Shown here: piece after piece, positions 1-64,000 of the stretch | Position numbering within the stretch: the first letter of the stretch is position 1 | Layout: each line of letters begins with the position of its first letter | From: Roseovarius indicus | Lineage (GTDB): Bacteria > Pseudomonadota > Alphaproteobacteria > Rhodobacterales > Rhodobacteraceae | DNA length: 64,000 nt | Direction: 5' to 3' | NCBI RefSeq assembly: GCF_008728195.1 | Contig: NZ_CP031598.1 | Span: 868,001 to 932,000 of the forward strand | The notes under the pieces: generated by a model | Told to the model about the DNA's origin: nothing | What the model saw: only the letters and a program-made list of their open reading frames with translations | Database searches by the model: none | Translations under genes and position numbers: made by a program

Positions 1-73
1 CGCGCTTGATCGGCCGTCCGGGCGGGGCAGGGGCGGCGGCATTTTTCGCAGGTAGCTCAGGCGTTTCGGTCAT
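1..73 (-). CDS. N-terminal fragment of a divergent gene, probably a transcriptional regulator
   Basis: Only the first 24 codons are inside the window. The start is the minus-strand ATG at 73, preceded by a GGAAGAG ribosome binding site. The visible protein is a Pro/Ala-rich leader ending in G-R-P-I-K-R, a basic patch of the kind often found just before the helix-turn-helix of TetR, IclR or GntR regulators. It is divergent from the TRAP operon that begins at 203, and a palindrome lies between them, so a local repressor is plausible. The family cannot be decided from this fragment; the reading frame and start are well supported, the function is inference. Confidence 0.55.
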   Translation of the reverse strand, partial: MTETPELPAKNAAAPAPPGRPIKR

Positions 74-136
74 GCTCTTCCGTTAAGCCTCTTATTTTGC
101 GTCGCTGGCAACATAAGCATCACTTGCCAACAATAC

Positions 137-150
137 ACTAATATATTAGT
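137..150. promoter_or_regulatory. Perfect AT-rich palindrome, candidate operator of the sugar-acid TRAP operon
   Basis: ACTAATATATTAGT is a perfect 14-bp palindrome in a short AT-rich stretch of otherwise GC-rich DNA, between the divergent gene at 73 and dctP at 203. Its size and position fit an operator for a GntR-type repressor, either the FCD regulator at 7478 or the truncated divergent gene. Binding is inferred. Confidence 0.55.
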
Positions 151-202
151 ACATCAATCAGCCGCGGGGGGAGGCCCCCGGTTATTTCCAGGGAGGACCA
201 AG

Positions 203-1228
203 ATGACCTTTTCCAGAACAGCCACGCTTGCCGCATCCGTTTCCGTGCTGGCCGGGCTGGCCCATGCCGACACACTCAACATCCAGACCTCGTTCAACGC
301 GGGCGACTTCTCGACCAAGTACATCACCGAAGAATGGCTGCCGAAGATCGAGGAAATGACCGACGGCCGCGTTTCCATCGTGCTGACGCCCAACGGCTCG
401 GTCGTGCCCGCCCGCGACACGCCCGAAGCCGTGGCCGCCGGCGCGCTCGACGGCGATTTCACCTCCGTCAACTACTTCTCCGGCCAGGAACCCGCCTTCG
501 CCCTCCTGGGCGACCTGATCTCGGGCTACGACACGCCCCAGCAGATGATCGGCTTCTGCGAGGAAGGTCCGGGCGAAGAGATGATGCAGAAAGCCTCCGA
601 CGCCATCACCGGCGGCGAGGTCAAGGTCGTGGCCTGCGGGCCCTATTCGCGTGAAGCGCTTGTCGCCCGCGAACCCATCCGCACCTTCGAAGACCTCGAA
701 GGCAAGAAGATCCGCTCGCCCGAGGGCCTTGCCGCCGCCGTCTTCCAGGCCGCCGGCGCCTCGCCTGTCGCGATCCCCTTCTCGGAGGTTTTCGGCGCGC
801 TCGAAAAAGGCATCGTCGATGCCGCCGACGCCTCGGCCTACGTGAACAACGACGCCACCGGCCTGCACGACGTGGCGCCGTACCCGCTCTACCCCGGCAT
901 CCACTCCATGCCCGCCATGCAGTTCACCGTGAACCGCGAGGTCTGGGAAGGGCTGGAAGAGCAGGACCAGGAAGCGCTGCGCACCTGGTGGTACGAGGCG
1001 ATGCACGCCATGGCCGACGAGGTCACCAAGCTCGACAAGGAACTGGCCGAGCGTGACGATGCCTCCGACGATATCGAGGTGATCGACTGGGCCCAGGAAG
1101 ACCGCGACCAGCTCCGCGAAGTCGCGCGGAAGGAATGGGAAGCCTATGCCGAGAAATCCGATCTCGCCAAGGAAGCGCTTGATGCGCACCTCTCCTACAT
1201 GACCGAAATCGGTCTCTTCAAAGAGTAA
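203..1228 (+). CDS. dctP: TRAP transporter substrate-binding protein, DctP family
   Basis: Periplasmic solute receptor of a tripartite ATP-independent transporter. The protein has 341 residues, a Sec signal peptide (cleavage after the LAHA near residue 22) and the DctP fold signature, including the F-E-D-L-E-G-K-K-I-R-S-P segment around residues 162-173 whose arginine normally grips the substrate carboxylate. The start is preceded by GGGAGGACC. It heads an operon with the DctQ and DctM subunits, a sugar-acid dehydratase and a semialdehyde dehydrogenase, so a sugar acid is the likely ligand; that is inferred from context only. Confidence 0.92.
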   Translation: MTFSRTATLAASVSVLAGLAHADTLNIQTSFNAGDFSTKYITEEWLPKIEEMTDGRVSIVLTPNGSVVPARDTPEAVAAGALDGDFTSVNYFSGQEPAFALLGDLISGYDTPQQMIGFCEEGPGEEMMQKASDAITGGEVKVVACGPYSREALVAREPIRTFEDLEGKKIRSPEGLAAAVFQAAGASPVAIPFSEVFGALEKGIVDAADASAYVNNDATGLHDVAPYPLYPGIHSMPAMQFTVNREVWEGLEEQDQEALRTWWYEAMHAMADEVTKLDKELAERDDASDDIEVIDWAQEDRDQLREVARKEWEAYAEKSDLAKEALDAHLSYMTEIGLFKE

Positions 1229-1241
1229 TCTCCGCTCTTGT

Positions 1242-1267
1242 CCGGGGACGGCCCTGCCTGCCCCCGG
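1242..1267 (+). other. Intercistronic stem-loop after dctP
   Basis: CCGGGG at 1242-1247 pairs with CCCCGG at 1262-1267 in the 67-base gap between dctP and dctQ. There is no T-tract. Such hairpins after a binding-protein gene usually stabilise the upstream mRNA or attenuate transcription so the receptor is made in excess over the permease. This is the weakest of four such structures in the window. Confidence 0.4.
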
Positions 1268-1295
1268 TCCCTTCCAAGCCAATGGGAGAGACCCC

Positions 1296-1817
1296 ATGAA
1301 ACGCCTGCTCGCGGGCTATGCCGAGGTGATGGACCGCTTCAGCGTCTTCATCGGCCATGCCTGCTCGACCCTCTTTTTCACCTGTATCGCGGTCTCGGCG
1401 CTCGAAGTCGTGCTGCGCTACGGGTTCGACAGCCCGACCGTCTGGTCGACCGAACTGGCCATGACGCTCTGCGCCACGGTCTGGGTGCTGTCGGTGGGCT
1501 ACGTCACCCAGCGCAACCGCCACATCTCGATCACCATGATGGAACTGCTGGTGAGCCCGCGGGTCTGGCATTACTTCCGCCTCGTCCAGATGCTGATCGC
1601 CTTCGGCGCGATCCTCGTGCTCGGCATGGCGCTCTGGGGGCCGGCGGTCAAGGTGCTCGGCCGGACCGAACATTCCGGCACCGCCTTCAACTCGCCCCAG
1701 CCCACCTACCTCAAGGTGCTGATCGTCGTGGGCTGCGGTCTCTACCTCGCACAATTGCTGGCCAACATCATCCGTTGGTTCCACAACACCGAAAGGGACG
1801 TGACCGGTGGGCATTGA
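1296..1817 (+). CDS. dctQ: TRAP transporter small membrane subunit, DctQ family
   Basis: A 173-residue protein with four hydrophobic segments, the usual size and topology of the TRAP small permease subunit. The core W-S-T-E-L-A-M-T (near residues 49-56) matches the family pattern of a conserved acidic residue in the second helix. A GGGAGAG ribosome binding site precedes the ATG. Its 3' end overlaps the GTG start of dctM by 11 bases, so the two permease subunits are translationally coupled. It works with the DctP upstream in sodium-driven uptake. Confidence 0.92.
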   Translation: MKRLLAGYAEVMDRFSVFIGHACSTLFFTCIAVSALEVVLRYGFDSPTVWSTELAMTLCATVWVLSVGYVTQRNRHISITMMELLVSPRVWHYFRLVQMLIAFGAILVLGMALWGPAVKVLGRTEHSGTAFNSPQPTYLKVLIVVGCGLYLAQLLANIIRWFHNTERDVTGGH

Positions 1818-3123
1818 ACTGATCACACTCCTGATTGTCGTCGCACTACTTGGCCTGATGGCCGTGGGGGTGCCGCTGGGCATCACCACGCTGACCGTCT
1901 CGCTGGTCACGGCGATCCTTTACTTCGGCGAACGCGCCGGGTTCTTCATCGTCGCCGCCAACGTGGGCGAGGTGCTGCACAAGTACGAGCTTATCGCGGT
2001 CCCGTTCTTCGTCTTCATGGCCAACGTGCTCGAACGATCCGGCATCGCCAAGTCGCTCTTCGACTCGATGGCCATCGCCGGCGGCCGCTTCCGCGGCTCG
2101 GTCGGCGTGCAGACCTGCATCGTGGCCGTCCTGCTGGCCGCCATGTCGGGCATCATGGGCGGCGAGATCGTCATGCTGGGCCTGATCGCGCTGCCGCAGA
2201 TGCTGCGGCTGGGCTATGACAAGAAACTCTCCATCGGCATCATCTGCGCCGCCGGCGCCCTTGCCACGCTCATTCCGCCGTCAGTCGTGCTCATCGTCTA
2301 CGGGCTCGCGGCACAGGTCTCGATCACCAAGCTCTTCGCGGCCTCCGCCGTGCCGGGCCTCATGCTGGCGACGCTCTACATCACCTATATCCTGGTGCGC
2401 GTGCGGCTGAAGCCCGAGATGGCCCCGATCTACGACATCCCCGAAACCGGGCTGCCCTTCTTCCAGCGGCTCAAGTTCCTCAAGGGCATCATCCTGCCCG
2501 GCCTGCTGATCGCTACGGTGCTGGGCGTGATCTACTCGGGTATCGCCACGGTCACCGAGGCCGCCGCCATCGGCGCCGTGGGCGCACTGGTCGTGGCCGG
2601 CGTCCGGAAAGAGCTCAACTGGACCATGGCGCGCGACGCCATGCGCCAGACGGTGCTGACCGTGGGCTCGATTATCTGGCTGGTGCTGGGCGCGGTCTCG
2701 CTGATCGGGATCTACAACCGCATCGGCGGGGGCGACTTCCTGCGCGGCGTGCTGACCGGGCTCGACATGGCCCCGATCATGATCGTGCTGGTGATGATGC
2801 TGATCGTCATGGTGCTCGGCACCTTCCTCGAATGGATCGCGATCATCTTCATCACCGTCCCGATCTTCGCGCCGGTGGTGGTCGATCTCGGCTTCGACCC
2901 GGTCTGGTTCGGCGTGCTCTTCGCCATGAACATCCAGATCTACTACCTGTCGCCGCCCTTCGGTCCCGCCTGCTTCTTCCTGAAATCCGTCGCGCCAAAG
3001 GGCGTCGAGCTTCAGGACATATTCGTCGCCGTGCTGCCCTTCATCGCGCTTCAGGCCCTTGGCCTTGCCGCAGTTCTTTTCCTGCCGGACATCGCGATGT
3101 GGCTGCCCAACATGCTTGATTGA
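1807..3123 (+). CDS. dctM: TRAP transporter large membrane subunit, DctM family
   Basis: A 438-residue multi-spanning permease with about a dozen hydrophobic helices, the transport channel of the TRAP system. Family landmarks include the A-A-M-S-G-I-M-G-G segment near residue 100, the I-P-P-S-V-V-L-I-V-Y motif near residue 157 and a C-terminal S-P-P-F-G-P-A-C-F-F-L near residue 383. The GTG start at 1807 is chosen because it gives the family's usual N-terminus and overlaps dctQ by 11 bases. Confidence 0.94.
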   Translation: MGIELITLLIVVALLGLMAVGVPLGITTLTVSLVTAILYFGERAGFFIVAANVGEVLHKYELIAVPFFVFMANVLERSGIAKSLFDSMAIAGGRFRGSVGVQTCIVAVLLAAMSGIMGGEIVMLGLIALPQMLRLGYDKKLSIGIICAAGALATLIPPSVVLIVYGLAAQVSITKLFAASAVPGLMLATLYITYILVRVRLKPEMAPIYDIPETGLPFFQRLKFLKGIILPGLLIATVLGVIYSGIATVTEAAAIGAVGALVVAGVRKELNWTMARDAMRQTVLTVGSIIWLVLGAVSLIGIYNRIGGGDFLRGVLTGLDMAPIMIVLVMMLIVMVLGTFLEWIAIIFITVPIFAPVVVDLGFDPVWFGVLFAMNIQIYYLSPPFGPACFFLKSVAPKGVELQDIFVAVLPFIALQALGLAAVLFLPDIAMWLPNMLD

Positions 3124-3136
3124 GGAGGACCGTCCA

Positions 3137-3307
3137 ATGTCACAGGACGAAGACCACGATCTGACCCGCCAGGACGAAGACATCGACGCGGCCCACTTCG
3201 CCGCCGAAGAGATGCGCGACGCCCACGATTTCGGCAACTGGCCCGAGCTGATCGGGCTGGCCGTCGCGGCCGCCGTGATCTGGTACAGCTTCAGCTTCAC
3301 AGGGTGA
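3137..3307 (+). CDS. Small single-span membrane protein, unknown function
   Basis: A 56-codon gene with a strong GAGGAGG ribosome binding site, 13 bases after dctM and 4 bases before the dehydratase gene. The first 35 residues are very acidic (D-E-D-H-D, R-Q-D-E-D-I-D, A-A-E-E-M-R-D), followed by one transmembrane helix (about residues 37-53) and almost no C-terminal tail. I do not recognise the family. Its position suggests a small partner of the TRAP permease or a membrane anchor for the cytoplasmic enzymes. Close spacing on both sides and the good ribosome site support it as a real gene. Confidence 0.72.
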   Translation: MSQDEDHDLTRQDEDIDAAHFAAEEMRDAHDFGNWPELIGLAVAAAVIWYSFSFTG

Positions 3308-3311
3308 TCCG

Positions 3312-5045
3312 ATGACCAAGAAAGACCCCAAGACCCTGCGCTCGGCCCGCTGGTTCGCCCCCGACGACCTGCGCAGCTTCGGCCACCGCTCGCGAATGAT
3401 GCAGCTGGGCTATGGCGAGGAAGACTTCCGCGACCGCCCGGTGATCGGCGTGCTGAACACATGGTCCGAGCTCAACACCTGCCATTCCCACTTCCGCGAA
3501 CGGGTGAAAGACGTCAAACGCGGCATCACCCAGGCGGGCGGCTTCGGCGTCGAGATGCCGTCGCTATCGGTCGACGAAAGCTTCACCAAGCCAAGTTCGA
3601 TGCTCTACCGCAACATGCTGGCGATGGAGACGGAAGAGATGATCCGCTCGCATCCGCTTGACGGCGTGGTGCTGATGGGCGGCTGCGACAAGACCACGCC
3701 GGGGCTGGTGATGGGGGCGATTTCGGCAGGCGTGCCGATGATCTACCTGCCCGCCGGGCCGATGCTGCGCGGCAACTACGCCGGCAAGATCCTCGGCTCC
3801 GGTTCCGACGCCTGGAAATACTGGGACGAACGCCGCGCCGGCAACATCTCGGATGAGGAATGGCTGGGCGTGCAGGGCGGCATCGCGCGCTCGGCCGGCA
3901 CCTGCATGACCATGGGCACCGCATCGACCATGACCGCCATCGCCGACGCCATGGGCCTCACCCTTCCCGGCGCCTCGTCGATCCCGGCGGTCGACAGTGG
4001 GCACCAGCGCATGTCGGCGGCCTGCGGGCGGCGCATCGTCGACATGGTATGGGAAGACCTCACCCCCGACCGCATCATAACCGACGCGGCCTGCCGCAAT
4101 GCCGCCATCGTCGCCATGGCCACCGGCTGCTCGACCAACGCGGTCGTCCACCTCATCGCCATGGCTCGCCGCGCCGGTGTGAACATGCAGCTCGAAGACC
4201 TCGACGGGCTGGGCCGCACCACGCCGCTCATCGCCAATGTCCGTCCCTCGGGCAAGGACTACCTGATGGAGGATTTCTACTACGCCGGCGGCCTCCGCGC
4301 GCTGATGAAACAGATCGAGGAGATGCTGGATACCTCGGCCCTCACCGTCACCGGCAAGTCGATGGGCGAGAACCTCGAAGGCGCCGAGGTCTATAATGAC
4401 GACGTGATCCGCCCGCTCTCGAATCCGGTCTACCACGAGGGCTCGCTGGCGGTCCTCAAGGGCAATCTCTGCCCCTCTGGTGCCGTCATCAAACCGGCGG
4501 CCTGTGACCCGAAATTCTACAACCACGAAGGCCCCGCGCTGGTCTTCGACAGCTACCCCGAGATGAAGAAGGCCGTCGATGACGAAACCCTCGACATCAC
4601 CCCCGATCACGTCATGGTCCTGCGCAACGCCGGGCCGCAGGGCGGGCCGGGCTTCCCCGAATGGGGCATGTTGCCCATTCCCAAGGCGCTGATCAAGCAG
4701 GGCCACCGCGACATGCTGCGCATCTCCGATGCCCGCATGTCCGGCACCTCCTACGGCGCCTGCGTCCTGCACGTTTCGCCCGAGGCCCATGTCGGCGGGC
4801 CGCTGGCGCTTCTGAAAACCGGCGACACCGTGCGCCTCGACCTGGCAAATCGCCGCCTCGACATGCTGGTCGACGAAGCGGAACTGGACGCACGCCGCAA
4901 GGCCCTCACGCCCCCCGAACCCCGGTTCGAACGCGGCTACGGCTGGATGTTCCTGCAACACGTCACCCAAGCCGACCAGGGCTGCGACTTCGACTTCCTG
5001 CAATCCGATTTCGGCCGCACCGCCGGCGAACCCGACATCTTCTGA
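3312..5045 (+). CDS. Sugar-acid dehydratase, IlvD/Edd family (pentonate/aldonate dehydratase type)
   Basis: A 577-residue iron-sulfur dehydratase that would remove water from an aldonic acid to give a 2-keto-3-deoxy acid. Three cysteines expected to hold the [2Fe-2S] cluster are present at residues 57 (N-T-C-H-S-H), 125 (G-G-C-D-K-T-T-P-G) and 198 (A-G-T-C-M-T-M-G). Length and motif spacing match arabinonate/xylonate dehydratases better than anabolic dihydroxy-acid dehydratase. A TRAP transporter, an RraA-type enzyme and a ketoglutarate-semialdehyde dehydrogenase flank it, which supports a catabolic role. The exact sugar acid is not determined. Confidence 0.88.
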   Translation: MTKKDPKTLRSARWFAPDDLRSFGHRSRMMQLGYGEEDFRDRPVIGVLNTWSELNTCHSHFRERVKDVKRGITQAGGFGVEMPSLSVDESFTKPSSMLYRNMLAMETEEMIRSHPLDGVVLMGGCDKTTPGLVMGAISAGVPMIYLPAGPMLRGNYAGKILGSGSDAWKYWDERRAGNISDEEWLGVQGGIARSAGTCMTMGTASTMTAIADAMGLTLPGASSIPAVDSGHQRMSAACGRRIVDMVWEDLTPDRIITDAACRNAAIVAMATGCSTNAVVHLIAMARRAGVNMQLEDLDGLGRTTPLIANVRPSGKDYLMEDFYYAGGLRALMKQIEEMLDTSALTVTGKSMGENLEGAEVYNDDVIRPLSNPVYHEGSLAVLKGNLCPSGAVIKPAACDPKFYNHEGPALVFDSYPEMKKAVDDETLDITPDHVMVLRNAGPQGGPGFPEWGMLPIPKALIKQGHRDMLRISDARMSGTSYGACVLHVSPEAHVGGPLALLKTGDTVRLDLANRRLDMLVDEAELDARRKALTPPEPRFERGYGWMFLQHVTQADQGCDFDFLQSDFGRTAGEPDIF

Positions 5046-5057
5046 AGGACCGACCCA

Positions 5058-5783
5058 ATGACCGAACATACGCTCTCCGACGACACCCGCGCCAAGCTGA
5101 AAAAGGTCTCGACCGCCTCGATCGCCACCGCCCTCTTCAAGCGCGGCCTGCGCAACCAGTTCATCCAGGGCGTCACGCCGGTGAGCCCCAAGGACGAGAA
5201 CATGGTCGGCCCCGCCTTCACCTTGCGCTACATACCCGCCCGCGAAGACCGCAACCCGATCACCGTCTTCCGCAACTCCGACCACCCCCAGCGCGTCGCG
5301 GTCGAAAACTGCCCCGAGGGCCACGTGCTGGTGATGGACGCCCGCAAGGACGCCCGCGCCGCCACCGCCGGCTCGATCCTCGTCACCCGCCTGGCCAAGC
5401 GCGGGGCGGCGGGCATCGTCTCCGACGGCGGCTTCCGCGACGCCCACGGCATTGGCGAACTGGCCATGCCGGCCTATTGCGCCAAACCCTCGGCCCCCAC
5501 CAACCTGACCCTGCACGAGGCGCTCGACATCAACGTGCCCATCGCCTGCGGCGACGCGGCCGTCTTCCCCAGTGACGTGCTGGTGGGCGACCGCGACGGC
5601 GTCATAGTCATCCCCGCCCATCTCGCCGACGAGATCGCCGAGGAATGCACGGGGATGGAAACTTTCGAGGATTTCGTGTTGGAAGAGGTCGAGGGTGGCG
5701 CGCCGATCATCGGGCTCTACCCTTGCACAAAGGACGAGAACCAGCAGAAATTCGACGCGTGGCGCAAGAAGACCGGCCGCTAA
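5058..5783 (+). CDS. RraA-fold / HMG-aldolase family enzyme
   Basis: A 241-residue protein of the RraA / 4-hydroxy-4-methyl-2-oxoglutarate aldolase family. The active-site segment G-I-V-S-D-G-G-F-R-D (residues 119-128) keeps the Arg127-Asp128 pair that in HMG/CHA aldolases binds substrate and divalent metal, so it is probably an enzyme rather than a ribonuclease regulator. The conserved P-S-D-V-L-V-G-D-R-D-G-V near the C-terminus is also present. It sits between the sugar-acid dehydratase and the semialdehyde dehydrogenase, where a 2-keto-3-deoxy-acid dehydratase or aldolase is expected. Its reaction here is unproven. Confidence 0.82.
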   Translation: MTEHTLSDDTRAKLKKVSTASIATALFKRGLRNQFIQGVTPVSPKDENMVGPAFTLRYIPAREDRNPITVFRNSDHPQRVAVENCPEGHVLVMDARKDARAATAGSILVTRLAKRGAAGIVSDGGFRDAHGIGELAMPAYCAKPSAPTNLTLHEALDINVPIACGDAAVFPSDVLVGDRDGVIVIPAHLADEIAEECTGMETFEDFVLEEVEGGAPIIGLYPCTKDENQQKFDAWRKKTGR

Positions 5784-5834
5784 CGGCCCGCGCCGCGCCG
5801 CAACAACCCACCGAATAACCCCAAAGGACACCGC

Positions 5835-7349
5835 ATGACCTTCAAACCGCATGGCAAGCACCTGATCGCCGGCGAGTGGATCGCCACGGATGCCACCTTC
5901 ACCTCCGAGCCCGCCAGCGGCGAGGCGCACAGCTTCTCGGTGGGCAACCCGACCCTTGTCGATCAGGCGGCGGAAGCCGCCGAAGCGGCCTTCACGACCT
6001 ACGGTTACACCACCCGGGAAGAACGCGCCGCCTTCCTCGACACCATCGCCGACGAGATCGAGGCGCGCGGCGAGGAGATCACCGAGATCGGCACCTCCGA
6101 ATCCGGCCTGCCAGAGGCCCGCCTGCAAGGCGAGCGCGGCCGCACCACCGGCCAACTCCGCCTCTTCGCCGAGCATATCCGCAAGGGCGACTACCTCGAC
6201 CGCCGCCATGACGAGGCGCTGCCCGACCGCGCCCCCGCGCCGCGCCCCGATCTGCGGATGATGCAGCGCCCCATCGGCCCGGTCGCCGTCTTCGGCGCGT
6301 CGAACTTCCCGCTCGCCTTCTCCACCGCCGGGGGCGACACCGCCGCCGCGCTGGCCGCCGGCTGCCCGGTCGTGGTCAAGGGCCACGGCGCCCATCCCGG
6401 CACCGGCGAGATCGTGGCCGAGGCCATCCACGCCGCCATCGGCAAGTGCAACATGCCCAAGGGCACCTTCAGCCTCGTGCAGGGCGGCAACCGGCAGGTC
6501 GGACAGGCCCTCGTGCAGCATCCGCTGATCAAGGCGGTGGGCTTCACCGGCTCCCTCGCGGGTGGCCGCGCCCTCTTCGACCTCTGCGCCCAACGCCCCG
6601 AGCCCATCCCGTTCTTCGGCGAGCTGGGCTCGGTCAACCCGATGTTCCTGCTGCCCGAGGCCGTCGCCGCCCGAGGCGCCTCCATCGGCGAAGGCTGGGC
6701 CGGCTCGCTCACCATGGGCGCGGGCCAGTTCTGCACCAACCCCGGCATCGCCATCGTCGTCGACGGCCCCGAGGCCGACGCCTTCACCGACGCCGCGAAA
6801 GAGACCCTCGCCGCCACCGGCCCGCAAGTCATGCTGACCGACGGTATCGCCAAGGCTTATCGTGACGGCCGCGACCGCGTCGCCGCCTCGAAAGGCGTGC
6901 AGGAGGTGCTCACCTCCACCTGCGACCGGCGCAACGCCACGCCCTATCTCTACGAGACCGACGGCCAGACCTGGCTGGAAAACGAGGCGCTCGGCGAAGA
7001 GGTCTTCGGCCCCCTCGGCCTGATCGTGCGCGTCGCCGACATGGACCAGATGAAACAGGTCGCCAGCAGCCTGCGCGGCCAGCTCACCTGCACGCTCCAC
7101 ATGGATGACGGCGACGCCGGCGCGGCGCGCGAGCTGCTGCCCATCCTCGAACGCAAGGCCGGCCGGCTTCTCGCCAACGGCTTCCCCACCGGCGTCGAGG
7201 TGTGCGACAGCATGGTGCATGGCGGCCCTTACCCGGCCTCGACCAATTTCGGCGCCACCAGCGTCGGCACGCTGTCGATCCGCCGTTTCCTGCGGCCGGT
7301 TTGCTACCAGAACCTCCCCGAGACGGTGCTTCCCGCAGACCTCGTCTGA
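5835..7349 (+). CDS. Alpha-ketoglutarate semialdehyde dehydrogenase-type aldehyde dehydrogenase
   Basis: A 504-residue aldehyde dehydrogenase of the ketoglutarate-semialdehyde (NADP-type) branch. Catalytic Cys300 lies in G-Q-F-C-T-N-P-G, the general-base Glu263 in F-F-G-E-L-G-S-V-N-P, and the cofactor region has V-F-G-A-S-N-F-P near residue 152. In Weimberg-type pathways this enzyme oxidises 2-oxoglutarate semialdehyde to 2-oxoglutarate. Being the last enzyme of the operon fits it making the product that enters the TCA cycle. Glycolaldehyde oxidation after an aldolase is a less likely alternative. Confidence 0.88.
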   Translation: MTFKPHGKHLIAGEWIATDATFTSEPASGEAHSFSVGNPTLVDQAAEAAEAAFTTYGYTTREERAAFLDTIADEIEARGEEITEIGTSESGLPEARLQGERGRTTGQLRLFAEHIRKGDYLDRRHDEALPDRAPAPRPDLRMMQRPIGPVAVFGASNFPLAFSTAGGDTAAALAAGCPVVVKGHGAHPGTGEIVAEAIHAAIGKCNMPKGTFSLVQGGNRQVGQALVQHPLIKAVGFTGSLAGGRALFDLCAQRPEPIPFFGELGSVNPMFLLPEAVAARGASIGEGWAGSLTMGAGQFCTNPGIAIVVDGPEADAFTDAAKETLAATGPQVMLTDGIAKAYRDGRDRVAASKGVQEVLTSTCDRRNATPYLYETDGQTWLENEALGEEVFGPLGLIVRVADMDQMKQVASSLRGQLTCTLHMDDGDAGAARELLPILERKAGRLLANGFPTGVEVCDSMVHGGPYPASTNFGATSVGTLSIRRFLRPVCYQNLPETVLPADLV

Positions 7350-7477
7350 GGCAAGAAACAAACGAGCAGCCAGGAAGCCGGGGGCGCCATGCCTCCGGCT
7401 TTTTCACGCCCAAGCCCGCCCGAGGTGGACAGCCCGCCCGCCACATCGGATACTGACAGGCCAGGGCGCAAACCAAC

Positions 7478-8173
7478 ATGGGCTTCATGGAAGACATCCG
7501 CTTCAATACCGAGCCACGAGAGGGCGACACGATCGGCGAATACGCCTATCGCCGCATCCGCTCGCATATCGTCAACGGTCAACTCAAGCCCGACGAGAAG
7601 CTCAAGCTCGACCATCTCAAGCAGGTCTACGGCGCCAGCGTCACGACCCTGCGCGAAATCCTCAACCGGCTGGCGGTCGAGGAACTGGTCACCGCAGAAG
7701 GCCAGCGCGGTTTCCGCGTCGCCACGGTCAGCGATGCCGAGCTCAACGATCTCGCCGAGCTGCGCACCCTTCTCGAATCCCACGCCCTGCGCCAGTCGAT
7801 CCGCCTTGGGGATCTCGACTGGGAAGCGGCCGTCGTCGCGGCCCATTACAAGCTTTCGGTGCTCGAGAAGCAGCTGATGGAAAGCGGCGAACGCTCCGTC
7901 GAGCAATGGGTCGCCTGCGACTGGGGGTTTCACAATGCCACCATCTCGGCCTGCCGCCAGCCGGTGCTGATGCGCACCTACGCCTCGGTCTTCGACCGCT
8001 TCGCGCGCTACCACATGCTGGCCCTGAACTTCCGTGGCGAGGGCGTGTTCCGCGACCATGCCGCCCTGCGCGACCTCGTCATCGAACGCCGCGCCGACGA
8101 GGCGGTCGAGCTGCTCACCCGCCACATTCAAAGCGGGGTCGAGCACATCAAGTCCTGCGGCGGCTTCGGCTGA
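7478..8173 (+). CDS. GntR-family transcriptional regulator with FCD domain
   Basis: A 231-residue repressor with an N-terminal winged helix (about residues 17-85; Y-A-Y-R-R-I-R-S-H-I-V-N-G then V-T-T-L-R-E-I-L-N-R-L) and an all-helical FCD ligand domain (about 90-225) that normally binds a carboxylate through a metal. It closes the sugar-acid operon 128 bases after the dehydrogenase and is convergent with the aroQ-like gene. The likely effector is an intermediate of the pathway and the likely operator the palindrome at 137. Starts at 7478 and 7487 are both possible. Confidence 0.88.
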   Translation: MGFMEDIRFNTEPREGDTIGEYAYRRIRSHIVNGQLKPDEKLKLDHLKQVYGASVTTLREILNRLAVEELVTAEGQRGFRVATVSDAELNDLAELRTLLESHALRQSIRLGDLDWEAAVVAAHYKLSVLEKQLMESGERSVEQWVACDWGFHNATISACRQPVLMRTYASVFDRFARYHMLALNFRGEGVFRDHAALRDLVIERRADEAVELLTRHIQSGVEHIKSCGGFG

Positions 8174-8177
8174 GCCC

Positions 8178-8618
8178 TCAGCCCCTCGCCAGCTCCGCCA
8201 GCTTGCGCACCGCGAACTCGTAGCCCCTGATCCCGAACCCCTCGATCTTGGCCGTCGCCGCCTTCGAGACATAGGACAGGTGCCGGAACTCGTCGCGCCG
8301 GAACAGCGGCGAAATATGCACCTCGATGATCGGCCCCTCGAAGATCAGCAGGCTGTCGAGAATGGCGATCGAGGTCGAGGTGAACCCCGCCGGGTTGATC
8401 AGGATTCCGGCCCGCGTCCCGCGCGCCTCCTTGATCCATTTCATGATCTCCGCCTCGCTGTCGCTCTGCCGGAAATCGATCTCCACGCCCTCGTCCTCCG
8501 CCGTCCGCCGGCACAGTGCCTCGACATCGTCAAGCGTGTCATGCCCATAGACCTCGGGCTGCCGCGTGCCCAGCATGTCAAGGTTGGGGCCGTTGATGAT
8601 AAGGATGGTGTCGGTCAT
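8178..8618 (-). CDS. aroQ: Type II 3-dehydroquinate dehydratase-like protein with an altered active site
   Basis: A 146-residue member of the AroQ family, which interconverts 3-dehydroquinate and 3-dehydroshikimate. It keeps N-G-P-N-L-D-M-L-G-T-R (Arg19), Tyr24 in E-V-Y-G, Asn75 and His101 in E-V-H-I-S. The usual Y-T-H-T-S is F-T-S-T-S here, so the substrate-binding histidine at about residue 81 is Ser, and the usual R-Q-S-N-H-E-G is R-Q-S-D-S-E-A. It is the last gene of the quinate/shikimate operon, with GGAG before the ATG. It may be a catabolic variant or act on a related compound. Confidence 0.85.
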   Translation of the reverse strand: MTDTILIINGPNLDMLGTRQPEVYGHDTLDDVEALCRRTAEDEGVEIDFRQSDSEAEIMKWIKEARGTRAGILINPAGFTSTSIAILDSLLIFEGPIIEVHISPLFRRDEFRHLSYVSKAATAKIEGFGIRGYEFAVRKLAELARG

Positions 8619-8633
8619 CTGGGTCTCCGTATG

Positions 8634-9929
8634 TCAGCCCTTGTAGCCGTAAAGCCGCGGCAGCCAGAGCACGAGGTCTTCAAGGAAGGTTATCAGCGCC
8701 AGCCCCCCGATCATGATCGCGAGAAAGGGCAGCAAATGCCGGATCGTCTCGCGGATCGGCGAGCGGGTGATCGAGCTGACCACGAACAGCAGCAACCCGT
8801 AGGGCGGCGTCGCCAGCCCGATCATCGTGTTCACCACCACGATCACCCCGAAATGCACCGGGTCCACCCCGAGTGCCACGGCGGTCGGCAGGAAGATCGG
8901 CACGATCACCAGCAGGATCGCGTTCGCCTCGAGCAGGCAGCCCAGCACCAGCAGCAGCGCGTTGACCATCAGCAGGAAGGTGATGCGCGTGAGTTCCGTA
9001 TCGCCCAGGAAATCGCGGATGACATTCGGAACCTGCTCGATCGTCACGACATAGTTGAACGCCAGCGCGCCCGCGATCAGGAAGCCCACACCGGCGGTCG
9101 ACTTGGCGCTTTGCCGCACCGTTTCATAGGCCTTCCGCAAAGACACCGAGCGGTAGAACACCGTCGACACGATGAAGGCATAAAGCGCGGCCAGCGCGGC
9201 GGCCTCGGTGGGCGTGGTCACGCCTCCGTAAATTCCCACCAGCAGGATCACCGGCATCAACAGCGCCGGCACGGCCCTGAGCGTGATGCCGGGCAGCTCC
9301 CGCATCGGCACCGGCTCTTCCACCGGGTAGTTGTGAATACGCGCCTGCCAGCTGTTCATGGCCATCAGCAGAACGCCCAGGATCAGCCCGGGCGCCACAC
9401 CGCCAAGGAACAGGAACCCGATCGACGTATCCGACACCAGCGCGAACAGCACCATCGGGATCGACGGCGGAATGATCGGCCCGATGATTGCCGAGGCGGC
9501 GGTGATCGCCCCGGCATAGGAGCCCGGATATTTCCCGTCCTTCGTCATCAGGTTGATGATGATCCGGCCCATGCCCACCGCATCGGCAATGGCCGACCCG
9601 GACATGCCCGAGAAGATCAGCGAGGACACCACGTTCACATGCCCCAGGCCACCCCGGAACCGCCCCACAAGCGCCCGGCAGAAATCCAGCAGCTTGTCCG
9701 AAAGCGAGCCGACATTCATCAGGTCGGCGGCAAAAATGAACAGCGGAATCGCCAGCAGCACGTAAGACCCGTAAAGCCCGGTCAGCATCTGCTCGAAGGC
9801 TATCGACATGTCCTGCCCCTGCAACAGCAGGTAGAACACGGAACTTGCCAGCATCGCATGCCCGATCGGCAGCCCGACCAGCGCGGTGGCGATGATCATG
9901 GCGACGGTTACGCCGAATTCCCAGCTCAT
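8634..9929 (-). CDS. dctM: TRAP transporter large membrane subunit, DctM family (quinate/shikimate operon)
   Basis: A 431-residue permease with about twelve hydrophobic helices, including the S-G-M-S-G-S-A-I-A-D and I-P-P-S-I-P-M-V-L-F motifs of DctM and a C-terminal T-P-P-Y-G-L-L-L-F segment. The ATG at 9929 overlaps the end of dctQ by four bases; an upstream extension of the frame lies inside dctQ and is not needed. Genes for 3-dehydroshikimate and dehydroquinate metabolism on both sides suggest quinate, shikimate or dehydroshikimate as cargo. Confidence 0.93.
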   Translation of the reverse strand: MSWEFGVTVAMIIATALVGLPIGHAMLASSVFYLLLQGQDMSIAFEQMLTGLYGSYVLLAIPLFIFAADLMNVGSLSDKLLDFCRALVGRFRGGLGHVNVVSSLIFSGMSGSAIADAVGMGRIIINLMTKDGKYPGSYAGAITAASAIIGPIIPPSIPMVLFALVSDTSIGFLFLGGVAPGLILGVLLMAMNSWQARIHNYPVEEPVPMRELPGITLRAVPALLMPVILLVGIYGGVTTPTEAAALAALYAFIVSTVFYRSVSLRKAYETVRQSAKSTAGVGFLIAGALAFNYVVTIEQVPNVIRDFLGDTELTRITFLLMVNALLLVLGCLLEANAILLVIVPIFLPTAVALGVDPVHFGVIVVVNTMIGLATPPYGLLLFVVSSITRSPIRETIRHLLPFLAIMIGGLALITFLEDLVLWLPRLYGYKG

Positions 9930-10459
9930 TCGACGCCATCCTTGCGGCTTGCCGCCTCGGCAGTGGTGGCGGGCGCATCCTGTCCCTTGGCCGCGGTCCA
10001 GAGAATCCAAAGGTACCGCAGGATCGACGCGACCGAAAAGATCAGAGCGATGGAATAGACCCAGTTGAACGGAATATCGAGGTAAGAGGTTTCCTGGATC
10101 TTCATGAAGGTCACGAAATCCCACAGCGCGGGCAGGGACCACATGTAGATCCCCACGAGGAAGACCGAAAAGATCATCCGGAACCAGCGCCGCACCTCAG
10201 GCCCGACGCTGCCATAGACGATATCGAAGCGGATCTCGTCAGCCTCGGTCGCCGATACGGACTGGCCCCACAGCAGGATCCACAGCCAGGCGATCACGCA
10301 GACCTCTACGGTCCAGCCCACGGGGCTGTCCATCACGTAGCGCATGAAGACCTGGATGATGAAACAGACGAACATCGCCGCCAGAAGGATGGCGGGCACG
10401 GCGTCGGCCAGCTGGCGCGCGTGTTTCAGAAGGCGGGAAGACGTGGTCAATTTCTGCAC
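9926..10459 (-). CDS. dctQ: TRAP transporter small membrane subunit, DctQ family (quinate/shikimate operon)
   Basis: A 177-residue small TRAP subunit with four hydrophobic segments; the second carries W-T-V-E-V-C-V-I-A-W, the conserved acidic position of the family. The start is a GTG at 10459, directly at the foot of the stem-loop that separates it from dctP, with no clear ribosome binding site, so its translation may depend on that structure. The gene overlaps dctM by four bases. Confidence 0.9.
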   Translation of the reverse strand: MQKLTTSSRLLKHARQLADAVPAILLAAMFVCFIIQVFMRYVMDSPVGWTVEVCVIAWLWILLWGQSVSATEADEIRFDIVYGSVGPEVRRWFRMIFSVFLVGIYMWSLPALWDFVTFMKIQETSYLDIPFNWVYSIALIFSVASILRYLWILWTAAKGQDAPATTAEAASRKDGVE

Positions 10460-10464
10460 CCGGC

Positions 10465-10499
10465 GGCGCCGGGCCCGCGTATTACGCAGGTCCGGCGCC
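10465..10499 (-). other. Intercistronic stem-loop between dctP and dctQ
   Basis: GGCGCCGG at 10465-10472 and CCGGCGCC at 10492-10499 form a perfect 8-bp stem; GCGTA/TACGC inside the loop can extend the fold. It fills most of the 63-base gap and ends next to the GTG start of dctQ. No T-tract follows. The structure is seen directly; a role in raising DctP over the permease is inferred. Confidence 0.6.
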
Positions 10500-10522
10500 T
10501 TGGTTGGTTTGAGATGTGGCGC

Positions 10523-11515
10523 TTAGTCGGCCAGCGCGTTGATCGCGTCCAGCATACCATCCGGCCAGCTCGCAGCGAACTCGGATTCCAAGTATTTCTG
10601 CTGGGCATACTCGCGGAACGCATCCTGGTCCGGCTCATAGACCTTCAGCCCTTCATCCTTGAAGAACTGCACAAGCTCGGCCTCGCGGTCGAGGTGGCGC
10701 TGCGTGCTCTCGGCGATCGCCTCGTCCACCGCGGTCTGCAAGGTCTCCTGCTGCTCCGCCGAAAGCTCGTTCCACAGCTCGGCGCTGATCGCCAGAACGT
10801 CGAAGCCGATCAGGTGGCTGGTCAGAACGATCTGGCTCGTCACCTCGTAGAACTTCATGTTGTAGTCGTTGGGCAGCGGGTTGTCCTGCCCGTCGATCGC
10901 CCCGGTCTGCAGGGCCGTATACACCTCCGCATAAGCCAGCGGCGTCGGGTTCGCACCGATCGCCTCGCCCAGGAATTGCCAGGCGTCGCCGCCCGGCATC
11001 CGCATGGTGATCCCGTTCAGGTCTTCCGGCGTCTTCACCTCGATATCCGGCGCCAGGTTCACCTGCCGCGCGCCGAAATAGACCGGCGCCAGCACGTGAA
11101 TGCCCGCTTCCTCGGCCATGTCGGTCAGTTGCTTGCCGACATCGCTGTCGAAGGTCGCGTCCAGATGCGCGGCATCGCTGAACAGGTAGGCCGAGGTCAC
11201 GATCGACCATTCCGGGATCTGCTCGGCAATGGTCTGGGGCGCGATCAGCCCCATTTCGAGGTTACCGCGCTGGATGGCGGTCATCTCGGTGCCCTGCGCC
11301 ACAAGCGTCGCGCCGTTGAACACCTGCATGTCGAACGTGTCCGACACCGACTCGGCGATCTTCGCGAATGCCTCGGCGCGGATGTCGTTATCCGACACGA
11401 CCGAGGACAGACGTAGCGTGGGTTTCTCCTGCGCAAGGGCTGTGCCCGGCACGGCCAGTGCGGCCGTGGCGGAAAACGCGACCGCAAGTGCGGTGCGGCG
11501 GCTGAAGTTGGTCAT
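10523..11515 (-). CDS. dctP: TRAP transporter substrate-binding protein, DctP family (quinate/shikimate operon)
   Basis: A 330-residue periplasmic receptor with a signal peptide ending at A-L-A-Q near residue 29. The N-terminus S-R-R-T-A-L-A-V is Tat-like, but Sec export is also possible. Family motifs include V-K-T-P-E-D-L-N-G-I-T-M-R-M-P (about 150-164, with the ligand-binding Arg) and A-L-Q-T-G-A-I-D-G-Q-D-N-P (about 194-206). GGGAGGAAA precedes the ATG. It follows quiC and aroE-like genes in the same direction, so an alicyclic hydroxy acid such as shikimate or quinate is the probable ligand. Confidence 0.92.
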   Translation of the reverse strand: MTNFSRRTALAVAFSATAALAVPGTALAQEKPTLRLSSVVSDNDIRAEAFAKIAESVSDTFDMQVFNGATLVAQGTEMTAIQRGNLEMGLIAPQTIAEQIPEWSIVTSAYLFSDAAHLDATFDSDVGKQLTDMAEEAGIHVLAPVYFGARQVNLAPDIEVKTPEDLNGITMRMPGGDAWQFLGEAIGANPTPLAYAEVYTALQTGAIDGQDNPLPNDYNMKFYEVTSQIVLTSHLIGFDVLAISAELWNELSAEQQETLQTAVDEAIAESTQRHLDREAELVQFFKDEGLKVYEPDQDAFREYAQQKYLESEFAASWPDGMLDAINALAD

Positions 11516-11571
11516 TGGTTTCCTCCCTTCGTTGAAATCACCGGGGACCGGTGGGCTCGTAGTGCGTTTTA

Positions 11572-11595
11572 TAGGACATTTTCAAAAATGTCCTA
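11572..11595. promoter_or_regulatory. 24-bp palindrome between quiC and dctP
   Basis: TAGGACATTTT and AAAATGTCCTA are perfect 11-base inverted arms separated by two bases. The palindrome overlaps the quiC stop codon and lies 57 bases before dctP. It could be an operator for an internal promoter driving the transporter genes. Its ACATTT/AAATGT half-sites resemble those at 14422, which suggests, weakly, the same TetR regulator. Confidence 0.6.
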
Positions 11596-13488
11596 CGTTT
11601 TCTGAATTGCTGGCATGCCTTTCGGCGGCTGCAACCGCTTCAGTGCGGCAATGCGGAACGGCGCGTTCGGCGCGCCGTATCCGGCGTATCCGCCGCGGCG
11701 CTCGACGATCTCGAAGAACATCTGCCCGGCGAATGGTTTCGAATAGAGCTGGAAGAACTCCCCCTGCTCATCCGCGTCGTAAAGGATGCTCGCGGCGCGC
11801 ATCTTCTCCAGCATCTCCGGCGCAAGGTCGAACCGCGCCGCAAGGTCGTCGAAATAGTTGGGCGACAGCGGCAGCGCCTCGAACCCCTTGGCCTTCAGCG
11901 CCTCGGCGGTGGCAAAGATATCCTCCGTCGCCAGCGCCACGTGCTGGATCGTCGCCCCCAGCCCCTCGGCCAGGAACGAGCCAGCCAGCGTCTTGTGCGT
12001 CTCCGCCCCATTGAGCGTGATCCGCACCTCGCCGCCCGGCGCGGCAATCGCCCGGCTCCGGATCAGCCCGTCGGGGTCGACCACGTCGACCATCGGCGCC
12101 TTCTCCATGTCGAACAGCGTGGTCCAGAACAGCGACCATGACAGCATTTCGTCATAGCTCATCGTCTGCGCGATATGATCGACCCGTGTCAGCCCGGCCT
12201 CTGCCGCAGCCTCGCCCTCGGGCAGGAACTCAACGTCCCACACATCCGACAACGCGCCTTCGTCGATGAAATGCATCACGCTGCCGCCCAGCCCGCGAAT
12301 GGCCGGGATGGGCATTTCCCCGGGCCCCAGCGGTTGCGAAAACGGCTTCGCCCCCAGCGCCTCGGCCCGGGTCACCGTATCGGCGGCCGAACTGACCGAC
12401 AGCCCGATGTCACAGATCGTCGTGCCCCGCACGTTCCACGCATTGGCCGCATGGCCCGTCGTCTCGGCATTCAGGACGATCCGGATATCGCCCTGCTGCC
12501 ACAGGGTCACCGCCTTCGACACATGCCGCCCGGTGCGGCGGAAACCGAGGCTCGACAACAGCCCCTCAAGCTTCTCCAGACCCTCGCCCTGCGCGGCGAA
12601 CTCGATGAAGGCCGTATCCCGCACAGGCACCGGCGCGGGCAGGGCGGGCAGGTCCTGCACGCCCGCCTCCGGCTCTTGCCGCCGCACCTCGTCCATCAGC
12701 GAGATCAGCGACCGATATCCATCCCGCGCGATCGTCTCGGGGCTGCCGCCCCGGAACTGGTCGTTGAAAATCTCCAGGCTCACCGGCCCGGCATAGCCCG
12801 TCGCCATCACCGCCCGCATGAAATCCGTCACGGCAAGGTCGCCCTCTCCGGGCATGTTCCGGAAGTGCCGCGACCAGTAGAGCAGGTCCATGTCGATCAG
12901 CGGCGCATCGGCCAGTTGCACGAAAAAGATCTTGTCACCGGGGATCCGCCGGATGGTCTCGGGGTCGATCCCCCGGCCCAGCGTGTGAAAACTGTCGAGG
13001 ATCAGGCCGACATTCGGATGATCCGCCCGCCGCACGATCTCCCACGCGTCGCGATGATCGTTCACATGCCGGCCCCAGGCCAGCGCCTCGTACCCCACGC
13101 GCAGGCCGCGCTTCGCCGCCAGCTCGCCGAGCGCAGCGAAATCCGCCGCCGCCCGGTCGATCCCGCCCAACGCCTCCGGATGTACCGACGAGCAGATCAG
13201 CATCAGCTCGCAGCCCAGCTCCTGCATCACGTCGAACTTCCGCTCCGCACGCTCGAACGCCTTGGCGCGCAGCGCCTTGGGCAACCCTTCGAAATCCCGG
13301 AACGGCTGGAACAGCATCACCTCCAGACCGCTCTCGCGAATACGGCGGCCCACCGCGGCGGGGCTGCGAATATCGGCGATGAAATCCTGCTCGAAAATCT
13401 CGATGCCCGTGAAACCGGCCGCGGCAATGGCCTCGATCTTCTCCTCGAGGTTGCCGGAAATGGAAACTGTTGCGATCCCCGTCTTCAT
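11593..13488 (-). CDS. quiC: 3-dehydroshikimate dehydratase, TIM-barrel fused to an HPPD-like domain
   Basis: A 631-residue two-domain enzyme that would convert 3-dehydroshikimate to protocatechuate. Residues 1 to about 270 form a sugar-phosphate isomerase/epimerase-type TIM barrel (I-A-T-V-S-I-S-G near the start, L-I-L-D-S-F-H-T and F-F-V-Q-L-A-D-A-P further on). Residues about 285-625 resemble 4-hydroxyphenylpyruvate dioxygenase and keep its H-H-E metal ligands (V-D-H-I-A, I-Q-H-V-A-L, F-F-E-I-V-E-R). This fusion matches Pseudomonas QuiC-type enzymes. The ATG at 13488 overlaps the upstream dehydrogenase by four bases. Confidence 0.9.
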   Translation of the reverse strand: MKTGIATVSISGNLEEKIEAIAAAGFTGIEIFEQDFIADIRSPAAVGRRIRESGLEVMLFQPFRDFEGLPKALRAKAFERAERKFDVMQELGCELMLICSSVHPEALGGIDRAAADFAALGELAAKRGLRVGYEALAWGRHVNDHRDAWEIVRRADHPNVGLILDSFHTLGRGIDPETIRRIPGDKIFFVQLADAPLIDMDLLYWSRHFRNMPGEGDLAVTDFMRAVMATGYAGPVSLEIFNDQFRGGSPETIARDGYRSLISLMDEVRRQEPEAGVQDLPALPAPVPVRDTAFIEFAAQGEGLEKLEGLLSSLGFRRTGRHVSKAVTLWQQGDIRIVLNAETTGHAANAWNVRGTTICDIGLSVSSAADTVTRAEALGAKPFSQPLGPGEMPIPAIRGLGGSVMHFIDEGALSDVWDVEFLPEGEAAAEAGLTRVDHIAQTMSYDEMLSWSLFWTTLFDMEKAPMVDVVDPDGLIRSRAIAAPGGEVRITLNGAETHKTLAGSFLAEGLGATIQHVALATEDIFATAEALKAKGFEALPLSPNYFDDLAARFDLAPEMLEKMRAASILYDADEQGEFFQLYSKPFAGQMFFEIVERRGGYAGYGAPNAPFRIAALKRLQPPKGMPAIQKT

Positions 13489-14369
13489 GCGCGCTCCCCT
13501 TCGGGCGGCGCCAGCCGCTGAAACGTTTGCCGCATCCGGTCGGCATCCGCCGTGCGCCCGGTGAACAGCTCGAACGCCCGCACCGCCTGGAACACCGCCA
13601 TGCCGGCCCCGCTCAGCACCCGGCACCCCCTGTCCCGCGCAACCTTCAGCAGCTCGGTCTCCAGGGGGAAATACACGATATCGGCCACCCAGTGCCGCGG
13701 CTCCAGCAGGGCAGGGGGAATCGGCGTGCCAGGCAGCTTTGCCATCCCCACCGGGGTTGCATTGACGATTCCGTCGGCAATCCGCACCGCTTCCGTCACG
13801 TCCTCAACCACCTCGGCCGGCCCGCCGACAGCCTCGGCCAGCGCCTCGGCCGCCCCGGGCCGCGTGTCCGCAATCATCAGCCGGCTCACCCCCAGGTCGG
13901 CAAGCGCAAACGCCAACGCCGCCCCGGCGCCACCGGCGCCCAGCAACAGCACCCGGTCCATCGGCGCATCCTTCAGCCCGCGCCGCACGCTTTCGGAGAA
14001 CCCCCAGAAATCGGTGTTGTGCCCGAACCGCCCGCCGTCGCGGAACACGACCGTGTTCACCGCCCCGATCCGCCCGGCGGCGTCCGACACTTGGTCGAGA
14101 TGCTCCATCACCGCCTGCTTGTAGGGGTAAGTCACGTTCAGCCCGGCAAACCCTTCCGCCTCGGCCCGCGACAATATCGCGGCAAGGTCATCCTCGGTCC
14201 CCGCATCGGTATCGAGCAGCTCATACGTGCAAGGCAGCCCGTGCGCCTCGGCCTCGGCCTCGTGCATCGCCGGCGTCCGCGACAGCTGGATACCACGGCC
14301 GACCAGGCCCAGCCGTACCATCGGCTGGTCTGTCTCCGCATGTCCGTCCTGTGACTGGTCAAGGTGCAT
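13485..14369 (-). CDS. Quinate/shikimate dehydrogenase, AroE family
   Basis: A 294-residue AroE-fold dehydrogenase. The substrate end has Q-L-S-R-T-P-A-M-H-E (Ser30 and Thr32 in place of the usual S-x-S), the catalytic lysine is Lys84 in N-V-T-Y-P-Y-K-Q and its partner Asp120 in H-N-T-D-F-W-G-F. The Rossmann motif L-G-A-G-G-A-G lies near residues 143-149. It is first in the operon, so it is likely a catabolic enzyme that oxidises shikimate to dehydroshikimate or quinate to dehydroquinate, not the biosynthetic AroE. GGGGAGGT stands 11 bases before the chosen ATG. Confidence 0.87.
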   Translation of the reverse strand: MHLDQSQDGHAETDQPMVRLGLVGRGIQLSRTPAMHEAEAEAHGLPCTYELLDTDAGTEDDLAAILSRAEAEGFAGLNVTYPYKQAVMEHLDQVSDAAGRIGAVNTVVFRDGGRFGHNTDFWGFSESVRRGLKDAPMDRVLLLGAGGAGAALAFALADLGVSRLMIADTRPGAAEALAEAVGGPAEVVEDVTEAVRIADGIVNATPVGMAKLPGTPIPPALLEPRHWVADIVYFPLETELLKVARDRGCRVLSGAGMAVFQAVRAFELFTGRTADADRMRQTFQRLAPPEGERA

Positions 14370-14421
14370 CGGCGCGTGGACCTCCCCTTCCACGACTCTC
14401 CCGGGCAAAATGTTCCGAACG

Positions 14422-14447
14422 GTACATTTCGTCAAGCGAAAATGTAC
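14422..14447. promoter_or_regulatory. Inverted repeat, candidate TetR operator of the quinate/shikimate operon
   Basis: GTACATTTCG and CGAAAATGTAC are near-perfect inverted arms in the 126-base gap between the divergent aroE-like and TetR genes. TetR repressors typically bind such sites and control both genes; the assignment is inferred from position. Confidence 0.6.
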
Positions 14448-14495
14448 TGACTTGTCCATTTCCACTGTGCTAAGCCCATCGCGGGGAGGGACGGC

Positions 14496-15206
14496 ATGGC
14501 AACGAAGACAGACGCAGAGCGCCGAAGCTGGCGGCAGAATCCCGAAGCGGTCCAGCGCGATATCCTCTCCGTGGCCCTCTCGGAATTCGCGGCCAAGGGC
14601 CTTTCCGGCGCCCGGGTCGAGACCATCGCGTCGCAGACCCAGACCTCGAAGCGGATGATCTACTACTATTTCGGCGACAAGCTCGGCCTTTACACCAAGG
14701 CCCTGGAAGCCGCCTACATGAAGGTGCGCGACGGCGAGGCGGCGCTCGATCTCGCCGACCTGCCCCCCGACGCGGCACTGGCCCGCCTCGTGGCCTTCAC
14801 TTTCGATCACCACCGCGAGAATCCCGATTTCATCCGCATGGTGATGATCGAGAACATCCACAACGGCGAGAATCTCGCCGCCTCCAGGGTCATCCGCGAC
14901 ATGAACGTCGCGGCCATCGACAAGCTCGAGGACATCTGCCGCCGCGGGCAGGAGGCCGGCCTCTTCCGCGCCGATCTCGACCCCGTCGCGCTGCACTGGC
15001 AGATCAGCGCGGCGAGCTTCTTCAATGTCTCGAACCGCCCGACCTTCTCGGCCATCTTCGGGCCCGACCTCTTCGACGACACGTCCCAGGCGCGCCTGCG
15101 CGCGCAGGTCGTCGACAGCATTCTCGCCCTGGCGGCCCGGCCGTCGGCCCTCGACGGCATCCGCTCACGACTGGCCGGCGAGGAGGAGAGCCCGCGCAAA
15201 GCCTGA
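14496..15206 (+). CDS. TetR-family transcriptional regulator
   Basis: A 236-residue regulator. The helix-turn-helix is at about residues 37-62 (V-E-T-I-A-S-Q-T-Q-T-S-K-R-M-I-Y-Y-Y-F), the standard TetR pattern, followed by a helical ligand domain with N-P-D-F-I-R-M-V-M-I-E-N near residue 108. It is divergent from the quinate/shikimate operon with an inverted repeat between them, so it probably represses that operon and responds to quinate, shikimate, dehydroshikimate or protocatechuate. A short N-terminal extension before the DNA-binding domain is Arg/Gln rich. Confidence 0.9.
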   Translation: MATKTDAERRSWRQNPEAVQRDILSVALSEFAAKGLSGARVETIASQTQTSKRMIYYYFGDKLGLYTKALEAAYMKVRDGEAALDLADLPPDAALARLVAFTFDHHRENPDFIRMVMIENIHNGENLAASRVIRDMNVAAIDKLEDICRRGQEAGLFRADLDPVALHWQISAASFFNVSNRPTFSAIFGPDLFDDTSQARLRAQVVDSILALAARPSALDGIRSRLAGEEESPRKA

Positions 15207-15421
15207 CCGCTGATCTGGGTACCATCAAGGGCAGGGGGCCGGTGCATGCCGTCGGCAAAGGCCTTCGGTTTTCGGCTCTGAACGTCCCGCCGAAACCGCC
15301 GCCATAACGCGTCTCCGTGTTGCATTTTCCAGAACGCGCCTGTCCGGAATCGGCACTTCTTACAACTCAGACCCGGTGCTACCGTCTCCGGCAAGCGGTG
15401 CATCAGCGCCGGGGAGGAAAC

Positions 15422-16405
15422 ATGAACAGTGCGACGATCGGGCCGAATTGCCTTTCGGCCAGCGACTTCTCTTTTGCCATCGAAAACCTGCAACGCCCCG
15501 AATGCGTGCTGTGCGGCAGCTCCGGCGCCGTCTATGCCAGCGACCTGCGCAGCGGTGTTCTCAAGACCGCACCCGACGGCACGCAAACCCTCATCGGCGG
15601 CAATCCCGACGCCCCCGAGCGGTTCAAGCCCAACGGCTATGTCCTGAACCGCGACGGCTCGGTCATCTTCGCCAATCTCGGTGTCGATGGCGGCCTCTGG
15701 AAGATCGGCACCGACGGCGCGATCACCCCTTACCTGATGGAGGTCGACGGCGTCGCCATCCCCACGGTCAATTTCGTCTGGATGGACGACCTCGAACGCA
15801 TCTGGTTCTGCGTCTCCTCCATGCGCCCGCGCGACATCCCCTTCTCCACGACCGAAGCAGACGGTTTCATCGGCCTGATCGACGCCAAGGGCGCCCGGAT
15901 CGTCGCCGACGGCTTCATCTGGACGAACGAATGCCGCATCGACCCGCAGGGCAGCCGCTTCTACGTCAACGAGACTTTCGGCAAACGCACCACCGCCTTC
16001 GATCTCGACGCGAACGGCGATCTCAGCAACCGCCAAACCGTCGCTGAATACGGCGCCGGCACCTTCCCTGACGGACTGGCCTTTGACGAAGAGGGCGGCC
16101 TCTGGGTCGTCAGCGTGGTCACCAACCGCATTTTCCGCATCTCCCCCGAAGGCGACGTGGTCCTCCTGTTCGAAGATTTCGAACCCGACCACGTCGCCGA
16201 GGTGGAGCGCCGCCTCGCCGCGGGCGAGCTGCACTCCAGCTTCGTCTACGAGCCCCATTCCTCTGTCCTGCTCAATACCTCAAGCCTCGCCTTCGGGGGG
16301 CAGGACAGGAAAACCGTCTACCTGGGCTGCATCGCCGGCGACAGGATCGCCAGCTTCCGCAGCCCCGTGGCCGGCCACCCTCCCGTGCATTGGACATGGG
16401 CCTGA
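15422..16405 (+). CDS. SMP-30/gluconolactonase family lactone hydrolase
   Basis: A 327-residue six-bladed beta-propeller protein of the SMP-30/LRE family, which opens sugar lactones using a divalent metal. Likely metal ligands are the Glu in R-P-E-C-V-L (near residue 24), the Asn in W-T-N-E-C-R-I-D (near 166) and the Asp in F-P-D-G-L-A-F-D-E-E (near 220). GGGGAGGAAAC precedes the ATG. The stop overlaps dctQ, so it is co-transcribed with a TRAP transporter; the substrate is probably a lactone of an acid taken up by that transporter. The 215 bases upstream hold no gene and no site I can recognise. Confidence 0.88.
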   Translation: MNSATIGPNCLSASDFSFAIENLQRPECVLCGSSGAVYASDLRSGVLKTAPDGTQTLIGGNPDAPERFKPNGYVLNRDGSVIFANLGVDGGLWKIGTDGAITPYLMEVDGVAIPTVNFVWMDDLERIWFCVSSMRPRDIPFSTTEADGFIGLIDAKGARIVADGFIWTNECRIDPQGSRFYVNETFGKRTTAFDLDANGDLSNRQTVAEYGAGTFPDGLAFDEEGGLWVVSVVTNRIFRISPEGDVVLLFEDFEPDHVAEVERRLAAGELHSSFVYEPHSSVLLNTSSLAFGGQDRKTVYLGCIAGDRIASFRSPVAGHPPVHWTWA

Positions 16406-16932
16406 TGCGACCCCCGTTCGCGGCTGGTTTGCGGGGCCTCTGCATGATTGCCGTGGCCAGCCTCGTCCTGCTCATCAATGCCGGCGTCCTGATGGCACTC
16501 TTCGGCGTGGGCTCGCTCATTCGCTTCGACGGCGAGGTCTTCCTGCTCGGCAAGGCCCTGTCACTCGCCACGATCACCGACCTGCAATGGCAGGTCTTCG
16601 CCCTTGTCCTGCTGGTCGCCCTCGGCCCGCTGGTGCTTCTCAACTGGCATGTCCGTGTCGACTTCCTGGCCGAAACCTTCTCTTCCAGGCCCCGCCGGAT
16701 CACCGAAATCCTCGGCCACATCCTCTTCGGCCTGCCGTTCGCCGTCCTCTTCCTGCCCCCCGCCTGGAGCTTCTTCAAACGCTCGTGGCGCATCGACGAG
16801 GGCGGCGTCAGCGGCGGTGTGCAGGATATCTACGTCATCAAGTTCGTCCTCTTCGCGGGCTTCGCGCTCCTCGCGTTCTGCCTCGCCTTGCGCCTCCTGG
16901 CCGATGTCGTGGCGCTGCTGAAAGGCCAGTGA
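16405..16932 (+). CDS. dctQ: TRAP transporter small membrane subunit, DctQ family (SMP-30 operon)
   Basis: A protein of about 175 residues with four hydrophobic helices, slightly divergent from the other two DctQ proteins here. The ATG at 16405 shares a base with the SMP-30 stop (TGATG), a common reinitiation arrangement; an ATG at 16396 is also possible. The L-L-N-W-H-V-R-V-D-F-L segment matches the family's cytoplasmic loop. It pairs with the following dctM, which starts immediately after its stop codon. Confidence 0.85.
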   Translation: MRPPFAAGLRGLCMIAVASLVLLINAGVLMALFGVGSLIRFDGEVFLLGKALSLATITDLQWQVFALVLLVALGPLVLLNWHVRVDFLAETFSSRPRRITEILGHILFGLPFAVLFLPPAWSFFKRSWRIDEGGVSGGVQDIYVIKFVLFAGFALLAFCLALRLLADVVALLKGQ

Positions 16933-18243
16933 ATGTCGGGCGACGCGCTTCCCCTGCTGATGGTCGGCCTGCTGGTGCTCGGCATCCTGTCCAGCTACCC
17001 GGTGGCGCTGGTCCTCGGTGGCACGGCGGTTCTCACGCTCCTGGTCTCCGACCTGCCCTCGGCCTTCACCAACCTGATGGTGGCCCGCGTCTACGGCTCG
17101 GTCCTCACCAATTGGCTCTTTCTCAGCATCCCGATGTTCATCTGCATGGGCCTCCTGCTCGAGGTCTCGGGCCTCGCCGAACGGGCGCTTGTCGATATCC
17201 AGCACGCGCTCGGCAACCGGCGCGGCGGGCTCGGCATCGCGGTCATCCTGATCGGCGCGCTGATGGCGGCCGCCACCGGCGTCGTCGGCGCCTCGGTTGT
17301 GATGCTGACCTTGCTCGCGCTCCCCGAGATGCAGAAACAGGGCTATAGCGGCCGCATGGCCAGCGGCGTCATCGCCGCCTCCGGAACCCTCGCCATCCTC
17401 ATGCCGCCCTCGATCATGCTGATCATCCTGTCCGATCAGCTTGGCGTCGGCGTCGGCGACCTCTTCGCCGGCAGTATCGTGCCCGCCCTGATCCTCATAG
17501 GCCTCTACCTTGCCTACGTCCTCATCCGCGCCCACCTGCGCCCCGACGAGGCCCCCATGGCCCCCCGCAGCGGCGACGTCCGCCTCGGCCGCATCCTTCT
17601 GGGCATCGGCCCACTTCTCCTGCTGATCTTCTGCGTGCTCGGCTCGATCATCTTCGGCATCGCCTCCCCGACCGAGGCCAGCGGCGTCGGCGCCCTCGGC
17701 GCGGCGCTCCTCGTCGCCGCCAACGGCCGCCTGACCCTCGCCCGCTTCTCGCGCGTGGCCGTCCTGACCGTGCGCAACACCACCGCCGTCCTCTTCCTCG
17801 CCATCGGCGCCACATGCTTCAGCGCGGTCTTCCGCGGCGTCGGCGGCGAAGACATGATCGTCGCCTGGCTCGAGAACATGGATGTCGGCGCATGGGGCAC
17901 CCTGATCATCCTGATGGTCGCCATGATCGTGATGGGCTTCTTCCTCGACTGGCTGGAAATCGTCCTGATCCTGCTGCCGATCTTCGGCCCGATCATCGCC
18001 GCGCTCGACTTCGGCAACGGGCTCTCGGGCAACGCCCTCATGGTCTGGTTCGCCATCATCGTCGCGGTGAACCTGCAAACTTCGTTCCTGACACCGCCCT
18101 TCGGCTTCTCGCTCTTCTACATGCGCAACGCCGCGCAGGGCGCGCTGACGAACCGGGAAACCTATGCCGGGGTCATGCCCTTTATCGGGCTGCAACTGCT
18201 GACCCTGCTGATCGTACTTCTCTGGCCCTCGATACTGATCTGA
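16933..18243 (+). CDS. dctM: TRAP transporter large membrane subunit, DctM family (SMP-30 operon)
   Basis: A 436-residue permease with about twelve hydrophobic helices. Typical motifs are A-A-A-T-G-V-V-G-A-S-V-V (near 115), L-M-P-P-S-I-M-L-I-I-L (near 155) and T-S-F-L-T-P-P-F-G-F-S-L-F (near 380). The start abuts the dctQ stop with no gap. It forms the membrane complex of the third TRAP transporter, whose binding protein is encoded last rather than first. Confidence 0.93.
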   Translation: MSGDALPLLMVGLLVLGILSSYPVALVLGGTAVLTLLVSDLPSAFTNLMVARVYGSVLTNWLFLSIPMFICMGLLLEVSGLAERALVDIQHALGNRRGGLGIAVILIGALMAAATGVVGASVVMLTLLALPEMQKQGYSGRMASGVIAASGTLAILMPPSIMLIILSDQLGVGVGDLFAGSIVPALILIGLYLAYVLIRAHLRPDEAPMAPRSGDVRLGRILLGIGPLLLLIFCVLGSIIFGIASPTEASGVGALGAALLVAANGRLTLARFSRVAVLTVRNTTAVLFLAIGATCFSAVFRGVGGEDMIVAWLENMDVGAWGTLIILMVAMIVMGFFLDWLEIVLILLPIFGPIIAALDFGNGLSGNALMVWFAIIVAVNLQTSFLTPPFGFSLFYMRNAAQGALTNRETYAGVMPFIGLQLLTLLIVLLWPSILI

Positions 18244-18285
18244 ACCCAACCAACCCGGGCCAGCCAAAACGGGAGGAAGAACCAA

Positions 18286-19329
18286 ATGAAACTCAAGTCT
18301 ACCCTGGCAGCCTCGCTGACAGCCCTGACCGTCGCTGGCGGTGCCGCGCAGGCCGAGGAATTCGCCCTGCAAAGCGCCTTCCCCGATCTCGGCGTGCTCG
18401 GCACCTCCGTGAACCGCTTCGCCGACCGCACCCGCGACGTCAGCGGCGGCGAGCTCGATTTCCGCGTCTACGAGGCCGGCAAACTCGCCCCGCCGCTCGA
18501 AGTGCTCGACAGCGTCGGCCTCGGCGCCATCGACGCCGGGTGGAGCTATGCCGGCTACTGGGCCGGCAAGGCCCCGGCCGCGCCGCTCTTCGGCTCCATC
18601 CCCTTCGGCCCCGACCCGATGAAATTCGCGGCCTGGCTCTACGCCGGCGGCGGTCTGGAAATCTGGCGCGAGCTCTACGAGCCCTTCAACGTCGTCCCCA
18701 CGCCCTGCGGCCTGCTCGTCTCCGAAGCCGGCGGCTGGTTCAACGAGCCGATCGAGACCGTTGAGGATTTCCAGGGCCTCAACTTCCGCATCGGGGGCCT
18801 CGGCGGCAAGGTGATGGAAAAGCTCGGCGCCGTCCCCTCCAGCCTGCCCGCGGGCGAGGTCTATGTCGCCCTCGAAACCGGCAAGCTCGACGGCACCGAG
18901 CTGGGCTACCCGGCGCTCGACGTCACCACCGGCTACCAGGACATCGTCGAGAACTACTACTTCCCCGGCTGGCACCAGCCCGGCGGCGGCATGGAACTTC
19001 TCATCAACAAGGACGTCTGGGACGGCATGACCGACGGCCAGCGCGCCACCATCGAAACCGTCTGCCAGTCGAACACCGCGTGGTCGCTATCGGTCGGCGC
19101 CATCCAGCAGGAAGAGGCGCTGCAGAAGATCAAGGATGCCGGCGTGAACATCCGCCGTTTCCCCGACGAGGTGCTCGCCGCGCTCCGCACGGCCACCGAG
19201 GAAGTGATCGCCGAGGAAAGCGAGAACGACGAAATGTTCCGCCGCGCCATCGAGTCGTACCAGAGCTTCAGCGCGACCTATGACAGCTATGTCGACCTGA
19301 ACCGCATCGACGCGCCCGCCTCGGAATAA
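18286..19329 (+). CDS. dctP: TRAP transporter substrate-binding protein, DctP family (SMP-30 operon)
   Basis: A 347-residue periplasmic receptor with a Sec signal peptide cleaved after A-Q-A near residue 23 and GGGAGGAAG before the ATG. It resembles the mannitol/chloroaromatic-type DctP branch (A-L-E-T-G-K-L-D-G-T-E-L-G near 200, P-G-W-H-Q-P-G-G-G-M-E near 226). The lactonase in the operon suggests a sugar acid, lactone or other hydroxy acid as ligand. A strong hairpin follows it, so the operon probably ends here. Confidence 0.92.
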   Translation: MKLKSTLAASLTALTVAGGAAQAEEFALQSAFPDLGVLGTSVNRFADRTRDVSGGELDFRVYEAGKLAPPLEVLDSVGLGAIDAGWSYAGYWAGKAPAAPLFGSIPFGPDPMKFAAWLYAGGGLEIWRELYEPFNVVPTPCGLLVSEAGGWFNEPIETVEDFQGLNFRIGGLGGKVMEKLGAVPSSLPAGEVYVALETGKLDGTELGYPALDVTTGYQDIVENYYFPGWHQPGGGMELLINKDVWDGMTDGQRATIETVCQSNTAWSLSVGAIQQEEALQKIKDAGVNIRRFPDEVLAALRTATEEVIAEESENDEMFRRAIESYQSFSATYDSYVDLNRIDAPASE

Positions 19330-19338
19330 CGCCTGTTC

Positions 19339-19364
19339 CGCCCCGGCGCACACGCGCCGGGGCG
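19339..19364 (+). terminator. Terminator-like hairpin after the SMP-30/TRAP operon
   Basis: CGCCCCGGCGC and GCGCCGGGGCG form a perfect 11-bp stem with a 4-base loop, 9 bases after the dctP stop. The following sequence is not T-rich, so termination may be imperfect or the structure may mainly protect the mRNA end. The rest of the 263-base gap to the next gene shows nothing else I can assign. Confidence 0.7.
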
Positions 19365-19592
19365 TCCTCCGGATAACTCCGGCAAATATCGGGATCCTGC
19401 CAGCTCTTGCGACATGGCTGTGTACGGATCATGACCTGACATCACGCGTCCAACACTCCGCCCATGTTTCCCTCCAGCCTTACAGCCAATCCGCGCGGCG
19501 GGCCATTTCCCTTCCCCGATTTCTCTCGATCCGGTTACAGTCGCCGCGACGGCCCTTGCGGCCGATGGCGGATTGGCAGCGAGCGGAAATTC

Positions 19593-20495
19593 ATGCCCAA
19601 CAGTTCGGATCAAGACAGAACAGGCATCTCCCCGCGTGTCCGGTCGTGGCTCTTCGTCCCCGGCGGCGACGACCCCTCCCTCGACGACGCCCCCCAAAGC
19701 GGCGCCGACGTCCTGATCCAGGAACTCGAAGACTCCACCCCGCCCGACCTCCGCCCCCACGCCCGACACCGCGCGGAACAGCTCTACGACACGTGGCGGG
19801 CCGCCGGCATGATGGCCACCGTCCGCATCAATCCGCTTGCGGCCGACGGCCTTGCCGACCTCACCGAGGTCATGAAGGGCCGGCCCGACGCCGTCCACCT
19901 GCCCAAGGTCCGCGACCCTGCCGACATCATCGATCTCGACGCCGAGATCACCAGGCTGGAAGCGGCCTACGGCATCGCCCCCGGCGCCACGAAGATCGTC
20001 CCCAATCTCGAAACCGCCCGCGGCATCATGCAGACCTTCGCGATCGCAACCTGCAGCCCCCGGGTCATCGCCCTCCTTTGCTCAACCGAAGACCTCGCGC
20101 TCGACCTCGGCGCCCCCCGCACGCAAGAGGGCCACGAACTCGCCTATTGCCGCCAGCGCATGCATGTCGAAACCACCGCCGCCGGCAAACTGTCGATCGA
20201 TTGCCCCTACACCTTCTCCGACACCGAAGGGTGTCGCATCGACACGCTCTACGGCAGATCGCTCGGCTACAGCGCCAAGGCGGCGGTGTCCCCGCAGCAC
20301 GCGCGGGTCGTCACCGACGTGATGACGCCGAGCGACCAGGAGATTGCAAAGGCCCGCGCAGTGATCGGCGCCTTTGAAGCCGCGCGGCAGCAGGGCTTGG
20401 ACCGGGCCGAACTTGACGGGCACCTGGTCGAAGTTCCCAGCTATACCTCCGCGCTGCAGCTGATCGCGCGCGCCCGGTCGCTCGCCGTCATCTGA
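19593..20495 (+). CDS. HpcH/HpaI aldolase / citrate lyase beta-subunit (CitE) family protein
   Basis: A 300-residue TIM-barrel lyase of the CitE/malyl-CoA lyase group. It has the N-terminal R-S-W-L-F-V-P-G-G-D substrate-binding segment, L-E-D-S-T-P-P, V-R-I-N-P and S-T-E-D-L-A-L-D-L-G, matching the usual Arg, Glu and Asp metal and substrate sites. The ATG at 19593 is preferred because the frame upstream is not family-like. No acyl-CoA enzyme is adjacent, so the substrate (a malyl-CoA or citramalyl-CoA type ester, or a free hydroxy-keto acid) is unknown. Confidence 0.8.
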   Translation: MPNSSDQDRTGISPRVRSWLFVPGGDDPSLDDAPQSGADVLIQELEDSTPPDLRPHARHRAEQLYDTWRAAGMMATVRINPLAADGLADLTEVMKGRPDAVHLPKVRDPADIIDLDAEITRLEAAYGIAPGATKIVPNLETARGIMQTFAIATCSPRVIALLCSTEDLALDLGAPRTQEGHELAYCRQRMHVETTAAGKLSIDCPYTFSDTEGCRIDTLYGRSLGYSAKAAVSPQHARVVTDVMTPSDQEIAKARAVIGAFEAARQQGLDRAELDGHLVEVPSYTSALQLIARARSLAVI

Positions 20496-20524
20496 GCCAG
20501 CGCCCGAGGGCAGCGGATGCCCTG

Positions 20525-20575
20525 TTGACAAGGCCTGCGGATGAGGAATACGATAATGCTAAGTATACTCATCAT
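20525..20575 (+). promoter_or_regulatory. Promoter with overlapping operator for the Baeyer-Villiger cassette
   Basis: TTGACA at 20525 and TACGAT at 20549, 18 bases apart, resemble a sigma-70 promoter. Just after the -10, an imperfect palindrome (20556-20575) is centred on AGTATACT, placed to block RNA polymerase. The MarR gene at the end of the cassette is the obvious candidate repressor; this is inference. Confidence 0.55.
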
Positions 20576-20625
20576 ATCCATTCAGATCGGTCGCCCCAAG
20601 AATCCCGCGGCCGGAGGAGGCAAGA

Positions 20626-21462
20626 ATGGCATTCACCGAAAACGTCGTCGAAGGCGAAATCACCCATGACGGGATGACGATCCGCACCTATGATTCCGCG
20701 CCCCACAAGCGCGGCGAAGACACGATCGTGCTCCTGCACGGCACCAGCGGCTCGGCCGAAAGCACCTACTGGGCGCTGTTCCCGATGCTCGCCGACGGCC
20801 GCCGCGTCGTGGCGTTCGACTTCGTCGACGCCGAGGGCGCGACCACCGAACACTACGCCGCCCAGGCCCGCGCGGTCATCGCCGCGCTCTGCGACGGTCC
20901 GGTCCATCTCACCGGCTGTTCCTTTGGCGCGGTCATCGCCGCCCATGTCGCCGGCACGACCCCCGATATCCTGAAATCGCTCACCCTCATCGCCGGCTGG
21001 ATCAAGACCGACATCCACCAGCAGCTGCGCTACGACGTCTGGTTCAAGCTGCACGAGGAAAAAAGCGCCGCCATGCCCGGCTTCATGGTCATGACCGCCT
21101 TCAGCCACGCCTTTATCACCATGCGCCTGCCGGCCGAGGTCGACGCGCTGGTCGCCAAGATCGGCGATGGCTCCGACCGTTACAGCAAGATGGTCTTCAA
21201 CCGCACGGTCGACATCACCGAGGCCGTCTCGAATATCACCACCCCGACCCTCGTGATCGGCTGCACGCAGGATCAGATGGTTCCGATCTACCATTCCAAG
21301 CTGCTCTTCGGCGCGATCGAGAACGCCCGCTTCGCCGAGGTGCCCGCCGGCCACGCCGTGGCGCATGAACGGCCCTCGCACCTCCTTATGCTGATCCGCG
21401 ATTTCATCGACGAACCCGAGCGCGATGCGCCGGGCACCGTCCACGCGCCGATCCATGCCTGA
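20626..21462 (+). CDS. Alpha/beta hydrolase, probable esterase or lactonase
   Basis: A 278-residue alpha/beta hydrolase. The nucleophile elbow G-C-S-F-G puts Ser99 at the active site; the oxyanion region is L-L-H-G-T-S-G near residue 37, and C-T-Q-D-Q-M-V-P and A-G-H-A-V-A-H near the C-terminus supply the acid and histidine. It lies 19 bases before a Baeyer-Villiger monooxygenase gene, so the natural role is hydrolysis of the ester or lactone that the monooxygenase makes. No signal peptide is seen, so it is cytoplasmic. Confidence 0.86.
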   Translation: MAFTENVVEGEITHDGMTIRTYDSAPHKRGEDTIVLLHGTSGSAESTYWALFPMLADGRRVVAFDFVDAEGATTEHYAAQARAVIAALCDGPVHLTGCSFGAVIAAHVAGTTPDILKSLTLIAGWIKTDIHQQLRYDVWFKLHEEKSAAMPGFMVMTAFSHAFITMRLPAEVDALVAKIGDGSDRYSKMVFNRTVDITEAVSNITTPTLVIGCTQDQMVPIYHSKLLFGAIENARFAEVPAGHAVAHERPSHLLMLIRDFIDEPERDAPGTVHAPIHA

Positions 21463-21481
21463 TCCAAGAATCGGAGACACC

Positions 21482-22978
21482 ATGAACATCCAGAACACCA
21501 CCCCCAAGCCCCAGGTCGATGCCGAAACCCTCATCATCGGCACCGGCTTCTCCGGTCTCGGCCTCGCGGTGATCCTCGAACGCGAAGGCACCCGCGATTA
21601 CCTCATGCTCGAACGCGGGCAGGACGTGGGCGGCACCTGGCGCGACAACCACTATCCGGGGGCCGGCTGCGATGTCTTCTCGCATCTCTACTCCTACTCC
21701 TTCCGCCCCAACCCGCACTGGAGCCGCACCTACTCGAAGCAGCCCGAAATCCTGAAATACCTGCAGGACACGGCGAAAGACGAAGGCGTCTATCCCAAGG
21801 TCCGTTTCGGCACCACCGTCACCCGCGCCGAATGGATCGAGGAAGACGGCCTCTGGCAGGTCGAGACCAACAACGGCACCTACCGCGCCCGCGCACTCGT
21901 GTCGGCCACCGGCCACCTCTCCGATCTCGCGATGCCCGATATCGAGGGTCTCGAAAGCTTCGGCGGCAAGATGATGCACTCCTCGCAATGGGATCACGAC
22001 TACGACTACACCGGCAAGCGCGTCGGCATCATCGGCACCGGCGCCTCCTCGATCCAGATCGCCCCGGAAATCGCCCCCGACGTCTCGCACCTCACCGTCT
22101 TCCAGCGCACCGCGCCCTACATCGTCCCCCGCCGTGACGAGGCCTATTCCGAAGCCCAGAAGGGCATGTTCGAGCGCTTCCCCGAGATGCTGCAGGACTT
22201 CCGGAAAGAGCTCTTCTGGGGCAACGAAAGCCGCTTCCCCCAGCGCCTCCAGATCCCGGCCTTCCTCGCCCAGATCCAGGAAATGTCCCGCGGCCATCTC
22301 GAGGCACAGGTCGCCGACCCAGAGCTGCGCGAGAAACTGACGCCGCCCTATTCCGTTGGCTGCAAGCGCATCCTGATCTCGAACGAATACTACCCCGCCA
22401 TCCAGCGCGAGAACGTGACGCTGGAAACCACCGGTATCGCGCGGATCGACGAAACCGGCGTCGTGCTCACCGATGGCAGCCATGTCGAGCTCGACATGCT
22501 GATCCTCGCCACCGGCTTCGAGGCGACCGAACTGCCCATCGCCGAGGTCATCTACGGCAAGACCGGCCGCCTGTCGGATCAGTGGGAAAACGGCGGCCAG
22601 GCCTTCGCCTGCACCTCCGTTCACGGCTATCCGAACTTCTTCATGATGCTCGGGCCCAACACCGGTCTTGGCGCCGGCTCGATGATCTACATGGTCGAAA
22701 CCCAGATCGAATACATCCGCGGCGCGCTCGAATACCTCTTCGAAAGCGGCAAGATCATCGAACCCGACCGCGAGGCACAGGAGGCCTACGTGAAATCCAT
22801 CCATGACCGCGCCGAGCGCACGGTCTGGATCACGGGCGGCTGCCAAAGCTGGTACCTCCACCCCCGCAGCGGCAAGCTCACCGCCATCTGGCCTGACTAC
22901 ATGTCGCAATTCCGCAAGGAAAACGGCACCTTCGCCACCAAGGGTTACATGGTTCGCGACGTCACGGTCCCGGCCTGA
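21482..22978 (+). CDS. Flavin-dependent Baeyer-Villiger monooxygenase
   Basis: A 498-residue class B flavoprotein monooxygenase. It has an FAD Rossmann motif I-I-G-T-G-F-S-G-L-G (18-27), the type I Baeyer-Villiger fingerprint F-G-G-K-M-M-H-S-S-Q-W (160-170) and an NADPH Rossmann motif I-I-G-T-G-A-S-S (183-190). It would insert oxygen next to a ketone to form an ester or lactone using NADPH and O2. The SDR downstream would make the ketone from an alcohol and the hydrolase upstream would cleave the product. The substrate (cyclic, linear or aryl ketone) is not predictable. Confidence 0.92.
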   Translation: MNIQNTTPKPQVDAETLIIGTGFSGLGLAVILEREGTRDYLMLERGQDVGGTWRDNHYPGAGCDVFSHLYSYSFRPNPHWSRTYSKQPEILKYLQDTAKDEGVYPKVRFGTTVTRAEWIEEDGLWQVETNNGTYRARALVSATGHLSDLAMPDIEGLESFGGKMMHSSQWDHDYDYTGKRVGIIGTGASSIQIAPEIAPDVSHLTVFQRTAPYIVPRRDEAYSEAQKGMFERFPEMLQDFRKELFWGNESRFPQRLQIPAFLAQIQEMSRGHLEAQVADPELREKLTPPYSVGCKRILISNEYYPAIQRENVTLETTGIARIDETGVVLTDGSHVELDMLILATGFEATELPIAEVIYGKTGRLSDQWENGGQAFACTSVHGYPNFFMMLGPNTGLGAGSMIYMVETQIEYIRGALEYLFESGKIIEPDREAQEAYVKSIHDRAERTVWITGGCQSWYLHPRSGKLTAIWPDYMSQFRKENGTFATKGYMVRDVTVPA

Positions 22979-23022
22979 ACGGCACTTAACAACGCGCACA
23001 TATTACCGGGGGGCCGCCGATC

Positions 23023-23802
23023 ATGTTCAGCTTTCAGAAGGGCACCGTTGTCGTCACCGGCGGCGGCTCCGGCATCGGGCAGTCCACCGCCATCGCCCTG
23101 GCTTCCAGCGGTGTTCCCGTCTGTGTCGCCGATATCGACGAGGCGGGCATCGAGACCACCGTGGCCGCCATCACCGGGGTAGGGGGGCAGGCGCTCGGCC
23201 TCGCGCTCGACGTCACCGACGAAACCTCTGTCGACACGGCCTTCGACATGGCCGAGAAATGGGCCGGCCAGGTCACCGGCCTCGTCAACAGCGCCGGTAT
23301 CCTGCAAGTCGCGCCGATGGCCGAGCTGTCCGCCGACACCTTTTCGAAAGTGCTCGACGTCAACGTCCGGGGCAGCTTCCTGTGCGGCCGCCGCGCCGCC
23401 GTGGCGATGAGCGCCAACCGCTACGGCCGCATCGTCAGCCTTTCTTCCGTCTCGGGCTATCGCGCGGGCATCGGCCGGGGCGCCTACGGCACCTCCAAGG
23501 CGGCCATCATCGGCCTCACCCGCCAGCTCGCCCTCGAGTTCGGCCGCGCCGGCATCACCGCCAACGCCGTGGCCCCGGGCCCGACCGTCACCGCCATGAC
23601 CGAAGAGCTCTACACCGAAGCCACGCGCGCCTCCGTCCTGCCGATGATCCCGGCGGGCACACTGGCCGGCGTCGAAGACATCACGCCCGCCATCCTGTTC
23701 CTGCTCTCCGAAGAGGCGCGCTACATCAACGGCATCACCCTGCCGGTCGACGGCGGCTACCTCGCTTCCGGCATGCTCCAGACCGGCGACCTCGCCGGGT
23801 GA
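23023..23802 (+). CDS. Short-chain dehydrogenase/reductase
   Basis: A 259-residue classical SDR. T-G-G-G-S-G-I-G (12-19) binds NAD(P), N-S-A-G is at about 88-91, the catalytic Ser is in S-L-S-S-V-S-G and the Tyr/Lys pair in A-Y-G-T-S-K. An Asp after the second strand (V-A-D-I-D, about 40-44) suggests NAD preference. It probably oxidises the alcohol that feeds the neighbouring Baeyer-Villiger monooxygenase. Start ATG follows a GGGGGG stretch rather than a canonical ribosome site. Confidence 0.9.
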   Translation: MFSFQKGTVVVTGGGSGIGQSTAIALASSGVPVCVADIDEAGIETTVAAITGVGGQALGLALDVTDETSVDTAFDMAEKWAGQVTGLVNSAGILQVAPMAELSADTFSKVLDVNVRGSFLCGRRAAVAMSANRYGRIVSLSSVSGYRAGIGRGAYGTSKAAIIGLTRQLALEFGRAGITANAVAPGPTVTAMTEELYTEATRASVLPMIPAGTLAGVEDITPAILFLLSEEARYINGITLPVDGGYLASGMLQTGDLAG

Positions 23803-23875
23803 GGCCCAGCCATCCGCACTCCGGCGACCCCGGGTCCGCGCGGTTGACAGCCACCGCCGGGGATGGTCTCGTTTC

Positions 23876-24385
23876 ATGACACTTCACAAGACGCGTGGCC
23901 GCCGCAGCATGACCATCCGCAAACTGCCCGACCAGCCCGGCTTCATGATCCGCCGCCTGCAACAGGTCGCCATCTCGCTGTTTCACGAAACCCTCGAAAC
24001 GGCCGAGATCACGCCGGTGCAATACACCATCCTGCAGATTCTCGCCCAGAACCGGCAGCTCGACCAGACGGCCATCGCCGCGCTCGCCTATCTCGACGCC
24101 TCCACCACCGGCGACGTGCTGCGCCGGCTGGAAAAGCGCGGGCTCGTCTGCCGCACCGTCAAGGAAACCGATCGCCGCTCCAAGGCCGTCGACATCACCG
24201 AAGACGGCAACAGCCTGCTCTCGCGCATCCGCGACCGCATCGTCGAAAGCCAGAACTACCTGCTCAAACCGCTCGACGAGGGCGAGAAATCCAACTTCCT
24301 CGACTACATTTCACGAATTCTCGCCTTCCACGAACCCCAGGGCGAGGCCGATTACCCCACCAGCCCTTGGCAGCGCGGCGCCTGA
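23876..24385 (+). CDS. MarR-family transcriptional regulator
   Basis: A 169-residue winged-helix regulator. P-G-F-M-I-R-R-L-Q-Q near residue 21 starts the dimerisation helices; the recognition region T-A-I-A-A-L-A-Y-L-D-A-S-T-T-G-D-V-L-R-R-L (about 65-85) and the wing T-D-R-R-S-K-A-V-D are typical of MarR proteins responding to aromatic or small organic acids. It is the last gene of the hydrolase-monooxygenase-SDR cassette and probably represses it. A start at 23909 would remove eleven basic residues and is also possible. Confidence 0.88.
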   Translation: MTLHKTRGRRSMTIRKLPDQPGFMIRRLQQVAISLFHETLETAEITPVQYTILQILAQNRQLDQTAIAALAYLDASTTGDVLRRLEKRGLVCRTVKETDRRSKAVDITEDGNSLLSRIRDRIVESQNYLLKPLDEGEKSNFLDYISRILAFHEPQGEADYPTSPWQRGA

Positions 24386-24392
24386 CCGGCGA

Positions 24393-25571
24393 TCAGGCCA
24401 CCGCCTTCTGCACCCGCAGCGATTCCCGCCACCGCGCCAGCGCGTACTGCACCGCCAGCCCGCCGAAGATCAGCACCACATCCTGCAAAAGGCCCGCCGG
24501 GTGCAGCGTCTTCACAAGCTGCCCGCCGATCGAAAGCACCGTGCCCGTCGCGAACACCCAAAGCCCGTACTTGCCCAAAAGCCGGATCGGCGCGGCCACC
24601 CATGACCCCGTCACCCAGGGTATGAAGCGCGGCCAAGACAGCAGATAGGCCAGCGCCACGAAATGCAGCAACCGCGGCGCCGCCACGAAGCTCTTGTCGA
24701 ACGACACGAACAGGAACATCGCCCCTTCTTCCCGCAGCGCCGCCAGCACCGAGCGCGAGAACGCCTTGACCGCGTCCACCTGCACCCAAAGCACGCAATA
24801 GGCCAGCCACACCACCACGATCGCCAGCAGCACGCGCGAGGCCGGTACGAACCGCCGCCCCTCCCGCAGGCCCAGCCCGGTCAGGATTCCCAGCGTGAAC
24901 AGCAACTGCCACGAGAACGGGTTGAAGAACCACCCGCCCGGCAGGGGGTAGTTCGGCAGGTTGATCCGGAAATTCGCGGCCAGCACCCATATCCCGATCG
25001 ACACGGCCAAAAGCGCCAGCGGCTTTCTCCGGCCCAGCCAGATCAGGCCCGGCGCCACCAGCATCAGCGCCATGTACATCGGCAGGATGTTCATATAGCC
25101 GAACTGGTGCCCCAGCGTGACGATCCCGATCGAGACGGTCCGCGGGTCCTCCCACAGCATCTCGAACGTGTTGTTCGACAGAACCTCCGGATCGCCGGTG
25201 TAAAGCACGGCGGCGCCCACCATCACGATCGCCAGCAGCGTCGTCAGGATATGCACCTGGTACAGCGTCCAGGCCCGCGCGGTCGTGCGCCGCGCCGTCT
25301 CCAGCACGGTCCCCGAACTGAAGGCCAGCGCCGCGGCACAGCCCGACATGAAGACAAAGCCCTCCGCCGCATCCGACAGCCCGAAATTGCGCGAGGTGAC
25401 ATGTTCGAAAATCGTGCCCGGCACGTGGTTGATGTAGATCATCACCAGGCACAGGCCCCGGAAGAAATCGAGCCGCGGGTCGCGCGGCCGCTTGGGCTTG
25501 GGCGGCGGCGCGGTGCCGGCCTCGTCCGTGCCCCCTGCCGCCGGAACGGCCCTCTCTACCAATGTGCCCAT
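24393..25571 (-). CDS. opgC: OpgC, succinyl-modification protein of periplasmic glucans
   Basis: A 392-residue polytopic membrane protein of the OpgC family, an acyltransferase-like protein that adds succinyl groups to osmoregulated periplasmic glucans. The family start D-P-R-L-D-F-F-R-G-L-C-L (about 31-42) and I-N-H-V-P-G-T (about 47-53) are present, followed by about ten hydrophobic helices. It starts one base after the opgH stop and closes the opgGIHC operon. In R. sphaeroides opgC is co-transcribed with opgGIH and needed for succinylation; the same is inferred here. Confidence 0.92.
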   Translation of the reverse strand: MGTLVERAVPAAGGTDEAGTAPPPKPKRPRDPRLDFFRGLCLVMIYINHVPGTIFEHVTSRNFGLSDAAEGFVFMSGCAAALAFSSGTVLETARRTTARAWTLYQVHILTTLLAIVMVGAAVLYTGDPEVLSNNTFEMLWEDPRTVSIGIVTLGHQFGYMNILPMYMALMLVAPGLIWLGRRKPLALLAVSIGIWVLAANFRINLPNYPLPGGWFFNPFSWQLLFTLGILTGLGLREGRRFVPASRVLLAIVVVWLAYCVLWVQVDAVKAFSRSVLAALREEGAMFLFVSFDKSFVAAPRLLHFVALAYLLSWPRFIPWVTGSWVAAPIRLLGKYGLWVFATGTVLSIGGQLVKTLHPAGLLQDVVLIFGGLAVQYALARWRESLRVQKAVA

Positions 25572-25572
25572 C

Positions 25573-27372
25573 TCAGACTTTCACCCCGACATTGGGCACG
25601 GTCGTCACGCTCTGAATGGAGGTCGGCCGCGGCCGGGCGCCCCACCGGGCCAGGACGATGTCGCAAAGCTGCACGACGCGCGGCGTCGCGGCATCGGCCG
25701 GCACGCGCATCAGCCGCCGGCGCGAGGGCAGGGAGGTCAGGCGCAGCAACGCCGGCGCCCCGATCATCGGCACCCCGATCGGCAGCAGCCACAGGAACAG
25801 TTCGGGCGTCAGGTACCACGCCGCCAGCATCCCGGCACAGCCCGTCAGCGTGATCCACCACGCCGCCGACACCGCCTCCGACCAGCTCAGAATTCCGTCG
25901 CCCCGGTTGTTCGTGGGCCAGCCCCCGTCGCGCCGCATCAGCACCTGCGACACCGAGCGCACGGCGAACATCATCAGCACCGGCGCGGTCAGTGACGACA
26001 GCGCCAGCTCCGCCAGCGTCGACAGGAACACCCGTCCGATACCGCCAAACCGCTTCGCCTCGCCAGTCACGGCCGAGCGCAGCGCGATCAGCAGCTTGGG
26101 CAGGAACAGCAGCCCGAAAATCCCGATCGCCAGCCCGATCGCCATCGACGCCTCCGAGGGCGGGAAATACGGAAACGGCCAGCCCGGCACCGGGAAATAG
26201 TTGGGCGGCGTCACCAGAAGCGGCGCCGCGATCGACGCCAGGATGAACCCCATCCAGAACAGCGGCGCGATATACGCCATGATCCCCTGCGCGAAAACGA
26301 AGCGCGACCAGGGCTTCAGCCCGGGCGCCCCGATGATCCGCATGTGCTGCAGGTTCCCCTGGCACCAGCGACGGTCGCGCTTGGCATGATCCACAAGGTT
26401 CTCGGGGCCTTCCTCATAGGATCCCTCGAGATCGTCATCCAGCCGCACGGTCCAGCCGGCCCGCGCCAGAAGCGCCGCCTCGACATAGTCGTGACTCATC
26501 ACGTGACCGCCGAAAGGCGGCTTGCCCTTCAGCACCGGCAGCCCGCAGGATTGTGCAAAGGCCCTGACGCGGATGATGGCATTATGCCCCCAGAACGGCC
26601 CGGTGCGGCCCTGCACCATGGCCAGCCCGCGCGCAAAGACCGGCGAGAAAAAACTCGCCGAGAACTGCATCGCCCGCCCGAAATGCGATTGCGCCCGGAT
26701 GATCTTGGGCAGCGTCTGCAACAACCCCAGCCCGGGCTCCGCCTCCATCCGCCGGATCATCCGCAGGATCGTCTCGCCTTCCATCAGCGAATCCGCATCC
26801 AGCACCAGGGCGTAATCATAGGCCGCCCCCGACCGGGTGATGAAATCCTCGATGTTTCCGGCCTTCTTGCCGACGTTGTTCTCGCGGCGGCGATAGAAGA
26901 ACCGGCCGGCACCGCCGCACTCCCGCACCATCCGCTCGAAGACCTCGCGCTCCTGCTTGGCGATCGCCTCGTCGCGCGTGTCCGACAGGATGGCGAAATG
27001 AATATCCGCCGGGTCGCCCGTCTCCCGCAGCGAGGCCTCCATCGCGGCCACCCGCGACAGGCTCTCGACCGGGTCCTCGTTGTAGACAGGCATCAGGATG
27101 CAGGTCCGGCCCTTGATCGGCGCGACATTCTCCCCCTCCGGCGGCCGCGCGCGCGTGGTCATCCCCACGAACGCCGTCACCGCCCCCCACGCCAGCCACA
27201 GCGTCGAGATCAGGATTAGCACGGCGCGGAACACGTCGAGCCATGTCAGCCCGTCGGCATCGCCAAACTCAAGGAAAAGAAAAAACGCCCCGATCCCGGC
27301 AATCAGGCTGAGGGCGATCATTGCCGTTCTCAGAACGAACAGAACGGCAAAGGAACGGCGGTTCAGGACCAT
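25573..27372 (-). CDS. opgH: OpgH, glucan backbone glucosyltransferase
   Basis: A 599-residue inner-membrane glycosyltransferase family 2 enzyme that makes the beta-glucan backbone from UDP-glucose. Two N-terminal helices are followed by the cytoplasmic catalytic domain with L-M-P-V-Y-N-E-D (about 93-100), the D-A-D of V-L-D-A-D-S (about 193) and the K-R-D-R-R-W-C-Q-G-N acceptor motif (about 330), then several C-terminal helices. Compared with E. coli OpgH the long N-terminal cytoplasmic tail is missing; the short gene just upstream (opgI) may supply it. The ATG lies 7 bases after the opgI stop. Confidence 0.94.
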   Translation of the reverse strand: MVLNRRSFAVLFVLRTAMIALSLIAGIGAFFLFLEFGDADGLTWLDVFRAVLILISTLWLAWGAVTAFVGMTTRARPPEGENVAPIKGRTCILMPVYNEDPVESLSRVAAMEASLRETGDPADIHFAILSDTRDEAIAKQEREVFERMVRECGGAGRFFYRRRENNVGKKAGNIEDFITRSGAAYDYALVLDADSLMEGETILRMIRRMEAEPGLGLLQTLPKIIRAQSHFGRAMQFSASFFSPVFARGLAMVQGRTGPFWGHNAIIRVRAFAQSCGLPVLKGKPPFGGHVMSHDYVEAALLARAGWTVRLDDDLEGSYEEGPENLVDHAKRDRRWCQGNLQHMRIIGAPGLKPWSRFVFAQGIMAYIAPLFWMGFILASIAAPLLVTPPNYFPVPGWPFPYFPPSEASMAIGLAIGIFGLLFLPKLLIALRSAVTGEAKRFGGIGRVFLSTLAELALSSLTAPVLMMFAVRSVSQVLMRRDGGWPTNNRGDGILSWSEAVSAAWWITLTGCAGMLAAWYLTPELFLWLLPIGVPMIGAPALLRLTSLPSRRRLMRVPADAATPRVVQLCDIVLARWGARPRPTSIQSVTTVPNVGVKV

Positions 27373-27379
27373 CGACCGA

Positions 27380-27628
27380 TCAGGCGCTCACATCCACGGA
27401 ACTCGCGGCGCGGCCGCTCATCCTCAGCCGCCGCCACAAACGGCGGACAGGTCCGCCATCCGTTTCGATGTCCTGGGTCGGCATCGCCAGCGGCGCCGTG
27501 GGAAGGCCATCGACCTCCCCCGCGCTCTGGGCAGGGCCATAAACAGATGTGCCGTCGCGGGCCATCATGATGGAATGGGCGATCTCGTCGCCAGTTGTTA
27601 TTGTTCCGTCAGCCATTGAAAGAGCCAT
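27380..27628 (-). CDS. opgI: OpgI, small protein required for periplasmic glucan synthesis
   Basis: An 82-residue soluble protein between opgG and opgH. It overlaps the 3' end of opgG by 31 bases and stops 7 bases before opgH. GGAG stands 5 bases before the ATG at 27628. The same small gene lies in this place in R. sphaeroides, where inactivation was reported to abolish glucan production. The sequence (L-P-T-A-P-L-A-M-P-T-Q-D-I near 42, then V-R-R-L-W-R-R-L-R near 61) resembles the N-terminal cytoplasmic tail of longer OpgH proteins, so it may be a split-off OpgH segment. It is in a different frame from opgH. Confidence 0.75.
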   Translation of the reverse strand: MALSMADGTITTGDEIAHSIMMARDGTSVYGPAQSAGEVDGLPTAPLAMPTQDIETDGGPVRRLWRRLRMSGRAASSVDVSA

Positions 27629-29226
27629 GTCTCCGTGAGCTTCTGACCATAACCTTCTATGCGCGCTGAAAGCTCGATCACGTTTCCCTGTGCGACCACG
27701 TCCAGGATCAGACGCCAGACATTGCTTTCAGGGACGTAATGCAGAACCTGTGTCGTTATGCTTCCGCCAACCGCCGACGCCACGATTGACAGGTCTTCAA
27801 CGGCGTCCGCCGGCAAATGTTCCATCGGGCCACCGAAAAAATCGATGACGAACTTGCGCGATCCGTCCTCGTTCTCCACGCCCGACACGCCGCCGACCCC
27901 GGCGCGCGACGCGATCACATAGGCCACGTCGCCATCCTCTTCGGGGGGCAGATCACCCCAGTGCAGCCGATAGCTCAGCGTCATCTCGCTGCCCGCCTCG
28001 GCGGGTACTTCCGGGATCCAGAAGGCCACGATGTTGTCGTTCACCTCCAGCTCCGATGGGATCTCCACCAGCCGTATCGTGCCCCGGCCCCACTCCCCGA
28101 TCGGCTCCACCATGCAGGACGGGCGCCGCTCATAGATCGCGGCGGCATCCTGGTAATGGTCGAAGTCGCGGTTGCGCTGGCACAGGCCGAACTTCAGCGG
28201 CGTCTCTTCCTTGAGATAGCTCGACGCCAGCCGCGGCGGGTTCGACAGCGGCCGCCAGATCCGGTCGCCGTTCCGCCGCTCGATCGCCAGCCCGTCATTG
28301 TCATGCACCGCCGGGCGGAAATCGTCGAACCTCGCCCGGTTCCGGTCGCCGTATAGGAACATCGAGGTCAGCGGCGCCACCCCGACCTGCCGCACATCCT
28401 CGCGGAAGAACAGCGTCGCGGTCACCTCGAACACCGTGTCCTTTCCCGGCAGGATCACGAACTGGTAGGCGCCCGTGACCGACGCGCTCTCCATCGCGGC
28501 CCAGACGGTGATCCGGTCGCTTCCCGGCGCGGGCCGTTCGATCCAGAACCGGGTGAAGCGCGGAAACTCCTCCTTCACGTCCATCGCCGTGTTCAGCGCC
28601 AGCCCCCGCGCAGAAAGCCCATAGCCCGACCCGCGCCCCAGCGCCCGGAAATACGACGCGCCCTGGAACGCCACCAGCTCGTCCATGATATCGGGGCGGT
28701 TCAGCGGCGTGTGCAGCCGGAACCCGGCCACCCCCGGCAGCGGCGCATGCTCGGGCACCTTGTCCCGCGACTCGCGCTCATAGATGAAATCGTCGGTGTC
28801 GAAATTCATCGGCGCCGCCCGGCCGTCGGCCACCTCGAAAAGATGCACCGGCGCCTTGAACAGCCACCCCATGTGGAACGCCTGAAGCTCGAACCGTGTG
28901 TTGTCCACCTCGCCGAACCGGGCCCGCTCCGGGTCGAACCGGATCAGCCGGTAATCGTCGTAATTCAGGTCGTTGAGGAAGCTGTCCTCGATCAGTTCGG
29001 GCTCATACTCGCGGCCAGCCGCCGCGCGCATGTCCTCGACGAGCCGCTCGAAACTGAAGGGCTGGCCGGCCTCGCCTTCGGCGTCGGAATCGATGGTCAC
29101 CACGTCTTGCGCCACCGCACCACCGGCGCCCAGCATCAGAAGGGCGGAAGACGTAAGAAGAACCCCGCGGCGCGTAAGGCAGACAGTCTTTGATCTCATC
29201 GGGAACAGCATCCGTATCTTGTGCAT
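27598..29226 (-). CDS. opgG: OpgG, periplasmic glucan biosynthesis protein
   Basis: A periplasmic MdoG-family protein of about 542 residues that shapes the glucan backbone made by OpgH. The signal region has T-R-R-G-V-L-L-T-S-S-A, a twin-arginine-like motif, with cleavage near A-V-A-Q. The mature protein has F-S-F-E-R-L-V-E-D-M-R-A and other MdoG features. Starts at 29226, 29211 and 29199 are all possible because none has a convincing ribosome site; the twin-arginine motif is kept in all. It is the first gene of the opgGIHC operon. Confidence 0.92.
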   Translation of the reverse strand: MHKIRMLFPMRSKTVCLTRRGVLLTSSALLMLGAGGAVAQDVVTIDSDAEGEAGQPFSFERLVEDMRAAAGREYEPELIEDSFLNDLNYDDYRLIRFDPERARFGEVDNTRFELQAFHMGWLFKAPVHLFEVADGRAAPMNFDTDDFIYERESRDKVPEHAPLPGVAGFRLHTPLNRPDIMDELVAFQGASYFRALGRGSGYGLSARGLALNTAMDVKEEFPRFTRFWIERPAPGSDRITVWAAMESASVTGAYQFVILPGKDTVFEVTATLFFREDVRQVGVAPLTSMFLYGDRNRARFDDFRPAVHDNDGLAIERRNGDRIWRPLSNPPRLASSYLKEETPLKFGLCQRNRDFDHYQDAAAIYERRPSCMVEPIGEWGRGTIRLVEIPSELEVNDNIVAFWIPEVPAEAGSEMTLSYRLHWGDLPPEEDGDVAYVIASRAGVGGVSGVENEDGSRKFVIDFFGGPMEHLPADAVEDLSIVASAVGGSITTQVLHYVPESNVWRLILDVVAQGNVIELSARIEGYGQKLTETWLFQWLTEQ

Positions 29227-29273
29227 TTCGCCAGCGAGATCGGCTCGCGCGGGCATTCGAGTCGCGTTTGGTT

Positions 29274-29289
29274 TACACAAAGTTGTGTA
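29274..29289. promoter_or_regulatory. 16-bp palindrome upstream of opgG
   Basis: TACACAA and TTGTGTA are perfect 7-base arms around a 2-base centre (TACACAAAGTTGTGTA), about 50 bases before the opgG start and beside an A/T-rich stretch that could be its promoter. It is a candidate operator for osmotic or growth-related control of the opg operon; the regulator is unknown. Confidence 0.5.
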
Positions 29290-29502
29290 GTTAAAAACCG
29301 GGAATCGTTGGCTTTCCCCGGAAACTGTCCGAAATGCGCAAAACGGCGCGCATTGTGGCGTATACCTGCCAATCTACGAGGCACATATCGGCAGGTCGCC
29401 GCCAAACAGACCTCTCATACAGCCCTCCGGGCGATTCGATTGATCCCTGTGCAACCGAGCTGCCGGCCGCATGTGCCGGCCGGCGCCGTGCCCCGACACG
29501 TC

Positions 29503-29540
29503 CTTTCAAAAATGTTGACAGATGACAGAATTTTTGAAAG
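29503..29540 (+). promoter_or_regulatory. Composite operator before the hydroxyacid-dehydrogenase operon
   Basis: CTTTCAAAAAT (29503-29513) and ATTTTTGAAAG (29530-29540) are perfect 11-base inverted arms. Between them lies TGTTGACAGATGACAGA, which contains a tandem TGACAGA repeat and matches the core of the sites at 39952 and 43025. It ends 29 bases before the first gene, consistent with a repressor site over the promoter. The GntR protein at 42203 is the probable ligand. Confidence 0.6.
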
Positions 29541-29569
29541 TTTGAGGCGACTGAACAAAGAGGAAGACA

Positions 29570-30595
29570 ATGCGCGTAGCGGTACTGGACGACTATCAGG
29601 GCGTCGCCCTCAAGCTGGTGGACTGGGGCACGCTGCCCGGTGTCACCGTGGTTCCCTTCCGCGATCACGTGCATGACCCCGACCTCCTTGTCGCCCGGCT
29701 TCAGGGCTACGACGCGGTGATGCGGATCAGGGAGCGGACAGAGTTTCCGCGCTCCGTGCTGGAGCGCCTTCCCGACCTCAAACTCTTCCTTGCCACCGGC
29801 ATGCGCAATGCACGTTCGCTTGATCTCGAGGCCGCCGACGACCTCGGTATCACCGTCTGCACAACGAATGCGCTTCACCAGACCACGGTCGAGGTCACCT
29901 GGGCCCTGATCTTCGAGCTGATGCGCAACCTGCCCGCCGAAACCGAATCGCTGCGCGCCGGCGGCTGGCAGGTGGGTCTGGGCCGCGGTCTTGCCGGCAA
30001 GACGCTCGGCATCGTGGGCCTGGGCAACATGGGCATTCCCGTCGCGAAGATCGGCCAGGTCCTCGGCATGAACGTCGTCGCCTGGAGCGCCAACCTCACG
30101 CCCGAACGCACCGCACCCCATGACGTCACCTGCGTCACCAAGGACGAGCTTTTCGCCACCTCCGACGTCATCACCCTGCACCTGCCGCACAGTGACACCA
30201 CCGAAGGCACCGTCGGCGCCCGCGAACTCGGCCTGATGAAACCTCGCTCGGTCATCGTCAACACCGCCCGCCCGGCCCTCTGGGACGAGGCCGCACTCTA
30301 CGCCGCGCTCCGCGAAGAACGCATCGGGGGCGCCGGCATGGATGTCTACATGGTCGAACCGCTCCCCGACGATCACCCGTTCCGCCATCTGCGCAACGTC
30401 GTGGCCACCCCGCATATCGGTTTCGTCACCGAAGAGAATTTCGAGATCTTCTACCGCCAGACACACGAGAACCTGCGCGCCTATCTCGACGGCTCGCCCA
30501 TCAACGTCATCAGCGGCAGCCGCCCCTTCCTGCCCGACTCGCAGGTCGCCCAACAGATGCACGCGCAGAAGCTGGCAAGCTCGAAACGCGCCTGA
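29570..30595 (+). CDS. D-isomer-specific 2-hydroxyacid dehydrogenase family protein
   Basis: A 341-residue NAD-dependent dehydrogenase. The Rossmann motif G-I-V-G-L-G-N-M-G lies near residue 147, and the catalytic triad is visible as the Arg in V-N-T-A-R-P-A-L-W, the Glu in M-V-E-P-L-P and the His in A-T-P-H-I-G-F. It would interconvert a 2-hydroxy acid and a 2-keto acid. GAGGAAG precedes the ATG. It is the first gene of a run of five genes in the same direction (dehydrogenases, flavoprotein, two amidases). Confidence 0.88.
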   Translation: MRVAVLDDYQGVALKLVDWGTLPGVTVVPFRDHVHDPDLLVARLQGYDAVMRIRERTEFPRSVLERLPDLKLFLATGMRNARSLDLEAADDLGITVCTTNALHQTTVEVTWALIFELMRNLPAETESLRAGGWQVGLGRGLAGKTLGIVGLGNMGIPVAKIGQVLGMNVVAWSANLTPERTAPHDVTCVTKDELFATSDVITLHLPHSDTTEGTVGARELGLMKPRSVIVNTARPALWDEAALYAALREERIGGAGMDVYMVEPLPDDHPFRHLRNVVATPHIGFVTEENFEIFYRQTHENLRAYLDGSPINVISGSRPFLPDSQVAQQMHAQKLASSKRA

Positions 30596-30662
30596 ACACG
30601 GCGGCGGCGCCCCGACGCGCCCCGCATCACCCGAACACGGATACCAAGGAAAGAAGGACGTC

Positions 30663-32138
30663 ATGGAGGACTACGAACTGTTCATCGGCGGCGAATTCGT
30701 CAAAACCGCCGATCAGGAATACTTCCCCGCCATCAACCCCTACACAAGCAAGGCCTGGGCCAACATCCCGCAGGCCAGCGACGCGCAGGTGGCCGACGCC
30801 ATCGCCGCCGCCCGCCAGACCTTCGAAGGGGCCTGGTCGAAAGTTTCCGGCGCCGAACGCGCCCGCCTCATGCACCGCCTCGCCGACCTGCTGCAGGAAA
30901 ACGGCGACCGCATGGGCCTTCTCGAAAGCACCGATAACGGCAAGGTCATCCGCGAAACCCGCAGCCAGATGAACTTCGCCGCCCGGCAATACCGCTTCTT
31001 CGCGGGTTACGCCGACAAGCTCTGGGGCAAGGTCATCCCGCTCGATCAGCCCCAGATCTTCGACTACGCCACCCGTGAACCCATCGGCGTCGCGGTGCTC
31101 ATCACCGCCTGGAACTCGCCCATGGGCCTCCTGTCGAACAAGCTCGCCCCGGCCCTGGCCGCGGGCAACTGCGTCGTCATCAAACCCTCCGAACACGCCT
31201 CCGCCACCACGCTCGAATTCGCCCGCTTCGTGGAACAGGCCGGCTTTCCGCCAGGCGTGGTCAACGTCGTCACCGGCGACGCCCGCGTCGGCAAGGCACT
31301 CCTGACCAGCGGCCGCATCGATCGGGTCAGCTTCACCGGCAGCCCGGGCGTCGGCCGCGAGATCGCCGCCAATGCCGGCCGCGCGCTGGTGCCCTCGACG
31401 ATGGAACTGGGCGGCAAGTCCCCCAACATCATTTTCGAGGACGCCGATGTCGACAAGGCCATCATCGGCGCGCTCGCCGGCATCTTCGCCGCCACCGGCC
31501 AGACCTGCATCGCCGGCTCCCGCCTTCTGGTGCAGCGCGGCGTCTATGACCGCGTCTCCGAGGAACTCGTCCGCCGCGCCCAGCAGATCAAGATGGGCGA
31601 CCCCACCGACAAGGCCACCGAGATGGGCACCGCGGCCAACGAACCACAGTTCAACCGCATCCTCGGCTCGATCAAGGGCGCCGTGGACGAGGGCGCCGAG
31701 CTTGCTGTCGGCGGCAAGCGCGCCGAAGGGGCCGACCTCGAAAACGGCTTCTTCGTCGAGCCCACCATCTTCACCGGCGTCAGCAACGACATGACCATCG
31801 CGCAGGAAGAGGTGTTCGGCCCGGTCCTCTCGATCCTCCCCTTCGACACCGAGGAAGAGGCCATCGCCATCGGCAACGACACCAAGTACGGCCTCGCCTC
31901 CGGCATCTGGACGACCGACCTCAACCGCGCCATGCGCGTGTCGAAATCGATCATGGCCGGCACCGTCTGGGTCAACACCTACCGCTCGGTCGCCGTCCAG
32001 GCCCCCTTCGGCGGCTTCAAGGATAGCGGCTTCGGCCGCGAACGCGGCGAATACGCGCTCGACGAGTTCACCAACACCAAGAACGTGATGATCGACTTTT
32101 CCGACGAAGAGCGGGACCCGTTCGCGATCAAGGCATGA
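30663..32138 (+). CDS. Aldehyde dehydrogenase family protein
   Basis: A 491-residue NAD(P)-dependent aldehyde dehydrogenase with catalytic Cys in G-Q-T-C-I-A-G-S-R and general-base Glu in M-E-L-G-G-K-S-P-N-I; T-A-W-N-S-P near residue 152 contributes to cofactor binding. GAAGGA precedes the ATG at 30663; the longer upstream frame lies inside the previous gene. It would oxidise an aldehyde intermediate of this locus to the acid. The closest functional group (betaine, hydroxymuconic or other semialdehyde) cannot be told from sequence reading alone. Confidence 0.9.
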   Translation: MEDYELFIGGEFVKTADQEYFPAINPYTSKAWANIPQASDAQVADAIAAARQTFEGAWSKVSGAERARLMHRLADLLQENGDRMGLLESTDNGKVIRETRSQMNFAARQYRFFAGYADKLWGKVIPLDQPQIFDYATREPIGVAVLITAWNSPMGLLSNKLAPALAAGNCVVIKPSEHASATTLEFARFVEQAGFPPGVVNVVTGDARVGKALLTSGRIDRVSFTGSPGVGREIAANAGRALVPSTMELGGKSPNIIFEDADVDKAIIGALAGIFAATGQTCIAGSRLLVQRGVYDRVSEELVRRAQQIKMGDPTDKATEMGTAANEPQFNRILGSIKGAVDEGAELAVGGKRAEGADLENGFFVEPTIFTGVSNDMTIAQEEVFGPVLSILPFDTEEEAIAIGNDTKYGLASGIWTTDLNRAMRVSKSIMAGTVWVNTYRSVAVQAPFGGFKDSGFGRERGEYALDEFTNTKNVMIDFSDEERDPFAIKA

Positions 32139-32176
32139 CCTCCGGGTCGGACACTGTGCTGAAGGAGGCTGCATAG

Positions 32177-33625
32177 ATGGCAGAAGTAATGAAAATCGTC
32201 GTGGCCGGCTGTGGGATAGCCGGCCTCTCGGCCGCCGTTTCCGCGGCCGAGCAGGGGGCGTCGGTCACCGTGCTCGAACGCGCGGTCAAGGAGGAGCGCG
32301 GCGGCAACACCCGCTGGACCGAAGCCTTCATGCGCATGAAATCCGAGGAGGAAGTGGCCGACGATTTCGTCGATCACTTCATGGACAATGCCGGCTGGCA
32401 CCTCGACCCCTCGCTCATGAACGAAACCGCCCGCGACTATGCCGAATGGCCGGCCATCGTGAAGGCGCTCTCCTTCACCGACCCCGAGATCATCGGCACC
32501 CTCGCCGCCGAAGCCGGCCCGACGCTTTCGTGGCTCAAGGAACACGGCATCCGCTTCTCCGACATGCCCACCTACCTGCTGACCCAGTCGACCACCCGCA
32601 TCTGCCCCGTGGGCGGCGGTCAGGCACTGGTCGACGCGCTGGCCGCCCGCGCCGAAGAGCTCGGCGTCGACTTCCGCTACGAGACCACGGCCGTCGAATT
32701 CCTCCGCGACGACAGCGGCCAGGTCACCGGCCTCCGCGCCCGTACTGCCGACAACGGTGCCCTCATCGACCTCCCCGGCAAGGTCATCCTCGCCTGCGGC
32801 GGCTTCGAGGGGAACGCCGAGATGCAGTCGCAATATTACGGCGAACGCGCCCGCTACATCCGCCCCGTCGCCCGCGGCGGCTATTACAACCGGGGCGAGG
32901 GCGTGCGCATGGCACTGGCGCTGGGCGCCGCCACCTGCGGCGACTTCTCCGAATACCACGCCGAACCGATCGACCCGCGCTCCGGCGTCTCCGAGCCGAT
33001 CGTCTTCAACTTCCCCTACGGCATCCTCGTCGACCAGTCGGGCAACCGCTTCATCGACGAGGCCTCCGCCACCGTCGACGCGATCTACGAAAACGTCGCC
33101 CGCACCATCAACAAGCTGCCGGGCGGCGTGGCCTACCTGATCTGCGACGAACGCCTGGATGAGGTCGAAAACTGGCAGCGCAGCGTGCGCAGCGACCAGA
33201 AGCCCGTGACCGCCGACACCCTGCCGGAACTCGCCCAGAAACTCGGCATCGAACCAACCGCCCTCGACCAGACGGTCACCGCCTACAACGCCGCCACCAC
33301 CGAAGGCACCTTCCGCCCCTTCGAACTCGACGGTCTCGGCACCACCGGCCTCACCCCGCCGAAATCGAACTGGGCGCTGCCCATCGCCAAGGGCCCGTTC
33401 CGGGCCTGGCCCATCAGCTCGGCCAACTGCTTCACCTTCGGCGGCCTGCGCTGCAATTCCAGCGCCCAGGTCCTCGACGGCGAAGGCCGGGTCATCCCCA
33501 ACATCTACGCCGCGGGCGAGACGATGGGCCTCTACTACAAGCGCTACACCGGGGCGACCTCGGTGCTGCGCGGCGCCGTCTTCGGGCGGATCGCCGGACA
33601 ACATGCCAGCGGCGCGAGGGCCTGA
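32177..33625 (+). CDS. FAD-dependent oxidoreductase, tricarballylate dehydrogenase (TcuA)/fumarate reductase family
   Basis: A 482-residue flavoprotein. The N-terminal dinucleotide motif V-V-A-G-C-G-I-A-G-L-S-A-A (8-20) binds FAD, the acidic E at V-L-E-R-A follows, and the C-terminal Y-A-A-G-E-T-M-G-L-Y motif is typical of the fumarate-reductase/succinate-dehydrogenase flavoprotein family. TcuA-like members introduce a double bond into tricarballylate to make cis-aconitate. GGAGG stands before the ATG. A PrpF-like isomerase and an isocitrate-lyase-family lyase elsewhere in the locus fit a desaturation step on a polycarboxylic acid. Confidence 0.84.
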   Translation: MAEVMKIVVAGCGIAGLSAAVSAAEQGASVTVLERAVKEERGGNTRWTEAFMRMKSEEEVADDFVDHFMDNAGWHLDPSLMNETARDYAEWPAIVKALSFTDPEIIGTLAAEAGPTLSWLKEHGIRFSDMPTYLLTQSTTRICPVGGGQALVDALAARAEELGVDFRYETTAVEFLRDDSGQVTGLRARTADNGALIDLPGKVILACGGFEGNAEMQSQYYGERARYIRPVARGGYYNRGEGVRMALALGAATCGDFSEYHAEPIDPRSGVSEPIVFNFPYGILVDQSGNRFIDEASATVDAIYENVARTINKLPGGVAYLICDERLDEVENWQRSVRSDQKPVTADTLPELAQKLGIEPTALDQTVTAYNAATTEGTFRPFELDGLGTTGLTPPKSNWALPIAKGPFRAWPISSANCFTFGGLRCNSSAQVLDGEGRVIPNIYAAGETMGLYYKRYTGATSVLRGAVFGRIAGQHASGARA

Positions 33626-33674
33626 CCCTCGCGCCCCGCGCGCAACGCAAAAAACAGACAGGGAACCATAAGAA

Positions 33675-35183
33675 ATGACGATCAAGCACCCCACGCCCGA
33701 CACCGTCCGCGATCTCTCCGACCGGCTGGGCCTCAACCTCGCCGAAAAGGATCACCCCCTCTACGCCGAGCTGATGCAGGGCATGGTGGAAAGCTATGAA
33801 CGTCTCGACGCGATGGAGGCTCCGGGTCCCGACCGGCCCGGCCGTGGCAAGGTGGGGCAGGCGCCCGACGAGGCCCAAAACCCCCACGCTGCCTGGACAT
33901 GGATGGGTCCGATCGAACCCACCGGCAAGGGCGTGCTCGACGGCTACGAGGTGGGCGTCAAGGACGCGATCTGCGTCGCCGGCATGCCCGCCCCCAACGG
34001 CTCGGCCCTGCTGAAGGATTTCATCCCCGATTTCGACGCCACCGTCGTCACCCGCGTTCTCGCCGCCGGCGGCACCATCAAGGGCAAGACCGCCTGCGAA
34101 AACCTCTCCTTCTCGGGCCACAGCCACACCAGCAATCCGCCCGTCCAGAACCCCAACGCCCCGGGTTTCGCCGCCGGCGGCTCCTCCAGCGGCAGCGCCG
34201 CGGCCATTGCGGCGGGCGACATCTCCATGGCGCTCGGCTGTGACCAGGGCGGCTCCGTCCGCATCCCCGCCGCGTGGTCCGGCATCGTCGGCCTCAAGCC
34301 CACCCACGGCCTCGTGCCCTACACCGGCGCCTATGCCATGGACGCCACCATCGACCACTGCGGCCCGATGGGCGCCACCGTCGAAGACATCGCCCGCCTC
34401 CTGACCGCCATCGCCGGCCCCGACGGGCTCGACGTCCGGCAGGCGAACGTGCCCGACACGCCGGTGAACTACCTCGACGCCCTCTCCGACACCACCGCGC
34501 CCAAGCGCATCGGCCTCGTCAAGCAGGGCTTTGGCCGCCCCGAAAGCGAAGCCGACTCCGACGCGCTCGTCCGCGAGGCCGCCGACACCTTCCGCGCCGC
34601 CGGCGCCGTGGTCGAGGAAATCGACCTGCCCACCCACATGGACTGCTTCGACGTCTGGAGCGCCATCGTCGTCGGCGGCACCTCCGAACTGATGTTCAAG
34701 CAGAACGGCATGGCCACCTTCGAGGAAAACTTCACCGACCCTGCCATGCTCGAGGCCATCTCCGGCTGGCGCGCCAACCCCGAAGGCATCTCCCCCACCG
34801 CCATCCCGCCCTTCCTGATGGGCAGCTACATGGCGGAAAATTACCAGAACCGCTTCTACGCCAAGGCGCAGTCGCTCCTGAAATGGATGCGCGCGGGCTA
34901 TGACAAGGCGCTGGACCAATACGACATGCTCGTCATGCCCACGATCCCCTTCCGCGCCACCGCCATGCCCGGCCCCGACGCCACCCTGCGCGAACGCATC
35001 GAACTGGCCCTGCCCATGGTCGGCAACACCGCGCCCTTCAACGCCGCGGGTCACCCCTGCCTCTCGATCGCCTGCGGCACGGTCGAAGGCCGCCCCGTCG
35101 GCATGATGCTGGTCGGCAAGCATTTCGGCGAGGCGGGCCTCATCTCTGCCGCCGCGCAGTACGAAAAAGCCCGGGGAGCCTGA
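33675..35183 (+). CDS. Amidase, amidase-signature family (first of two)
   Basis: A 502-residue amide hydrolase of the amidase-signature family. The Ser-cisSer-Lys triad is visible: Lys in G-T-I-K-G-K-T-A-C-E near 137, the Gly/Ser-rich A-A-G-G-S-S-S-G-S-A-A-A near 170 and the nucleophile Ser in C-D-Q-G-G-S-V-R-I-P near 193. It would hydrolyse an amide to the acid and ammonia or an amine. It is followed two bases later by a second, different amidase, which suggests sequential hydrolysis of two amide bonds or two related substrates. Confidence 0.9.
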   Translation: MTIKHPTPDTVRDLSDRLGLNLAEKDHPLYAELMQGMVESYERLDAMEAPGPDRPGRGKVGQAPDEAQNPHAAWTWMGPIEPTGKGVLDGYEVGVKDAICVAGMPAPNGSALLKDFIPDFDATVVTRVLAAGGTIKGKTACENLSFSGHSHTSNPPVQNPNAPGFAAGGSSSGSAAAIAAGDISMALGCDQGGSVRIPAAWSGIVGLKPTHGLVPYTGAYAMDATIDHCGPMGATVEDIARLLTAIAGPDGLDVRQANVPDTPVNYLDALSDTTAPKRIGLVKQGFGRPESEADSDALVREAADTFRAAGAVVEEIDLPTHMDCFDVWSAIVVGGTSELMFKQNGMATFEENFTDPAMLEAISGWRANPEGISPTAIPPFLMGSYMAENYQNRFYAKAQSLLKWMRAGYDKALDQYDMLVMPTIPFRATAMPGPDATLRERIELALPMVGNTAPFNAAGHPCLSIACGTVEGRPVGMMLVGKHFGEAGLISAAAQYEKARGA

Positions 35184-35185
35184 GC

Positions 35186-36580
35186 ATGACCGACCTGACA
35201 AAGCTGAGCGCCGTGGAAGCCGGCCGCAAGATCGCCGCCGGCCAGTTCAAATCCGTCGACCTTGTCGCGGCCGCGCTGGTCCGCGCCGAAACCCTCGACG
35301 ACCGCTTGCACGCCTTCGCCCTGCGCCTCGACGAAGACGCGCTGGCCGAAGCCAAGGCGCTCGACGCCGAAACCGCCGAGGGCAAAAGCCGCGGGCCCCT
35401 CCACGGTGTGCCCGTCGCGGTGAAAGACCTCTGCGACATGGCGGGCCACCCCACCGCCGCCGGCCTGCCCATGTTCCGCGACCGCACCGCAAAGGCCGAC
35501 GCCACCGTCGTCGAACGCCTCCGCGCCGCCGGCTGCGTCATCATCGGCAAGACCGAGCTCTCCGAAGGTGCCCTCGCGCTCCACCACCCCGACGTCACCA
35601 AGCCGGTGAACCCGTGGCGTGACGACCTCTGGACAGGCTCCTCCTCCTCCGGCTCCGGCGTTTCCGTGGCCGCCGGCATCGTCCCCGCCGCCATCGGCAG
35701 CGACACCGGCGGCTCCATCCGCTTTCCGGCGCTCTGCAACGGCATCGTCGGCCTCAAACCCACTTGGGGCCGGGTCAGCCGCCACGGCGTCTTCCCCCTT
35801 TCCTGGACCCTCGACCATGTCGGCCCGCTCGCCCGCACGGTCGAAGACGCCGCCGCCATGCTGCAGGCCATCGCCGGCCGCGACGACAACGACAGCACCA
35901 CCATCCCCGCGCCGGTCCCCGACTACCTCGCCGCCACCGGGGCAGGGGTGAAGGGCCTGCGCATCGGCTTCGACGAGGGCTACGCCACCGACGGCGTCAT
36001 CCCCGAAACCGTCGCCGCGATGAAAAAGGCGCTCGCCAGCCTCGAAGGGCAGGGCGCCACCATCTGCGACTACACCATGCCCGACACGTCAGCGGCCAAC
36101 GCCGCCTGGACCCCCATCTGCCTCTCCGAGGCCTGGAGCGTCCATGAAGAGCTCGCGGTCGACACGCCCGAGGGCTATTCCGAAGGCTTCCGCGAGGCGC
36201 TTGCCGCCGGCAAGGCCTTCACCGGCGCCGACTATGCCCGCGCCAACCTTGCCCGCCGTGAATTCGTGGGCGCGCTCGACCGCGTCTTCGCCGAGGTCGA
36301 CCTGCTCCTCGTCCCGGTCACCCCCAACCCGGTGCCCACGGTCGAGGAATTCGCCCGCATCTGCCCCGACCCCGAAGGGCTCGAACGGCTGATCCGCTTC
36401 ACCTGCCTCTACGACGTCTCGGGCAACCCCACCATCACGCTCCCCGCGGGCCTGTCGGAAACCGGCGAACCGCTGGCCTTCCAACTCGTCGCCCCCCGCC
36501 TCGAGGAAGCCCGCCTCTTCCAGGCCGGCAAGGTAGTGGAAGAGGCCTTCGGCTTCGACAACCTCGCCCCGCTCGACTGA
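35186..36580 (+). CDS. Amidase, amidase-signature family (second of two)
   Basis: A 464-residue amidase-signature enzyme. Catalytic elements are Lys in V-I-I-G-K-T-E-L near 116, T-G-S-S-S-S-G-S-G near 150 and Ser in S-D-T-G-G-S-I-R-F near 176. It is only distantly similar to the preceding amidase, so it is not a recent duplicate. Its start is two bases after the upstream stop, with GGGGAG as ribosome site, so the two are coupled. No signal peptide is present, so both act in the cytoplasm after uptake. Confidence 0.9.
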   Translation: MTDLTKLSAVEAGRKIAAGQFKSVDLVAAALVRAETLDDRLHAFALRLDEDALAEAKALDAETAEGKSRGPLHGVPVAVKDLCDMAGHPTAAGLPMFRDRTAKADATVVERLRAAGCVIIGKTELSEGALALHHPDVTKPVNPWRDDLWTGSSSSGSGVSVAAGIVPAAIGSDTGGSIRFPALCNGIVGLKPTWGRVSRHGVFPLSWTLDHVGPLARTVEDAAAMLQAIAGRDDNDSTTIPAPVPDYLAATGAGVKGLRIGFDEGYATDGVIPETVAAMKKALASLEGQGATICDYTMPDTSAANAAWTPICLSEAWSVHEELAVDTPEGYSEGFREALAAGKAFTGADYARANLARREFVGALDRVFAEVDLLLVPVTPNPVPTVEEFARICPDPEGLERLIRFTCLYDVSGNPTITLPAGLSETGEPLAFQLVAPRLEEARLFQAGKVVEEAFGFDNLAPLD

Positions 36581-36600
36581 CGGGGGCGACCGCACGATCG

Positions 36601-36628
36601 GGCAAACCGACCTCAGTGCCGGTTTGCC
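36601..36628 (+). terminator. Terminator-like hairpin after the tandem amidases
   Basis: GGCAAACCG and CGGTTTGCC form a perfect 9-bp stem with a 10-base loop, 20 bases after the second amidase stop. It separates this operon from the histidine kinase gene. There is no T-tract. The remaining 238 bases to the next gene are lower in GC and show no other clear feature. Confidence 0.6.
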
Positions 36629-36866
36629 GACCCTACGCGACTGCGCGGAACAAGGGCGCGCCCCGCCACCCATCGGCGGGATGAATGACCGCGTCTTCCC
36701 GCTTGAAAGGCTCTGTCTCAAATATCGATTCACCTGTGCTCGTAACCGCGATTGTCGTGGTCCGCTGGCTGTCGCCTTTGCCTGATGCGACCACGCACTT
36801 GCCCGACGTTAACCTCTGCACTAACTGCACGGCGTACCAAATCGATACCAAGTTACGAGACCTTCA

Positions 36867-38096
36867 ATGCGTAGTTTTCCAATTCCCTTTAATGAGCCTG
36901 AACGTCTGGCCGCAGTACAAGCTCTTTCCGTAAGTCCCGACGAGGAGCCAATTCTCAACGAGATTGTCGACATGGTTCGAAAGGAGCTCGACGTCCCGAC
37001 AGCCCTGGTAAGCATCGTCGATCAAGACAAGCAATGGTTCGCCGCGCGGGATGGGTTCCCCCTTTGCGAAACGTCGAGAGATTACTCGATCTGCTCCCAC
37101 GCAATCCTCCGCAGTGACCCGCTCGTGCTGTGCGATACGCTCGCCGACCCGCGATTCCGTGACCATCCCGTCGTGGTCAATCCTCCGCATGTCCGGTTCT
37201 ACGCAGGCGCGCCCATTGTGCTGTCGTCCGGCCTCAGGGTCGGCAGCCTCTGCGCTCTCGACTACGTGCCCCGTGAACAGCCTTCAGCCTCATCGCTGGC
37301 AACGCTGATCGGGCTGTCTCACGTGGTCGCAAGGGCGCTGGAGCGCCCCGGCCGAAACGCCACGAACACCGAGGCAAGACAGGAAAACGCGGGCCGCGTG
37401 GCAAAATCCGAATTCATCTCGCTGATCGGTCATGAATTGCGCACGCCCCTGACGATAGCATTGGGCAGCCTGAAGCTGCTGGAGGGCACCGACAAGGCCT
37501 CTTCCGCCAATTCGCTGTTCACGTCGGCCTTGAAAGCGACCGAACACCTGCAAGACCTCGTCGAAAGGATCATTGAATTCGCCGATGCTTCAACCGGTGA
37601 GCTTCGGCTCAACGAGCAGGTATGCGATCTGACTGACATCGTCGCGTCGATTGCCGAACTGAAACTGCCGGGCGCAGACGGCGAAGCAAAATCGATAAGG
37701 CGAAGCGATCAGGAAACTTCGCTGAAAGCGCGCGTGGATTCCGACCAGATCAGACTGGCGCTTGACGCGTTGGTCATCAATGCCGTTCAGCACGGCGGGT
37801 CGGAAATCCTTGTGGGTATCGGCAGAGACGGTGACGGAAACATCGAACTGAATGTCTCGGACGATGGCGAGATGAACGACAACGTTGACCTGTCTTTCCT
37901 CGATGAACCGTTTGTTGTCGGTGGCAGTCTCGACAACCGGTCTACCGAAGGCGGTCTGGGCCTCGGTCTTCCCCTGACGCGGAAACTGGTCGAACTCCAT
38001 GGCGGGGAATTGCAGATTTCCTCGTCCCCGGGCCGCACATCCGCCGTGATCCGCCTGCCTGCGTGGAGAGAGGAACTGGTCGGCTCCGGCCCATAA
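36867..38096 (+). CDS. Orphan sensor histidine kinase with GAF domain
   Basis: A 409-residue soluble kinase. A GAF domain covers about residues 20-160; the HisKA dimerisation helix has the phospho-acceptor His189 in L-I-G-H-E-L-R-T-P-L; the ATPase domain has an N-box (V-I-N-A-V-Q-H-G-G) and G2 box (G-G-L-G-L-G-L). The G1 box reads V-S-D-D-G-E-M-N-D-N, lacking the usual second glycine. No transmembrane helix or adjacent response regulator is present. Its base composition is visibly less GC-rich than its neighbours and it interrupts a catabolic locus, which suggests insertion by transfer. Confidence 0.85.
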   Translation: MRSFPIPFNEPERLAAVQALSVSPDEEPILNEIVDMVRKELDVPTALVSIVDQDKQWFAARDGFPLCETSRDYSICSHAILRSDPLVLCDTLADPRFRDHPVVVNPPHVRFYAGAPIVLSSGLRVGSLCALDYVPREQPSASSLATLIGLSHVVARALERPGRNATNTEARQENAGRVAKSEFISLIGHELRTPLTIALGSLKLLEGTDKASSANSLFTSALKATEHLQDLVERIIEFADASTGELRLNEQVCDLTDIVASIAELKLPGADGEAKSIRRSDQETSLKARVDSDQIRLALDALVINAVQHGGSEILVGIGRDGDGNIELNVSDDGEMNDNVDLSFLDEPFVVGGSLDNRSTEGGLGLGLPLTRKLVELHGGELQISSSPGRTSAVIRLPAWREELVGSGP

Positions 38097-38221
38097 GCCG
38101 ACCATGTCGACCGATCCGGAACGGGCCGGACAGCCGAGCAAGCTTTGCCCCGAACGTTCAAAGAAACGCGGGCATGGGGCCTGCAACCGTCAGGAGTGCC
38201 TCCCTGCCTGACCGCTGCGGC

Positions 38222-39616
38222 TTAAACCTCTTCCACCCGCACCGGAAAAACCTCTTCCGGCGCCGCGATATCCATCAGGTGAAACACCGTCAGTTCGTAC
38301 ACACGCCCCGCGTAGATCTCCGGAGGAGTGAACGGAAATGCCAGGTTCCCGGCCGTCGACTTCCGCCCCGGGAACCCGAAATGCAGCAGGTATTGCTTCG
38401 CCGTCCGCAACACCTCCGTCGCCCGCGCCTCTGTGGGTGCAAGGCATTCCACCACCACCCCGATCTCGCCGGGCTCCACATGCGGCACCACCGGCTTTCG
38501 CACCCCGTCCTTGCCGTAGAAGCGAAAGATCAGCCGGTAATCCTTTTCCTGCCCCTCGCAGACAAGGCTCTCCACCAGCGCTTCCAAGCCCTCGGCAATC
38601 TCGTCCGTGTTGGCGATGAAGGAGGGGTCCGCACTCGCCGCCAGCAGGATCGACCGATGCCCCAGCGCCGCGGCGCCCTCGAGCTTGATGCAATACCGAT
38701 CCGTCGGCACGAACCGCGCGCCCTCGGCCCGCGTGCGCCGCGCATCGAGCGCCGCATAGGTCACCTCCGACAAATCCACCCGGCCCGCGGGTTCCAATAT
38801 CGAAAACGGATCGGACTGTTCGTACAAGCTGTGCGCCGCCACCGAAGAGGGCGTCGCCGCCCGGTCCGGGTTCATGCTTTCCAGCTCGAACCCCTCGTCA
38901 TCCAGCGTCGCCAGGATCGGGTCGCGCCCCCCCGGCACACAGCAGACCGACGCGCATTCCACGATCTTCGCCAGGTGAATCGCCAAACCTTCCGGAAACC
39001 CCAGCAGGATCGGCATCGCCGCGAAAATCCCCGTATCGCACGCCCGGCCCGCCACGATCACGTCGGCCCCGGCCTCGAATGCCCGCTGGAACGCTTCCAT
39101 CCCCATCTGCGCCACCAAATGCGTGACGCCCCGCACCGTCTCGGCCGTCAGTTCCGGCATTCCGTCCAGCGACCGAACGCCACCGGCCTCGATCGCGGCA
39201 ATACAGGCCTCCCGGTCGATATCCGCCGGAATGCTCGCCAGCCGGAACGACAACCCGTCCTCTGCCGCGATCTCGCGGATCAGCTCCAGCACGCCGTCCA
39301 GGTGCGGCGCCGCCCCGGCCGACCCGGCCGAACCGATGACCAGCGGAATATCCAGCCGCCTTGCCGCCAACAGCACCTTGCGCAGATCGCGCCGCGCACT
39401 GGCCCGCGACACCGCCATTTCCCCGCTGCCAAGGTAATAGGGCCCGATATCGAGCGATCCCATGTCACAGCCGATCATGTCCGGATCGCGCGCCAGCGCC
39501 GCCTCGAACGCGGCGGTCGGCACGCCATAGCCCAGCTGGCCAGAGGCGCCCACGATCCGGATCGGCCGCCGCCTGCCTTCGGCAAACGCGGCCCGAAGCG
39601 TGGCAAACCGGCTCAT
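38222..39616 (-). CDS. AtuA-like (DUF1446) acyclic terpene utilisation family protein
   Basis: A 464-residue protein of the AtuA/DUF1446 family, linked in Pseudomonas to acyclic terpene catabolism but of unknown reaction. The N-terminal V-G-A-S-G-Q-L-G-Y-G (22-31) and I-V-A-G-R-A-C-D-T (near 190) are characteristic glycine-rich elements. It overlaps the small DUF4387 gene by four bases; in many organisms the two domains are fused in one longer protein. It is convergent with the histidine kinase and divergent from the lyase/isomerase pair, across a shared operator. Confidence 0.85.
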   Translation of the reverse strand: MSRFATLRAAFAEGRRRPIRIVGASGQLGYGVPTAAFEAALARDPDMIGCDMGSLDIGPYYLGSGEMAVSRASARRDLRKVLLAARRLDIPLVIGSAGSAGAAPHLDGVLELIREIAAEDGLSFRLASIPADIDREACIAAIEAGGVRSLDGMPELTAETVRGVTHLVAQMGMEAFQRAFEAGADVIVAGRACDTGIFAAMPILLGFPEGLAIHLAKIVECASVCCVPGGRDPILATLDDEGFELESMNPDRAATPSSVAAHSLYEQSDPFSILEPAGRVDLSEVTYAALDARRTRAEGARFVPTDRYCIKLEGAAALGHRSILLAASADPSFIANTDEIAEGLEALVESLVCEGQEKDYRLIFRFYGKDGVRKPVVPHVEPGEIGVVVECLAPTEARATEVLRTAKQYLLHFGFPGRKSTAGNLAFPFTPPEIYAGRVYELTVFHLMDIAAPEEVFPVRVEEV

Positions 39617-39915
39617 AGTTCGAAATCGAGCAGGGGGCGGTGCTGCTGCGCGCCGTAAACGTCCCGGTCGCCGAAACTGCCCGACACCGTCTCGCGCGGC
39701 ATGGTCAGCTTTATCGCGCGCGCGGGCGCGAAGGAAAACATCCGCAGGTCGCCATCGGCCACGCCGTACTGCTCCCGCAGATAGCCGCGCAGGTCATCCT
39801 CGCGCGCGGCCACGCGCTCATAGCTTTCCGTATCCGGAAACAGCAGGTCTATCGTCAGGACGCACGGCCCCGCATTCTTGGATCTCACCGCCGTGGCAAG
39901 CTCGGAAAGTCGCAT
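39613..39915 (-). CDS. DUF4387 family small protein, partner of the AtuA-like protein
   Basis: A 100-residue cytoplasmic protein with the family pattern S-K-N-A-G-P (12-17), L-T-I-D-L-L-F-P-D and S-F-A-P-A-R-A-I-K-L-T-M-P-R. AAGGTGG stands before the ATG at 39915, which gives the usual family length; an upstream extension is not needed. It is translated first and overlaps the AtuA-like gene by four bases, consistent with a two-subunit enzyme that other organisms make as a fusion. Function is unknown. Confidence 0.83.
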   Translation of the reverse strand: MRLSELATAVRSKNAGPCVLTIDLLFPDTESYERVAAREDDLRGYLREQYGVADGDLRMFSFAPARAIKLTMPRETVSGSFGDRDVYGAQQHRPLLDFEL

Positions 39916-39951
39916 GTTTCCACCTTTTCTGCTCCGGTTCAAATAAGTTGG

Positions 39952-39977
39952 AAAACTGCTATCTGTCAACAGTTGAC
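39952..39977. promoter_or_regulatory. Operator in the divergent DUF4387/lyase promoter, shared with 43025
   Basis: The site begins with AAAACTGCTATCTGTCAACA, which matches the site at 43025 at 18 of 20 positions. It contains CTGT-CA-ACAG and the perfect odd palindrome GTCAACAGTTGAC (39965-39977). It lies between genes transcribed away from each other and could control both. The GntR regulator encoded 2.2 kb downstream is the probable ligand. Confidence 0.65.
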
Positions 39978-40028
39978 TGATTGGCGCGACTTCGTCTAAT
40001 CTCGACCCGAGCCTAAGATGGAGACCTC

Positions 40029-40928
40029 ATGGACACCGAGACCACGCCCCCGGACCGATCCTCGCTGACACGCCGTCAGCGCCTGCGCGCGCTGATCGAC
40101 AGCAACGAGGCCTTCATCGTGCCCGGCGTCGCCAACGCGCTCGGCGCGCGGCTGGTCGAACAGGCGGGTTTCGGCGCCACCTACATCACCGGGGCAGGGG
40201 TGGCCAACAGCCATCTCGGCATGCCCGATCTCGGCCTGCTCACCCTCACCGAACTGGCCGAAACCACCGCCCGCATCGCCGATGCCTGCACCCTGCCGCT
40301 TCTGGTCGATATCGACACCGGCTTCGGCAACGCGGTGAACGTCAACCGCACCATCAAGGTGCTGGAACGCGCCGGCGCCTCCGCCGTCCAGATCGAGGAT
40401 CAGGTCTTTCCCAAGAAATGCGGCCATTTCGACGGCAAGCAGGTCATCCCGCTGCCCGAGATGCTGGGCAAGGTCAAAGCCGCGCTCGACGCCCGTGTCG
40501 ACCCCGACCTGCTGGTCGTCGCCCGCACCGACGCCGCCGCCGTCACCAGCATGGACGACGCGCTCGACCGCGCCCACGCCTTCATCGAAACCGGCGCCGA
40601 CATCGTCTTCGTCGAGGCCCCCCGCAGCCGCGCCGATATCGAGCGCATCGCCGCCCTGCCGGTGCCCACGGTCATGAACATCGTCATCGGCGGCCGCACC
40701 CCGATGCTGTCGATGGAAGAACTCGGCGAACTGGGCTTCTCCATCGTGCTCTACGCCAATGCCCTGCTCCAGATCACCATCGCCTCCAACCGCGAACTGC
40801 TCGGCGTGCTGGGCCAGCAGGGCTCGCTGATCGGCTTCGAAGACCGGCTTGCCTCTTTCGACGAAAGACAGAAAGTTCTGGGCATGGACGACTTCACCGC
40901 GATGGAAAAACGCTACGCCGAGGGGTAA
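40029..40928 (+). CDS. Isocitrate lyase/PEP mutase superfamily lyase (methylisocitrate or dimethylmalate lyase type)
   Basis: A 299-residue TIM-barrel carbon-carbon lyase. The catalytic loop P-K-K-C-G-H-F-D-G-K (about 133-142) supplies the active Cys, and D-I-D-T-G-F-G-N (about 96-103) and Q-I-E-D-Q (about 125-129) the Mg-binding acids. Family members split methylisocitrate, 2,3-dimethylmalate or similar acids into a keto acid and a dicarboxylic acid. It is followed by a PrpF-like isomerase 7 bases later. The exact substrate is open; GGAG precedes the ATG. Confidence 0.86.
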   Translation: MDTETTPPDRSSLTRRQRLRALIDSNEAFIVPGVANALGARLVEQAGFGATYITGAGVANSHLGMPDLGLLTLTELAETTARIADACTLPLLVDIDTGFGNAVNVNRTIKVLERAGASAVQIEDQVFPKKCGHFDGKQVIPLPEMLGKVKAALDARVDPDLLVVARTDAAAVTSMDDALDRAHAFIETGADIVFVEAPRSRADIERIAALPVPTVMNIVIGGRTPMLSMEELGELGFSIVLYANALLQITIASNRELLGVLGQQGSLIGFEDRLASFDERQKVLGMDDFTAMEKRYAEG

Positions 40929-40935
40929 CCACACG

Positions 40936-42075
40936 ATGACATCCGGGGCCCGGCGCCTGCCGGCTGTCTACATGCGCGGCGGCACCTCCCGCGGCATCAT
41001 GCTGAACCGCAAGGACCTGCCGCAAGACCGCGCCGAATGGGCGCCGCTCTTCCTCGCCATCATGGGCTCCCCCGACCCCAACCGCCGCCAGCTCGACGGC
41101 ATGGGGGGCGGCATCTCCTCCCTCTCCAAGATCTGCGTCGTCGGCCCCTCCACCCGTGCCGGGGCCGATATAGACTACACCTTCGCCCAGGTCGACGTCA
41201 CCTCGCCAACGGTCGAATTCGCCGGCGCCTGCGGAAACATGTCCTCCGCCGTCGGCCCCTTCGCCGCCCAGCAGGGGCTCGTCGACACCCCCGCCGACGG
41301 CCCCGTCACCCTCACCGTGCACGACACCAACACCGGCAAGCTGATTCGCACCCGCTTCGCCATGTCCGGCGGCTGGCCCGCCACCACCGGCGACACGGCC
41401 ATCGACGGCATCGCCGGCACCGGCGCGCCCGTCTGGCTCGACTTCCAGGATCCCGCCGGCACCCGCACCGGCGCGCTTTTCCCCACAGGGTTGCGCAGCG
41501 AGCTTCTGGGGCAGGGCGCCGACACCGTCCGCGCCTCGCTGATGGACGTGGCCAGCCCCTGCGTCTTCCTGTCGATGAACGACCTCGGGTTGAAATCCCT
41601 GCCCACCCCCGACGCCCTCACCGCCGACGCGCAGCTCCTCGACCGCCTCGAAACCCTGCGCCGCGAGGCCTCGCAGCGCATGGGCCTCACCGCCACCGAA
41701 ACCGAGGCCGCCGCCCTCCGCAGCGTCCCCCGCATCGGCGTCGTCGGCCCGCCCGCACAGCAAACCACCCTCTCGGGCGAAAGCCTCACCCCCGACGACA
41801 TGACCATCGCCATCCGGATGATCTCGATGGGCGACCCGCACCGCGCCGTTCCCGTCACCGCCGCGCTCTGCCTCGCCGCCGCCGTGGGCATCGAGGGCAC
41901 CGTGCCGGCCGATGTCGCCCGCCCGGGCGACGCGCCGCTGCGCGTCGGCCATCCGTCCGGCGTCACCGAAGTCGCCGCCGAGGTCGCCACCGGCCCCGAC
42001 GGCACCCCGCATGTCGCCTCCGCCAGCGTGGTGCGCACGTCGCGCATCCTCTTCCGCGGCGAGGTTTTTTACTGA
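40936..42075 (+). CDS. PrpF-like cis/trans or allylic isomerase (4-oxalomesaconate tautomerase family)
   Basis: A 379-residue protein of the PrpF/LigU family, which shifts double bonds or isomerises unsaturated polycarboxylates such as aconitates and oxalomesaconate. It has the N-terminal V-Y-M-R-G-G-T-S-R-G (11-20), Q-L-D-G-M-G-G-G-I-S-S (about 53-63) and A-G-A-C-G-N-M-S-S-A (about 95-104), where Cys is probably catalytic. The ATG at 40936 is the start that gives the family N-terminus. Together with the TcuA-like flavoprotein and the lyase, it points to catabolism of a tricarboxylate or methyl-branched unsaturated acid. Confidence 0.88.
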   Translation: MTSGARRLPAVYMRGGTSRGIMLNRKDLPQDRAEWAPLFLAIMGSPDPNRRQLDGMGGGISSLSKICVVGPSTRAGADIDYTFAQVDVTSPTVEFAGACGNMSSAVGPFAAQQGLVDTPADGPVTLTVHDTNTGKLIRTRFAMSGGWPATTGDTAIDGIAGTGAPVWLDFQDPAGTRTGALFPTGLRSELLGQGADTVRASLMDVASPCVFLSMNDLGLKSLPTPDALTADAQLLDRLETLRREASQRMGLTATETEAAALRSVPRIGVVGPPAQQTTLSGESLTPDDMTIAIRMISMGDPHRAVPVTAALCLAAAVGIEGTVPADVARPGDAPLRVGHPSGVTEVAAEVATGPDGTPHVASASVVRTSRILFRGEVFY

Positions 42076-42202
42076 ACACGGTAGACACGAGGCCGTAAAC
42101 TGCTGACATTACGCAAATACGCGGGGAGGCGTCGGGCGACATGAGCAGACGGTCGCACCGCCCACAGATCCAAACGAAGCCTGCAGAGGAGAGCAAGGCG
42201 CA

Positions 42203-42871
42203 ATGCTGAAACCAGTACAGGCGGAAAATCTCGGGCAGCTGGCCTTCGAGCGGCTGGAACATCTCATCCTGACCGGCGAGGTCGAACCGGGCGACAAGCT
42301 GAGCGAGGCCGACCTCGCCCGCCAGCTCGGCATCAGCCGCGGCCCCCTGCGCGAAGCCATCGGCCGGCTCGAGGGGCTGGGCCTCGTCACCCGCAAGGCC
42401 AACCAGCGGCCCCGCGTCACCGCGCTCTCCAAGGTACAGCTCATCGAGCTTTTCGTCTTCCGCGAGGCGGTCGAGGGCATGGCCGCCCGCTACGCCGCAA
42501 TGAACGCCAAGCCGGCCGAGCTCAAGCGCCTCCGCAAACTGCTCGAATCGCACGGCGAAGACCCCGACCTGCGCCGTGGCGTCGGCTACTTCCAGGGCAG
42601 CGGCAACACCGACTTCCACCTCCAGATCGCCCAGGCGTCGCGCAACTCCCGGCTGCACGACTACCTCGCCGGCCCGATCTACTCGATCCTCCGCCTCTAC
42701 CGCCGCCGGTTGAGCGAGGTGCCCGGCCGCGCCGGCGAGGCGCTGTCGGAACATATCGGCATCCTCGAGGCGATCGAGGCCGGAAACGCCGACCTCGCCG
42801 AAAGCCGCATGCGCGCCCATATCGGCGCCAGCCGCCAGAATGTGCACGACTTCATGCAGGACCCCGACTAG
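42203..42871 (+). CDS. GntR-family regulator with FCD domain, likely regulator of the amide/polycarboxylate locus
   Basis: A 222-residue regulator with a winged helix (about 10-75: L-S-E-A-D-L-A-R-Q-L-G-I-S-R-G-P-L-R-E-A) and an FCD domain (about 80-215) with the usual acidic and histidine metal-site residues (F-R-E-A-V-E, N-T-D-F-H-L, S-E-H-I-G-I). It sits between the PrpF-like isomerase and the ABC transporter operon. Repeated CTGTYRACAG palindromes occur at nearby promoters, and a degenerate CTGCTGACA at 42100 lies in front of its own gene, so autoregulation is possible. Confidence 0.9.
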   Translation: MLKPVQAENLGQLAFERLEHLILTGEVEPGDKLSEADLARQLGISRGPLREAIGRLEGLGLVTRKANQRPRVTALSKVQLIELFVFREAVEGMAARYAAMNAKPAELKRLRKLLESHGEDPDLRRGVGYFQGSGNTDFHLQIAQASRNSRLHDYLAGPIYSILRLYRRRLSEVPGRAGEALSEHIGILEAIEAGNADLAESRMRAHIGASRQNVHDFMQDPD

Positions 42872-43024
42872 CCGCCCCGCGGCAGCGATTCCCTGCATCT
42901 TTCCCCGACATAAGGGCATCCGCCCGCCTGCAAATTGATCGCCCGCATGCGAACCGGGCGGCGTGACGCGCCGTCTGTCTGGTTCTTGTGCAAACGTCAG
43001 CAAAGATGGCTGTCGCGGCGATGC

Positions 43025-43047
43025 AAAACTGCCATCTGTTGACAGAT
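43025..43047 (+). promoter_or_regulatory. Operator of the ABC transporter operon, shared with 39952
   Basis: AAAACTGCCATCTGTTGACA is followed by GATTAC, making the palindrome ATCTGT-TG-ACAGAT at 43034-43047. It is almost identical to the site at 39952 and related to the core at 29513. It stands about 100 bases before the binding-protein gene. The other parts of this 274-base gap show nothing I can assign. Confidence 0.65.
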
Positions 43048-43145
43048 TACATTTTATCGGCAACAGTTATCCCAGGCCCGGGGGAGTACCGGGTCTCCGC
43101 GGATGCGGGCCCAACAGAAAAACGCATTGAAACAGGGGAAACGAA

Positions 43146-44378
43146 ATGACTCAGATCTCACGTCGCAGCTTGCTTAGAATGACCGGTGCCGCTGCCACCG
43201 CGCTGGCGGCGCCGGCGATCCTGCCCCGCCGGGCCTTCGCCTCGGACATGATCGAGGTGGGCGCCCTGCACGACAGCTCGGGCAGCCACAGCATCTACGG
43301 CAAGGAAATGGACGACGCCATGAAACTGGCCGTCGAAGAGATCAACGAGGCCGGCGGCGTCATGGGCCGCCAGATCAACCTCACCGCCTTCGACACGGGC
43401 TCGAACATGCAGAACTACGCCCAGTTCGCCCAGCGTCTCGTCACCTCGCAAGAGGCCGACGTGGTCTTCGGCGGCGTCAGCAGCGCCTCGCGCGAAATCA
43501 TCCGCCCGATCTTCAACCGCTCGAACACGCTCTATTTCTACGACACGTTCTACGAGGGCGGCGTCTGCGACAAGAACGCCTTCGTGATGGCCGAAACCCC
43601 CGCCCAGATGATCGGGCCGGCCCTTGAAAAGCTGGTGAAAGACGGCGGCGTCAAGACGATCTACACCATGTGGGCCGACTACAATTACGGCTACATCTGC
43701 TCGACCTGGCTGGAAAACTTCGCCAAGCAATACGGCGCCGAGGTGATCGCCAAGGAATTCTTCCCGCTCGACGTGACAGACTTCTCGGCCACCATCACCA
43801 AGATCCAGAACGAAAGCCCCGACCTCGTGGTCTCGGGCCTCGTCGGCGGCAACCATATCGGCTTCTACCGGCAATGGCCGGCGGCCGGCATGCTGGGCCA
43901 GATCCCGCTGCACTGCACCGTCTTCGGGCCTTGGGAAAAGAACCTCCTCCAGCCGGAAGAGATCGAGGGGCTCACCACCTCCTACCACTACTACGAAACC
44001 ATCGACACGCCGGAAAACGCCGCCTTCCTCGACAAGTGGCACGGCCGCTTCGGCGACGACTACCCCGAGATCGGCACGCTGGCGGTCTGCACCTACAACG
44101 CCGTCAACATCTGGAAACAGGCCGTCGAACAGGCGGGCTCGCTCGACCGTGACGCGGTCGTCGCGGCCATGGAAACCGGCATCAGCTTCGACGGTCCCGG
44201 CGGCACCATGCAGGTCGACCCCGAAACCCACCACGCGATCATGTCGACCGTGGTGGCCGAGGTGCAGAACGGCAAGTTCGAGATCATCGGCAAGAGCGAG
44301 AATGTCGAACCTCTCGACACCTCCGCCGTCTGCGACCTGATCGCCGACCCGAACCAGTCCACCCAGTACCAGCCGTAA
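43146..44378 (+). CDS. ABC transporter substrate-binding protein, amide/urea-type (Peripla_BP_5 family)
   Basis: A 410-residue periplasmic receptor with a twin-arginine leader S-R-R-S-L-L-R-M (5-12) and cleavage near A-F-A (residue 32). The body has V-G-A-L-H-D-S-S-G (about 36-44), D-D-A-M-K-L-A-V-E-E-I-N-E-A-G-G and Y-F-Y-D-T-F-Y-E-G-G, patterns of the FmdD/UrtA/AmiC branch that binds short amides or urea. The two amidases at the locus agree with an amide ligand. It is first of five transport genes in one direction. Confidence 0.9.
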   Translation: MTQISRRSLLRMTGAAATALAAPAILPRRAFASDMIEVGALHDSSGSHSIYGKEMDDAMKLAVEEINEAGGVMGRQINLTAFDTGSNMQNYAQFAQRLVTSQEADVVFGGVSSASREIIRPIFNRSNTLYFYDTFYEGGVCDKNAFVMAETPAQMIGPALEKLVKDGGVKTIYTMWADYNYGYICSTWLENFAKQYGAEVIAKEFFPLDVTDFSATITKIQNESPDLVVSGLVGGNHIGFYRQWPAAGMLGQIPLHCTVFGPWEKNLLQPEEIEGLTTSYHYYETIDTPENAAFLDKWHGRFGDDYPEIGTLAVCTYNAVNIWKQAVEQAGSLDRDAVVAAMETGISFDGPGGTMQVDPETHHAIMSTVVAEVQNGKFEIIGKSENVEPLDTSAVCDLIADPNQSTQYQP

Positions 44379-44391
44379 AGGCAACACGACC

Positions 44392-44424
44392 CCGGCCCGC
44401 CGCGATCACAGGCGCGCGGGCCGG
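44392..44424 (+). other. Intercistronic stem-loop after the ABC binding-protein gene
   Basis: CCGGCCCGC (44392-44400) and GCGGGCCGG (44416-44424) form a perfect 9-bp stem in the 77-base gap before the first permease gene. No T-tract is present. As in the TRAP and phn operons here, it may lower permease expression relative to the receptor or protect the upstream mRNA. Confidence 0.6.
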
Positions 44425-44455
44425 CCATACCGACCGGCAGGGAGTTAAGCGCATC

Positions 44456-45313
44456 ATGGCGATCGCAACCATCCAGATTCTCAATACCATCGCCAGTCTC
44501 GCGCTCATCAGCGTCGGGCTGGCGATCATCTTCGGCATGATGAAAGTGATGAACTTCGCCCATGGCGAACTGCTCATGCTCGGCGCCTACAGCGTCCAGA
44601 CCGCCTATTCCAACGGCGTGAACATCTGGATCGCCATGTTCGTCATCGCCCCGCTCTTCGTCGGGCTCGTCGGCATCCTCATAGAACTGCTGGTGATAAG
44701 GCACTTATACGGCCGGATGATGGATACGCTCCTCGCCACGTGGGGCATATCACTCTTCATCACCGGGCTGATCACCATGATCTTCGGCAACGTGACGCAG
44801 GGCATCTCCACCCCCCTCGGCTTCTACGAGATCGGCGGCATCCGCGACAGTGCCTACAAGTTCCTCATCATCGGCGTCACAATCGTGGTCTTCGGCGGCA
44901 TCTACCTCGTGCTCAAGAAAACCCGCCTCGGCCTCATCGCCCGCGCCACCATGAACAACCCGGGCCAGGTCGCCGTGCTGGGCGTGAACCCCCGCATCGT
45001 CTACACCGTCACCTTCGCCGCCGGCGCCGCCATCAGCGGGCTCGCCGGTGCGGTGCTCGCCCCGGTCACCGGCGTCGTCCCCACCATGGGCGCGGCCTAT
45101 ATCGGCAAGGCCTTCATCACCGTGATCTGCGGCGGCGACGCGATCTTCGCCGGCACGGCCATCGCCTCCATCCTCTTCGGCTCGATCAACCAGGTGACCA
45201 CCATCGTCTCCACCGCCGAGTTCGGCGAGGTCGCCCTCCTGATCGGCGCGCTCCTGATGCTCCGGCTCCTGCCCAAGGGCATCTCCAGCCTCGTCTCCAA
45301 CCGGGCGGTGTGA
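44456..45313 (+). CDS. Branched-chain amino acid/amide-type ABC transporter permease, LivH family
   Basis: A 285-residue inner-membrane permease with about eight helices. The early S-L-A-L-I-S-V-G-L-A-I-I-F-G-M-M-K-V segment and M-N-F-A-H-G-E-L-L-M-L-G-A-Y (about 32-45) are the standard LivH/UrtB signatures. GGGAG precedes the ATG. The second permease starts three bases after its stop codon. With LivM-, LivG- and LivF-type proteins it forms a complete importer. Confidence 0.93.
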   Translation: MAIATIQILNTIASLALISVGLAIIFGMMKVMNFAHGELLMLGAYSVQTAYSNGVNIWIAMFVIAPLFVGLVGILIELLVIRHLYGRMMDTLLATWGISLFITGLITMIFGNVTQGISTPLGFYEIGGIRDSAYKFLIIGVTIVVFGGIYLVLKKTRLGLIARATMNNPGQVAVLGVNPRIVYTVTFAAGAAISGLAGAVLAPVTGVVPTMGAAYIGKAFITVICGGDAIFAGTAIASILFGSINQVTTIVSTAEFGEVALLIGALLMLRLLPKGISSLVSNRAV

Positions 45314-45315
45314 CC

Positions 45316-46335
45316 ATGACCAGATCCCTGACGATACAACTCGGCCTCGTGGCGGTCATCGGCGCGGTCCTCGTGATGGTGCTGCCCCAGCTCATCGGCA
45401 TCGACCGCGTGCTGCAGCTCACCCTCAACTTCGCCTTCTCGATCCTCGCCCTCAGCCTCGCCTTCATCTGGGGCTACGCCGGCATCTTCAGCTTCGGGCA
45501 GGCGGCCTTCTTCGGCGTCGGCGCCTATGCCTACGCGGCGGCCGCCATCAATTTCGGCGAAAGCACCTGGGCCATCCCGATGGCCATCATCGTGCCGGTC
45601 ATCCTCGCGGTGCTGCTTGGCTACTTCATGTTCTATGCCCGCCTCACGGCCATCTACGTGGCGGTCATCACCCTCGTCGTCACCCTCATCATCTACAAGT
45701 TTATGGGCCAGACGGCGAAGCCCAGCTACATGATCGGCAACGCCTCCCTCGGCGGCTACAACGGCATCCCGGCCATCCCGCCGCTCAACGTCCCCGGCCG
45801 CCCCGATCTCTGGGCCGGCCCGACCGAAATGTTCCGCATCGCGGGCTTCGCCCTCATCGCGGTCTATATCGGCCTGCGCCTCCTCCTGGTCTCGCGCCTC
45901 GGCCGCGTCCTCGTCGGCATGCGCGAAAACGAGCTCCGGATGGAACTCCTCGGCTTCGATCCCCGCCTCCTCAAGGTCATCGCCTTCGCCATCAGCGCCG
46001 GCATCGCCGGGCTCGGCGGCATCCTCTTCGCCAACTGGAACGCCTTCATCGATCCGCATGTCTTCAACCTCGCCTTCGCGGCCCAGCCGATCATCTGGGT
46101 CATCATCGGCGGCGTCGGCACGCTATCCGGGCCGATCCTGGGCACCTTCATCCTCTCCACGCTCTCGCTGGAACTCGGCACCCAGAAAGCCCTCGACGTG
46201 AACCTCGTCCTCGGCGCGATCTTCACCATCTTCGTGCTGCTCGTGCCCCAGGGCATCATCCCCAGCATCCGCACCTTCCTCGAAAACCGCGGCATCGGCA
46301 CGGGCGCCAGGAAAGAGGTGCCAGCCCATGACTGA
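45316..46335 (+). CDS. Branched-chain amino acid/amide-type ABC transporter permease, LivM family
   Basis: A 339-residue permease with about nine helices. Characteristic elements are W-G-Y-A-G-I-F-S-F-G-Q-A-A-F-F-G-V-G-A-Y (about 52-71) and the C-terminal I-I-G-G-V-G-T-L-S-G-P (about 266-276). The ATG at 45316 follows the LivH stop by three bases, and the 3' end overlaps the first ATPase gene by eight bases. It is the second half of the heteromeric channel. Confidence 0.93.
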   Translation: MTRSLTIQLGLVAVIGAVLVMVLPQLIGIDRVLQLTLNFAFSILALSLAFIWGYAGIFSFGQAAFFGVGAYAYAAAAINFGESTWAIPMAIIVPVILAVLLGYFMFYARLTAIYVAVITLVVTLIIYKFMGQTAKPSYMIGNASLGGYNGIPAIPPLNVPGRPDLWAGPTEMFRIAGFALIAVYIGLRLLLVSRLGRVLVGMRENELRMELLGFDPRLLKVIAFAISAGIAGLGGILFANWNAFIDPHVFNLAFAAQPIIWVIIGGVGTLSGPILGTFILSTLSLELGTQKALDVNLVLGAIFTIFVLLVPQGIIPSIRTFLENRGIGTGARKEVPAHD

Positions 46336-47074
46336 CACCATGACCGACACCGCCACCCCGATCCTCTCGACCACCAATATCGGCAAGCAGTTCGGTGGCG
46401 TGAAAGCCCTCGAAGGCATCGACTTCGCGCTGGCCGAGGGCGAGCTGCGCTGCCTCATCGGGCCCAACGGCGCAGGCAAGAGCACCTTCTTCCGCTGCCT
46501 CACCAAGCAATACCAGCCCACCACCGGCAAGGTCTTCTTCCGCGGCCGCAATGTCAGCCGCCTCAAGACCCACGAGATCGCCCGCCTCGGCATCGGCATC
46601 AAGACCCAGGTGCCCAACGTCTTCGACGGGCTCACCGTCCGCGAAAACCTCCACCTCGCCGCCTCCGCCCGGATGAGCGGCCACGAGGCCAGCACCGCCT
46701 GCGACGAGGCGATCGAGCGCATGGCGCTGCAACGCATCGTCCACGAACGGCTCGACCGTCTCTCCCACGGGCAACGCCAATGGGTCGAACTGGCGATGAT
46801 CATCACCAGCCGCCCCTTCCTCATCCTGCTCGACGAACCCACCGCAGGCATGACCAGCGAGGAGGTCGGCAAGACCGTCGAGTTGATCCACGAGATCAAC
46901 CGCGACACCGCCCTCGTCATCGTCGAACACGACATGAATTTCGTCCGCGCCATCGCCCGCAAGGTCACCGTCTTCCACCAAGGCAAGATCTTCGCCGAGG
47001 AATCCGCCGACGAAATCATGCGCGACCCGAAAGTCGGCGAAATCTACCTCGGCAAAAGGAACACGGTGCAATGA
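46328..47074 (+). CDS. ABC transporter ATP-binding protein, LivG family
   Basis: A 248-residue ATPase with Walker A G-P-N-G-A-G-K-S-T (about 45-53), a slightly unusual signature L-S-H-G-Q-R-Q and Walker B L-I-L-L-D-E-P-T. Overlaps with its neighbours (8 bases upstream, 4 downstream) show a tightly coupled operon. It energises uptake together with the LivF-type subunit. The H in the signature is common in the urea/amide subgroup of these ATPases. Confidence 0.93.
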   Translation: MTDTMTDTATPILSTTNIGKQFGGVKALEGIDFALAEGELRCLIGPNGAGKSTFFRCLTKQYQPTTGKVFFRGRNVSRLKTHEIARLGIGIKTQVPNVFDGLTVRENLHLAASARMSGHEASTACDEAIERMALQRIVHERLDRLSHGQRQWVELAMIITSRPFLILLDEPTAGMTSEEVGKTVELIHEINRDTALVIVEHDMNFVRAIARKVTVFHQGKIFAEESADEIMRDPKVGEIYLGKRNTVQ

Positions 47075-47784
47075 CCCTGTTGGCGATCGAAGGCCTTCAC
47101 GCCGGCTATGGCCGCATCCCGATCCTGCAAGGCATCGACATGGCCGTCGCACGGGGCAGCTTCACCGGCGTGCTGGGCCATAACGGCATGGGCAAGACCA
47201 CCCTGATGCGCACCATCATGGGCCAAATCACCCCCACCGCCGGCCGCATCACCCTCGACGGGCAGGACATCACCCGCCTCTCGACCCATGGCCGCGCCGC
47301 CAAGGGGCTGGCCTATGTCCCGCAGGGGCGCGAGATCTTCTCGAACCTCACGGTCGAGGAGAACCTGCAGATGGGCCTCCTGGGCCTGCCCTCCCGCGCC
47401 GAACAGAAAACCGAGATGGCGCGCATCCTCGAAGACCTGCCGCGCCTCAAGCCCATCCTCACCCGCAGCGGCGGCGTGCTCTCGGGCGGCGAACAGCAGA
47501 TCCTCGCCATCGCCCGCAGCCTCTGCACCAACCCGACGCTCCTGATCCTCGATGAACCCACCGAGGGCATTCAGCCCTCCATCGTCGAAGAAATCATCGA
47601 CATCCTGCACGCGCTGCGCAAATCGCGCGACCTGACGGTGCTGCTCGTCGAACAGAAGCTGGATTTCATCGAGGCGCTGGCCGACACCACCTTCGTCATC
47701 CAGCGTGGCACGATCACCGGCACGCTCTCCCCCAAGGAAATGAGCGACCCCGACACCGTGCGCGAATTCGTCGGCCTCAGCTGA
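47071..47784 (+). CDS. ABC transporter ATP-binding protein, LivF family
   Basis: A 237-residue ATPase with Walker A G-H-N-G-M-G-K-T-T (about 36-44), signature L-S-G-G-E-Q-Q and Walker B L-L-I-L-D-E-P-T-E-G-I-Q-P, the LivF/UrtE-specific ending. The ATG at 47071 overlaps the LivG-type gene by four bases. It ends the transporter operon and is convergent with the thiolase gene across a two-way hairpin. Confidence 0.93.
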   Translation: MTLLAIEGLHAGYGRIPILQGIDMAVARGSFTGVLGHNGMGKTTLMRTIMGQITPTAGRITLDGQDITRLSTHGRAAKGLAYVPQGREIFSNLTVEENLQMGLLGLPSRAEQKTEMARILEDLPRLKPILTRSGGVLSGGEQQILAIARSLCTNPTLLILDEPTEGIQPSIVEEIIDILHALRKSRDLTVLLVEQKLDFIEALADTTFVIQRGTITGTLSPKEMSDPDTVREFVGLS

Positions 47785-47792
47785 CGAAGAAA

Positions 47793-47829
47793 CGGGGCGC
47801 TCGGGTCTTCTCCCGCTCCGCGCGCCCCG
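47793..47829. terminator. Hairpin between convergent ABC and thiolase genes
   Basis: CGGGGCGC (47793-47800) pairs with GCGCCCCG (47822-47829), and an inner CGGG/CCCG stem closes most of the loop. It lies between the ends of two convergent operons, the expected place for a bidirectional terminator. AAAA follows on the plus strand, so the T-tract is better for the plus-to-minus direction only weakly. Confidence 0.6.
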
Positions 47830-47839
47830 CCAAAACTTC

Positions 47840-49024
47840 TCAGCAGATCTCGAACAACGCCGCGGCGCCTTGGCCGCCGCCCACGCACATCGTCACGACC
47901 GCGTATTTCACCCCGCGGCGCCGCCCCTCGATCAGCGCGTGCCCGGTCAGCCGTGCGCCCGTCATCCCGAACGGGTGCCCGATGGCAATCGCCCCGCCAT
48001 TGACGTTCAGCCGCTCGCCCGGAATCCCCAGCTTGTCGCGGCAATAGATCACCTGCACGGCAAACGCTTCGTTCAGTTCCCAAAGCCCGATATCGTCGAC
48101 CGACAGCCCGTGCCGCTCCAACAGCCGCGGAATGGCGTAGACCGGCCCGATCCCCATCTCGTCAGGCTCCAGCCCCGCCACGGCCATCCCGCGATAGACC
48201 CCCAGCGGCTCCAGCCCGCGCCTTTCCGCATCGGCCCGATCCATCACCACACAGGCCGACGCCCCGTCCGACAACTGGCTCGCATTGCCCGCCGTGATGA
48301 ACTTCTCCGGCCCCATCACAGGCGCCAGCTTCGCCAGACCCTCCAGCGTGGTCGACGGCCTGTTGCCCTCGTCCTGCGCCAGCGTCACCTCCTCCTGCGT
48401 GACCTCGCCGGTCTCCTTGTTCTTGACGTCCTTCACCGTCGGCAGCGGCACGATCTCGTCATCGAACCGGCCCGCCTCCTGCGCCGCCGCGGTGCGCTGC
48501 TGGCTCTGAAGCGAGTACTCATCCTGCGCCTCGCGGCTCACGCCATATCGCGCGGCCACCACGTCGGCGGTGTCGATCATCGGCATGAACAGGTCGGGCT
48601 TGTTGGCCATCATCCAGGGCTCGTCCTTGAAGCCCTGCCGGCGGTTATGCGTCACCAGCGAGACATGCTCGATCCCGCCCGCCACGATCGGCCCCGTGCC
48701 CTCCATCGCCACCATCCTTGCGGCCACGGCAATCGCCTGCAGGCCGGAGGCGCAATGCCGCGACACCACCATGCCGCCCGCCGTCACCGGAACCCCGGCC
48801 CGAATGGCCGAGGCCCGCGCGATGTTGAACCCCGCCGGCCCCTCGGCCACGCCACAGCCAAAGACCACGTCCTCGATCTCCCCCGGCTCGATCCCCGCCC
48901 GCTCCACGGCATGCTTCACCACGTGGCTGCCCATCACCTGCGGATGCGTCGCGTTGAACGCCCCCCGGAACGCCTTGCCGATCGGCGTGCGTGCGGTCGA
49001 TACGATCACGGCATCTCTACTCAT
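47840..49024 (-). CDS. Thiolase (acetyl-CoA acyltransferase family)
   Basis: A 394-residue thiolase. The nucleophilic cysteine is in S-R-H-C-A-S-G-L-Q (near residue 90), the catalytic histidine in G-H-P-F-G-M-T-G (near 350) and the second cysteine in C-V-G-G-G-Q-G-A-A near the C-terminus. It would cleave a beta-ketoacyl-CoA. GGAG precedes the ATG at 49024. It is a lone gene on the minus strand, so its link to the neighbouring catabolic locus is only positional; general beta-oxidation is equally possible. Confidence 0.9.
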
Positions 49025-49231
49025 TCTGAGGTCTCCTCTCCCATCCGGCCCTGCGCCTGCCCGAACCGGCCGGCACCGCGTGCGAAGGGGCCGGACATGC
49101 GGCTCTTCTCCCACCGGGCTGCATCTGCGCGGCAGACTTCCCCATCGGTCGGGGGATGTCGAGTCCCGCCACGCCTGTTGCCTGGCCGGCGCCACCGCGC
49201 GCTGCGTTAACCCGGGCCATGTCGGAAAACC

Positions 49232-49275
49232 GCACCGACAAAATACCGACGTTATACCGACGTGATACCGACGTC
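49232..49275. repeat. Phased 11-bp direct repeats upstream of the MFS transporter gene
   Basis: Three tandem 11-base units of ATACCGACGT plus one variable base begin at 49243, 49254 and 49265; a degenerate unit with ACCGAC precedes them at 49232. The spacing is about one helical turn, so four equal sites face the same side of the DNA. They lie in the 354-base gap between the divergent thiolase and MFS genes, which contains no gene. A regulator-binding array is likely. Confidence 0.75.
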
Positions 49276-49378
49276 GCCCAAACGGAACTTTTCCCTTGTT
49301 AACCAGCCCTTTGCCCCCCGATTCGCCCCGGCGGACGATTTCGCTTTCCTTCCCCCCGTTTTCAGGCGACCAAAGGCC

Positions 49379-50602
49379 ATGTCCTTATTCCATTTTCTCC
49401 GTGAAAACGCCCCCTGGCTGACGGCCGGGGTGCTGCTCACCTTTCTTTCCAGCTTCGGCCAGACCTTCTTCATTTCCATCTTCGCCGGTCACATCCGCGA
49501 GGCGTTCGACCTCACCCATGGCCAATGGGGCGGCATCTACACCCTCGGCACCACCACCTCGGCCCTGGTGATGGTCTGGGCCGGCGGCCTGACCGACCAT
49601 TTCCGCGTCCGCGCGCTCGCCCCGATCATCCTGCTGATGTCCGTCGGCGCCTGCCTCGCCATGGCGCTCAACCCGGTCTGGTGGGGACTGTTCTTCGTCA
49701 TCTTCGCCCTGCGTTTCGCGGGGCAGGGGATGCTCGGCCACATCGCCGTCGTCGCCATGTCCCGCTGGTTCGTCGCCATGCGGGGCAGGGCGCTCTCCAT
49801 CGCCACGCTGGGTTTCGCCATCGGCGAATCCATCCTGCCGCTGCTCTTCGTCTCGCTGATGACGGTGATCGACTGGCGCTTCCTCTGGGGCGTCGCGGCC
49901 TTCCTCGCCTTCCTCGGCATCCCGGCTCTCATGCTCCTCCTGCGCACCGAGCGCACGCCCCAATCCTGGGCCGCCTCCGACCAGTCGCTCGGCATGCTCG
50001 GCCGCCACTGGACCCGCAACCAGACCCTCCGGCATTTCCTCTTCTGGTTCATGATCCCGGCACTTCTCGGCCCCGCCGCCTTCAACACCGCCTTCTTCTT
50101 CCACCAGGTCCACTTCGCCGAGGTGAAGGCCATCCCCCATGTCGAGCTCGTCGCCATGTTCCCCTTCTACACGGCGGTCGGCATCGGCTCGATGGTGCTG
50201 TCGGGCTGGGCGCTCGACCGGTTCGGCACGCCCCGGCTGATCCCCTTCATGCAGGTGCCGATGGTCGCGGCCTTCCTGATCTTCGCCGCCGCCGAAACGC
50301 CGATGGGCCTGCTCGCGGGCTTCTTCTTCCTCGCCCTGACCACCGGCGCCAACTCCACCCTGCCCAACGCCTTCTGGGCGGAATTCTACGGCACCGCCCG
50401 CATCGGCTCGATCAAGGCGATGGCGGCGGCGGTCATGGTCTTCGGCTCGGCCATCGGCCCGGGGCTTACAGGTCTCGGCATCGACCTCGGCCTGGGGATC
50501 GAGGCGCAATATGTCATCATAGCCGGCTACTTCGTCTTCGCCACGGTCATGATGATGATCGGCGTCGCCCGCGCCCGCCCGTTGCTGGAACAGACGGCCT
50601 AG
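49379..50602 (+). CDS. Major facilitator superfamily transporter
   Basis: A 407-residue membrane transporter with about twelve hydrophobic helices. The loop between helices 2 and 3 has the MFS pattern [10 protein letters not shown] (about 70-79), and the second half repeats it as G-W-A-L-D-R-F-G. It resembles the monocarboxylate/oxalate-formate-type MFS group. The ATG at 49379 is preferred; an in-frame extension upstream is not hydrophobic and runs into the repeat region. It stands alone and is convergent with the cobinamide operon three bases away. Substrate unknown. Confidence 0.86.
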
Positions 50603-50605
50603 GCG

Positions 50606-51268
50606 TCAGGCGCCGGCGTCCAGCCCCCGCCACTGCGTCGCCATCCAGTGGCGGGCCCCATCGAGCACGGCCGTGTAAACCGCCCGCCCGGCCGCCTCAC
50701 CGATATCCGTGTGCAGCCCGGCATAGCGCTCCCGCCCCTCGAACGCGGCCACGGCCACGCAATCCGTGCCGGTGCCCGTCGCCCGCCCGGGGCCAAGCGG
50801 CATGTCCACGTCCATCACCGCCGCCGTCCGCGCCTCCACGGCGATACTCATGACCTCCAGCAAGGCCGCCTCGGTCAGGCTCCGGTTCAGCCGCAGCGCC
50901 ACGTTGATCGTGCCCCAGTCATGACCGGTACGGTCGACCCGGCGCCCGACCCGCTCGGCATTGGAAAGACCCACCGTCGCCACCGCCTGCGCCTCGGTCG
51001 CGCCGGCCGTGGCGGTGGCGCGGGTAAACGCCCGGATATCCCGCGACGTCAGAAAGGTCACCGCATCGCCCGCCCCGCGCGCCGCAAGCTCCCCCGCAAG
51101 CCACGCCTCCACGTCCAGCTCTTCCGACAGGTCCGCATTGCGCACCTCCCGCCACAGGATCCGCCGCGCCCTGACCAGCCCCGGCCGATGCACCGCCCAG
51201 CTCAGCACCTGCATCTCCCGCCCGAGGTCGAACTCCAGCCACGGCCGGTCAAGCGTGACCGTGCTCAC
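50606..51268 (-). CDS. cbiZ: Adenosylcobinamide amidohydrolase
   Basis: A 220-residue CbiZ-family enzyme that removes aminopropanol from adenosylcobinamide to give adenosylcobyric acid, so that salvaged corrinoids can be rebuilt into the cell's own cobalamin. The conserved N-V-A-L-R-L-N-R-S-L-T-E-A-A-L, M-D-V-D-M and G-T-G-T-D-C-V-A-V-A segments of the family are present. The start is a GTG at 51268 that overlaps the ATPase gene by four bases. It is the last gene of the btuBFCD-type operon under the cobalamin riboswitch. Confidence 0.9.
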   Translation of the reverse strand: MSTVTLDRPWLEFDLGREMQVLSWAVHRPGLVRARRILWREVRNADLSEELDVEAWLAGELAARGAGDAVTFLTSRDIRAFTRATATAGATEAQAVATVGLSNAERVGRRVDRTGHDWGTINVALRLNRSLTEAALLEVMSIAVEARTAAVMDVDMPLGPGRATGTGTDCVAVAAFEGRERYAGLHTDIGEAAGRAVYTAVLDGARHWMATQWRGLDAGA

Positions 51269-52020
51269 CGGATCACCTCCAGCGGCTGGTAGATCGGCCC
51301 GTCCTCGGTGTCGCGGTACCAGGCCGTGATGTGAAACACATGCGCCAGCCGCTCGGGCGTCAGCACCTCGGCCGGGGTGCCATCGGCCACCAGCCCGCCA
51401 TCCCCCAGCATCACGATCCGGGTGCAATGCCGCGCCGCAAGGCTCAGGTCATGCAGCGAGACCAGCGTCGACTTGCCAGACCGGGCCAGCGTCGCAAACG
51501 TCTGCATGGTCGCGATCTGGTGCGCCGGGTCCAGCCCGGCCACCGGCTCGTCGGCCATCAGAAGCGGCGTATCCTGCGCCAGCGCCCGGGCAATCAGCAC
51601 GCGCGCCTGCTCGCCCCCCGACAGCCGCGTCGCGGCCCGGTGGCGCATCCCGGTCAACTCCATCCACGCCAGCGCCTCTTCCGTGCGCTCGCGGTCCACC
51701 GCCGAGGGCCGGCGCCCGGTCATGTGCGGCATCCGCCCCAGCATCACCACGTCTTCCACGCTGACAGGCCAGGCAATCTCGCGCGCCTGCGGCATCCACG
51801 CCACCTGTCGCGCCCGTTCGGCCTGCGACAGGGCCGCCAGCGAGCTTTCCCCGGCAAACGGCAGCAACCCCAGCGCCGCCCGCATCAGCGTGGTCTTGCC
51901 CGCGCCGTTGGGCCCGATCAGCCCGACAAGCTCCCCCTCGCCGATCGACAGCGAAACATCGCGGATCACGTCGCGCCCGCGCAACGAAACCGACAGGTTC
52001 GACAGGCTCAGCACGCTCAT
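51265..52020 (-). CDS. btuD: Corrinoid ABC transporter ATP-binding protein
   Basis: A 251-residue ATPase with Walker A G-P-N-G-A-G-K-T-T (about 36-44), signature L-S-G-G-E-Q-A-R and Walker B L-L-M-A-D-E-P. It belongs to the iron-siderophore/vitamin B12 group of importers. Four-base overlaps on both sides tie it to the permease and cbiZ. Within this riboswitch-controlled operon it would energise corrinoid uptake. Confidence 0.9.
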   Translation of the reverse strand: MSVLSLSNLSVSLRGRDVIRDVSLSIGEGELVGLIGPNGAGKTTLMRAALGLLPFAGESSLAALSQAERARQVAWMPQAREIAWPVSVEDVVMLGRMPHMTGRRPSAVDRERTEEALAWMELTGMRHRAATRLSGGEQARVLIARALAQDTPLLMADEPVAGLDPAHQIATMQTFATLARSGKSTLVSLHDLSLAARHCTRIVMLGDGGLVADGTPAEVLTPERLAHVFHITAWYRDTEDGPIYQPLEVIR

Positions 52021-53000
52021 ATCCGTTCCCGCCGCAGCTTGAGGATCAGGTGCAGGAACAGCGGCGCCCCCACCAGCGCGGTCAGCACGCCAAGCTTCAG
52101 GTCCTGCGTCGGCAGGATCAGCCGCACGGCGATATCCGCCGCCAGAACCATCGCCGCGCCACCCAGCGCCGAGGCCCACAAAAGCCGCGAGGGCCGCGCC
52201 CCCACCAACGGCCGCAGGATATGCGGCACCACCAGTCCGACGAACCCGATCGCGCCCGCCACCGCCGTGCCGGCGCCCACCACGCAGGCCGTGCCCAGCA
52301 CCAGTTGCAGCCGCAGGCGGGTCAGGCTCACGCCCATCGCCTCCGCCGCATCCTCGCCCAGCGTCAGCGCATCCAGCCCCCGGCCCAGCCCGGCCAGAAG
52401 CGCCAGCCCTACCACCATGAAGGGCAGCGTCAGCCACACGTGCGTCATCGACCGGTCGGCCAGCGAGCCCATCATCCAGAAGACAATCTCGCTGGCGGCA
52501 AACGGGTTGGGCGACAGGTTCAGCACCAGCGAGGTCAGCGCGCCGGCCAGCGCCGACACCGCGATCCCCGCAAGGATCAGCGTCAGCGATCCGCCCCGCG
52601 GCCCCGCCAGAAGCATCACCAGCGTGACACCCCCCAGCGCTCCGCCGAGCGCCATCAGCGGCAGGGCCAGCGCAACGACCGCCGACAGCCCCGTCTGAAG
52701 CGCCAGCACCGCCCCCAGCGCAGCCGACCCCGACACCCCGATCAGCCCTGGCTCGGCCAGCGGGTTGCGCAGGTAGCCCTGCATCGCGGCCCCTGCCAGC
52801 CCCAGCGATCCGCCGATCATCACCGCCAAAATCATCCGTGGCAGCCGGATCTCGCGCATCACCAGCGTCAGCGGCCCGCCATCGCCCGCAACCAGCGCCG
52901 ACAGGCTTTCGCCCACGCCCAGCCCCGCCGGCCCGATCAGCAGCGAGGCCAGCGCCAGCGCCGCCACCAGCAGCCCGAGGGGGATCATCACGCGGCTCAC
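52017..53000 (-). CDS. btuC: Corrinoid ABC transporter permease, FecCD/BtuC family
   Basis: A 327-residue permease with about ten helices and family motifs R-L-P-R-M-I-L-A-V-M-I-G-G-S-L-G-L-A-G (about 56-74), G-V-S-G-S-A-A-L-G-A-V-L and G-F-V-G-L-V-V-P-H-I-L-R. A GTG at 53000 overlaps the binding-protein stop (GTGA), matching the four-base overlaps in the rest of the operon; an ATG at 52988 is an alternative. Transport of cobalamin or cobinamide is inferred from the riboswitch and cbiZ. Confidence 0.9.
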   Translation of the reverse strand: MSRVMIPLGLLVAALALASLLIGPAGLGVGESLSALVAGDGGPLTLVMREIRLPRMILAVMIGGSLGLAGAAMQGYLRNPLAEPGLIGVSGSAALGAVLALQTGLSAVVALALPLMALGGALGGVTLVMLLAGPRGGSLTLILAGIAVSALAGALTSLVLNLSPNPFAASEIVFWMMGSLADRSMTHVWLTLPFMVVGLALLAGLGRGLDALTLGEDAAEAMGVSLTRLRLQLVLGTACVVGAGTAVAGAIGFVGLVVPHILRPLVGARPSRLLWASALGGAAMVLAADIAVRLILPTQDLKLGVLTALVGAPLFLHLILKLRRERI

Positions 53001-53851
53001 TCCGCCGCCCCGGTGATCTCGCGCCGCGCCCCGGCCAGCCGGTCTATCGCGTCCAGCACATGCGGCGTGCCGCACACCCAGTCGGGGCCGGTCATCGCCG
53101 CCGCCGCGCCGCTCTCGCGAAAAGCCCGCACGGCAGGGTGATCCATGATCTCCTCCGAGCGCGACGCACCGGGATAGGCCTGCGAGGTGATCACCACGTC
53201 CGGGTCGATCATCGCCAGCATTTCCAGCGGCAGCTTCGCCCCCGCGCCATACCCGGCCTGCTCCGCCGCATTCTCGAACCCGGCCGCCAGCAGGATCTGC
53301 CCCGCCAGCGCCGTCGCCCCCGACGTATAGCCATTGGCATAGTAAAGCACCGCCGACGGCCGCGCCGCCACCTCGGCCCGCACCGCCGCCAGCCGCGTCT
53401 CGAACGCGGCCGCCATGTCCTTGGCCGCCGCCTCCCGATGCAGCACCTCGCCCATCCGCCTGATCCGGTCGGGAATGTCGTCCAGCGACGTCGCCGCCGG
53501 GATCACCGCCACCGGAATGCCCAGCCGTTTCAGCATCGCCGTCGTCGCCTGCGCGGCATAGGGCCCCGCCACCACAAGGTCGGGCCGCATCAGGTAGATT
53601 TCCTCCGCCAGCCCGTGATTGGCGACATACCCCGCCGCTTTATCGGCCATGGCCGACACCCGCCGGTCGGTCGCGATATGGCTGACCGAATGAAGCTGGC
53701 CGTCACCCGCCAGCATCATCGCCAGCTGATCGGTGCAAAGGTTGATCGACACCACCCGCGCCGGCGCCTCCGCCCGTGCCAGGCCCGCCCCGGCGACCAC
53801 GGCCGCCAGGGCAACAGGCGCAAGCCGACATATCCAGCCCGCGCCCTTCAC
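52997..53851 (-). CDS. btuF: Corrinoid-binding periplasmic protein, BtuF family
   Basis: A 284-residue periplasmic receptor with a Sec signal peptide ending near A-R-A-E (residue 28). It has the class III binding-protein pattern R-V-V-S-I-N-L-C-T-D-Q-L (about 32-43), M-R-P-D-L-V-V-A-G-P and M-I-D-P-D-V-V-I-T-S. The start is a GTG one base after the btuB stop. It hands corrinoids from BtuB to the BtuCD-type importer. Confidence 0.9.
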   Translation of the reverse strand: MKGAGWICRLAPVALAAVVAGAGLARAEAPARVVSINLCTDQLAMMLAGDGQLHSVSHIATDRRVSAMADKAAGYVANHGLAEEIYLMRPDLVVAGPYAAQATTAMLKRLGIPVAVIPAATSLDDIPDRIRRMGEVLHREAAAKDMAAAFETRLAAVRAEVAARPSAVLYYANGYTSGATALAGQILLAAGFENAAEQAGYGAGAKLPLEMLAMIDPDVVITSQAYPGASRSEEIMDHPAVRAFRESGAAAAMTGPDWVCGTPHVLDAIDRLAGARREITGAAE

Positions 53852-53852
53852 C

Positions 53853-55787
53853 TCAATACGTGCTCGTCACGCCAAAGAACACCGTCCGCCCCTGCGTCGC
53901 ATAGCCATCAAGCTCCTCGTAACGCTCATCGGTCAGGTTGTGAATGCCGGCGCTCAGCCGCACGCTGTCGGTCACGTCATGGCTCATCCCGAGATTGACC
54001 AGCGTGTAATCCGACAGCCGCACCACGCTGGCCCCCATCGACGCCGCCGTGAAATCGGTATCGTAATTCCCCGACACGTGCCGCACATCCAGGTTGAACC
54101 GCGTCCGGTCATTCGCCATCAGGTAGCCCAGCTGCAACAGTGCCTCATGCTCCGGCCGCCGCACCTCGACCGAGCCGTTGGGGTTCGTCGCGTCAAGCCA
54201 CGTATAGCTCAGCCCGACATCGAACCGGTCCGTCACCGCCACGTCCGCCGACACCTCGACCCCGCGCCGGTCGCTCTTGCCGGGCTGGTTCACCGGCGTC
54301 GAAATCCCCGTCGCCGGGTTGAAGACCGAGGTGATCTCGTTCGTCAGCTCGTCGTCGAAATAGGTCACGTCGACAAGGCCCCGCCCGCCAAGGAACTGCT
54401 GCTCAATGCCGATATCCCACCCCTCGCTCTGCTCCGGCTGAAGGTTCGGGTTGCCGGCAAAGTTGGCGAAGAAACCGAACTGCTCGATCAGCGTCGGGTT
54501 CTGCACCCCGGTGCCATAGGAGGCATGCACCCGCGTCATCTGGTTCGGCAGGGTATAGGAGGCGCCCACCGCATAGGTGGTGAAATCCTCGAACTTGTCG
54601 TTGAAATCATGCCGCACGCTGCCCTGCAGGTCGAACCCGTTGCCAAAGCTGCCCTGGTATTCGATCACCAGCGCGCTCTGCTCGCGCGTCCGCTTGATCA
54701 GCTCGCCGGGGCCAAAGAACGCCTGGTTGCCCTTGTAGGTCAGGTATTCCCATTCCGCGGCAAAGGTCAGCGTATGATCGGCCGTATCCACGCTGTCGGA
54801 ATCCAGCGCCACCGTGCCCCGATAGCTCGCCTTGGCGCGAGTCGCGGTATTGTCCTGGTTGCGCAGGCCGGTGCCGCCGCGCCCCTGCTGGTCGATATTG
54901 GCGAAAGACAGGTCCACCCGGTTCTGCAGGCGGCCATCCAACATCCCAAGCTCGGCATAGACCGAGCCGAAGGTCTCCTGCATCTCGATATTCGAGGCAT
55001 CGTCAACCACCAGCCCCGCCCGCGTCGGCGCGCCGAACACGAAGCCGTCCGTGTCCGACACCCGGTCGACATGGCGCAGCGACCCACCGACGGTCAGCGC
55101 GTCGCTGACGAAGAACCGCCCCGTCAGGTTGTAGGTCCGGTTCAGGTCGCCGTCATCCTCGCCCCCGGGCGTTCCGGATATGTCGAACCCGTCGGTCTCG
55201 CGCCGCGCGGCCGAAAAGCTCAGCTGCCCCCGTACCGATTGTTGGCGAACGGCGATCCGGCCTTCATAGGTGCCGTCCGAGCCCACCTCGAACCCGACCT
55301 CGCCGCTGATCCCCGGTTCCGTCGGCCGCTTGGTGGTGATCGAGATCACCCCGCCGATGGCGTTCGACCCGTACAGCGCCGATTGCGGCCCGCGGATGAT
55401 CTCGATCCGTGCGATATCCGCCGTCAGCAGCCCGGCGAAATCGTATTCGCCCTGGTCCGGCGCCGCCACCTCGACCCCGTCGATCAGCACCAGCGTATGG
55501 TTGCTTTCATGCCCCCGCAGCCGCACCTGCGTGCGCCCGCCGAACCCGCCGGTGCGCGACACCGCCACGCCCGGAAGCGAGCGCAGCACATCGGCCACGT
55601 ACTGCTCGCCGCTCTCCTCTATTTCTTCCTCCGTCAGCACGGTGGCGGCGCGGCCGTACTCCCGCGCCTCCACGGGGGTCAGCCCCCCGGAAATGACCAG
55701 CGTGCCGAGGTCATAGGTCTCCTCGGCCGTGGCAGGTGTGGCAAGAATGGTGGTGGCCAGCAGGCCAAGACGCGCGTGGCGTTTCAT
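53853..55787 (-). CDS. btuB: TonB-dependent outer-membrane corrinoid receptor, BtuB type
   Basis: A 644-residue outer-membrane receptor. After a signal peptide (to about residue 21) comes the TonB box region T-L-V-I-S-G-G, then a plug domain (V-L-R-S-L-P-G-V-A-V, V-R-L-R-G-H, I-E-I-I-R-G-P-Q-S-A-L-Y-G-S-N-A-I-G-G-V) and a 22-strand-type barrel ending in an aromatic residue. GGAGGG precedes the ATG. It is the first gene after the cobalamin riboswitch, the usual arrangement for BtuB. Confidence 0.93.
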   Translation of the reverse strand: MKRHARLGLLATTILATPATAEETYDLGTLVISGGLTPVEAREYGRAATVLTEEEIEESGEQYVADVLRSLPGVAVSRTGGFGGRTQVRLRGHESNHTLVLIDGVEVAAPDQGEYDFAGLLTADIARIEIIRGPQSALYGSNAIGGVISITTKRPTEPGISGEVGFEVGSDGTYEGRIAVRQQSVRGQLSFSAARRETDGFDISGTPGGEDDGDLNRTYNLTGRFFVSDALTVGGSLRHVDRVSDTDGFVFGAPTRAGLVVDDASNIEMQETFGSVYAELGMLDGRLQNRVDLSFANIDQQGRGGTGLRNQDNTATRAKASYRGTVALDSDSVDTADHTLTFAAEWEYLTYKGNQAFFGPGELIKRTREQSALVIEYQGSFGNGFDLQGSVRHDFNDKFEDFTTYAVGASYTLPNQMTRVHASYGTGVQNPTLIEQFGFFANFAGNPNLQPEQSEGWDIGIEQQFLGGRGLVDVTYFDDELTNEITSVFNPATGISTPVNQPGKSDRRGVEVSADVAVTDRFDVGLSYTWLDATNPNGSVEVRRPEHEALLQLGYLMANDRTRFNLDVRHVSGNYDTDFTAASMGASVVRLSDYTLVNLGMSHDVTDSVRLSAGIHNLTDERYEELDGYATQGRTVFFGVTSTY

Positions 55788-55929
55788 GTCGGTCCCTCCG
55801 ATCGCACCGCATCGCGGCGCAAATCAACGTGTTTGGTCTCGGAGGAAAGGCCCCCGCAGACGGTGAAACGTCACCTCTACGGATAGCTCCGTTGCCCATG
55901 CGCGCCCCGCGCCCGGACAGGGTGATCAC

Positions 55930-56118
55930 CTCGGCAGGTCTCCTGACTTGCGGGTCATCGCTTGGCCGGGTCTTCCCACCGCGCTGACGCACGGCAGTGA
56001 CATGTTCCGGCTTCGCTCGCCGCCTACAGTTGCGGGGGCAGTCACGGAATTGGCGCCATATGGCGAAACCTCACCGTGTTCCCTTTTCACCGGGCGGCGC
56101 ACCGCCCGGACCGAAGCA
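55930..56118 (-). promoter_or_regulatory. Cobalamin (adenosylcobalamin) riboswitch
   Basis: Read on the minus strand, the leader contains the conserved A-rich/GC core G-C-C-C-C-C-G-C-A-A-C-T-G-T-A and, nearest to btuB, the B12 box AGTCAGGAGACCTGCC (complement at 55933-55948), in the correct order and spacing. When adenosylcobalamin is abundant the element should switch the btuB-F-C-D-cbiZ operon off. The 142 bases between it and btuB hold a GGTGA/TCACC hairpin and the btuB ribosome site, the probable expression platform. Exact ends are estimates. Confidence 0.92.
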
Positions 56119-56323
56119 AGTTCTGCCTAGCGCGGATCGCGCGCGGTGAAAAGGCGATTTCTTAACGGTCTGACCCTAGACAACCGTTTCGCGCGCCGGC
56201 GGGCGGGCAAGCGATCAGCCCACCCGAAACCCACGCCGGGGTTCCGTCCCCGTGTTAATCAATTGTTAACCGTTGCGGGGGAACGCACGCCGTCTGGCAG
56301 CCCCGTCAGTCATCCGCCTTCGC
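56119..56323. other. Intergenic region between the phn and btu operons
   Basis: No gene is seen. It should hold the end of the phnDCE transcript and the promoter of the riboswitch transcript, both on the minus strand. GTTAATCAATTGTTAAC at 56254-56270 is an imperfect 17-bp inverted repeat and the only AT-rich element; it could be part of the promoter or an operator. Confidence 0.4.
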
Positions 56324-57124
56324 CTACTGGATCCGGGCGCGCAGCTTGTCGGTGCAGATCTCCATTACCAGCACGATCAGGAAAATGGCCAGAATGATCA
56401 TCGAGGCATTGCGATACTGAAAGAGGTCGAAAGCCACCTTCAGCTCCTGCCCGATCCCGCCCGCACCGACCAGCCCCAGCACCACCGAAGACCGCACGGC
56501 CTTCTCCAGCGCGAACAGCGACGAGTTGATCAGCGACGGCATGATGTCGGGCAAGATCGCCCCCACCAGGATCGAGCCCTTGCCCGCCCCGATCGCCGAC
56601 AGCGCCTCCTGCGGTTCCTTCTCGGCGTCTTCCATGGCCTCCGCGAAGAACCGGCCGCAAAAGCCGATCGTGTCGACCACGATGGTCATGGTGCCGGCCA
56701 CGGCGCCAAGCCCGATGGAGGCCACGAACAGAAGCGCCCAGACAAGGTCGGGCACCGTCCGCAGGAACGACACGAACGCCTTCACCAGGAAGCTGCCTCG
56801 CCCCAGCGGCGAAACGCCCCTCGCGCCGCACCACGCGATGGGCAGGCTCAGGACAATACCGATCGCCGCGCCCACCAGCGCGATCTGGAAGGTCTCGAGA
56901 ATGCGCATCCCGATCCGGGCAAGAAAGGCGGGCTCGGTATTGGGCGGCAGCATCCGCTGCACCAGGTTGGCCATGCCCGGCACACCCTCGGCCAGTTGCT
57001 GGGGCGAGGGGGCGACCTTGCCCATCGAGGCGATGATCACCGCCCCGAGCGCCACCAGAAGCGCAAAGTTCAGGGCCGAGAACCCCTCGAAGCGGCCGGG
57101 GGGCATATGGGCGCGATCAGCCAT
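56324..57124 (-). CDS. phnE: Phosphonate ABC transporter permease
   Basis: A 266-residue permease of the PhnE family with about six helices and the binding-protein-dependent transport loop E-A-L-S-A-I-G-A-G-K-G-S-I-L-V-G-A-I-L-P (about 175-195). T-F-Q-I-A-L-V-G-A-A-I-G-I-V-L-S near residue 78 is also typical. The ATG at 57124 overlaps phnC by eight bases and has GGA upstream; an ATG at 57133 is also possible. Only one permease gene is present, whereas some phosphonate operons have two. Confidence 0.92.
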   Translation of the reverse strand: MADRAHMPPGRFEGFSALNFALLVALGAVIIASMGKVAPSPQQLAEGVPGMANLVQRMLPPNTEPAFLARIGMRILETFQIALVGAAIGIVLSLPIAWCGARGVSPLGRGSFLVKAFVSFLRTVPDLVWALLFVASIGLGAVAGTMTIVVDTIGFCGRFFAEAMEDAEKEPQEALSAIGAGKGSILVGAILPDIMPSLINSSLFALEKAVRSSVVLGLVGAGGIGQELKVAFDLFQYRNASMIILAIFLIVLVMEICTDKLRARIQ

Positions 57125-57920
57125 CGAAAACATCCTGAAGATTGGCGCGGGTGACCTTTTCGGCGGGCCGGTCGAAATGCACCCGCCCGCCCTTCAGCGC
57201 GACCACCCGGTCGGCATAAGCGGTGGCATGGGCCATGTCGTGCGAGGTGTAGATCAGCGTGATCTCCTGTTCGCGGCACAGCGTCGAGAACAGCTCCATC
57301 ACGTTGCGCCCCGACACCGGGTCGAGGCTGGCGGCCGGTTCGTCCGCGATCAGCAGCCGCGGCTTGCGCACCAGCGCGCGGGCCACGGCCACGCGCTGCT
57401 GTTGCCCGCCCGACAGCGTATCGGCGCGCAGCATCGCCTTGTCGGCAAGGTCCACCGCGTCGAGCGCGTCCATGGCCCGGGCCCGCCAGTCCTCCGGCGC
57501 CAGGCTGTGACAGAAGGCCCGCCAGCTGCCCGCCTCGCCAAAGAGCCCGTGAATGACGTTCGACAGCACCGACCGCCGCCGCACCAGGCAATGCTTCTGG
57601 AAGACGAACCCGGTCTGCCGCCGCATCCGAAGCCGCTGCGCGCGGCTCGCCTCCGGGCCGACGGGTTCTCCGAAACAGGAAAGTTCGCCACCGGAGATGG
57701 GATGCAGGCCGATGAGGCTTTTCAGAAGCGTCGACTTGCCGCTTCCGTTCGAGCCGATAAGCGCCACCCGCTCGCCCGCCTCGACGCGCAGGTCGACGCC
57801 GTCAAGCACCACGGCGCGGCGGGTATAGGCCTTGCACAGGCCCCGCGCCTCGATGAGCGGGGCGTCGGCTGTCCGCGCCGTGCCCCCGGCCGTCCGGGCA
57901 TCTGTCAGGTGATCGAGCAT
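57117..57920 (-). CDS. phnC: Phosphonate ABC transporter ATP-binding protein
   Basis: A 267-residue ATPase with Walker A G-S-N-G-S-G-K-S-T (about 57-65), the PhnC-type Q-K-H-C-L-V-R-R-R-S-V-L segment after the Q-loop, signature L-S-G-G-Q-Q-Q-R-V-A and Walker B L-L-I-A-D-E-P. The first 20 residues form a hydrophilic extension. It lies between phnD and phnE in one transcription unit. The close match to the PhnC pattern and the binding protein next to it make phosphonate or phosphite uptake likely. Confidence 0.92.
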   Translation of the reverse strand: MLDHLTDARTAGGTARTADAPLIEARGLCKAYTRRAVVLDGVDLRVEAGERVALIGSNGSGKSTLLKSLIGLHPISGGELSCFGEPVGPEASRAQRLRMRRQTGFVFQKHCLVRRRSVLSNVIHGLFGEAGSWRAFCHSLAPEDWRARAMDALDAVDLADKAMLRADTLSGGQQQRVAVARALVRKPRLLIADEPAASLDPVSGRNVMELFSTLCREQEITLIYTSHDMAHATAYADRVVALKGGRVHFDRPAEKVTRANLQDVFDG

Positions 57921-57945
57921 GTGGCCCCTTCCGTTATGCGCGAAA

Positions 57946-57967
57946 CCGGGGGCATCTGCGCCCCCGG
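57946..57967 (-). other. Intercistronic stem-loop between phnD and phnC
   Basis: CCGGGGGC (57946-57953) and GCCCCCGG (57960-57967) form a perfect 8-bp stem with a 6-base loop in the 68-base gap after phnD. There is no T-tract. It parallels the hairpins after the binding-protein genes at 1242, 10465 and 44392. Confidence 0.6.
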
Positions 57968-57988
57968 CCTCATGTCATGCTGGCAGGT

Positions 57989-58846
57989 TCAGTTGCCGAC
58001 AAAGGCGTTGGTATCGACCCCGATCGTCTTGTACATCGAGCGCACGTAGTCGTACTCGCTGTCCTCGACCTTGGTCAGAAAGAAGCCGCCCTTGTATTTC
58101 TGGTTGTCTTCCCCGGTCAGGATCGCATCCATCAGCTCCGCGCCATGATCGACAAAGGCCGCCTTGACGTCGGCGATGGTGGCATCGTCAAGATCCGACC
58201 GCGCGACGAGGATGTCATTCGGTAGGTCGCGGCCACGCGCCACCACGGTGAACGACGTGTCGGGAAACGCCTCGCGAATGCGCGACAGGTGCCCTTCGTT
58301 CATGCCAACGGCCTGAACGTCACCGCGGATAAGCGCCTCGACGGCCACGTTGCGGGCGATGATCTGCGGCTGGTAGTCGGTGTTGTAGGCCAGCCCGAAA
58401 TCGGCCAGAACCTGTGCCGGCCCGAGGTGCTGCGAGGTGGACCCGACCGAACCGAAGGTCACGGTCTTGCCCTTCAGGTCCTGCACCGACTTGATCGGCC
58501 CGTCCGACAGCGTCACGATCTGCGCAAAGTAGTTGGGCCGCTGCCAGGCGGTCACGATCTTCGCCTGGGTCAATTCGTTGATCACCACGTATTCGGCCGG
58601 GCCGGTCAGCACCAGGTCGACCTTGTCCTGGTTCAGCGCCTCGACGGCGGCGGTGCGCGAGCTGACCGGGAACAGGTCGATCTCGTGGCCGGTCAGCTCT
58701 TCGAGCTTGGCCTCGAAGGCGCCGAATTCCTGTTGCAGCGCTTCGAGACCCTCGATGTCGGTCACGGCGAACTTCAGGCTTTCGGCAGTGGCGGGGAAGG
58801 AGGCCGCAACGGTCACGGCGGCGGCGGCGAGCAGGGAACGGATCAT
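57989..58846 (-). CDS. phnD: Phosphonate-binding periplasmic protein
   Basis: A 285-residue receptor with a Sec signal peptide (to about residue 21, A-T-A-E). Family features are F-A-V-T-D-I-E-G, the V-D-L-V-L-T-G-P-A-E-Y motif near 80 and the S-V-G-S-T-S-Q-H-L-G-P phosphonate-binding loop near 132, which supplies the Ser/Thr residues that hold the phosphonate group. GGAGAGG precedes the ATG. It is first in the phnDCE operon and divergent from phnM. Confidence 0.93.
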   Translation of the reverse strand: MIRSLLAAAAVTVAASFPATAESLKFAVTDIEGLEALQQEFGAFEAKLEELTGHEIDLFPVSSRTAAVEALNQDKVDLVLTGPAEYVVINELTQAKIVTAWQRPNYFAQIVTLSDGPIKSVQDLKGKTVTFGSVGSTSQHLGPAQVLADFGLAYNTDYQPQIIARNVAVEALIRGDVQAVGMNEGHLSRIREAFPDTSFTVVARGRDLPNDILVARSDLDDATIADVKAAFVDHGAELMDAILTGEDNQKYKGGFFLTKVEDSEYDYVRSMYKTIGVDTNAFVGN

Positions 58847-58873
58847 GGTCCTCTCCTATCTAATCCAGAGTTG

Positions 58874-58881
58874 TGTATACA
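58874..58881. promoter_or_regulatory. TGTATACA palindrome in the divergent phnD/phnM promoter region
   Basis: The only clear symmetric element in the 105-base gap between phnD and phnM is TGTATACA. Its T-x-T-A-x-A-C-A form fits operators bound by HutC/PhnF-type GntR repressors, and phnF is encoded in the adjacent operon. It is short, so the assignment is tentative. Confidence 0.4.
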
Positions 58882-58951
58882 GGAACGTCACACAGCAATG
58901 GCATAGGGGATTCGATTGAAGCTTTGATGACATGTGGATGGTGAGACGAAG

Positions 58952-60076
58952 ATGACGTGTGAATGGACGATCAGCGGCGGCACCGTGCTGGGGCCCGAGG
59001 GGCTCGCACCGGCAGAGCTGCATTTGGAAGACGGGCGCATCGCCGATGCAAGGCCCTCGGGGGGCGGCACCCTGGATGCCACCGGCGCCTGGGTGCTGCC
59101 GGGCATCGTCGACCTGCATGGCGACGGGTTCGAGGCGATCGTGCAGCCCCGCCCGGGGGTGCACATGCCCTATGGGCTGGGCTTTGCCGAGGCGGACACC
59201 CAGATGATCGCCAACGGCATCACCACCGCCTATCACGGCCTCACCGTCTCGTGGGAGCCGGGCCTGCGCGACATCGCCGTGACCCGCCGCCTGGTCGAGG
59301 CGCTCGAAGCCGCCGAGCCGGGCCTCGCCTGCGACACCCGGTTCAACATCCGCTGGGAAACCTTCGCCCTCGATCACGTCGACGAGGTGCTGGGCTGGCT
59401 CGAACGCCGCCCGGGCGACATCCTGTCGATCAACGACCACACCACCGCCAACCACAGGCTCGGCGCCGAAAGCAACAAGCTCAAGCGCATGGCGGCCCGC
59501 ATGGGGCTCTCCCCCGAGGACGCGATGACCGAAATCCACCGCATATGGGACAGGCGCAGCGAGGTGCCCGCCGCGACCGACCGGATCTGTCGCGTGGCGG
59601 TCGCGCTGGGCCGCACGGTCATGTCCCATGACGACGCCACGCCCGAGGACCGCGAGACGGGCCGCGCGCGGGGCGTCACCGTGGCCGAGTTTCCCACCAC
59701 CGAAGCCGCCGCCCGCGCCGCGCGCGAGGCGGGCGAGCCGGTCATCCTCGGCGGCCCGAACGCGCTCCGGGGCGAAAGCCATAACGGGGCGCTCTGCGCC
59801 ACCGCCGCCATTCGCCAGGGGCTCTGCACCGTTCTGGCGTCCGACTATTATTACCCCTCGCCCCTGCACGCCGTCTTCCGCCTGCACGACGCGGGCATCC
59901 TGCCGCTGGACAGGGGCTGGAACCTCGTTTCCGCCAACCCCGCCGCCGCCGTCGGCCTTACCGATCGCGGCACGCTCGCGCCCGGCCAGCGGGCCGACCT
60001 GCTTGTGATCGACCGGAAATCACGCAAGATCAGGGCGGTCTTCGTGAACGGACGGAAAGTGCTGGCCCGTGATTGA
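58952..60076 (+). CDS. phnM: Alpha-D-ribose 1-methylphosphonate 5-triphosphate diphosphatase
   Basis: A 374-residue amidohydrolase-superfamily enzyme. PhnM removes pyrophosphate from the ribose triphosphate phosphonate in the C-P lyase pathway. The metal site is visible in D-L-H-G-D-G-F-E (about 53-60), with further ligands in I-N-D-H-T-T and S-H-D-D-A-T. Length and motifs match PhnM. GAGACGAAG precedes the ATG at 58952. The C-P lyase core genes phnGHIJKL are not in this window, so they are elsewhere or absent. Confidence 0.9.
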   Translation: MTCEWTISGGTVLGPEGLAPAELHLEDGRIADARPSGGGTLDATGAWVLPGIVDLHGDGFEAIVQPRPGVHMPYGLGFAEADTQMIANGITTAYHGLTVSWEPGLRDIAVTRRLVEALEAAEPGLACDTRFNIRWETFALDHVDEVLGWLERRPGDILSINDHTTANHRLGAESNKLKRMAARMGLSPEDAMTEIHRIWDRRSEVPAATDRICRVAVALGRTVMSHDDATPEDRETGRARGVTVAEFPTTEAAARAAREAGEPVILGGPNALRGESHNGALCATAAIRQGLCTVLASDYYYPSPLHAVFRLHDAGILPLDRGWNLVSANPAAAVGLTDRGTLAPGQRADLLVIDRKSRKIRAVFVNGRKVLARD

Positions 60077-60857
60077 TCTCTCGCCCGACCGCGCCGACGA
60101 ATTCGGCCTCAACGCGCTGGCCGCGGAGGAATACGCCCCCCGCGCCACGCGCGCCATCTGGCTGCAGATCTACGACCGGCTGGCCCGTGCCATCGACCAG
60201 CGGCTCGTCGCCCCCGGCAGCCGCCTGCCCGGCGAGGTCCAGCTGGCCGAGATGTTCCGGGTCAACCGCGTGACCATGCGCCGGGCGCTGGCCCTGCTTC
60301 AGGTCGAAGGCCGGCTTCAGGCGCGCAAGGGCGTCGGCATCATCGTCCGGCAATTGCCCCGCACCTTCGTGATCCGCAACGACATGCGGTTTTCCGACTC
60401 CCTCGTCGGCGCGACCGAAGAGGTCAGCTCGCGCGTCCTCTATCTCGCCCGCACCGCTCCCAGCCCCGAGGCGGCCCAGCTTTTCGGGCTCGGCCCGGGC
60501 GATCAGGTGATCGCGCTGCACCGGGTGCGGCTTCTCGATGGCGGGCCGATCTACTTCACCCGCAAGGAACTGCCCGCCGCCCGGTTTCCCGACTTCGAAC
60601 AGGTTTTCGAAGAGACCCAGTCGGTCAGCGCCGTCTACAAGGCGGCGGGCATCCCGTGGTTCCGCCGGGCCGAAACGCGGGTGCAGGGCGGGCTCGCCCA
60701 GCCGGACGAGGCAGAGATCCTCGGCATCAACGCCAACACCCCGGTGCAATACGTCACCGCCATCAACCGCGCGCCCGATGGCGGGCCCATCGAGCTGGGC
60801 CGCGGCTGCTGGCCGATGACAAGCGTCGAGTTCGTGTTCAGCGAGTCGGGCGGTTAG
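60069..60857 (+). CDS. phnF: GntR-family regulator with UTRA domain, PhnF type
   Basis: A 262-residue regulator of the HutC/PhnF subfamily. The winged helix (about 28-100) has the classical S-R-L-P-G-E-V-Q-L-A-E-M-F-R-V-N-R-V-T-M-R-R-A-L segment, and the UTRA ligand domain (about 105-255) has P-I-Y-F-T-R-K-E-L-P and the closing G-R-G-C-W-P-M. The GTG start overlaps phnM by eight bases. It probably represses both divergent phn units and is released by a phosphonate or a pathway intermediate. Confidence 0.88.
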   Translation: MIDLSPDRADEFGLNALAAEEYAPRATRAIWLQIYDRLARAIDQRLVAPGSRLPGEVQLAEMFRVNRVTMRRALALLQVEGRLQARKGVGIIVRQLPRTFVIRNDMRFSDSLVGATEEVSSRVLYLARTAPSPEAAQLFGLGPGDQVIALHRVRLLDGGPIYFTRKELPAARFPDFEQVFEETQSVSAVYKAAGIPWFRRAETRVQGGLAQPDEAEILGINANTPVQYVTAINRAPDGGPIELGRGCWPMTSVEFVFSESGG

Positions 60858-60999
60858 GGCGGCGGTCACGGGGGCCTGGCAACGCCATCGCCGGCCCTGC
60901 CGCGATCTTGGCGCTAACCGGGCGTTTACCTTTCTTTGAAAAGACGGACGCCGGCAAAGGGTCAGCCCCACGCCTCGAACGCGCGGCCGCCCCATCGTT

Positions 61000-61016
61000 A
61001 ACCTTTTCGAAAGGTT
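61000..61016 (-). terminator. Hairpin at the end of the zur-znuCB operon
   Basis: AACCTTT and AAAGGTT form a perfect 7-bp stem with a 3-base loop that ends in the znuB stop codon. The GTTAAC that follows on the minus strand is AT-rich for this genome. It could end transcription of znuB or of the convergent phnF. The rest of the 158-base gap holds no gene. Confidence 0.45.
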
Positions 61017-61810
61017 TACCCGACCCGCAGGACGCTGCTCATCACGCTCGTGCCGGCAAAGATCAGCGCCGCAACGCAGACGATGGACGGGCCGGCCGGC
61101 GTGTCGAAGACATAGGCCGCCCGCAGGCCGATGACAGCCGAAGCCGCCCCTATGACCGCGGCGGTCAGGGCCATGCCTTCCGGTGTCCGCGAAAGCGGCC
61201 GCGCGGCCGCGGCCGGTATGATCAGCATCGCCGCGATCAGAAGCACGCCCACCACCTTGATGGCCACCGCCACGGTGATGGCCAGCGCCAGCGTCAGGAT
61301 CAGTTTCTCGCGCCTCGGGTCGATGCCGCTGGCATAGGCCAGGTCCTCGTTGAGCGTCGATGTCAGCAGCCCCGACCAGCGCCAGCCGATCAGTCCGACG
61401 ACCACCGCCGCGCCGCCCCAGATGACCGCCAGGTCGGTGCGAGACACGGCAAGGATATCGCCGAAAAGATAGGCCATCAGGTCGATGCGAATACCCGACA
61501 GGAACGACACCGCCACAAGCCCGAAAGCCAGTGCCGAATGGGCCAGCACACCCAGGAGCGTATCCATCGCATAGCCGCGCCCGCTCAGCAGCGTGACCGT
61601 CAGCGCCATGGCCAGCGCCACCGCCATCGCCCCGGCGAAGACCGAGATCTGCAGCGCCAGCGACAGGGCCACACCCAATACCGCGGCGTGGGCCGTGGCA
61701 TCGCCGAAATAGGCCATCCGGCGCCAGACAACGAAGCTGCCCAGCGGCGCCGCGGCACAGGCGACGCCAAGGCCGGCAAGGGTGGCGCGCATCATGAAAT
61801 CGTCCAGCAT
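61016..61810 (-). CDS. znuB: Zinc ABC transporter permease
   Basis: A 264-residue permease of the ZnuB/ABC-3 family with about eight helices and family motifs W-R-R-M-A-Y-F-G-D-A-T-A-H-A-A-V-L-G (about 29-46) and V-V-G-V-L-L-I-A-A-M-L-I-I-P-A-A-A-A (about 185-202). The ATG at 61810 shares a base with the znuC stop; a GTG one codon upstream is an alternative. It completes the zinc importer with ZnuC and the divergent ZnuA. Confidence 0.92.
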   Translation of the reverse strand: MLDDFMMRATLAGLGVACAAAPLGSFVVWRRMAYFGDATAHAAVLGVALSLALQISVFAGAMAVALAMALTVTLLSGRGYAMDTLLGVLAHSALAFGLVAVSFLSGIRIDLMAYLFGDILAVSRTDLAVIWGGAAVVVGLIGWRWSGLLTSTLNEDLAYASGIDPRREKLILTLALAITVAVAIKVVGVLLIAAMLIIPAAAARPLSRTPEGMALTAAVIGAASAVIGLRAAYVFDTPAGPSIVCVAALIFAGTSVMSSVLRVG

Positions 61811-62586
61811 CACTCGGCCGCCTCCGTATGATCGTGGTCATGCCCATGCCCATGCCCATGATCGTGGTCGCACGCGCCATCATGGGCATGGTCGTGATCG
61901 TGCCGGTACAGCGCCAATGCACCCCCCGTGCCAGAGCCGAAAAGGGCCCGGTACTCCGGCGCGGAGGACACCTTTTCCGGCGTCCCCTCACAACAGACAT
62001 GCCCGTTGAGGCAGATCACCCGGTCCGACGCGCTCATCACCACGTGCAGCTCGTGGCTGATCATCAGCACGGCACAGCCGGTCTCTCTCCGCACCTCCTC
62101 GATCCGGCGATAGAACGCGGCCGAGCCGGGCTGGTCGAGCCCCTGCGTCGCCTCGTCCAGCAGGATGATGTCAGGCCGGTTGATGAGGGCGCGGGCCAGC
62201 AACACACGCTGAAACTGCCCGCCCGACAGGCCCGACATCTGCCGCTTGGCAAGGTCGGGCACCCCGGCGGTTTCAAGCGCCGTGGCGCAGTCCTCCTTGG
62301 CGACCTTGCCCGACAGCCGCAGGAACCGCTCGACCGTCATCGGCAGGGTCGGATCGATATGCAGCTTCTGCGGCACGTAGCCGATGCGCAGGCCGGCCTT
62401 CTTGCGAAGCTGGCCCTGTGTCGGGGTCACGGCCCCGATGATCGCACGCAGCAGGCTCGTCTTGCCCGAGCCGTTGGGCCCGACGATGGTGACGATCTCG
62501 CCCGGTTCGATCTGAAGCGTGACGTCGCGCAGCACGGTATTCGCGCCATAGCTGACGCTCAGGTTCTGAACCGAGATAAGGCTCAT
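61810..62586 (-). CDS. znuC: Zinc ABC transporter ATP-binding protein with histidine-rich tail
   Basis: A 258-residue ATPase with Walker A G-P-N-G-S-G-K-T-S (about 37-45), signature L-S-G-G-Q-F-Q-R-V and Walker B I-I-L-L-D-E-A. The last 30 residues alternate His and Asp (H-D-H-D-H-A-H-D, then H-G-H-G-H-G-H), a zinc-binding tail seen in some ZnuC proteins. The ATG at 62586 overlaps zur by four bases, so regulator and importer are coupled. Confidence 0.93.
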   Translation of the reverse strand: MSLISVQNLSVSYGANTVLRDVTLQIEPGEIVTIVGPNGSGKTSLLRAIIGAVTPTQGQLRKKAGLRIGYVPQKLHIDPTLPMTVERFLRLSGKVAKEDCATALETAGVPDLAKRQMSGLSGGQFQRVLLARALINRPDIILLDEATQGLDQPGSAAFYRRIEEVRRETGCAVLMISHELHVVMSASDRVICLNGHVCCEGTPEKVSSAPEYRALFGSGTGGALALYRHDHDHAHDGACDHDHGHGHGHDHDHTEAAE

Positions 62587-63101
62587 GCGTCGGCCTTTTC
62601 GGCGCAGGCGGGGCAGACCCCTTCGGCCTCGACGACGGTGCGCTCGATGCGAAAGCCCGCGTCGCGCGCGGCCTGCCCGAGGGCGCCGCGCGTGGGGGTG
62701 GCGCTGGCCTCGGCCACCGAATCGCAAACCCTGCAGATCATGAACGCGGGCGAATGGGTCGTGCCGGGATGCGCGCAGGCAATGAAGGCGTTGAGCCGCT
62801 CGATCTTGTGCGCAAACCCGTTGGCGACAAGAAAGTCGAGCGCACGGTAGGCAACCGGCGGCTGCGAGCCGAAACCGGCGCTACGCAGACGGTTAAGCAC
62901 CTCGTACGCCCCCAGCGCACGGTGTTCCTGAAGCAGGATTTCCAGCGCCTTCCGCCGCACGGGCGTGAATTGCAGACCCTTGGCGGCGCAGTGCTCTTCC
63001 GCCACCGCTATGCCGGCTTCCACGCAATGACCGTGATCATGCGCAGCGAACCCGAGCGCATCGGGCGGGGTGTCAGCTTTCGAATGTCCGGGGCTTGTCA
63101 T
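62583..63101 (-). CDS. zur: Fur-family zinc uptake regulator Zur
   Basis: A 172-residue Fur-family repressor. The winged helix spans about residues 40-100 (F-T-P-V-R-R-K-A-L-E-I-L, then P-P-V-A-Y-R-A-L-D-F-L), and the dimerisation domain has the structural zinc motifs I-C-R-V-C and C-P-A-C. H-D-H-G-H near residue 22 adds metal ligands. With zinc bound it should shut off its own operon and the divergent znuA. It has a weak ribosome site, and a candidate Zur box overlaps its start codon. Confidence 0.92.
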   Translation of the reverse strand: MTSPGHSKADTPPDALGFAAHDHGHCVEAGIAVAEEHCAAKGLQFTPVRRKALEILLQEHRALGAYEVLNRLRSAGFGSQPPVAYRALDFLVANGFAHKIERLNAFIACAHPGTTHSPAFMICRVCDSVAEASATPTRGALGQAARDAGFRIERTVVEAEGVCPACAEKADA

Positions 63102-63117
63102 GTTATCTCATATCATG
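63099..63117. promoter_or_regulatory. Candidate Zur box 1, overlapping the zur start codon
   Basis: CATGTTATCTCATATCATG pairs at 7 of 9 symmetric positions. It shares ATGTTATnnnATnnCAT with the second site 31 bases away. Position between zur and znuA and resemblance to alphaproteobacterial Zur sites (TGTTATA half-sites) support the call. Confidence 0.65.
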
Positions 63118-63130
63118 TACGTCGTCATCG

Positions 63131-63147
63131 ATGTTATAAAATCACAT
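63131..63147. promoter_or_regulatory. Candidate Zur box 2, just upstream of znuA
   Basis: ATGTTATAAAATCACAT pairs at 6 of 8 symmetric positions and contains the TGTTATA half-site typical of Zur operators. It ends 10 bases before the znuA start and abuts its GGAGG ribosome site, so binding would block znuA expression. Confidence 0.7.
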
Positions 63148-63157
63148 GGAGGCCCGG

Positions 63158-64000
63158 ATGTCCAGAAACCTCATTTCGCTGTCGCTGACCGCGTCGCTTT
63201 TCGCCGGAACGGCGCTGGCCGATGTGCCGGCGGTCGCGGCCGATATCGGGCCGGTGCACTCGCTCGTGGCGCGGGTGATGGCAAATGTGGGCGAGCCGGA
63301 CCTGATCGTGGCGCCGGGGGCCAGCCCCCACGAATACAGCCTCCGCCCGTCCGAGGCTCAGGCACTTCAGGACGCGGAATTCGTGTTTTGGACAGGGCCC
63401 GAATTGACGCCCTGGCTTGGCGATGCGGTCAAGACGCTGGCAAGCGGCGCCGAGGTGATCACGCTGTCCGATCTGGACGCGACGAAGACGCTGCCGACTC
63501 GCGAAAGCGCGCTGTTCGAGGCGCATGACCATGGCGAACACGATCCTGATCACGAGGAGGGGCACGATCACGACGAGCACGCGGAGTCCGAGCGCGACCA
63601 ACACGACCACGACCACGATCATGATCATGATCACGCCGGCGACCATGATCACGCTGGAACCGATCCTCACATCTGGCTCTCGCCGGCGAACGCGTCGGCC
63701 TGGCTGACTGTCATCGCCGACACGCTGTCGGCCGCCGATCCGGCCAATGCCGAGGCCTATGCCGCCAATGCCGCGGCGGGGCGCGAGGAACTCGCCGCTC
63801 TGTCGCAGGAAATCGAGGGCATTCTCGACCCTGTGCGGGGGAAGAACTTCATCGTCTTCCACGACGCCTACCAGTATTTCGAAGACAGTTTCGGGGTCCC
63901 GGCATCTGGTGCCATCTCACTGTCCGACGCGTCCGATCCGAGCCCCGCGCGCATTGCCGAGATCCAGGCCCGCGTCGCCGAGTTGGACGTCACCTGCGTC
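63158..64000 (+). CDS. znuA: Zinc-binding periplasmic protein, truncated by the window end
   Basis: The open frame runs from the ATG at 63158, behind GGAGG, to the last base, giving 281 codons of a protein usually a little over 300. A signal peptide ends near A-L-A-D (residue 22). Zinc ligands are in S-P-H-E-Y (near 64), a His/Asp-rich loop (about 125-168), P-H-I-W-L-S (near 170) and V-F-H-D-A-Y (near 232). It delivers zinc to the ZnuBC importer encoded by the divergent operon and is controlled by the Zur boxes in between. Confidence 0.93.
   Translation, partial: MSRNLISLSLTASLFAGTALADVPAVAADIGPVHSLVARVMANVGEPDLIVAPGASPHEYSLRPSEAQALQDAEFVFWTGPELTPWLGDAVKTLASGAEVITLSDLDATKTLPTRESALFEAHDHGEHDPDHEEGHDHDEHAESERDQHDHDHDHDHDHAGDHDHAGTDPHIWLSPANASAWLTVIADTLSAADPANAEAYAANAAAGREELAALSQEIEGILDPVRGKNFIVFHDAYQYFEDSFGVPASGAISLSDASDPSPARIAEIQARVAELDVTCV

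Follow-up and report, generated by a model that had tools for sequence, protein, structure and literature searches.

A conserved 15-gene locus in Roseovarius indicus as a possible catabolic regulon for the amide of a branched polycarboxylic acid

In Roseovarius indicus, two amidases and an amide-type importer lie beside enzymes resembling those of tricarballylate and methylcitrate metabolism, which raises the question of what compound such a combination of genes might degrade. The locus was analysed within a 64,000-nucleotide stretch of the genome (the window; contig NZ_CP031598.1, positions 868,001 to 932,000), for which the initial annotation had proposed, at positions 29503..49024, a catabolic locus for an amide of a polycarboxylic acid. 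All of the enzyme, transport and regulator families named there are present, each with a significant match in family profile searches. The locus is real, but its limits had to be redrawn. Profile and comparative analysis gave a true span of approximately 29513-47784, comprising 15 genes and ending with the UrtE-like gene, whereas the proposed end fell inside a thiolase gene just beyond it (47840-49195, minus strand). An unlisted GAF-HisKA histidine kinase (36867..38096, plus strand) also lies inside the interval but outside the conserved locus.

The earlier proposal had been staked on the genes occurring together in other genomes, and they do: all 15 recur in four, namely metagenome-assembled genomes (MAGs) of the Rhizobiaceae (G422), Phyllobacteriaceae (G423), Tepidamorphaceae (G425) and Kiloniellales (G427). 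Gene order is the same within each block, the block from AtuA to UrtE being inverted as a single piece in all four relative to the window. The locus is thus kept together across distantly related bacteria, and less complete versions of the gene set were found in further genomes. Neither the thiolase nor the histidine kinase has a counterpart in the four complete sets, and the kinase carried no copy of the shared operator described below in a scan of the window and its relatives; both were therefore rejected as members of the locus.

On balance, we favour reading the locus as one catabolic regulon, controlled by GntR, that serves the breakdown of a small carboxamide with a branched, succinate- or tricarballylate-like polycarboxylate skeleton, for which a diamide, half-amide, imide or lactam-derived amide would be candidates. 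It looks like an undescribed pathway in which an amide is imported, its nitrogen removed and the branched acid converted to ordinary metabolites, and it suggests that small amides of such acids have a degradation route of their own. Its inducing compound would reveal a substrate that several bacterial families evidently encounter.

An 11-base operator core, TGTTGACAGAT, is common to all three promoters of the locus. It lies upstream of the 2-hydroxyacid dehydrogenase gene (29513..29523, plus strand; exact, and in the same place in G422, G423, G425, G427 and locus L083), between the divergent promoters of the DUF4387 and lyase genes (39961..39971, minus strand) and upstream of the UrtA-like gene (43037..43047, plus strand). 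The window contains these three matches, every one of them exact, where 0.43 would be expected if one mismatch is allowed, and none of 100 shuffles reached three. The longer form, TGTTGACAGATNRCA, has three exact matches in the 6.17-Mb genome, all at the locus, with one further match at one mismatch and none for the reversed control. Across the window and the four complete sets, the operator was found at the same three promoters in 15 of 15 places, 14 of them exact and one (the UrtA site of G423) with a single mismatch. Judging from this motif, the 15 genes appear to form one regulon under one switch, and the GntR/FCD regulator encoded within the locus (42203..42871, plus strand; PF07729 and PF00392) is presumed to bind it. 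A set of suggestive annotations thereby becomes a testable regulon, in which a fixed set of 15 genes shares one operator and the enzymes divide the work plausibly. Single one-mismatch copies also occur away from the three promoters in G422 and G425, and L084 carries an exact copy inside PrpF.

The importer comprises five plus-strand genes in the order UrtABCDE: a UrtA/AmiC-like substrate-binding protein (43146..44378; PF13433, 1.8e-79), UrtB-like (44456..45313) and UrtC-like (45310..46335) permeases, and UrtD-like (46328..47074) and UrtE-like (47071..47784) ATPases, of which the UrtB- and UrtD-like genes were assigned from family profiles and the UrtC- and UrtE-like genes from profile scans of longer open reading frames (44740-46335 and 46780-47784). 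The binding protein is similar to AmiC and to urea-binding proteins, including structures in the PDB. Unlike the urea importers, however, all five subunits score below the cut-offs of the bacterial Urt models (UrtA 262.8 bits against 492.75, UrtB 190.5 against 250.3, UrtC 162.4 against 296.2, UrtD 253.3 against 304.1, UrtE 271.2 against 285.8), as do the first three with the archaeal UrtA, UrtB and UrtC models, and the importer shares its locus with two amidases. Amidase 1 (33675..35183, plus strand) belongs to the NCBIfam PRK07235 subfamily (NF005565, 581.1 bits, cut-off 545; PDB 3a1i/3a1k) and amidase 2 (35186..36580, plus strand; PF01425, 3e-108) is an AtzE/GatA-like amidase-signature enzyme. 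Both match PF01425 and conserve the Lys and Ser-cisSer-type motifs that we take to be catalytic. The pathway would thus begin with uptake of the amide by this ABC importer and removal of its nitrogen or nitrogens by the two amidases.

The amide half of the original proposal is less general than the acid half. The amide genes seem to be a replaceable front end, the common chemistry concerning the acid, because in Xanthobacter and Paracoccus the acid core is present and neither the amidases nor the Urt-like importer were found beside it in the stretches read; Xanthobacter has a single one-mismatch operator site, and a motif scan of the Paracoccus core stretch found none. Conversely, two unrelated loci pair a Urt-like importer with a relative of amidase 1 or amidase 2, with no acid genes in the stretches read, and a third locus with a relative of amidase 1 has a sugar-type importer instead. 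Such separations are what would be expected if a general amide-scavenging operon (importer and amidases) merely neighboured a separate polycarboxylate operon (TcuA, PrpF, lyase and AtuA). We regard this as highly improbable, given that the amidases stand in an operon-like run with the 2-hydroxyacid dehydrogenase, aldehyde dehydrogenase and TcuA-like genes (gaps of 2-67 bases), that the same operator serves all three promoters and that the full set stays together in four genomes.

Once freed of its amide nitrogen, the acid would have its carboxylate completed by the aldehyde dehydrogenase (30663..32138, plus strand, with a likely ATG start at 30663; PF00171, 9.5e-172). A TcuA-like FAD-dependent dehydrogenase (32177..33625, plus strand) would then desaturate the bond that links two carboxylate-bearing carbons. 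Although the window resembles the tricarballylate utilisation genes tcuABC in having an FAD protein of the TcuA family, its importer is of the ABC type and no TcuB (CitB) partner was found, TIGR02484 having no match in the whole genome (in the control search, one of 14 genomes matched, below cut-off). Both TcuA models also fell under their cut-offs on the flavoprotein (NF006130, 362.2 bits against 369; TIGR02485, 227.7 against 372.55). TcuAB-type tricarballylate oxidation, the analogy drawn in the initial annotation, is therefore unlikely here, as the genome search found no TcuB and the flavoprotein scores just under the TcuA cut-off. An electron acceptor has to be presumed; two of four annotated stretches with TcuA cousins have ETF genes nearby.

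The acid might nonetheless be tricarballylate itself, with an amide of tricarballylic semialdehyde being oxidised, deamidated, desaturated to aconitate and cleaved as isocitrate or citrate. By our own derivation, such an amide would presumably arise when the ring of a reduced isonicotinate-type pyridine is opened. In keeping with this, 10 of 17 loci have an aldehyde dehydrogenase gene either directly upstream of the TcuA-like gene or no more than ~0.6 kb before it, tricarboxylate-type transporters occur near related clusters, acnA adjoins the TcuA cousin of an Agrobacterium cluster, and Mo-hydroxylase large subunits lie beside TcuA-PrpF-lyase genes in L093 and L095. However, aconitate would reach the TCA cycle without a dedicated PrpF and lyases, and neither a Mo-hydroxylase nor a ring reductase is among the locus genes; together with the failure to find TcuB in the genome, this makes tricarballylate quite unlikely.

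The failure to find TcuB would also suit a flavoprotein acting as a reductase or oxidase on another bond, the imported acid being already unsaturated (e.g., an alkylmaleate amide or imide) and passing directly to PrpF, a hydratase and the lyases. The residues aligned with what we take to be the proton-delivery Arg of fumarate reductase and its paired His are not conserved, while a C-terminal Arg is, and in Variovorax a TcuA cousin is found with an isochorismatase-type hydrolase and an Asp/Glu-racemase-family protein. This reading is nevertheless very doubtful, since both the similarity to the TcuA family and the frequent pairing with an aldehyde dehydrogenase favour oxidation of a saturated acid. 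In support of the favoured scheme, clusters in Azospirillum oryzae and Agrobacterium larrymoorei combine an aldehyde dehydrogenase, a TcuA-like enzyme ~54% identical to that of the window and a lyase. They differ in encoding a CoA transferase and a citryl-CoA lyase (the latter family checked for Agrobacterium), where the window has free-acid lyases, so that equivalent steps may be carried out there by other enzymes.

In the favoured regulon, the new double bond would be shifted or flipped by the PrpF-family isomerase (40936..42075, plus strand; PF04303, 3.2e-106), whose best PDB match is the 3-methylitaconate isomerase 3g7k. Just before it is a lyase of the isocitrate lyase/PEP mutase family (40029..40928, plus strand; PF13714), with the petal death protein 1zlp as its best PDB match. 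It has the motif KKCGH, and KKCGH or KRCGH occurs in all 15 rows aligned (the window lyase and 14 relatives); we take K-[KR]-C-G-H to be the catalytic motif of this branch of lyases. The AcnD/PrpF type of 2-methylcitrate cycle also unites PrpF with such a lyase in one operon, and in Azospirillum argentinense a lyase ~50% identical to that of the window follows prpC-acnD-prpF. The window differs, however, in that prpC, acnD and prpD are not among the locus genes, and the PrpF and methylisocitrate lyase (PrpB) models scored below cut-off (266.1 against 440.55, and 278.6 against 354.4 for TIGR02317). A second parallel is the end of the anaerobic nicotinate pathway, formed by 3-methylitaconate isomerase, dimethylmaleate hydratase and dimethylmalate lyase. 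Beyond the relation of PrpF to 3g7k, the window lyase matches 2,3-dimethylmalate lyase (3fa3), with other structures scoring higher; methyleneglutarate mutase, enamidase and dimethylmaleate hydratase are all lacking among the locus genes.

The AtuA/DUF4387 pair had been listed correctly and left without a role. The AtuA-family gene (38222..39616, minus strand; PF07287) and the DUF4387 gene (39613..39915, minus strand, likely ATG start at 39915; PF14330) overlap by four bases. The pair is probably a second lyase, since its proteins match, over most of their length, both subunits of the solved citramalate lyase CmlA/CmlB (PDB 9erq; chain A, E 1.2e-112; chain B, E 3.3e-22). CmlAB (9erq/9evf), which splits (S)-citramalate into pyruvate and acetate, belongs to an enterobacterial glutamate-fermentation cluster. 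In contrast, no fumarase, methylaspartate ammonia-lyase or glutamate mutase is encoded in the locus, and the pair is of another clade: 9erq CmlA groups with a Salmonella protein (100/100), and the window AtuA falls in a separate clade of 17 rows, nine from cassettes and eight from the class (100/100). The family is widespread: among 385 genomes from the class, its own included, 50 gave AtuA/DUF4387 matches (E 0.001 or better, some weak). At 36 of the 40 class loci, the 8 kb to either side of AtuA contain neither TcuA nor PrpF nor the isocitrate-lyase-family lyase. Pfam gives no defined reaction, and the locus points to a branch of new specificity.

With two unrelated lyases at hand, we tentatively propose a new pathway, as one possibility, in which the unsaturated branched polycarboxylate released from the amide is hydrated both ways. 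The secondary-alcohol isomer (isocitrate-like or 3-alkylmalate-like) would be cleaved by the isocitrate-lyase-family enzyme and the tertiary-alcohol isomer (citrate- or citramalate-like) by a CmlAB-type AtuA/DUF4387 pair of a distinct subfamily, both as free acids. A 2-oxoacid product would then be handled by the D-2-hydroxyacid dehydrogenase family enzyme (29570..30595, plus strand; PF02826, 2e-52), which is below the cut-offs of all 21 NCBIfam models that match it. If true, this would give AtuA/DUF4387 a catabolic role outside glutamate fermentation.

The order of chemistry first suggested, from amide uptake through hydrolysis, desaturation and isomerisation to cleavage, fits these families, but lacked a necessary hydration step, and no hydratase is encoded among the locus genes. 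Within the same regulon, AtuA/DUF4387 could itself be the missing hydratase, leaving the isocitrate-lyase-family enzyme as the sole cleaving enzyme. The clade distinct from solved CmlA allows for a different reaction, and a smaller gene set in a gamma-proteobacterial MAG, which may be incomplete, has no AtuA match and could use a housekeeping hydratase. We judge this unlikely, as both subunits are homologous to a deposited citramalate lyase, and on plasmids of Salmonella, Neorhizobium and Klebsiella (three of five plasmid stretches) a separate fumarase, which would perform the hydration, is encoded close to the pair. In the two-lyase scheme, water would instead be added in either direction by an aconitase-superfamily hydro-lyase encoded elsewhere. 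No class I fumarase was found in this genome, nor any further exact copy of the longer operator form in it that could link in a hydratase. In G427, an aconitase-family gene, read as LeuC-like, is divergent from the 2-hydroxyacid dehydrogenase gene with the operator between them; such a neighbour occurs in one of the four complete genomes, and relatives of it in all 13 genomes searched.

The genes of the locus were mapped by codon-position composition and family scans within the window, which covers 868,001-932,000 of contig C1 in a 6.17-Mb genome. A first operon on the plus strand, with intergenic gaps of 67, 38, 49 and 2 bases, comprises a 2-hydroxyacid dehydrogenase (2HADH, 29570-30595), an aldehyde dehydrogenase (30663-32138), a TcuA-like flavoprotein (32177-33625), amidase 1 (33675-35183) and amidase 2 (35186-36580). 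AtuA (38222-39616) and DUF4387 (39613-39915) lie on the minus strand, followed on the plus strand by the lyase (40029-40928), PrpF (40936-42075), a GntR/FCD regulator (42203-42871) and a UrtA- to UrtE-like importer (43146-47784). This map confirms the catabolic gene set observed in the initial annotation; two further genes reached by the interval given there do not belong to it. A thiolase on the minus strand directly after the importer (47840-49195) falls outside the locus, and a GAF-domain histidine kinase (36867-38096, plus strand) was set aside; it was dropped as a regulator of the locus, since none of the four other complete sets has an equivalent gene and no operator accompanies it. The kinase has a third-position GC of 0.68, below that of the surrounding locus genes, sits at the junction where a block of the locus is inverted relative to those four sets, and may be an insertion.

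Conservation was assessed by scanning one genome per species (GTDB) for the TcuA-like protein, using two short peptide patterns drawn from its alignment with a Paracoccus relative, an approach that misses distant relatives. The scan returned 17 loci, onto which the window proteins were mapped after extension by further stretches of the same contigs. As the reading in the initial annotation requires, the genes co-occur in other genomes: all 15 (kinase excluded) are present in 4/17 loci at 50-83% identity, in metagenome-assembled genomes (MAGs) of Rhizobiaceae (G422), Phyllobacteriaceae (G423), Tepidamorphaceae (G425) and Kiloniellales (G427). Gene order is identical among these four, and relative to them the window differs by a one-piece inversion of the AtuA-DUF4387/lyase-PrpF-GntR-UrtABCDE block. 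Partial sets were also found. In an alphaproteobacterial MAG (G420), ten of the 15 are spread over two short contigs at 73-95% identity, GntR being matched by a fragment, and an 8.9-kb contig (L084) of a gamma-proteobacterial MAG (G421) carries the aldehyde dehydrogenase, TcuA, amidase 1, lyase, PrpF and GntR genes, with no AtuA match anywhere in that MAG. In Agaricicola, Tropicimonas and Roseitranquillus, genes of the set are scattered, and five further stretches (L094, L096, L097, L098 and L099) hold little besides TcuA, L098 adding a lyase of 44% identity. Within the window's own genus, AtuA had no match in 33 of 35 species and a weak partial one in the other two, and the locus was therefore probably acquired.

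Joint regulation is suggested by an 11-base sequence, TGTTGACAGAT, with three exact copies in the window: upstream of 2HADH (29513), between DUF4387 and the lyase (39961) and upstream of UrtA (43037). The sequence was spotted by eye in the intergenic output and tested statistically afterwards; allowing one mismatch, 0.43 occurrences were expected in the window against the three found, and none of 100 shuffles gave three. It was counted in the window and 13 other stretches, and the genome-wide count used a longer form, TGTTGACAGATNRCA, which occurs exactly at the three locus promoters only, plus a single additional place at one mismatch; the reversed control had no matches. In the four complete sets TGTTGACAGAT is present at 12/12 equivalent promoters (eleven exact, one with a single mismatch), with one one-mismatch copy off these promoters in each of G422 and G425. 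It is also exact at two promoters in the G420 stretch (L083) and at two in L084, which has an additional exact copy within PrpF. In amidase-less sets the site is weak (one-mismatch sites in Xanthobacter and Agaricicola), and none was found at up to one mismatch in the Paracoccus, L089, L093 and L095 stretches. The sequence is partly palindromic, which fits the need of a GntR dimer, and since it includes TTGACA it may overlap, or partly be, a -35 element; no promoter met the criteria of a sigma-70 scan. A search of intergenic stretches for the FCD-type consensus T-N-GT-N-AC-N-A found none. From its sequence, the locus appears to be one regulon under a shared putative operator. This operator, together with the joint conservation of the genes, sets back the reading of two separate pathways lying side by side. 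The initial outline of uptake, two hydrolyses, desaturation, isomerisation and cleavage is supported in part. The locus is real and conserved, and it is probably a single pathway.

The partial sets bear on how such a pathway could be divided. In our proposal, a core of aldehyde dehydrogenase, TcuA-like flavoprotein, PrpF and lyase, often with AtuA/DUF4387 and 2HADH, would handle a branched polycarboxylate, and the amidases and importer would form a front end to this acid core. The core plus AtuA/DUF4387 is found in Xanthobacter aminoxidans (L087, 8/15 genes) and on the Paracoccus pantotrophus plasmid pPAN3 (L078, 7/15 genes; from a plasmid search outside the 17 loci), and the amidases and Urt-like importer are absent from these 21-kb and 33-kb stretches, respectively. 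In Xanthobacter, a B12-binding radical SAM protein (L087:13318-15072) immediately follows AtuA. TcuA, PrpF and lyase genes adjoin one another in L093 and L095, the former also having UrtABC-like genes (59-63% identity). Molybdenum hydroxylase large subunits adjoin these trios (L093:7550-9910, L095:7560-9896), with class III aminotransferases close by, and would make an alternative front end for the same core.

Both amidases retain their catalytic motifs. All five importer subunits score under every Urt curated cut-off, which sets back urea import as such. Amide uptake is supported by the pairing of importer and amidase in non-cassette loci, where the gene next to a Urt-like importer resembles amidase 2 in Pantoea and amidase 1 in Paraburkholderia; the importer accompanying an amidase 1 relative in Aminobacter is instead of sugar type. 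The TcuA-like flavoprotein scores 362.2 against a TcuA cut-off of 369. A search of the whole genome found no TcuB, which sets back plain tricarballylate use. ETF genes are annotated close to TcuA cousins in Variovorax and Azospirillum oryzae, and none near those in the Cupriavidus and Agrobacterium stretches. The closest solved structure to PrpF is 3-methylitaconate isomerase, and PrpF falls below both curated cut-offs that matched. In the lyase, the KKCGH/KRCGH loop is kept in 15/15 aligned rows (the window and 14 relatives), all of which have I, F, M or V at the N-x-x-E position versus Glu in three solved relatives. The defining genes of the 2-methylcitrate cycle and of the anaerobic nicotinate pathway are absent from the locus, which sets back both as such. 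In Azospirillum argentinense, a methylcitrate operon, prpC-acnD-prpF, is followed by a cassette-type lyase (L148:2973-8897) that is under the PrpB cut-off and has the Glu replaced. A parallel pathway for an amide and its acid may exist on Methylobacterium plasmids (L146, L147), where a 58% identical lyase is accompanied by an isochorismatase-type hydrolase, an FAD enzyme, an ABC importer and two MmgE/PrpD genes.

Pfam defines no reaction for either AtuA or DUF4387. The window proteins match chains A (E 1.2e-112) and B (E 3.3e-22), respectively, of PDB 9erq, an entry that names these chains citramalate lyase subunits CmlA and CmlB; no paper on CmlAB was found in the open-licence literature among the matches listed. 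We take AtuA and DUF1446 to be one family, in agreement with the annotated product names. According to PMC4682846, methylaspartate ammonia-lyase is followed by a DUF1446 protein in the glutamate clusters of enterobacteria, and what becomes of (S)-citramalate there was unclear. On a Salmonella plasmid (L081:10043-11727) AtuA/DUF4387 occupy this position beside methylaspartate ammonia-lyase, and this AtuA and 9erq are close neighbours in the tree. The CmlAB match of the Salmonella pair offers an answer to the question raised in that paper. A fumarase lies near AtuA/DUF4387 in 3/5 plasmid stretches. The window AtuA falls in a separate, well supported clade of nine cassette rows, with eight other class rows nested among them whose neighbourhoods lack TcuA, PrpF and lyase; the tree left out the genome's two other AtuA loci (one short match, one none). 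Because the pair is homologous to 9erq but belongs to a different clade, it likely shares the fold and reaction type of CmlAB, perhaps with another substrate. Besides the window's own, AtuA matches at E below 1e-30 occur at 48 places in the class; the neighbourhood survey covered the 40 strongest, leaving aside the other eight and every match above that threshold. None of the 40 has the full gene set; in four (L058, L059, L060 and L064), one or two of the genes for TcuA, PrpF and lyase lie at most 8 kb away.

Hydration is the step for which the locus itself holds no gene. Acting on an alkylmaleate, a LeuCD-type enzyme shifts a hydroxyl from one of the two carbons to the other, and hydration by such an enzyme encoded outside the locus would supply both lyases, one regioisomer each. 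In G427 an aconitase-family gene (Aconitase Pfam match, LeuC-like label from sequence) and an ORF that is LeuD-like by sequence reading (together L139:8584-10740) are transcribed away from 2HADH, and the shared operator lies in between; these genes are a candidate for the missing hydratase. Of the four genomes with a complete set, one has this divergent LeuC-like neighbour, whereas 13/13 genomes searched contain relatives of it. In the window's genome such relatives, at 57% and 51% identity, lie outside the locus, as do five MmgE/PrpD genes and other members of the aconitase family. TcuA-cousin clusters of Agrobacterium and Azospirillum oryzae seem to follow an equivalent logic with a different enzyme set: an aldehyde dehydrogenase and the TcuA cousin, then a CoA transferase and a citryl-CoA lyase, plus aconitase in Agrobacterium. 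Candidate substrates are amides of alkylsuccinic or tricarballylic type.

No description of the 15-gene set was found in titles and abstract starts of the open-licence literature among the matches listed, and nothing relevant on isonicotinate/aconitamide was found in the open-licence literature. The locus is not a categorically new system; its main value lies in the defined regulon and the reading of AtuA/DUF4387 as a second lyase.

Three other clusters share the window. A TIM-barrel/HPPD fusion and shikimate dehydrogenase-like genes, adjoined by TRAP transporter genes, a flavin monooxygenase and an aldolase of the HpcH/HpaI type (11593-23802), probably serve quinate/shikimate-type or aromatic acid catabolism. 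CbiZ, a FecCD permease, a periplasmic binding protein and a TonB receptor (50606-55787) look like a corrinoid uptake cluster, and a phosphonate-binding protein, an amidohydrolase, a GntR/UTRA regulator and an ABC ATPase (57989-62727) resemble a phosphonate (phn) cluster.
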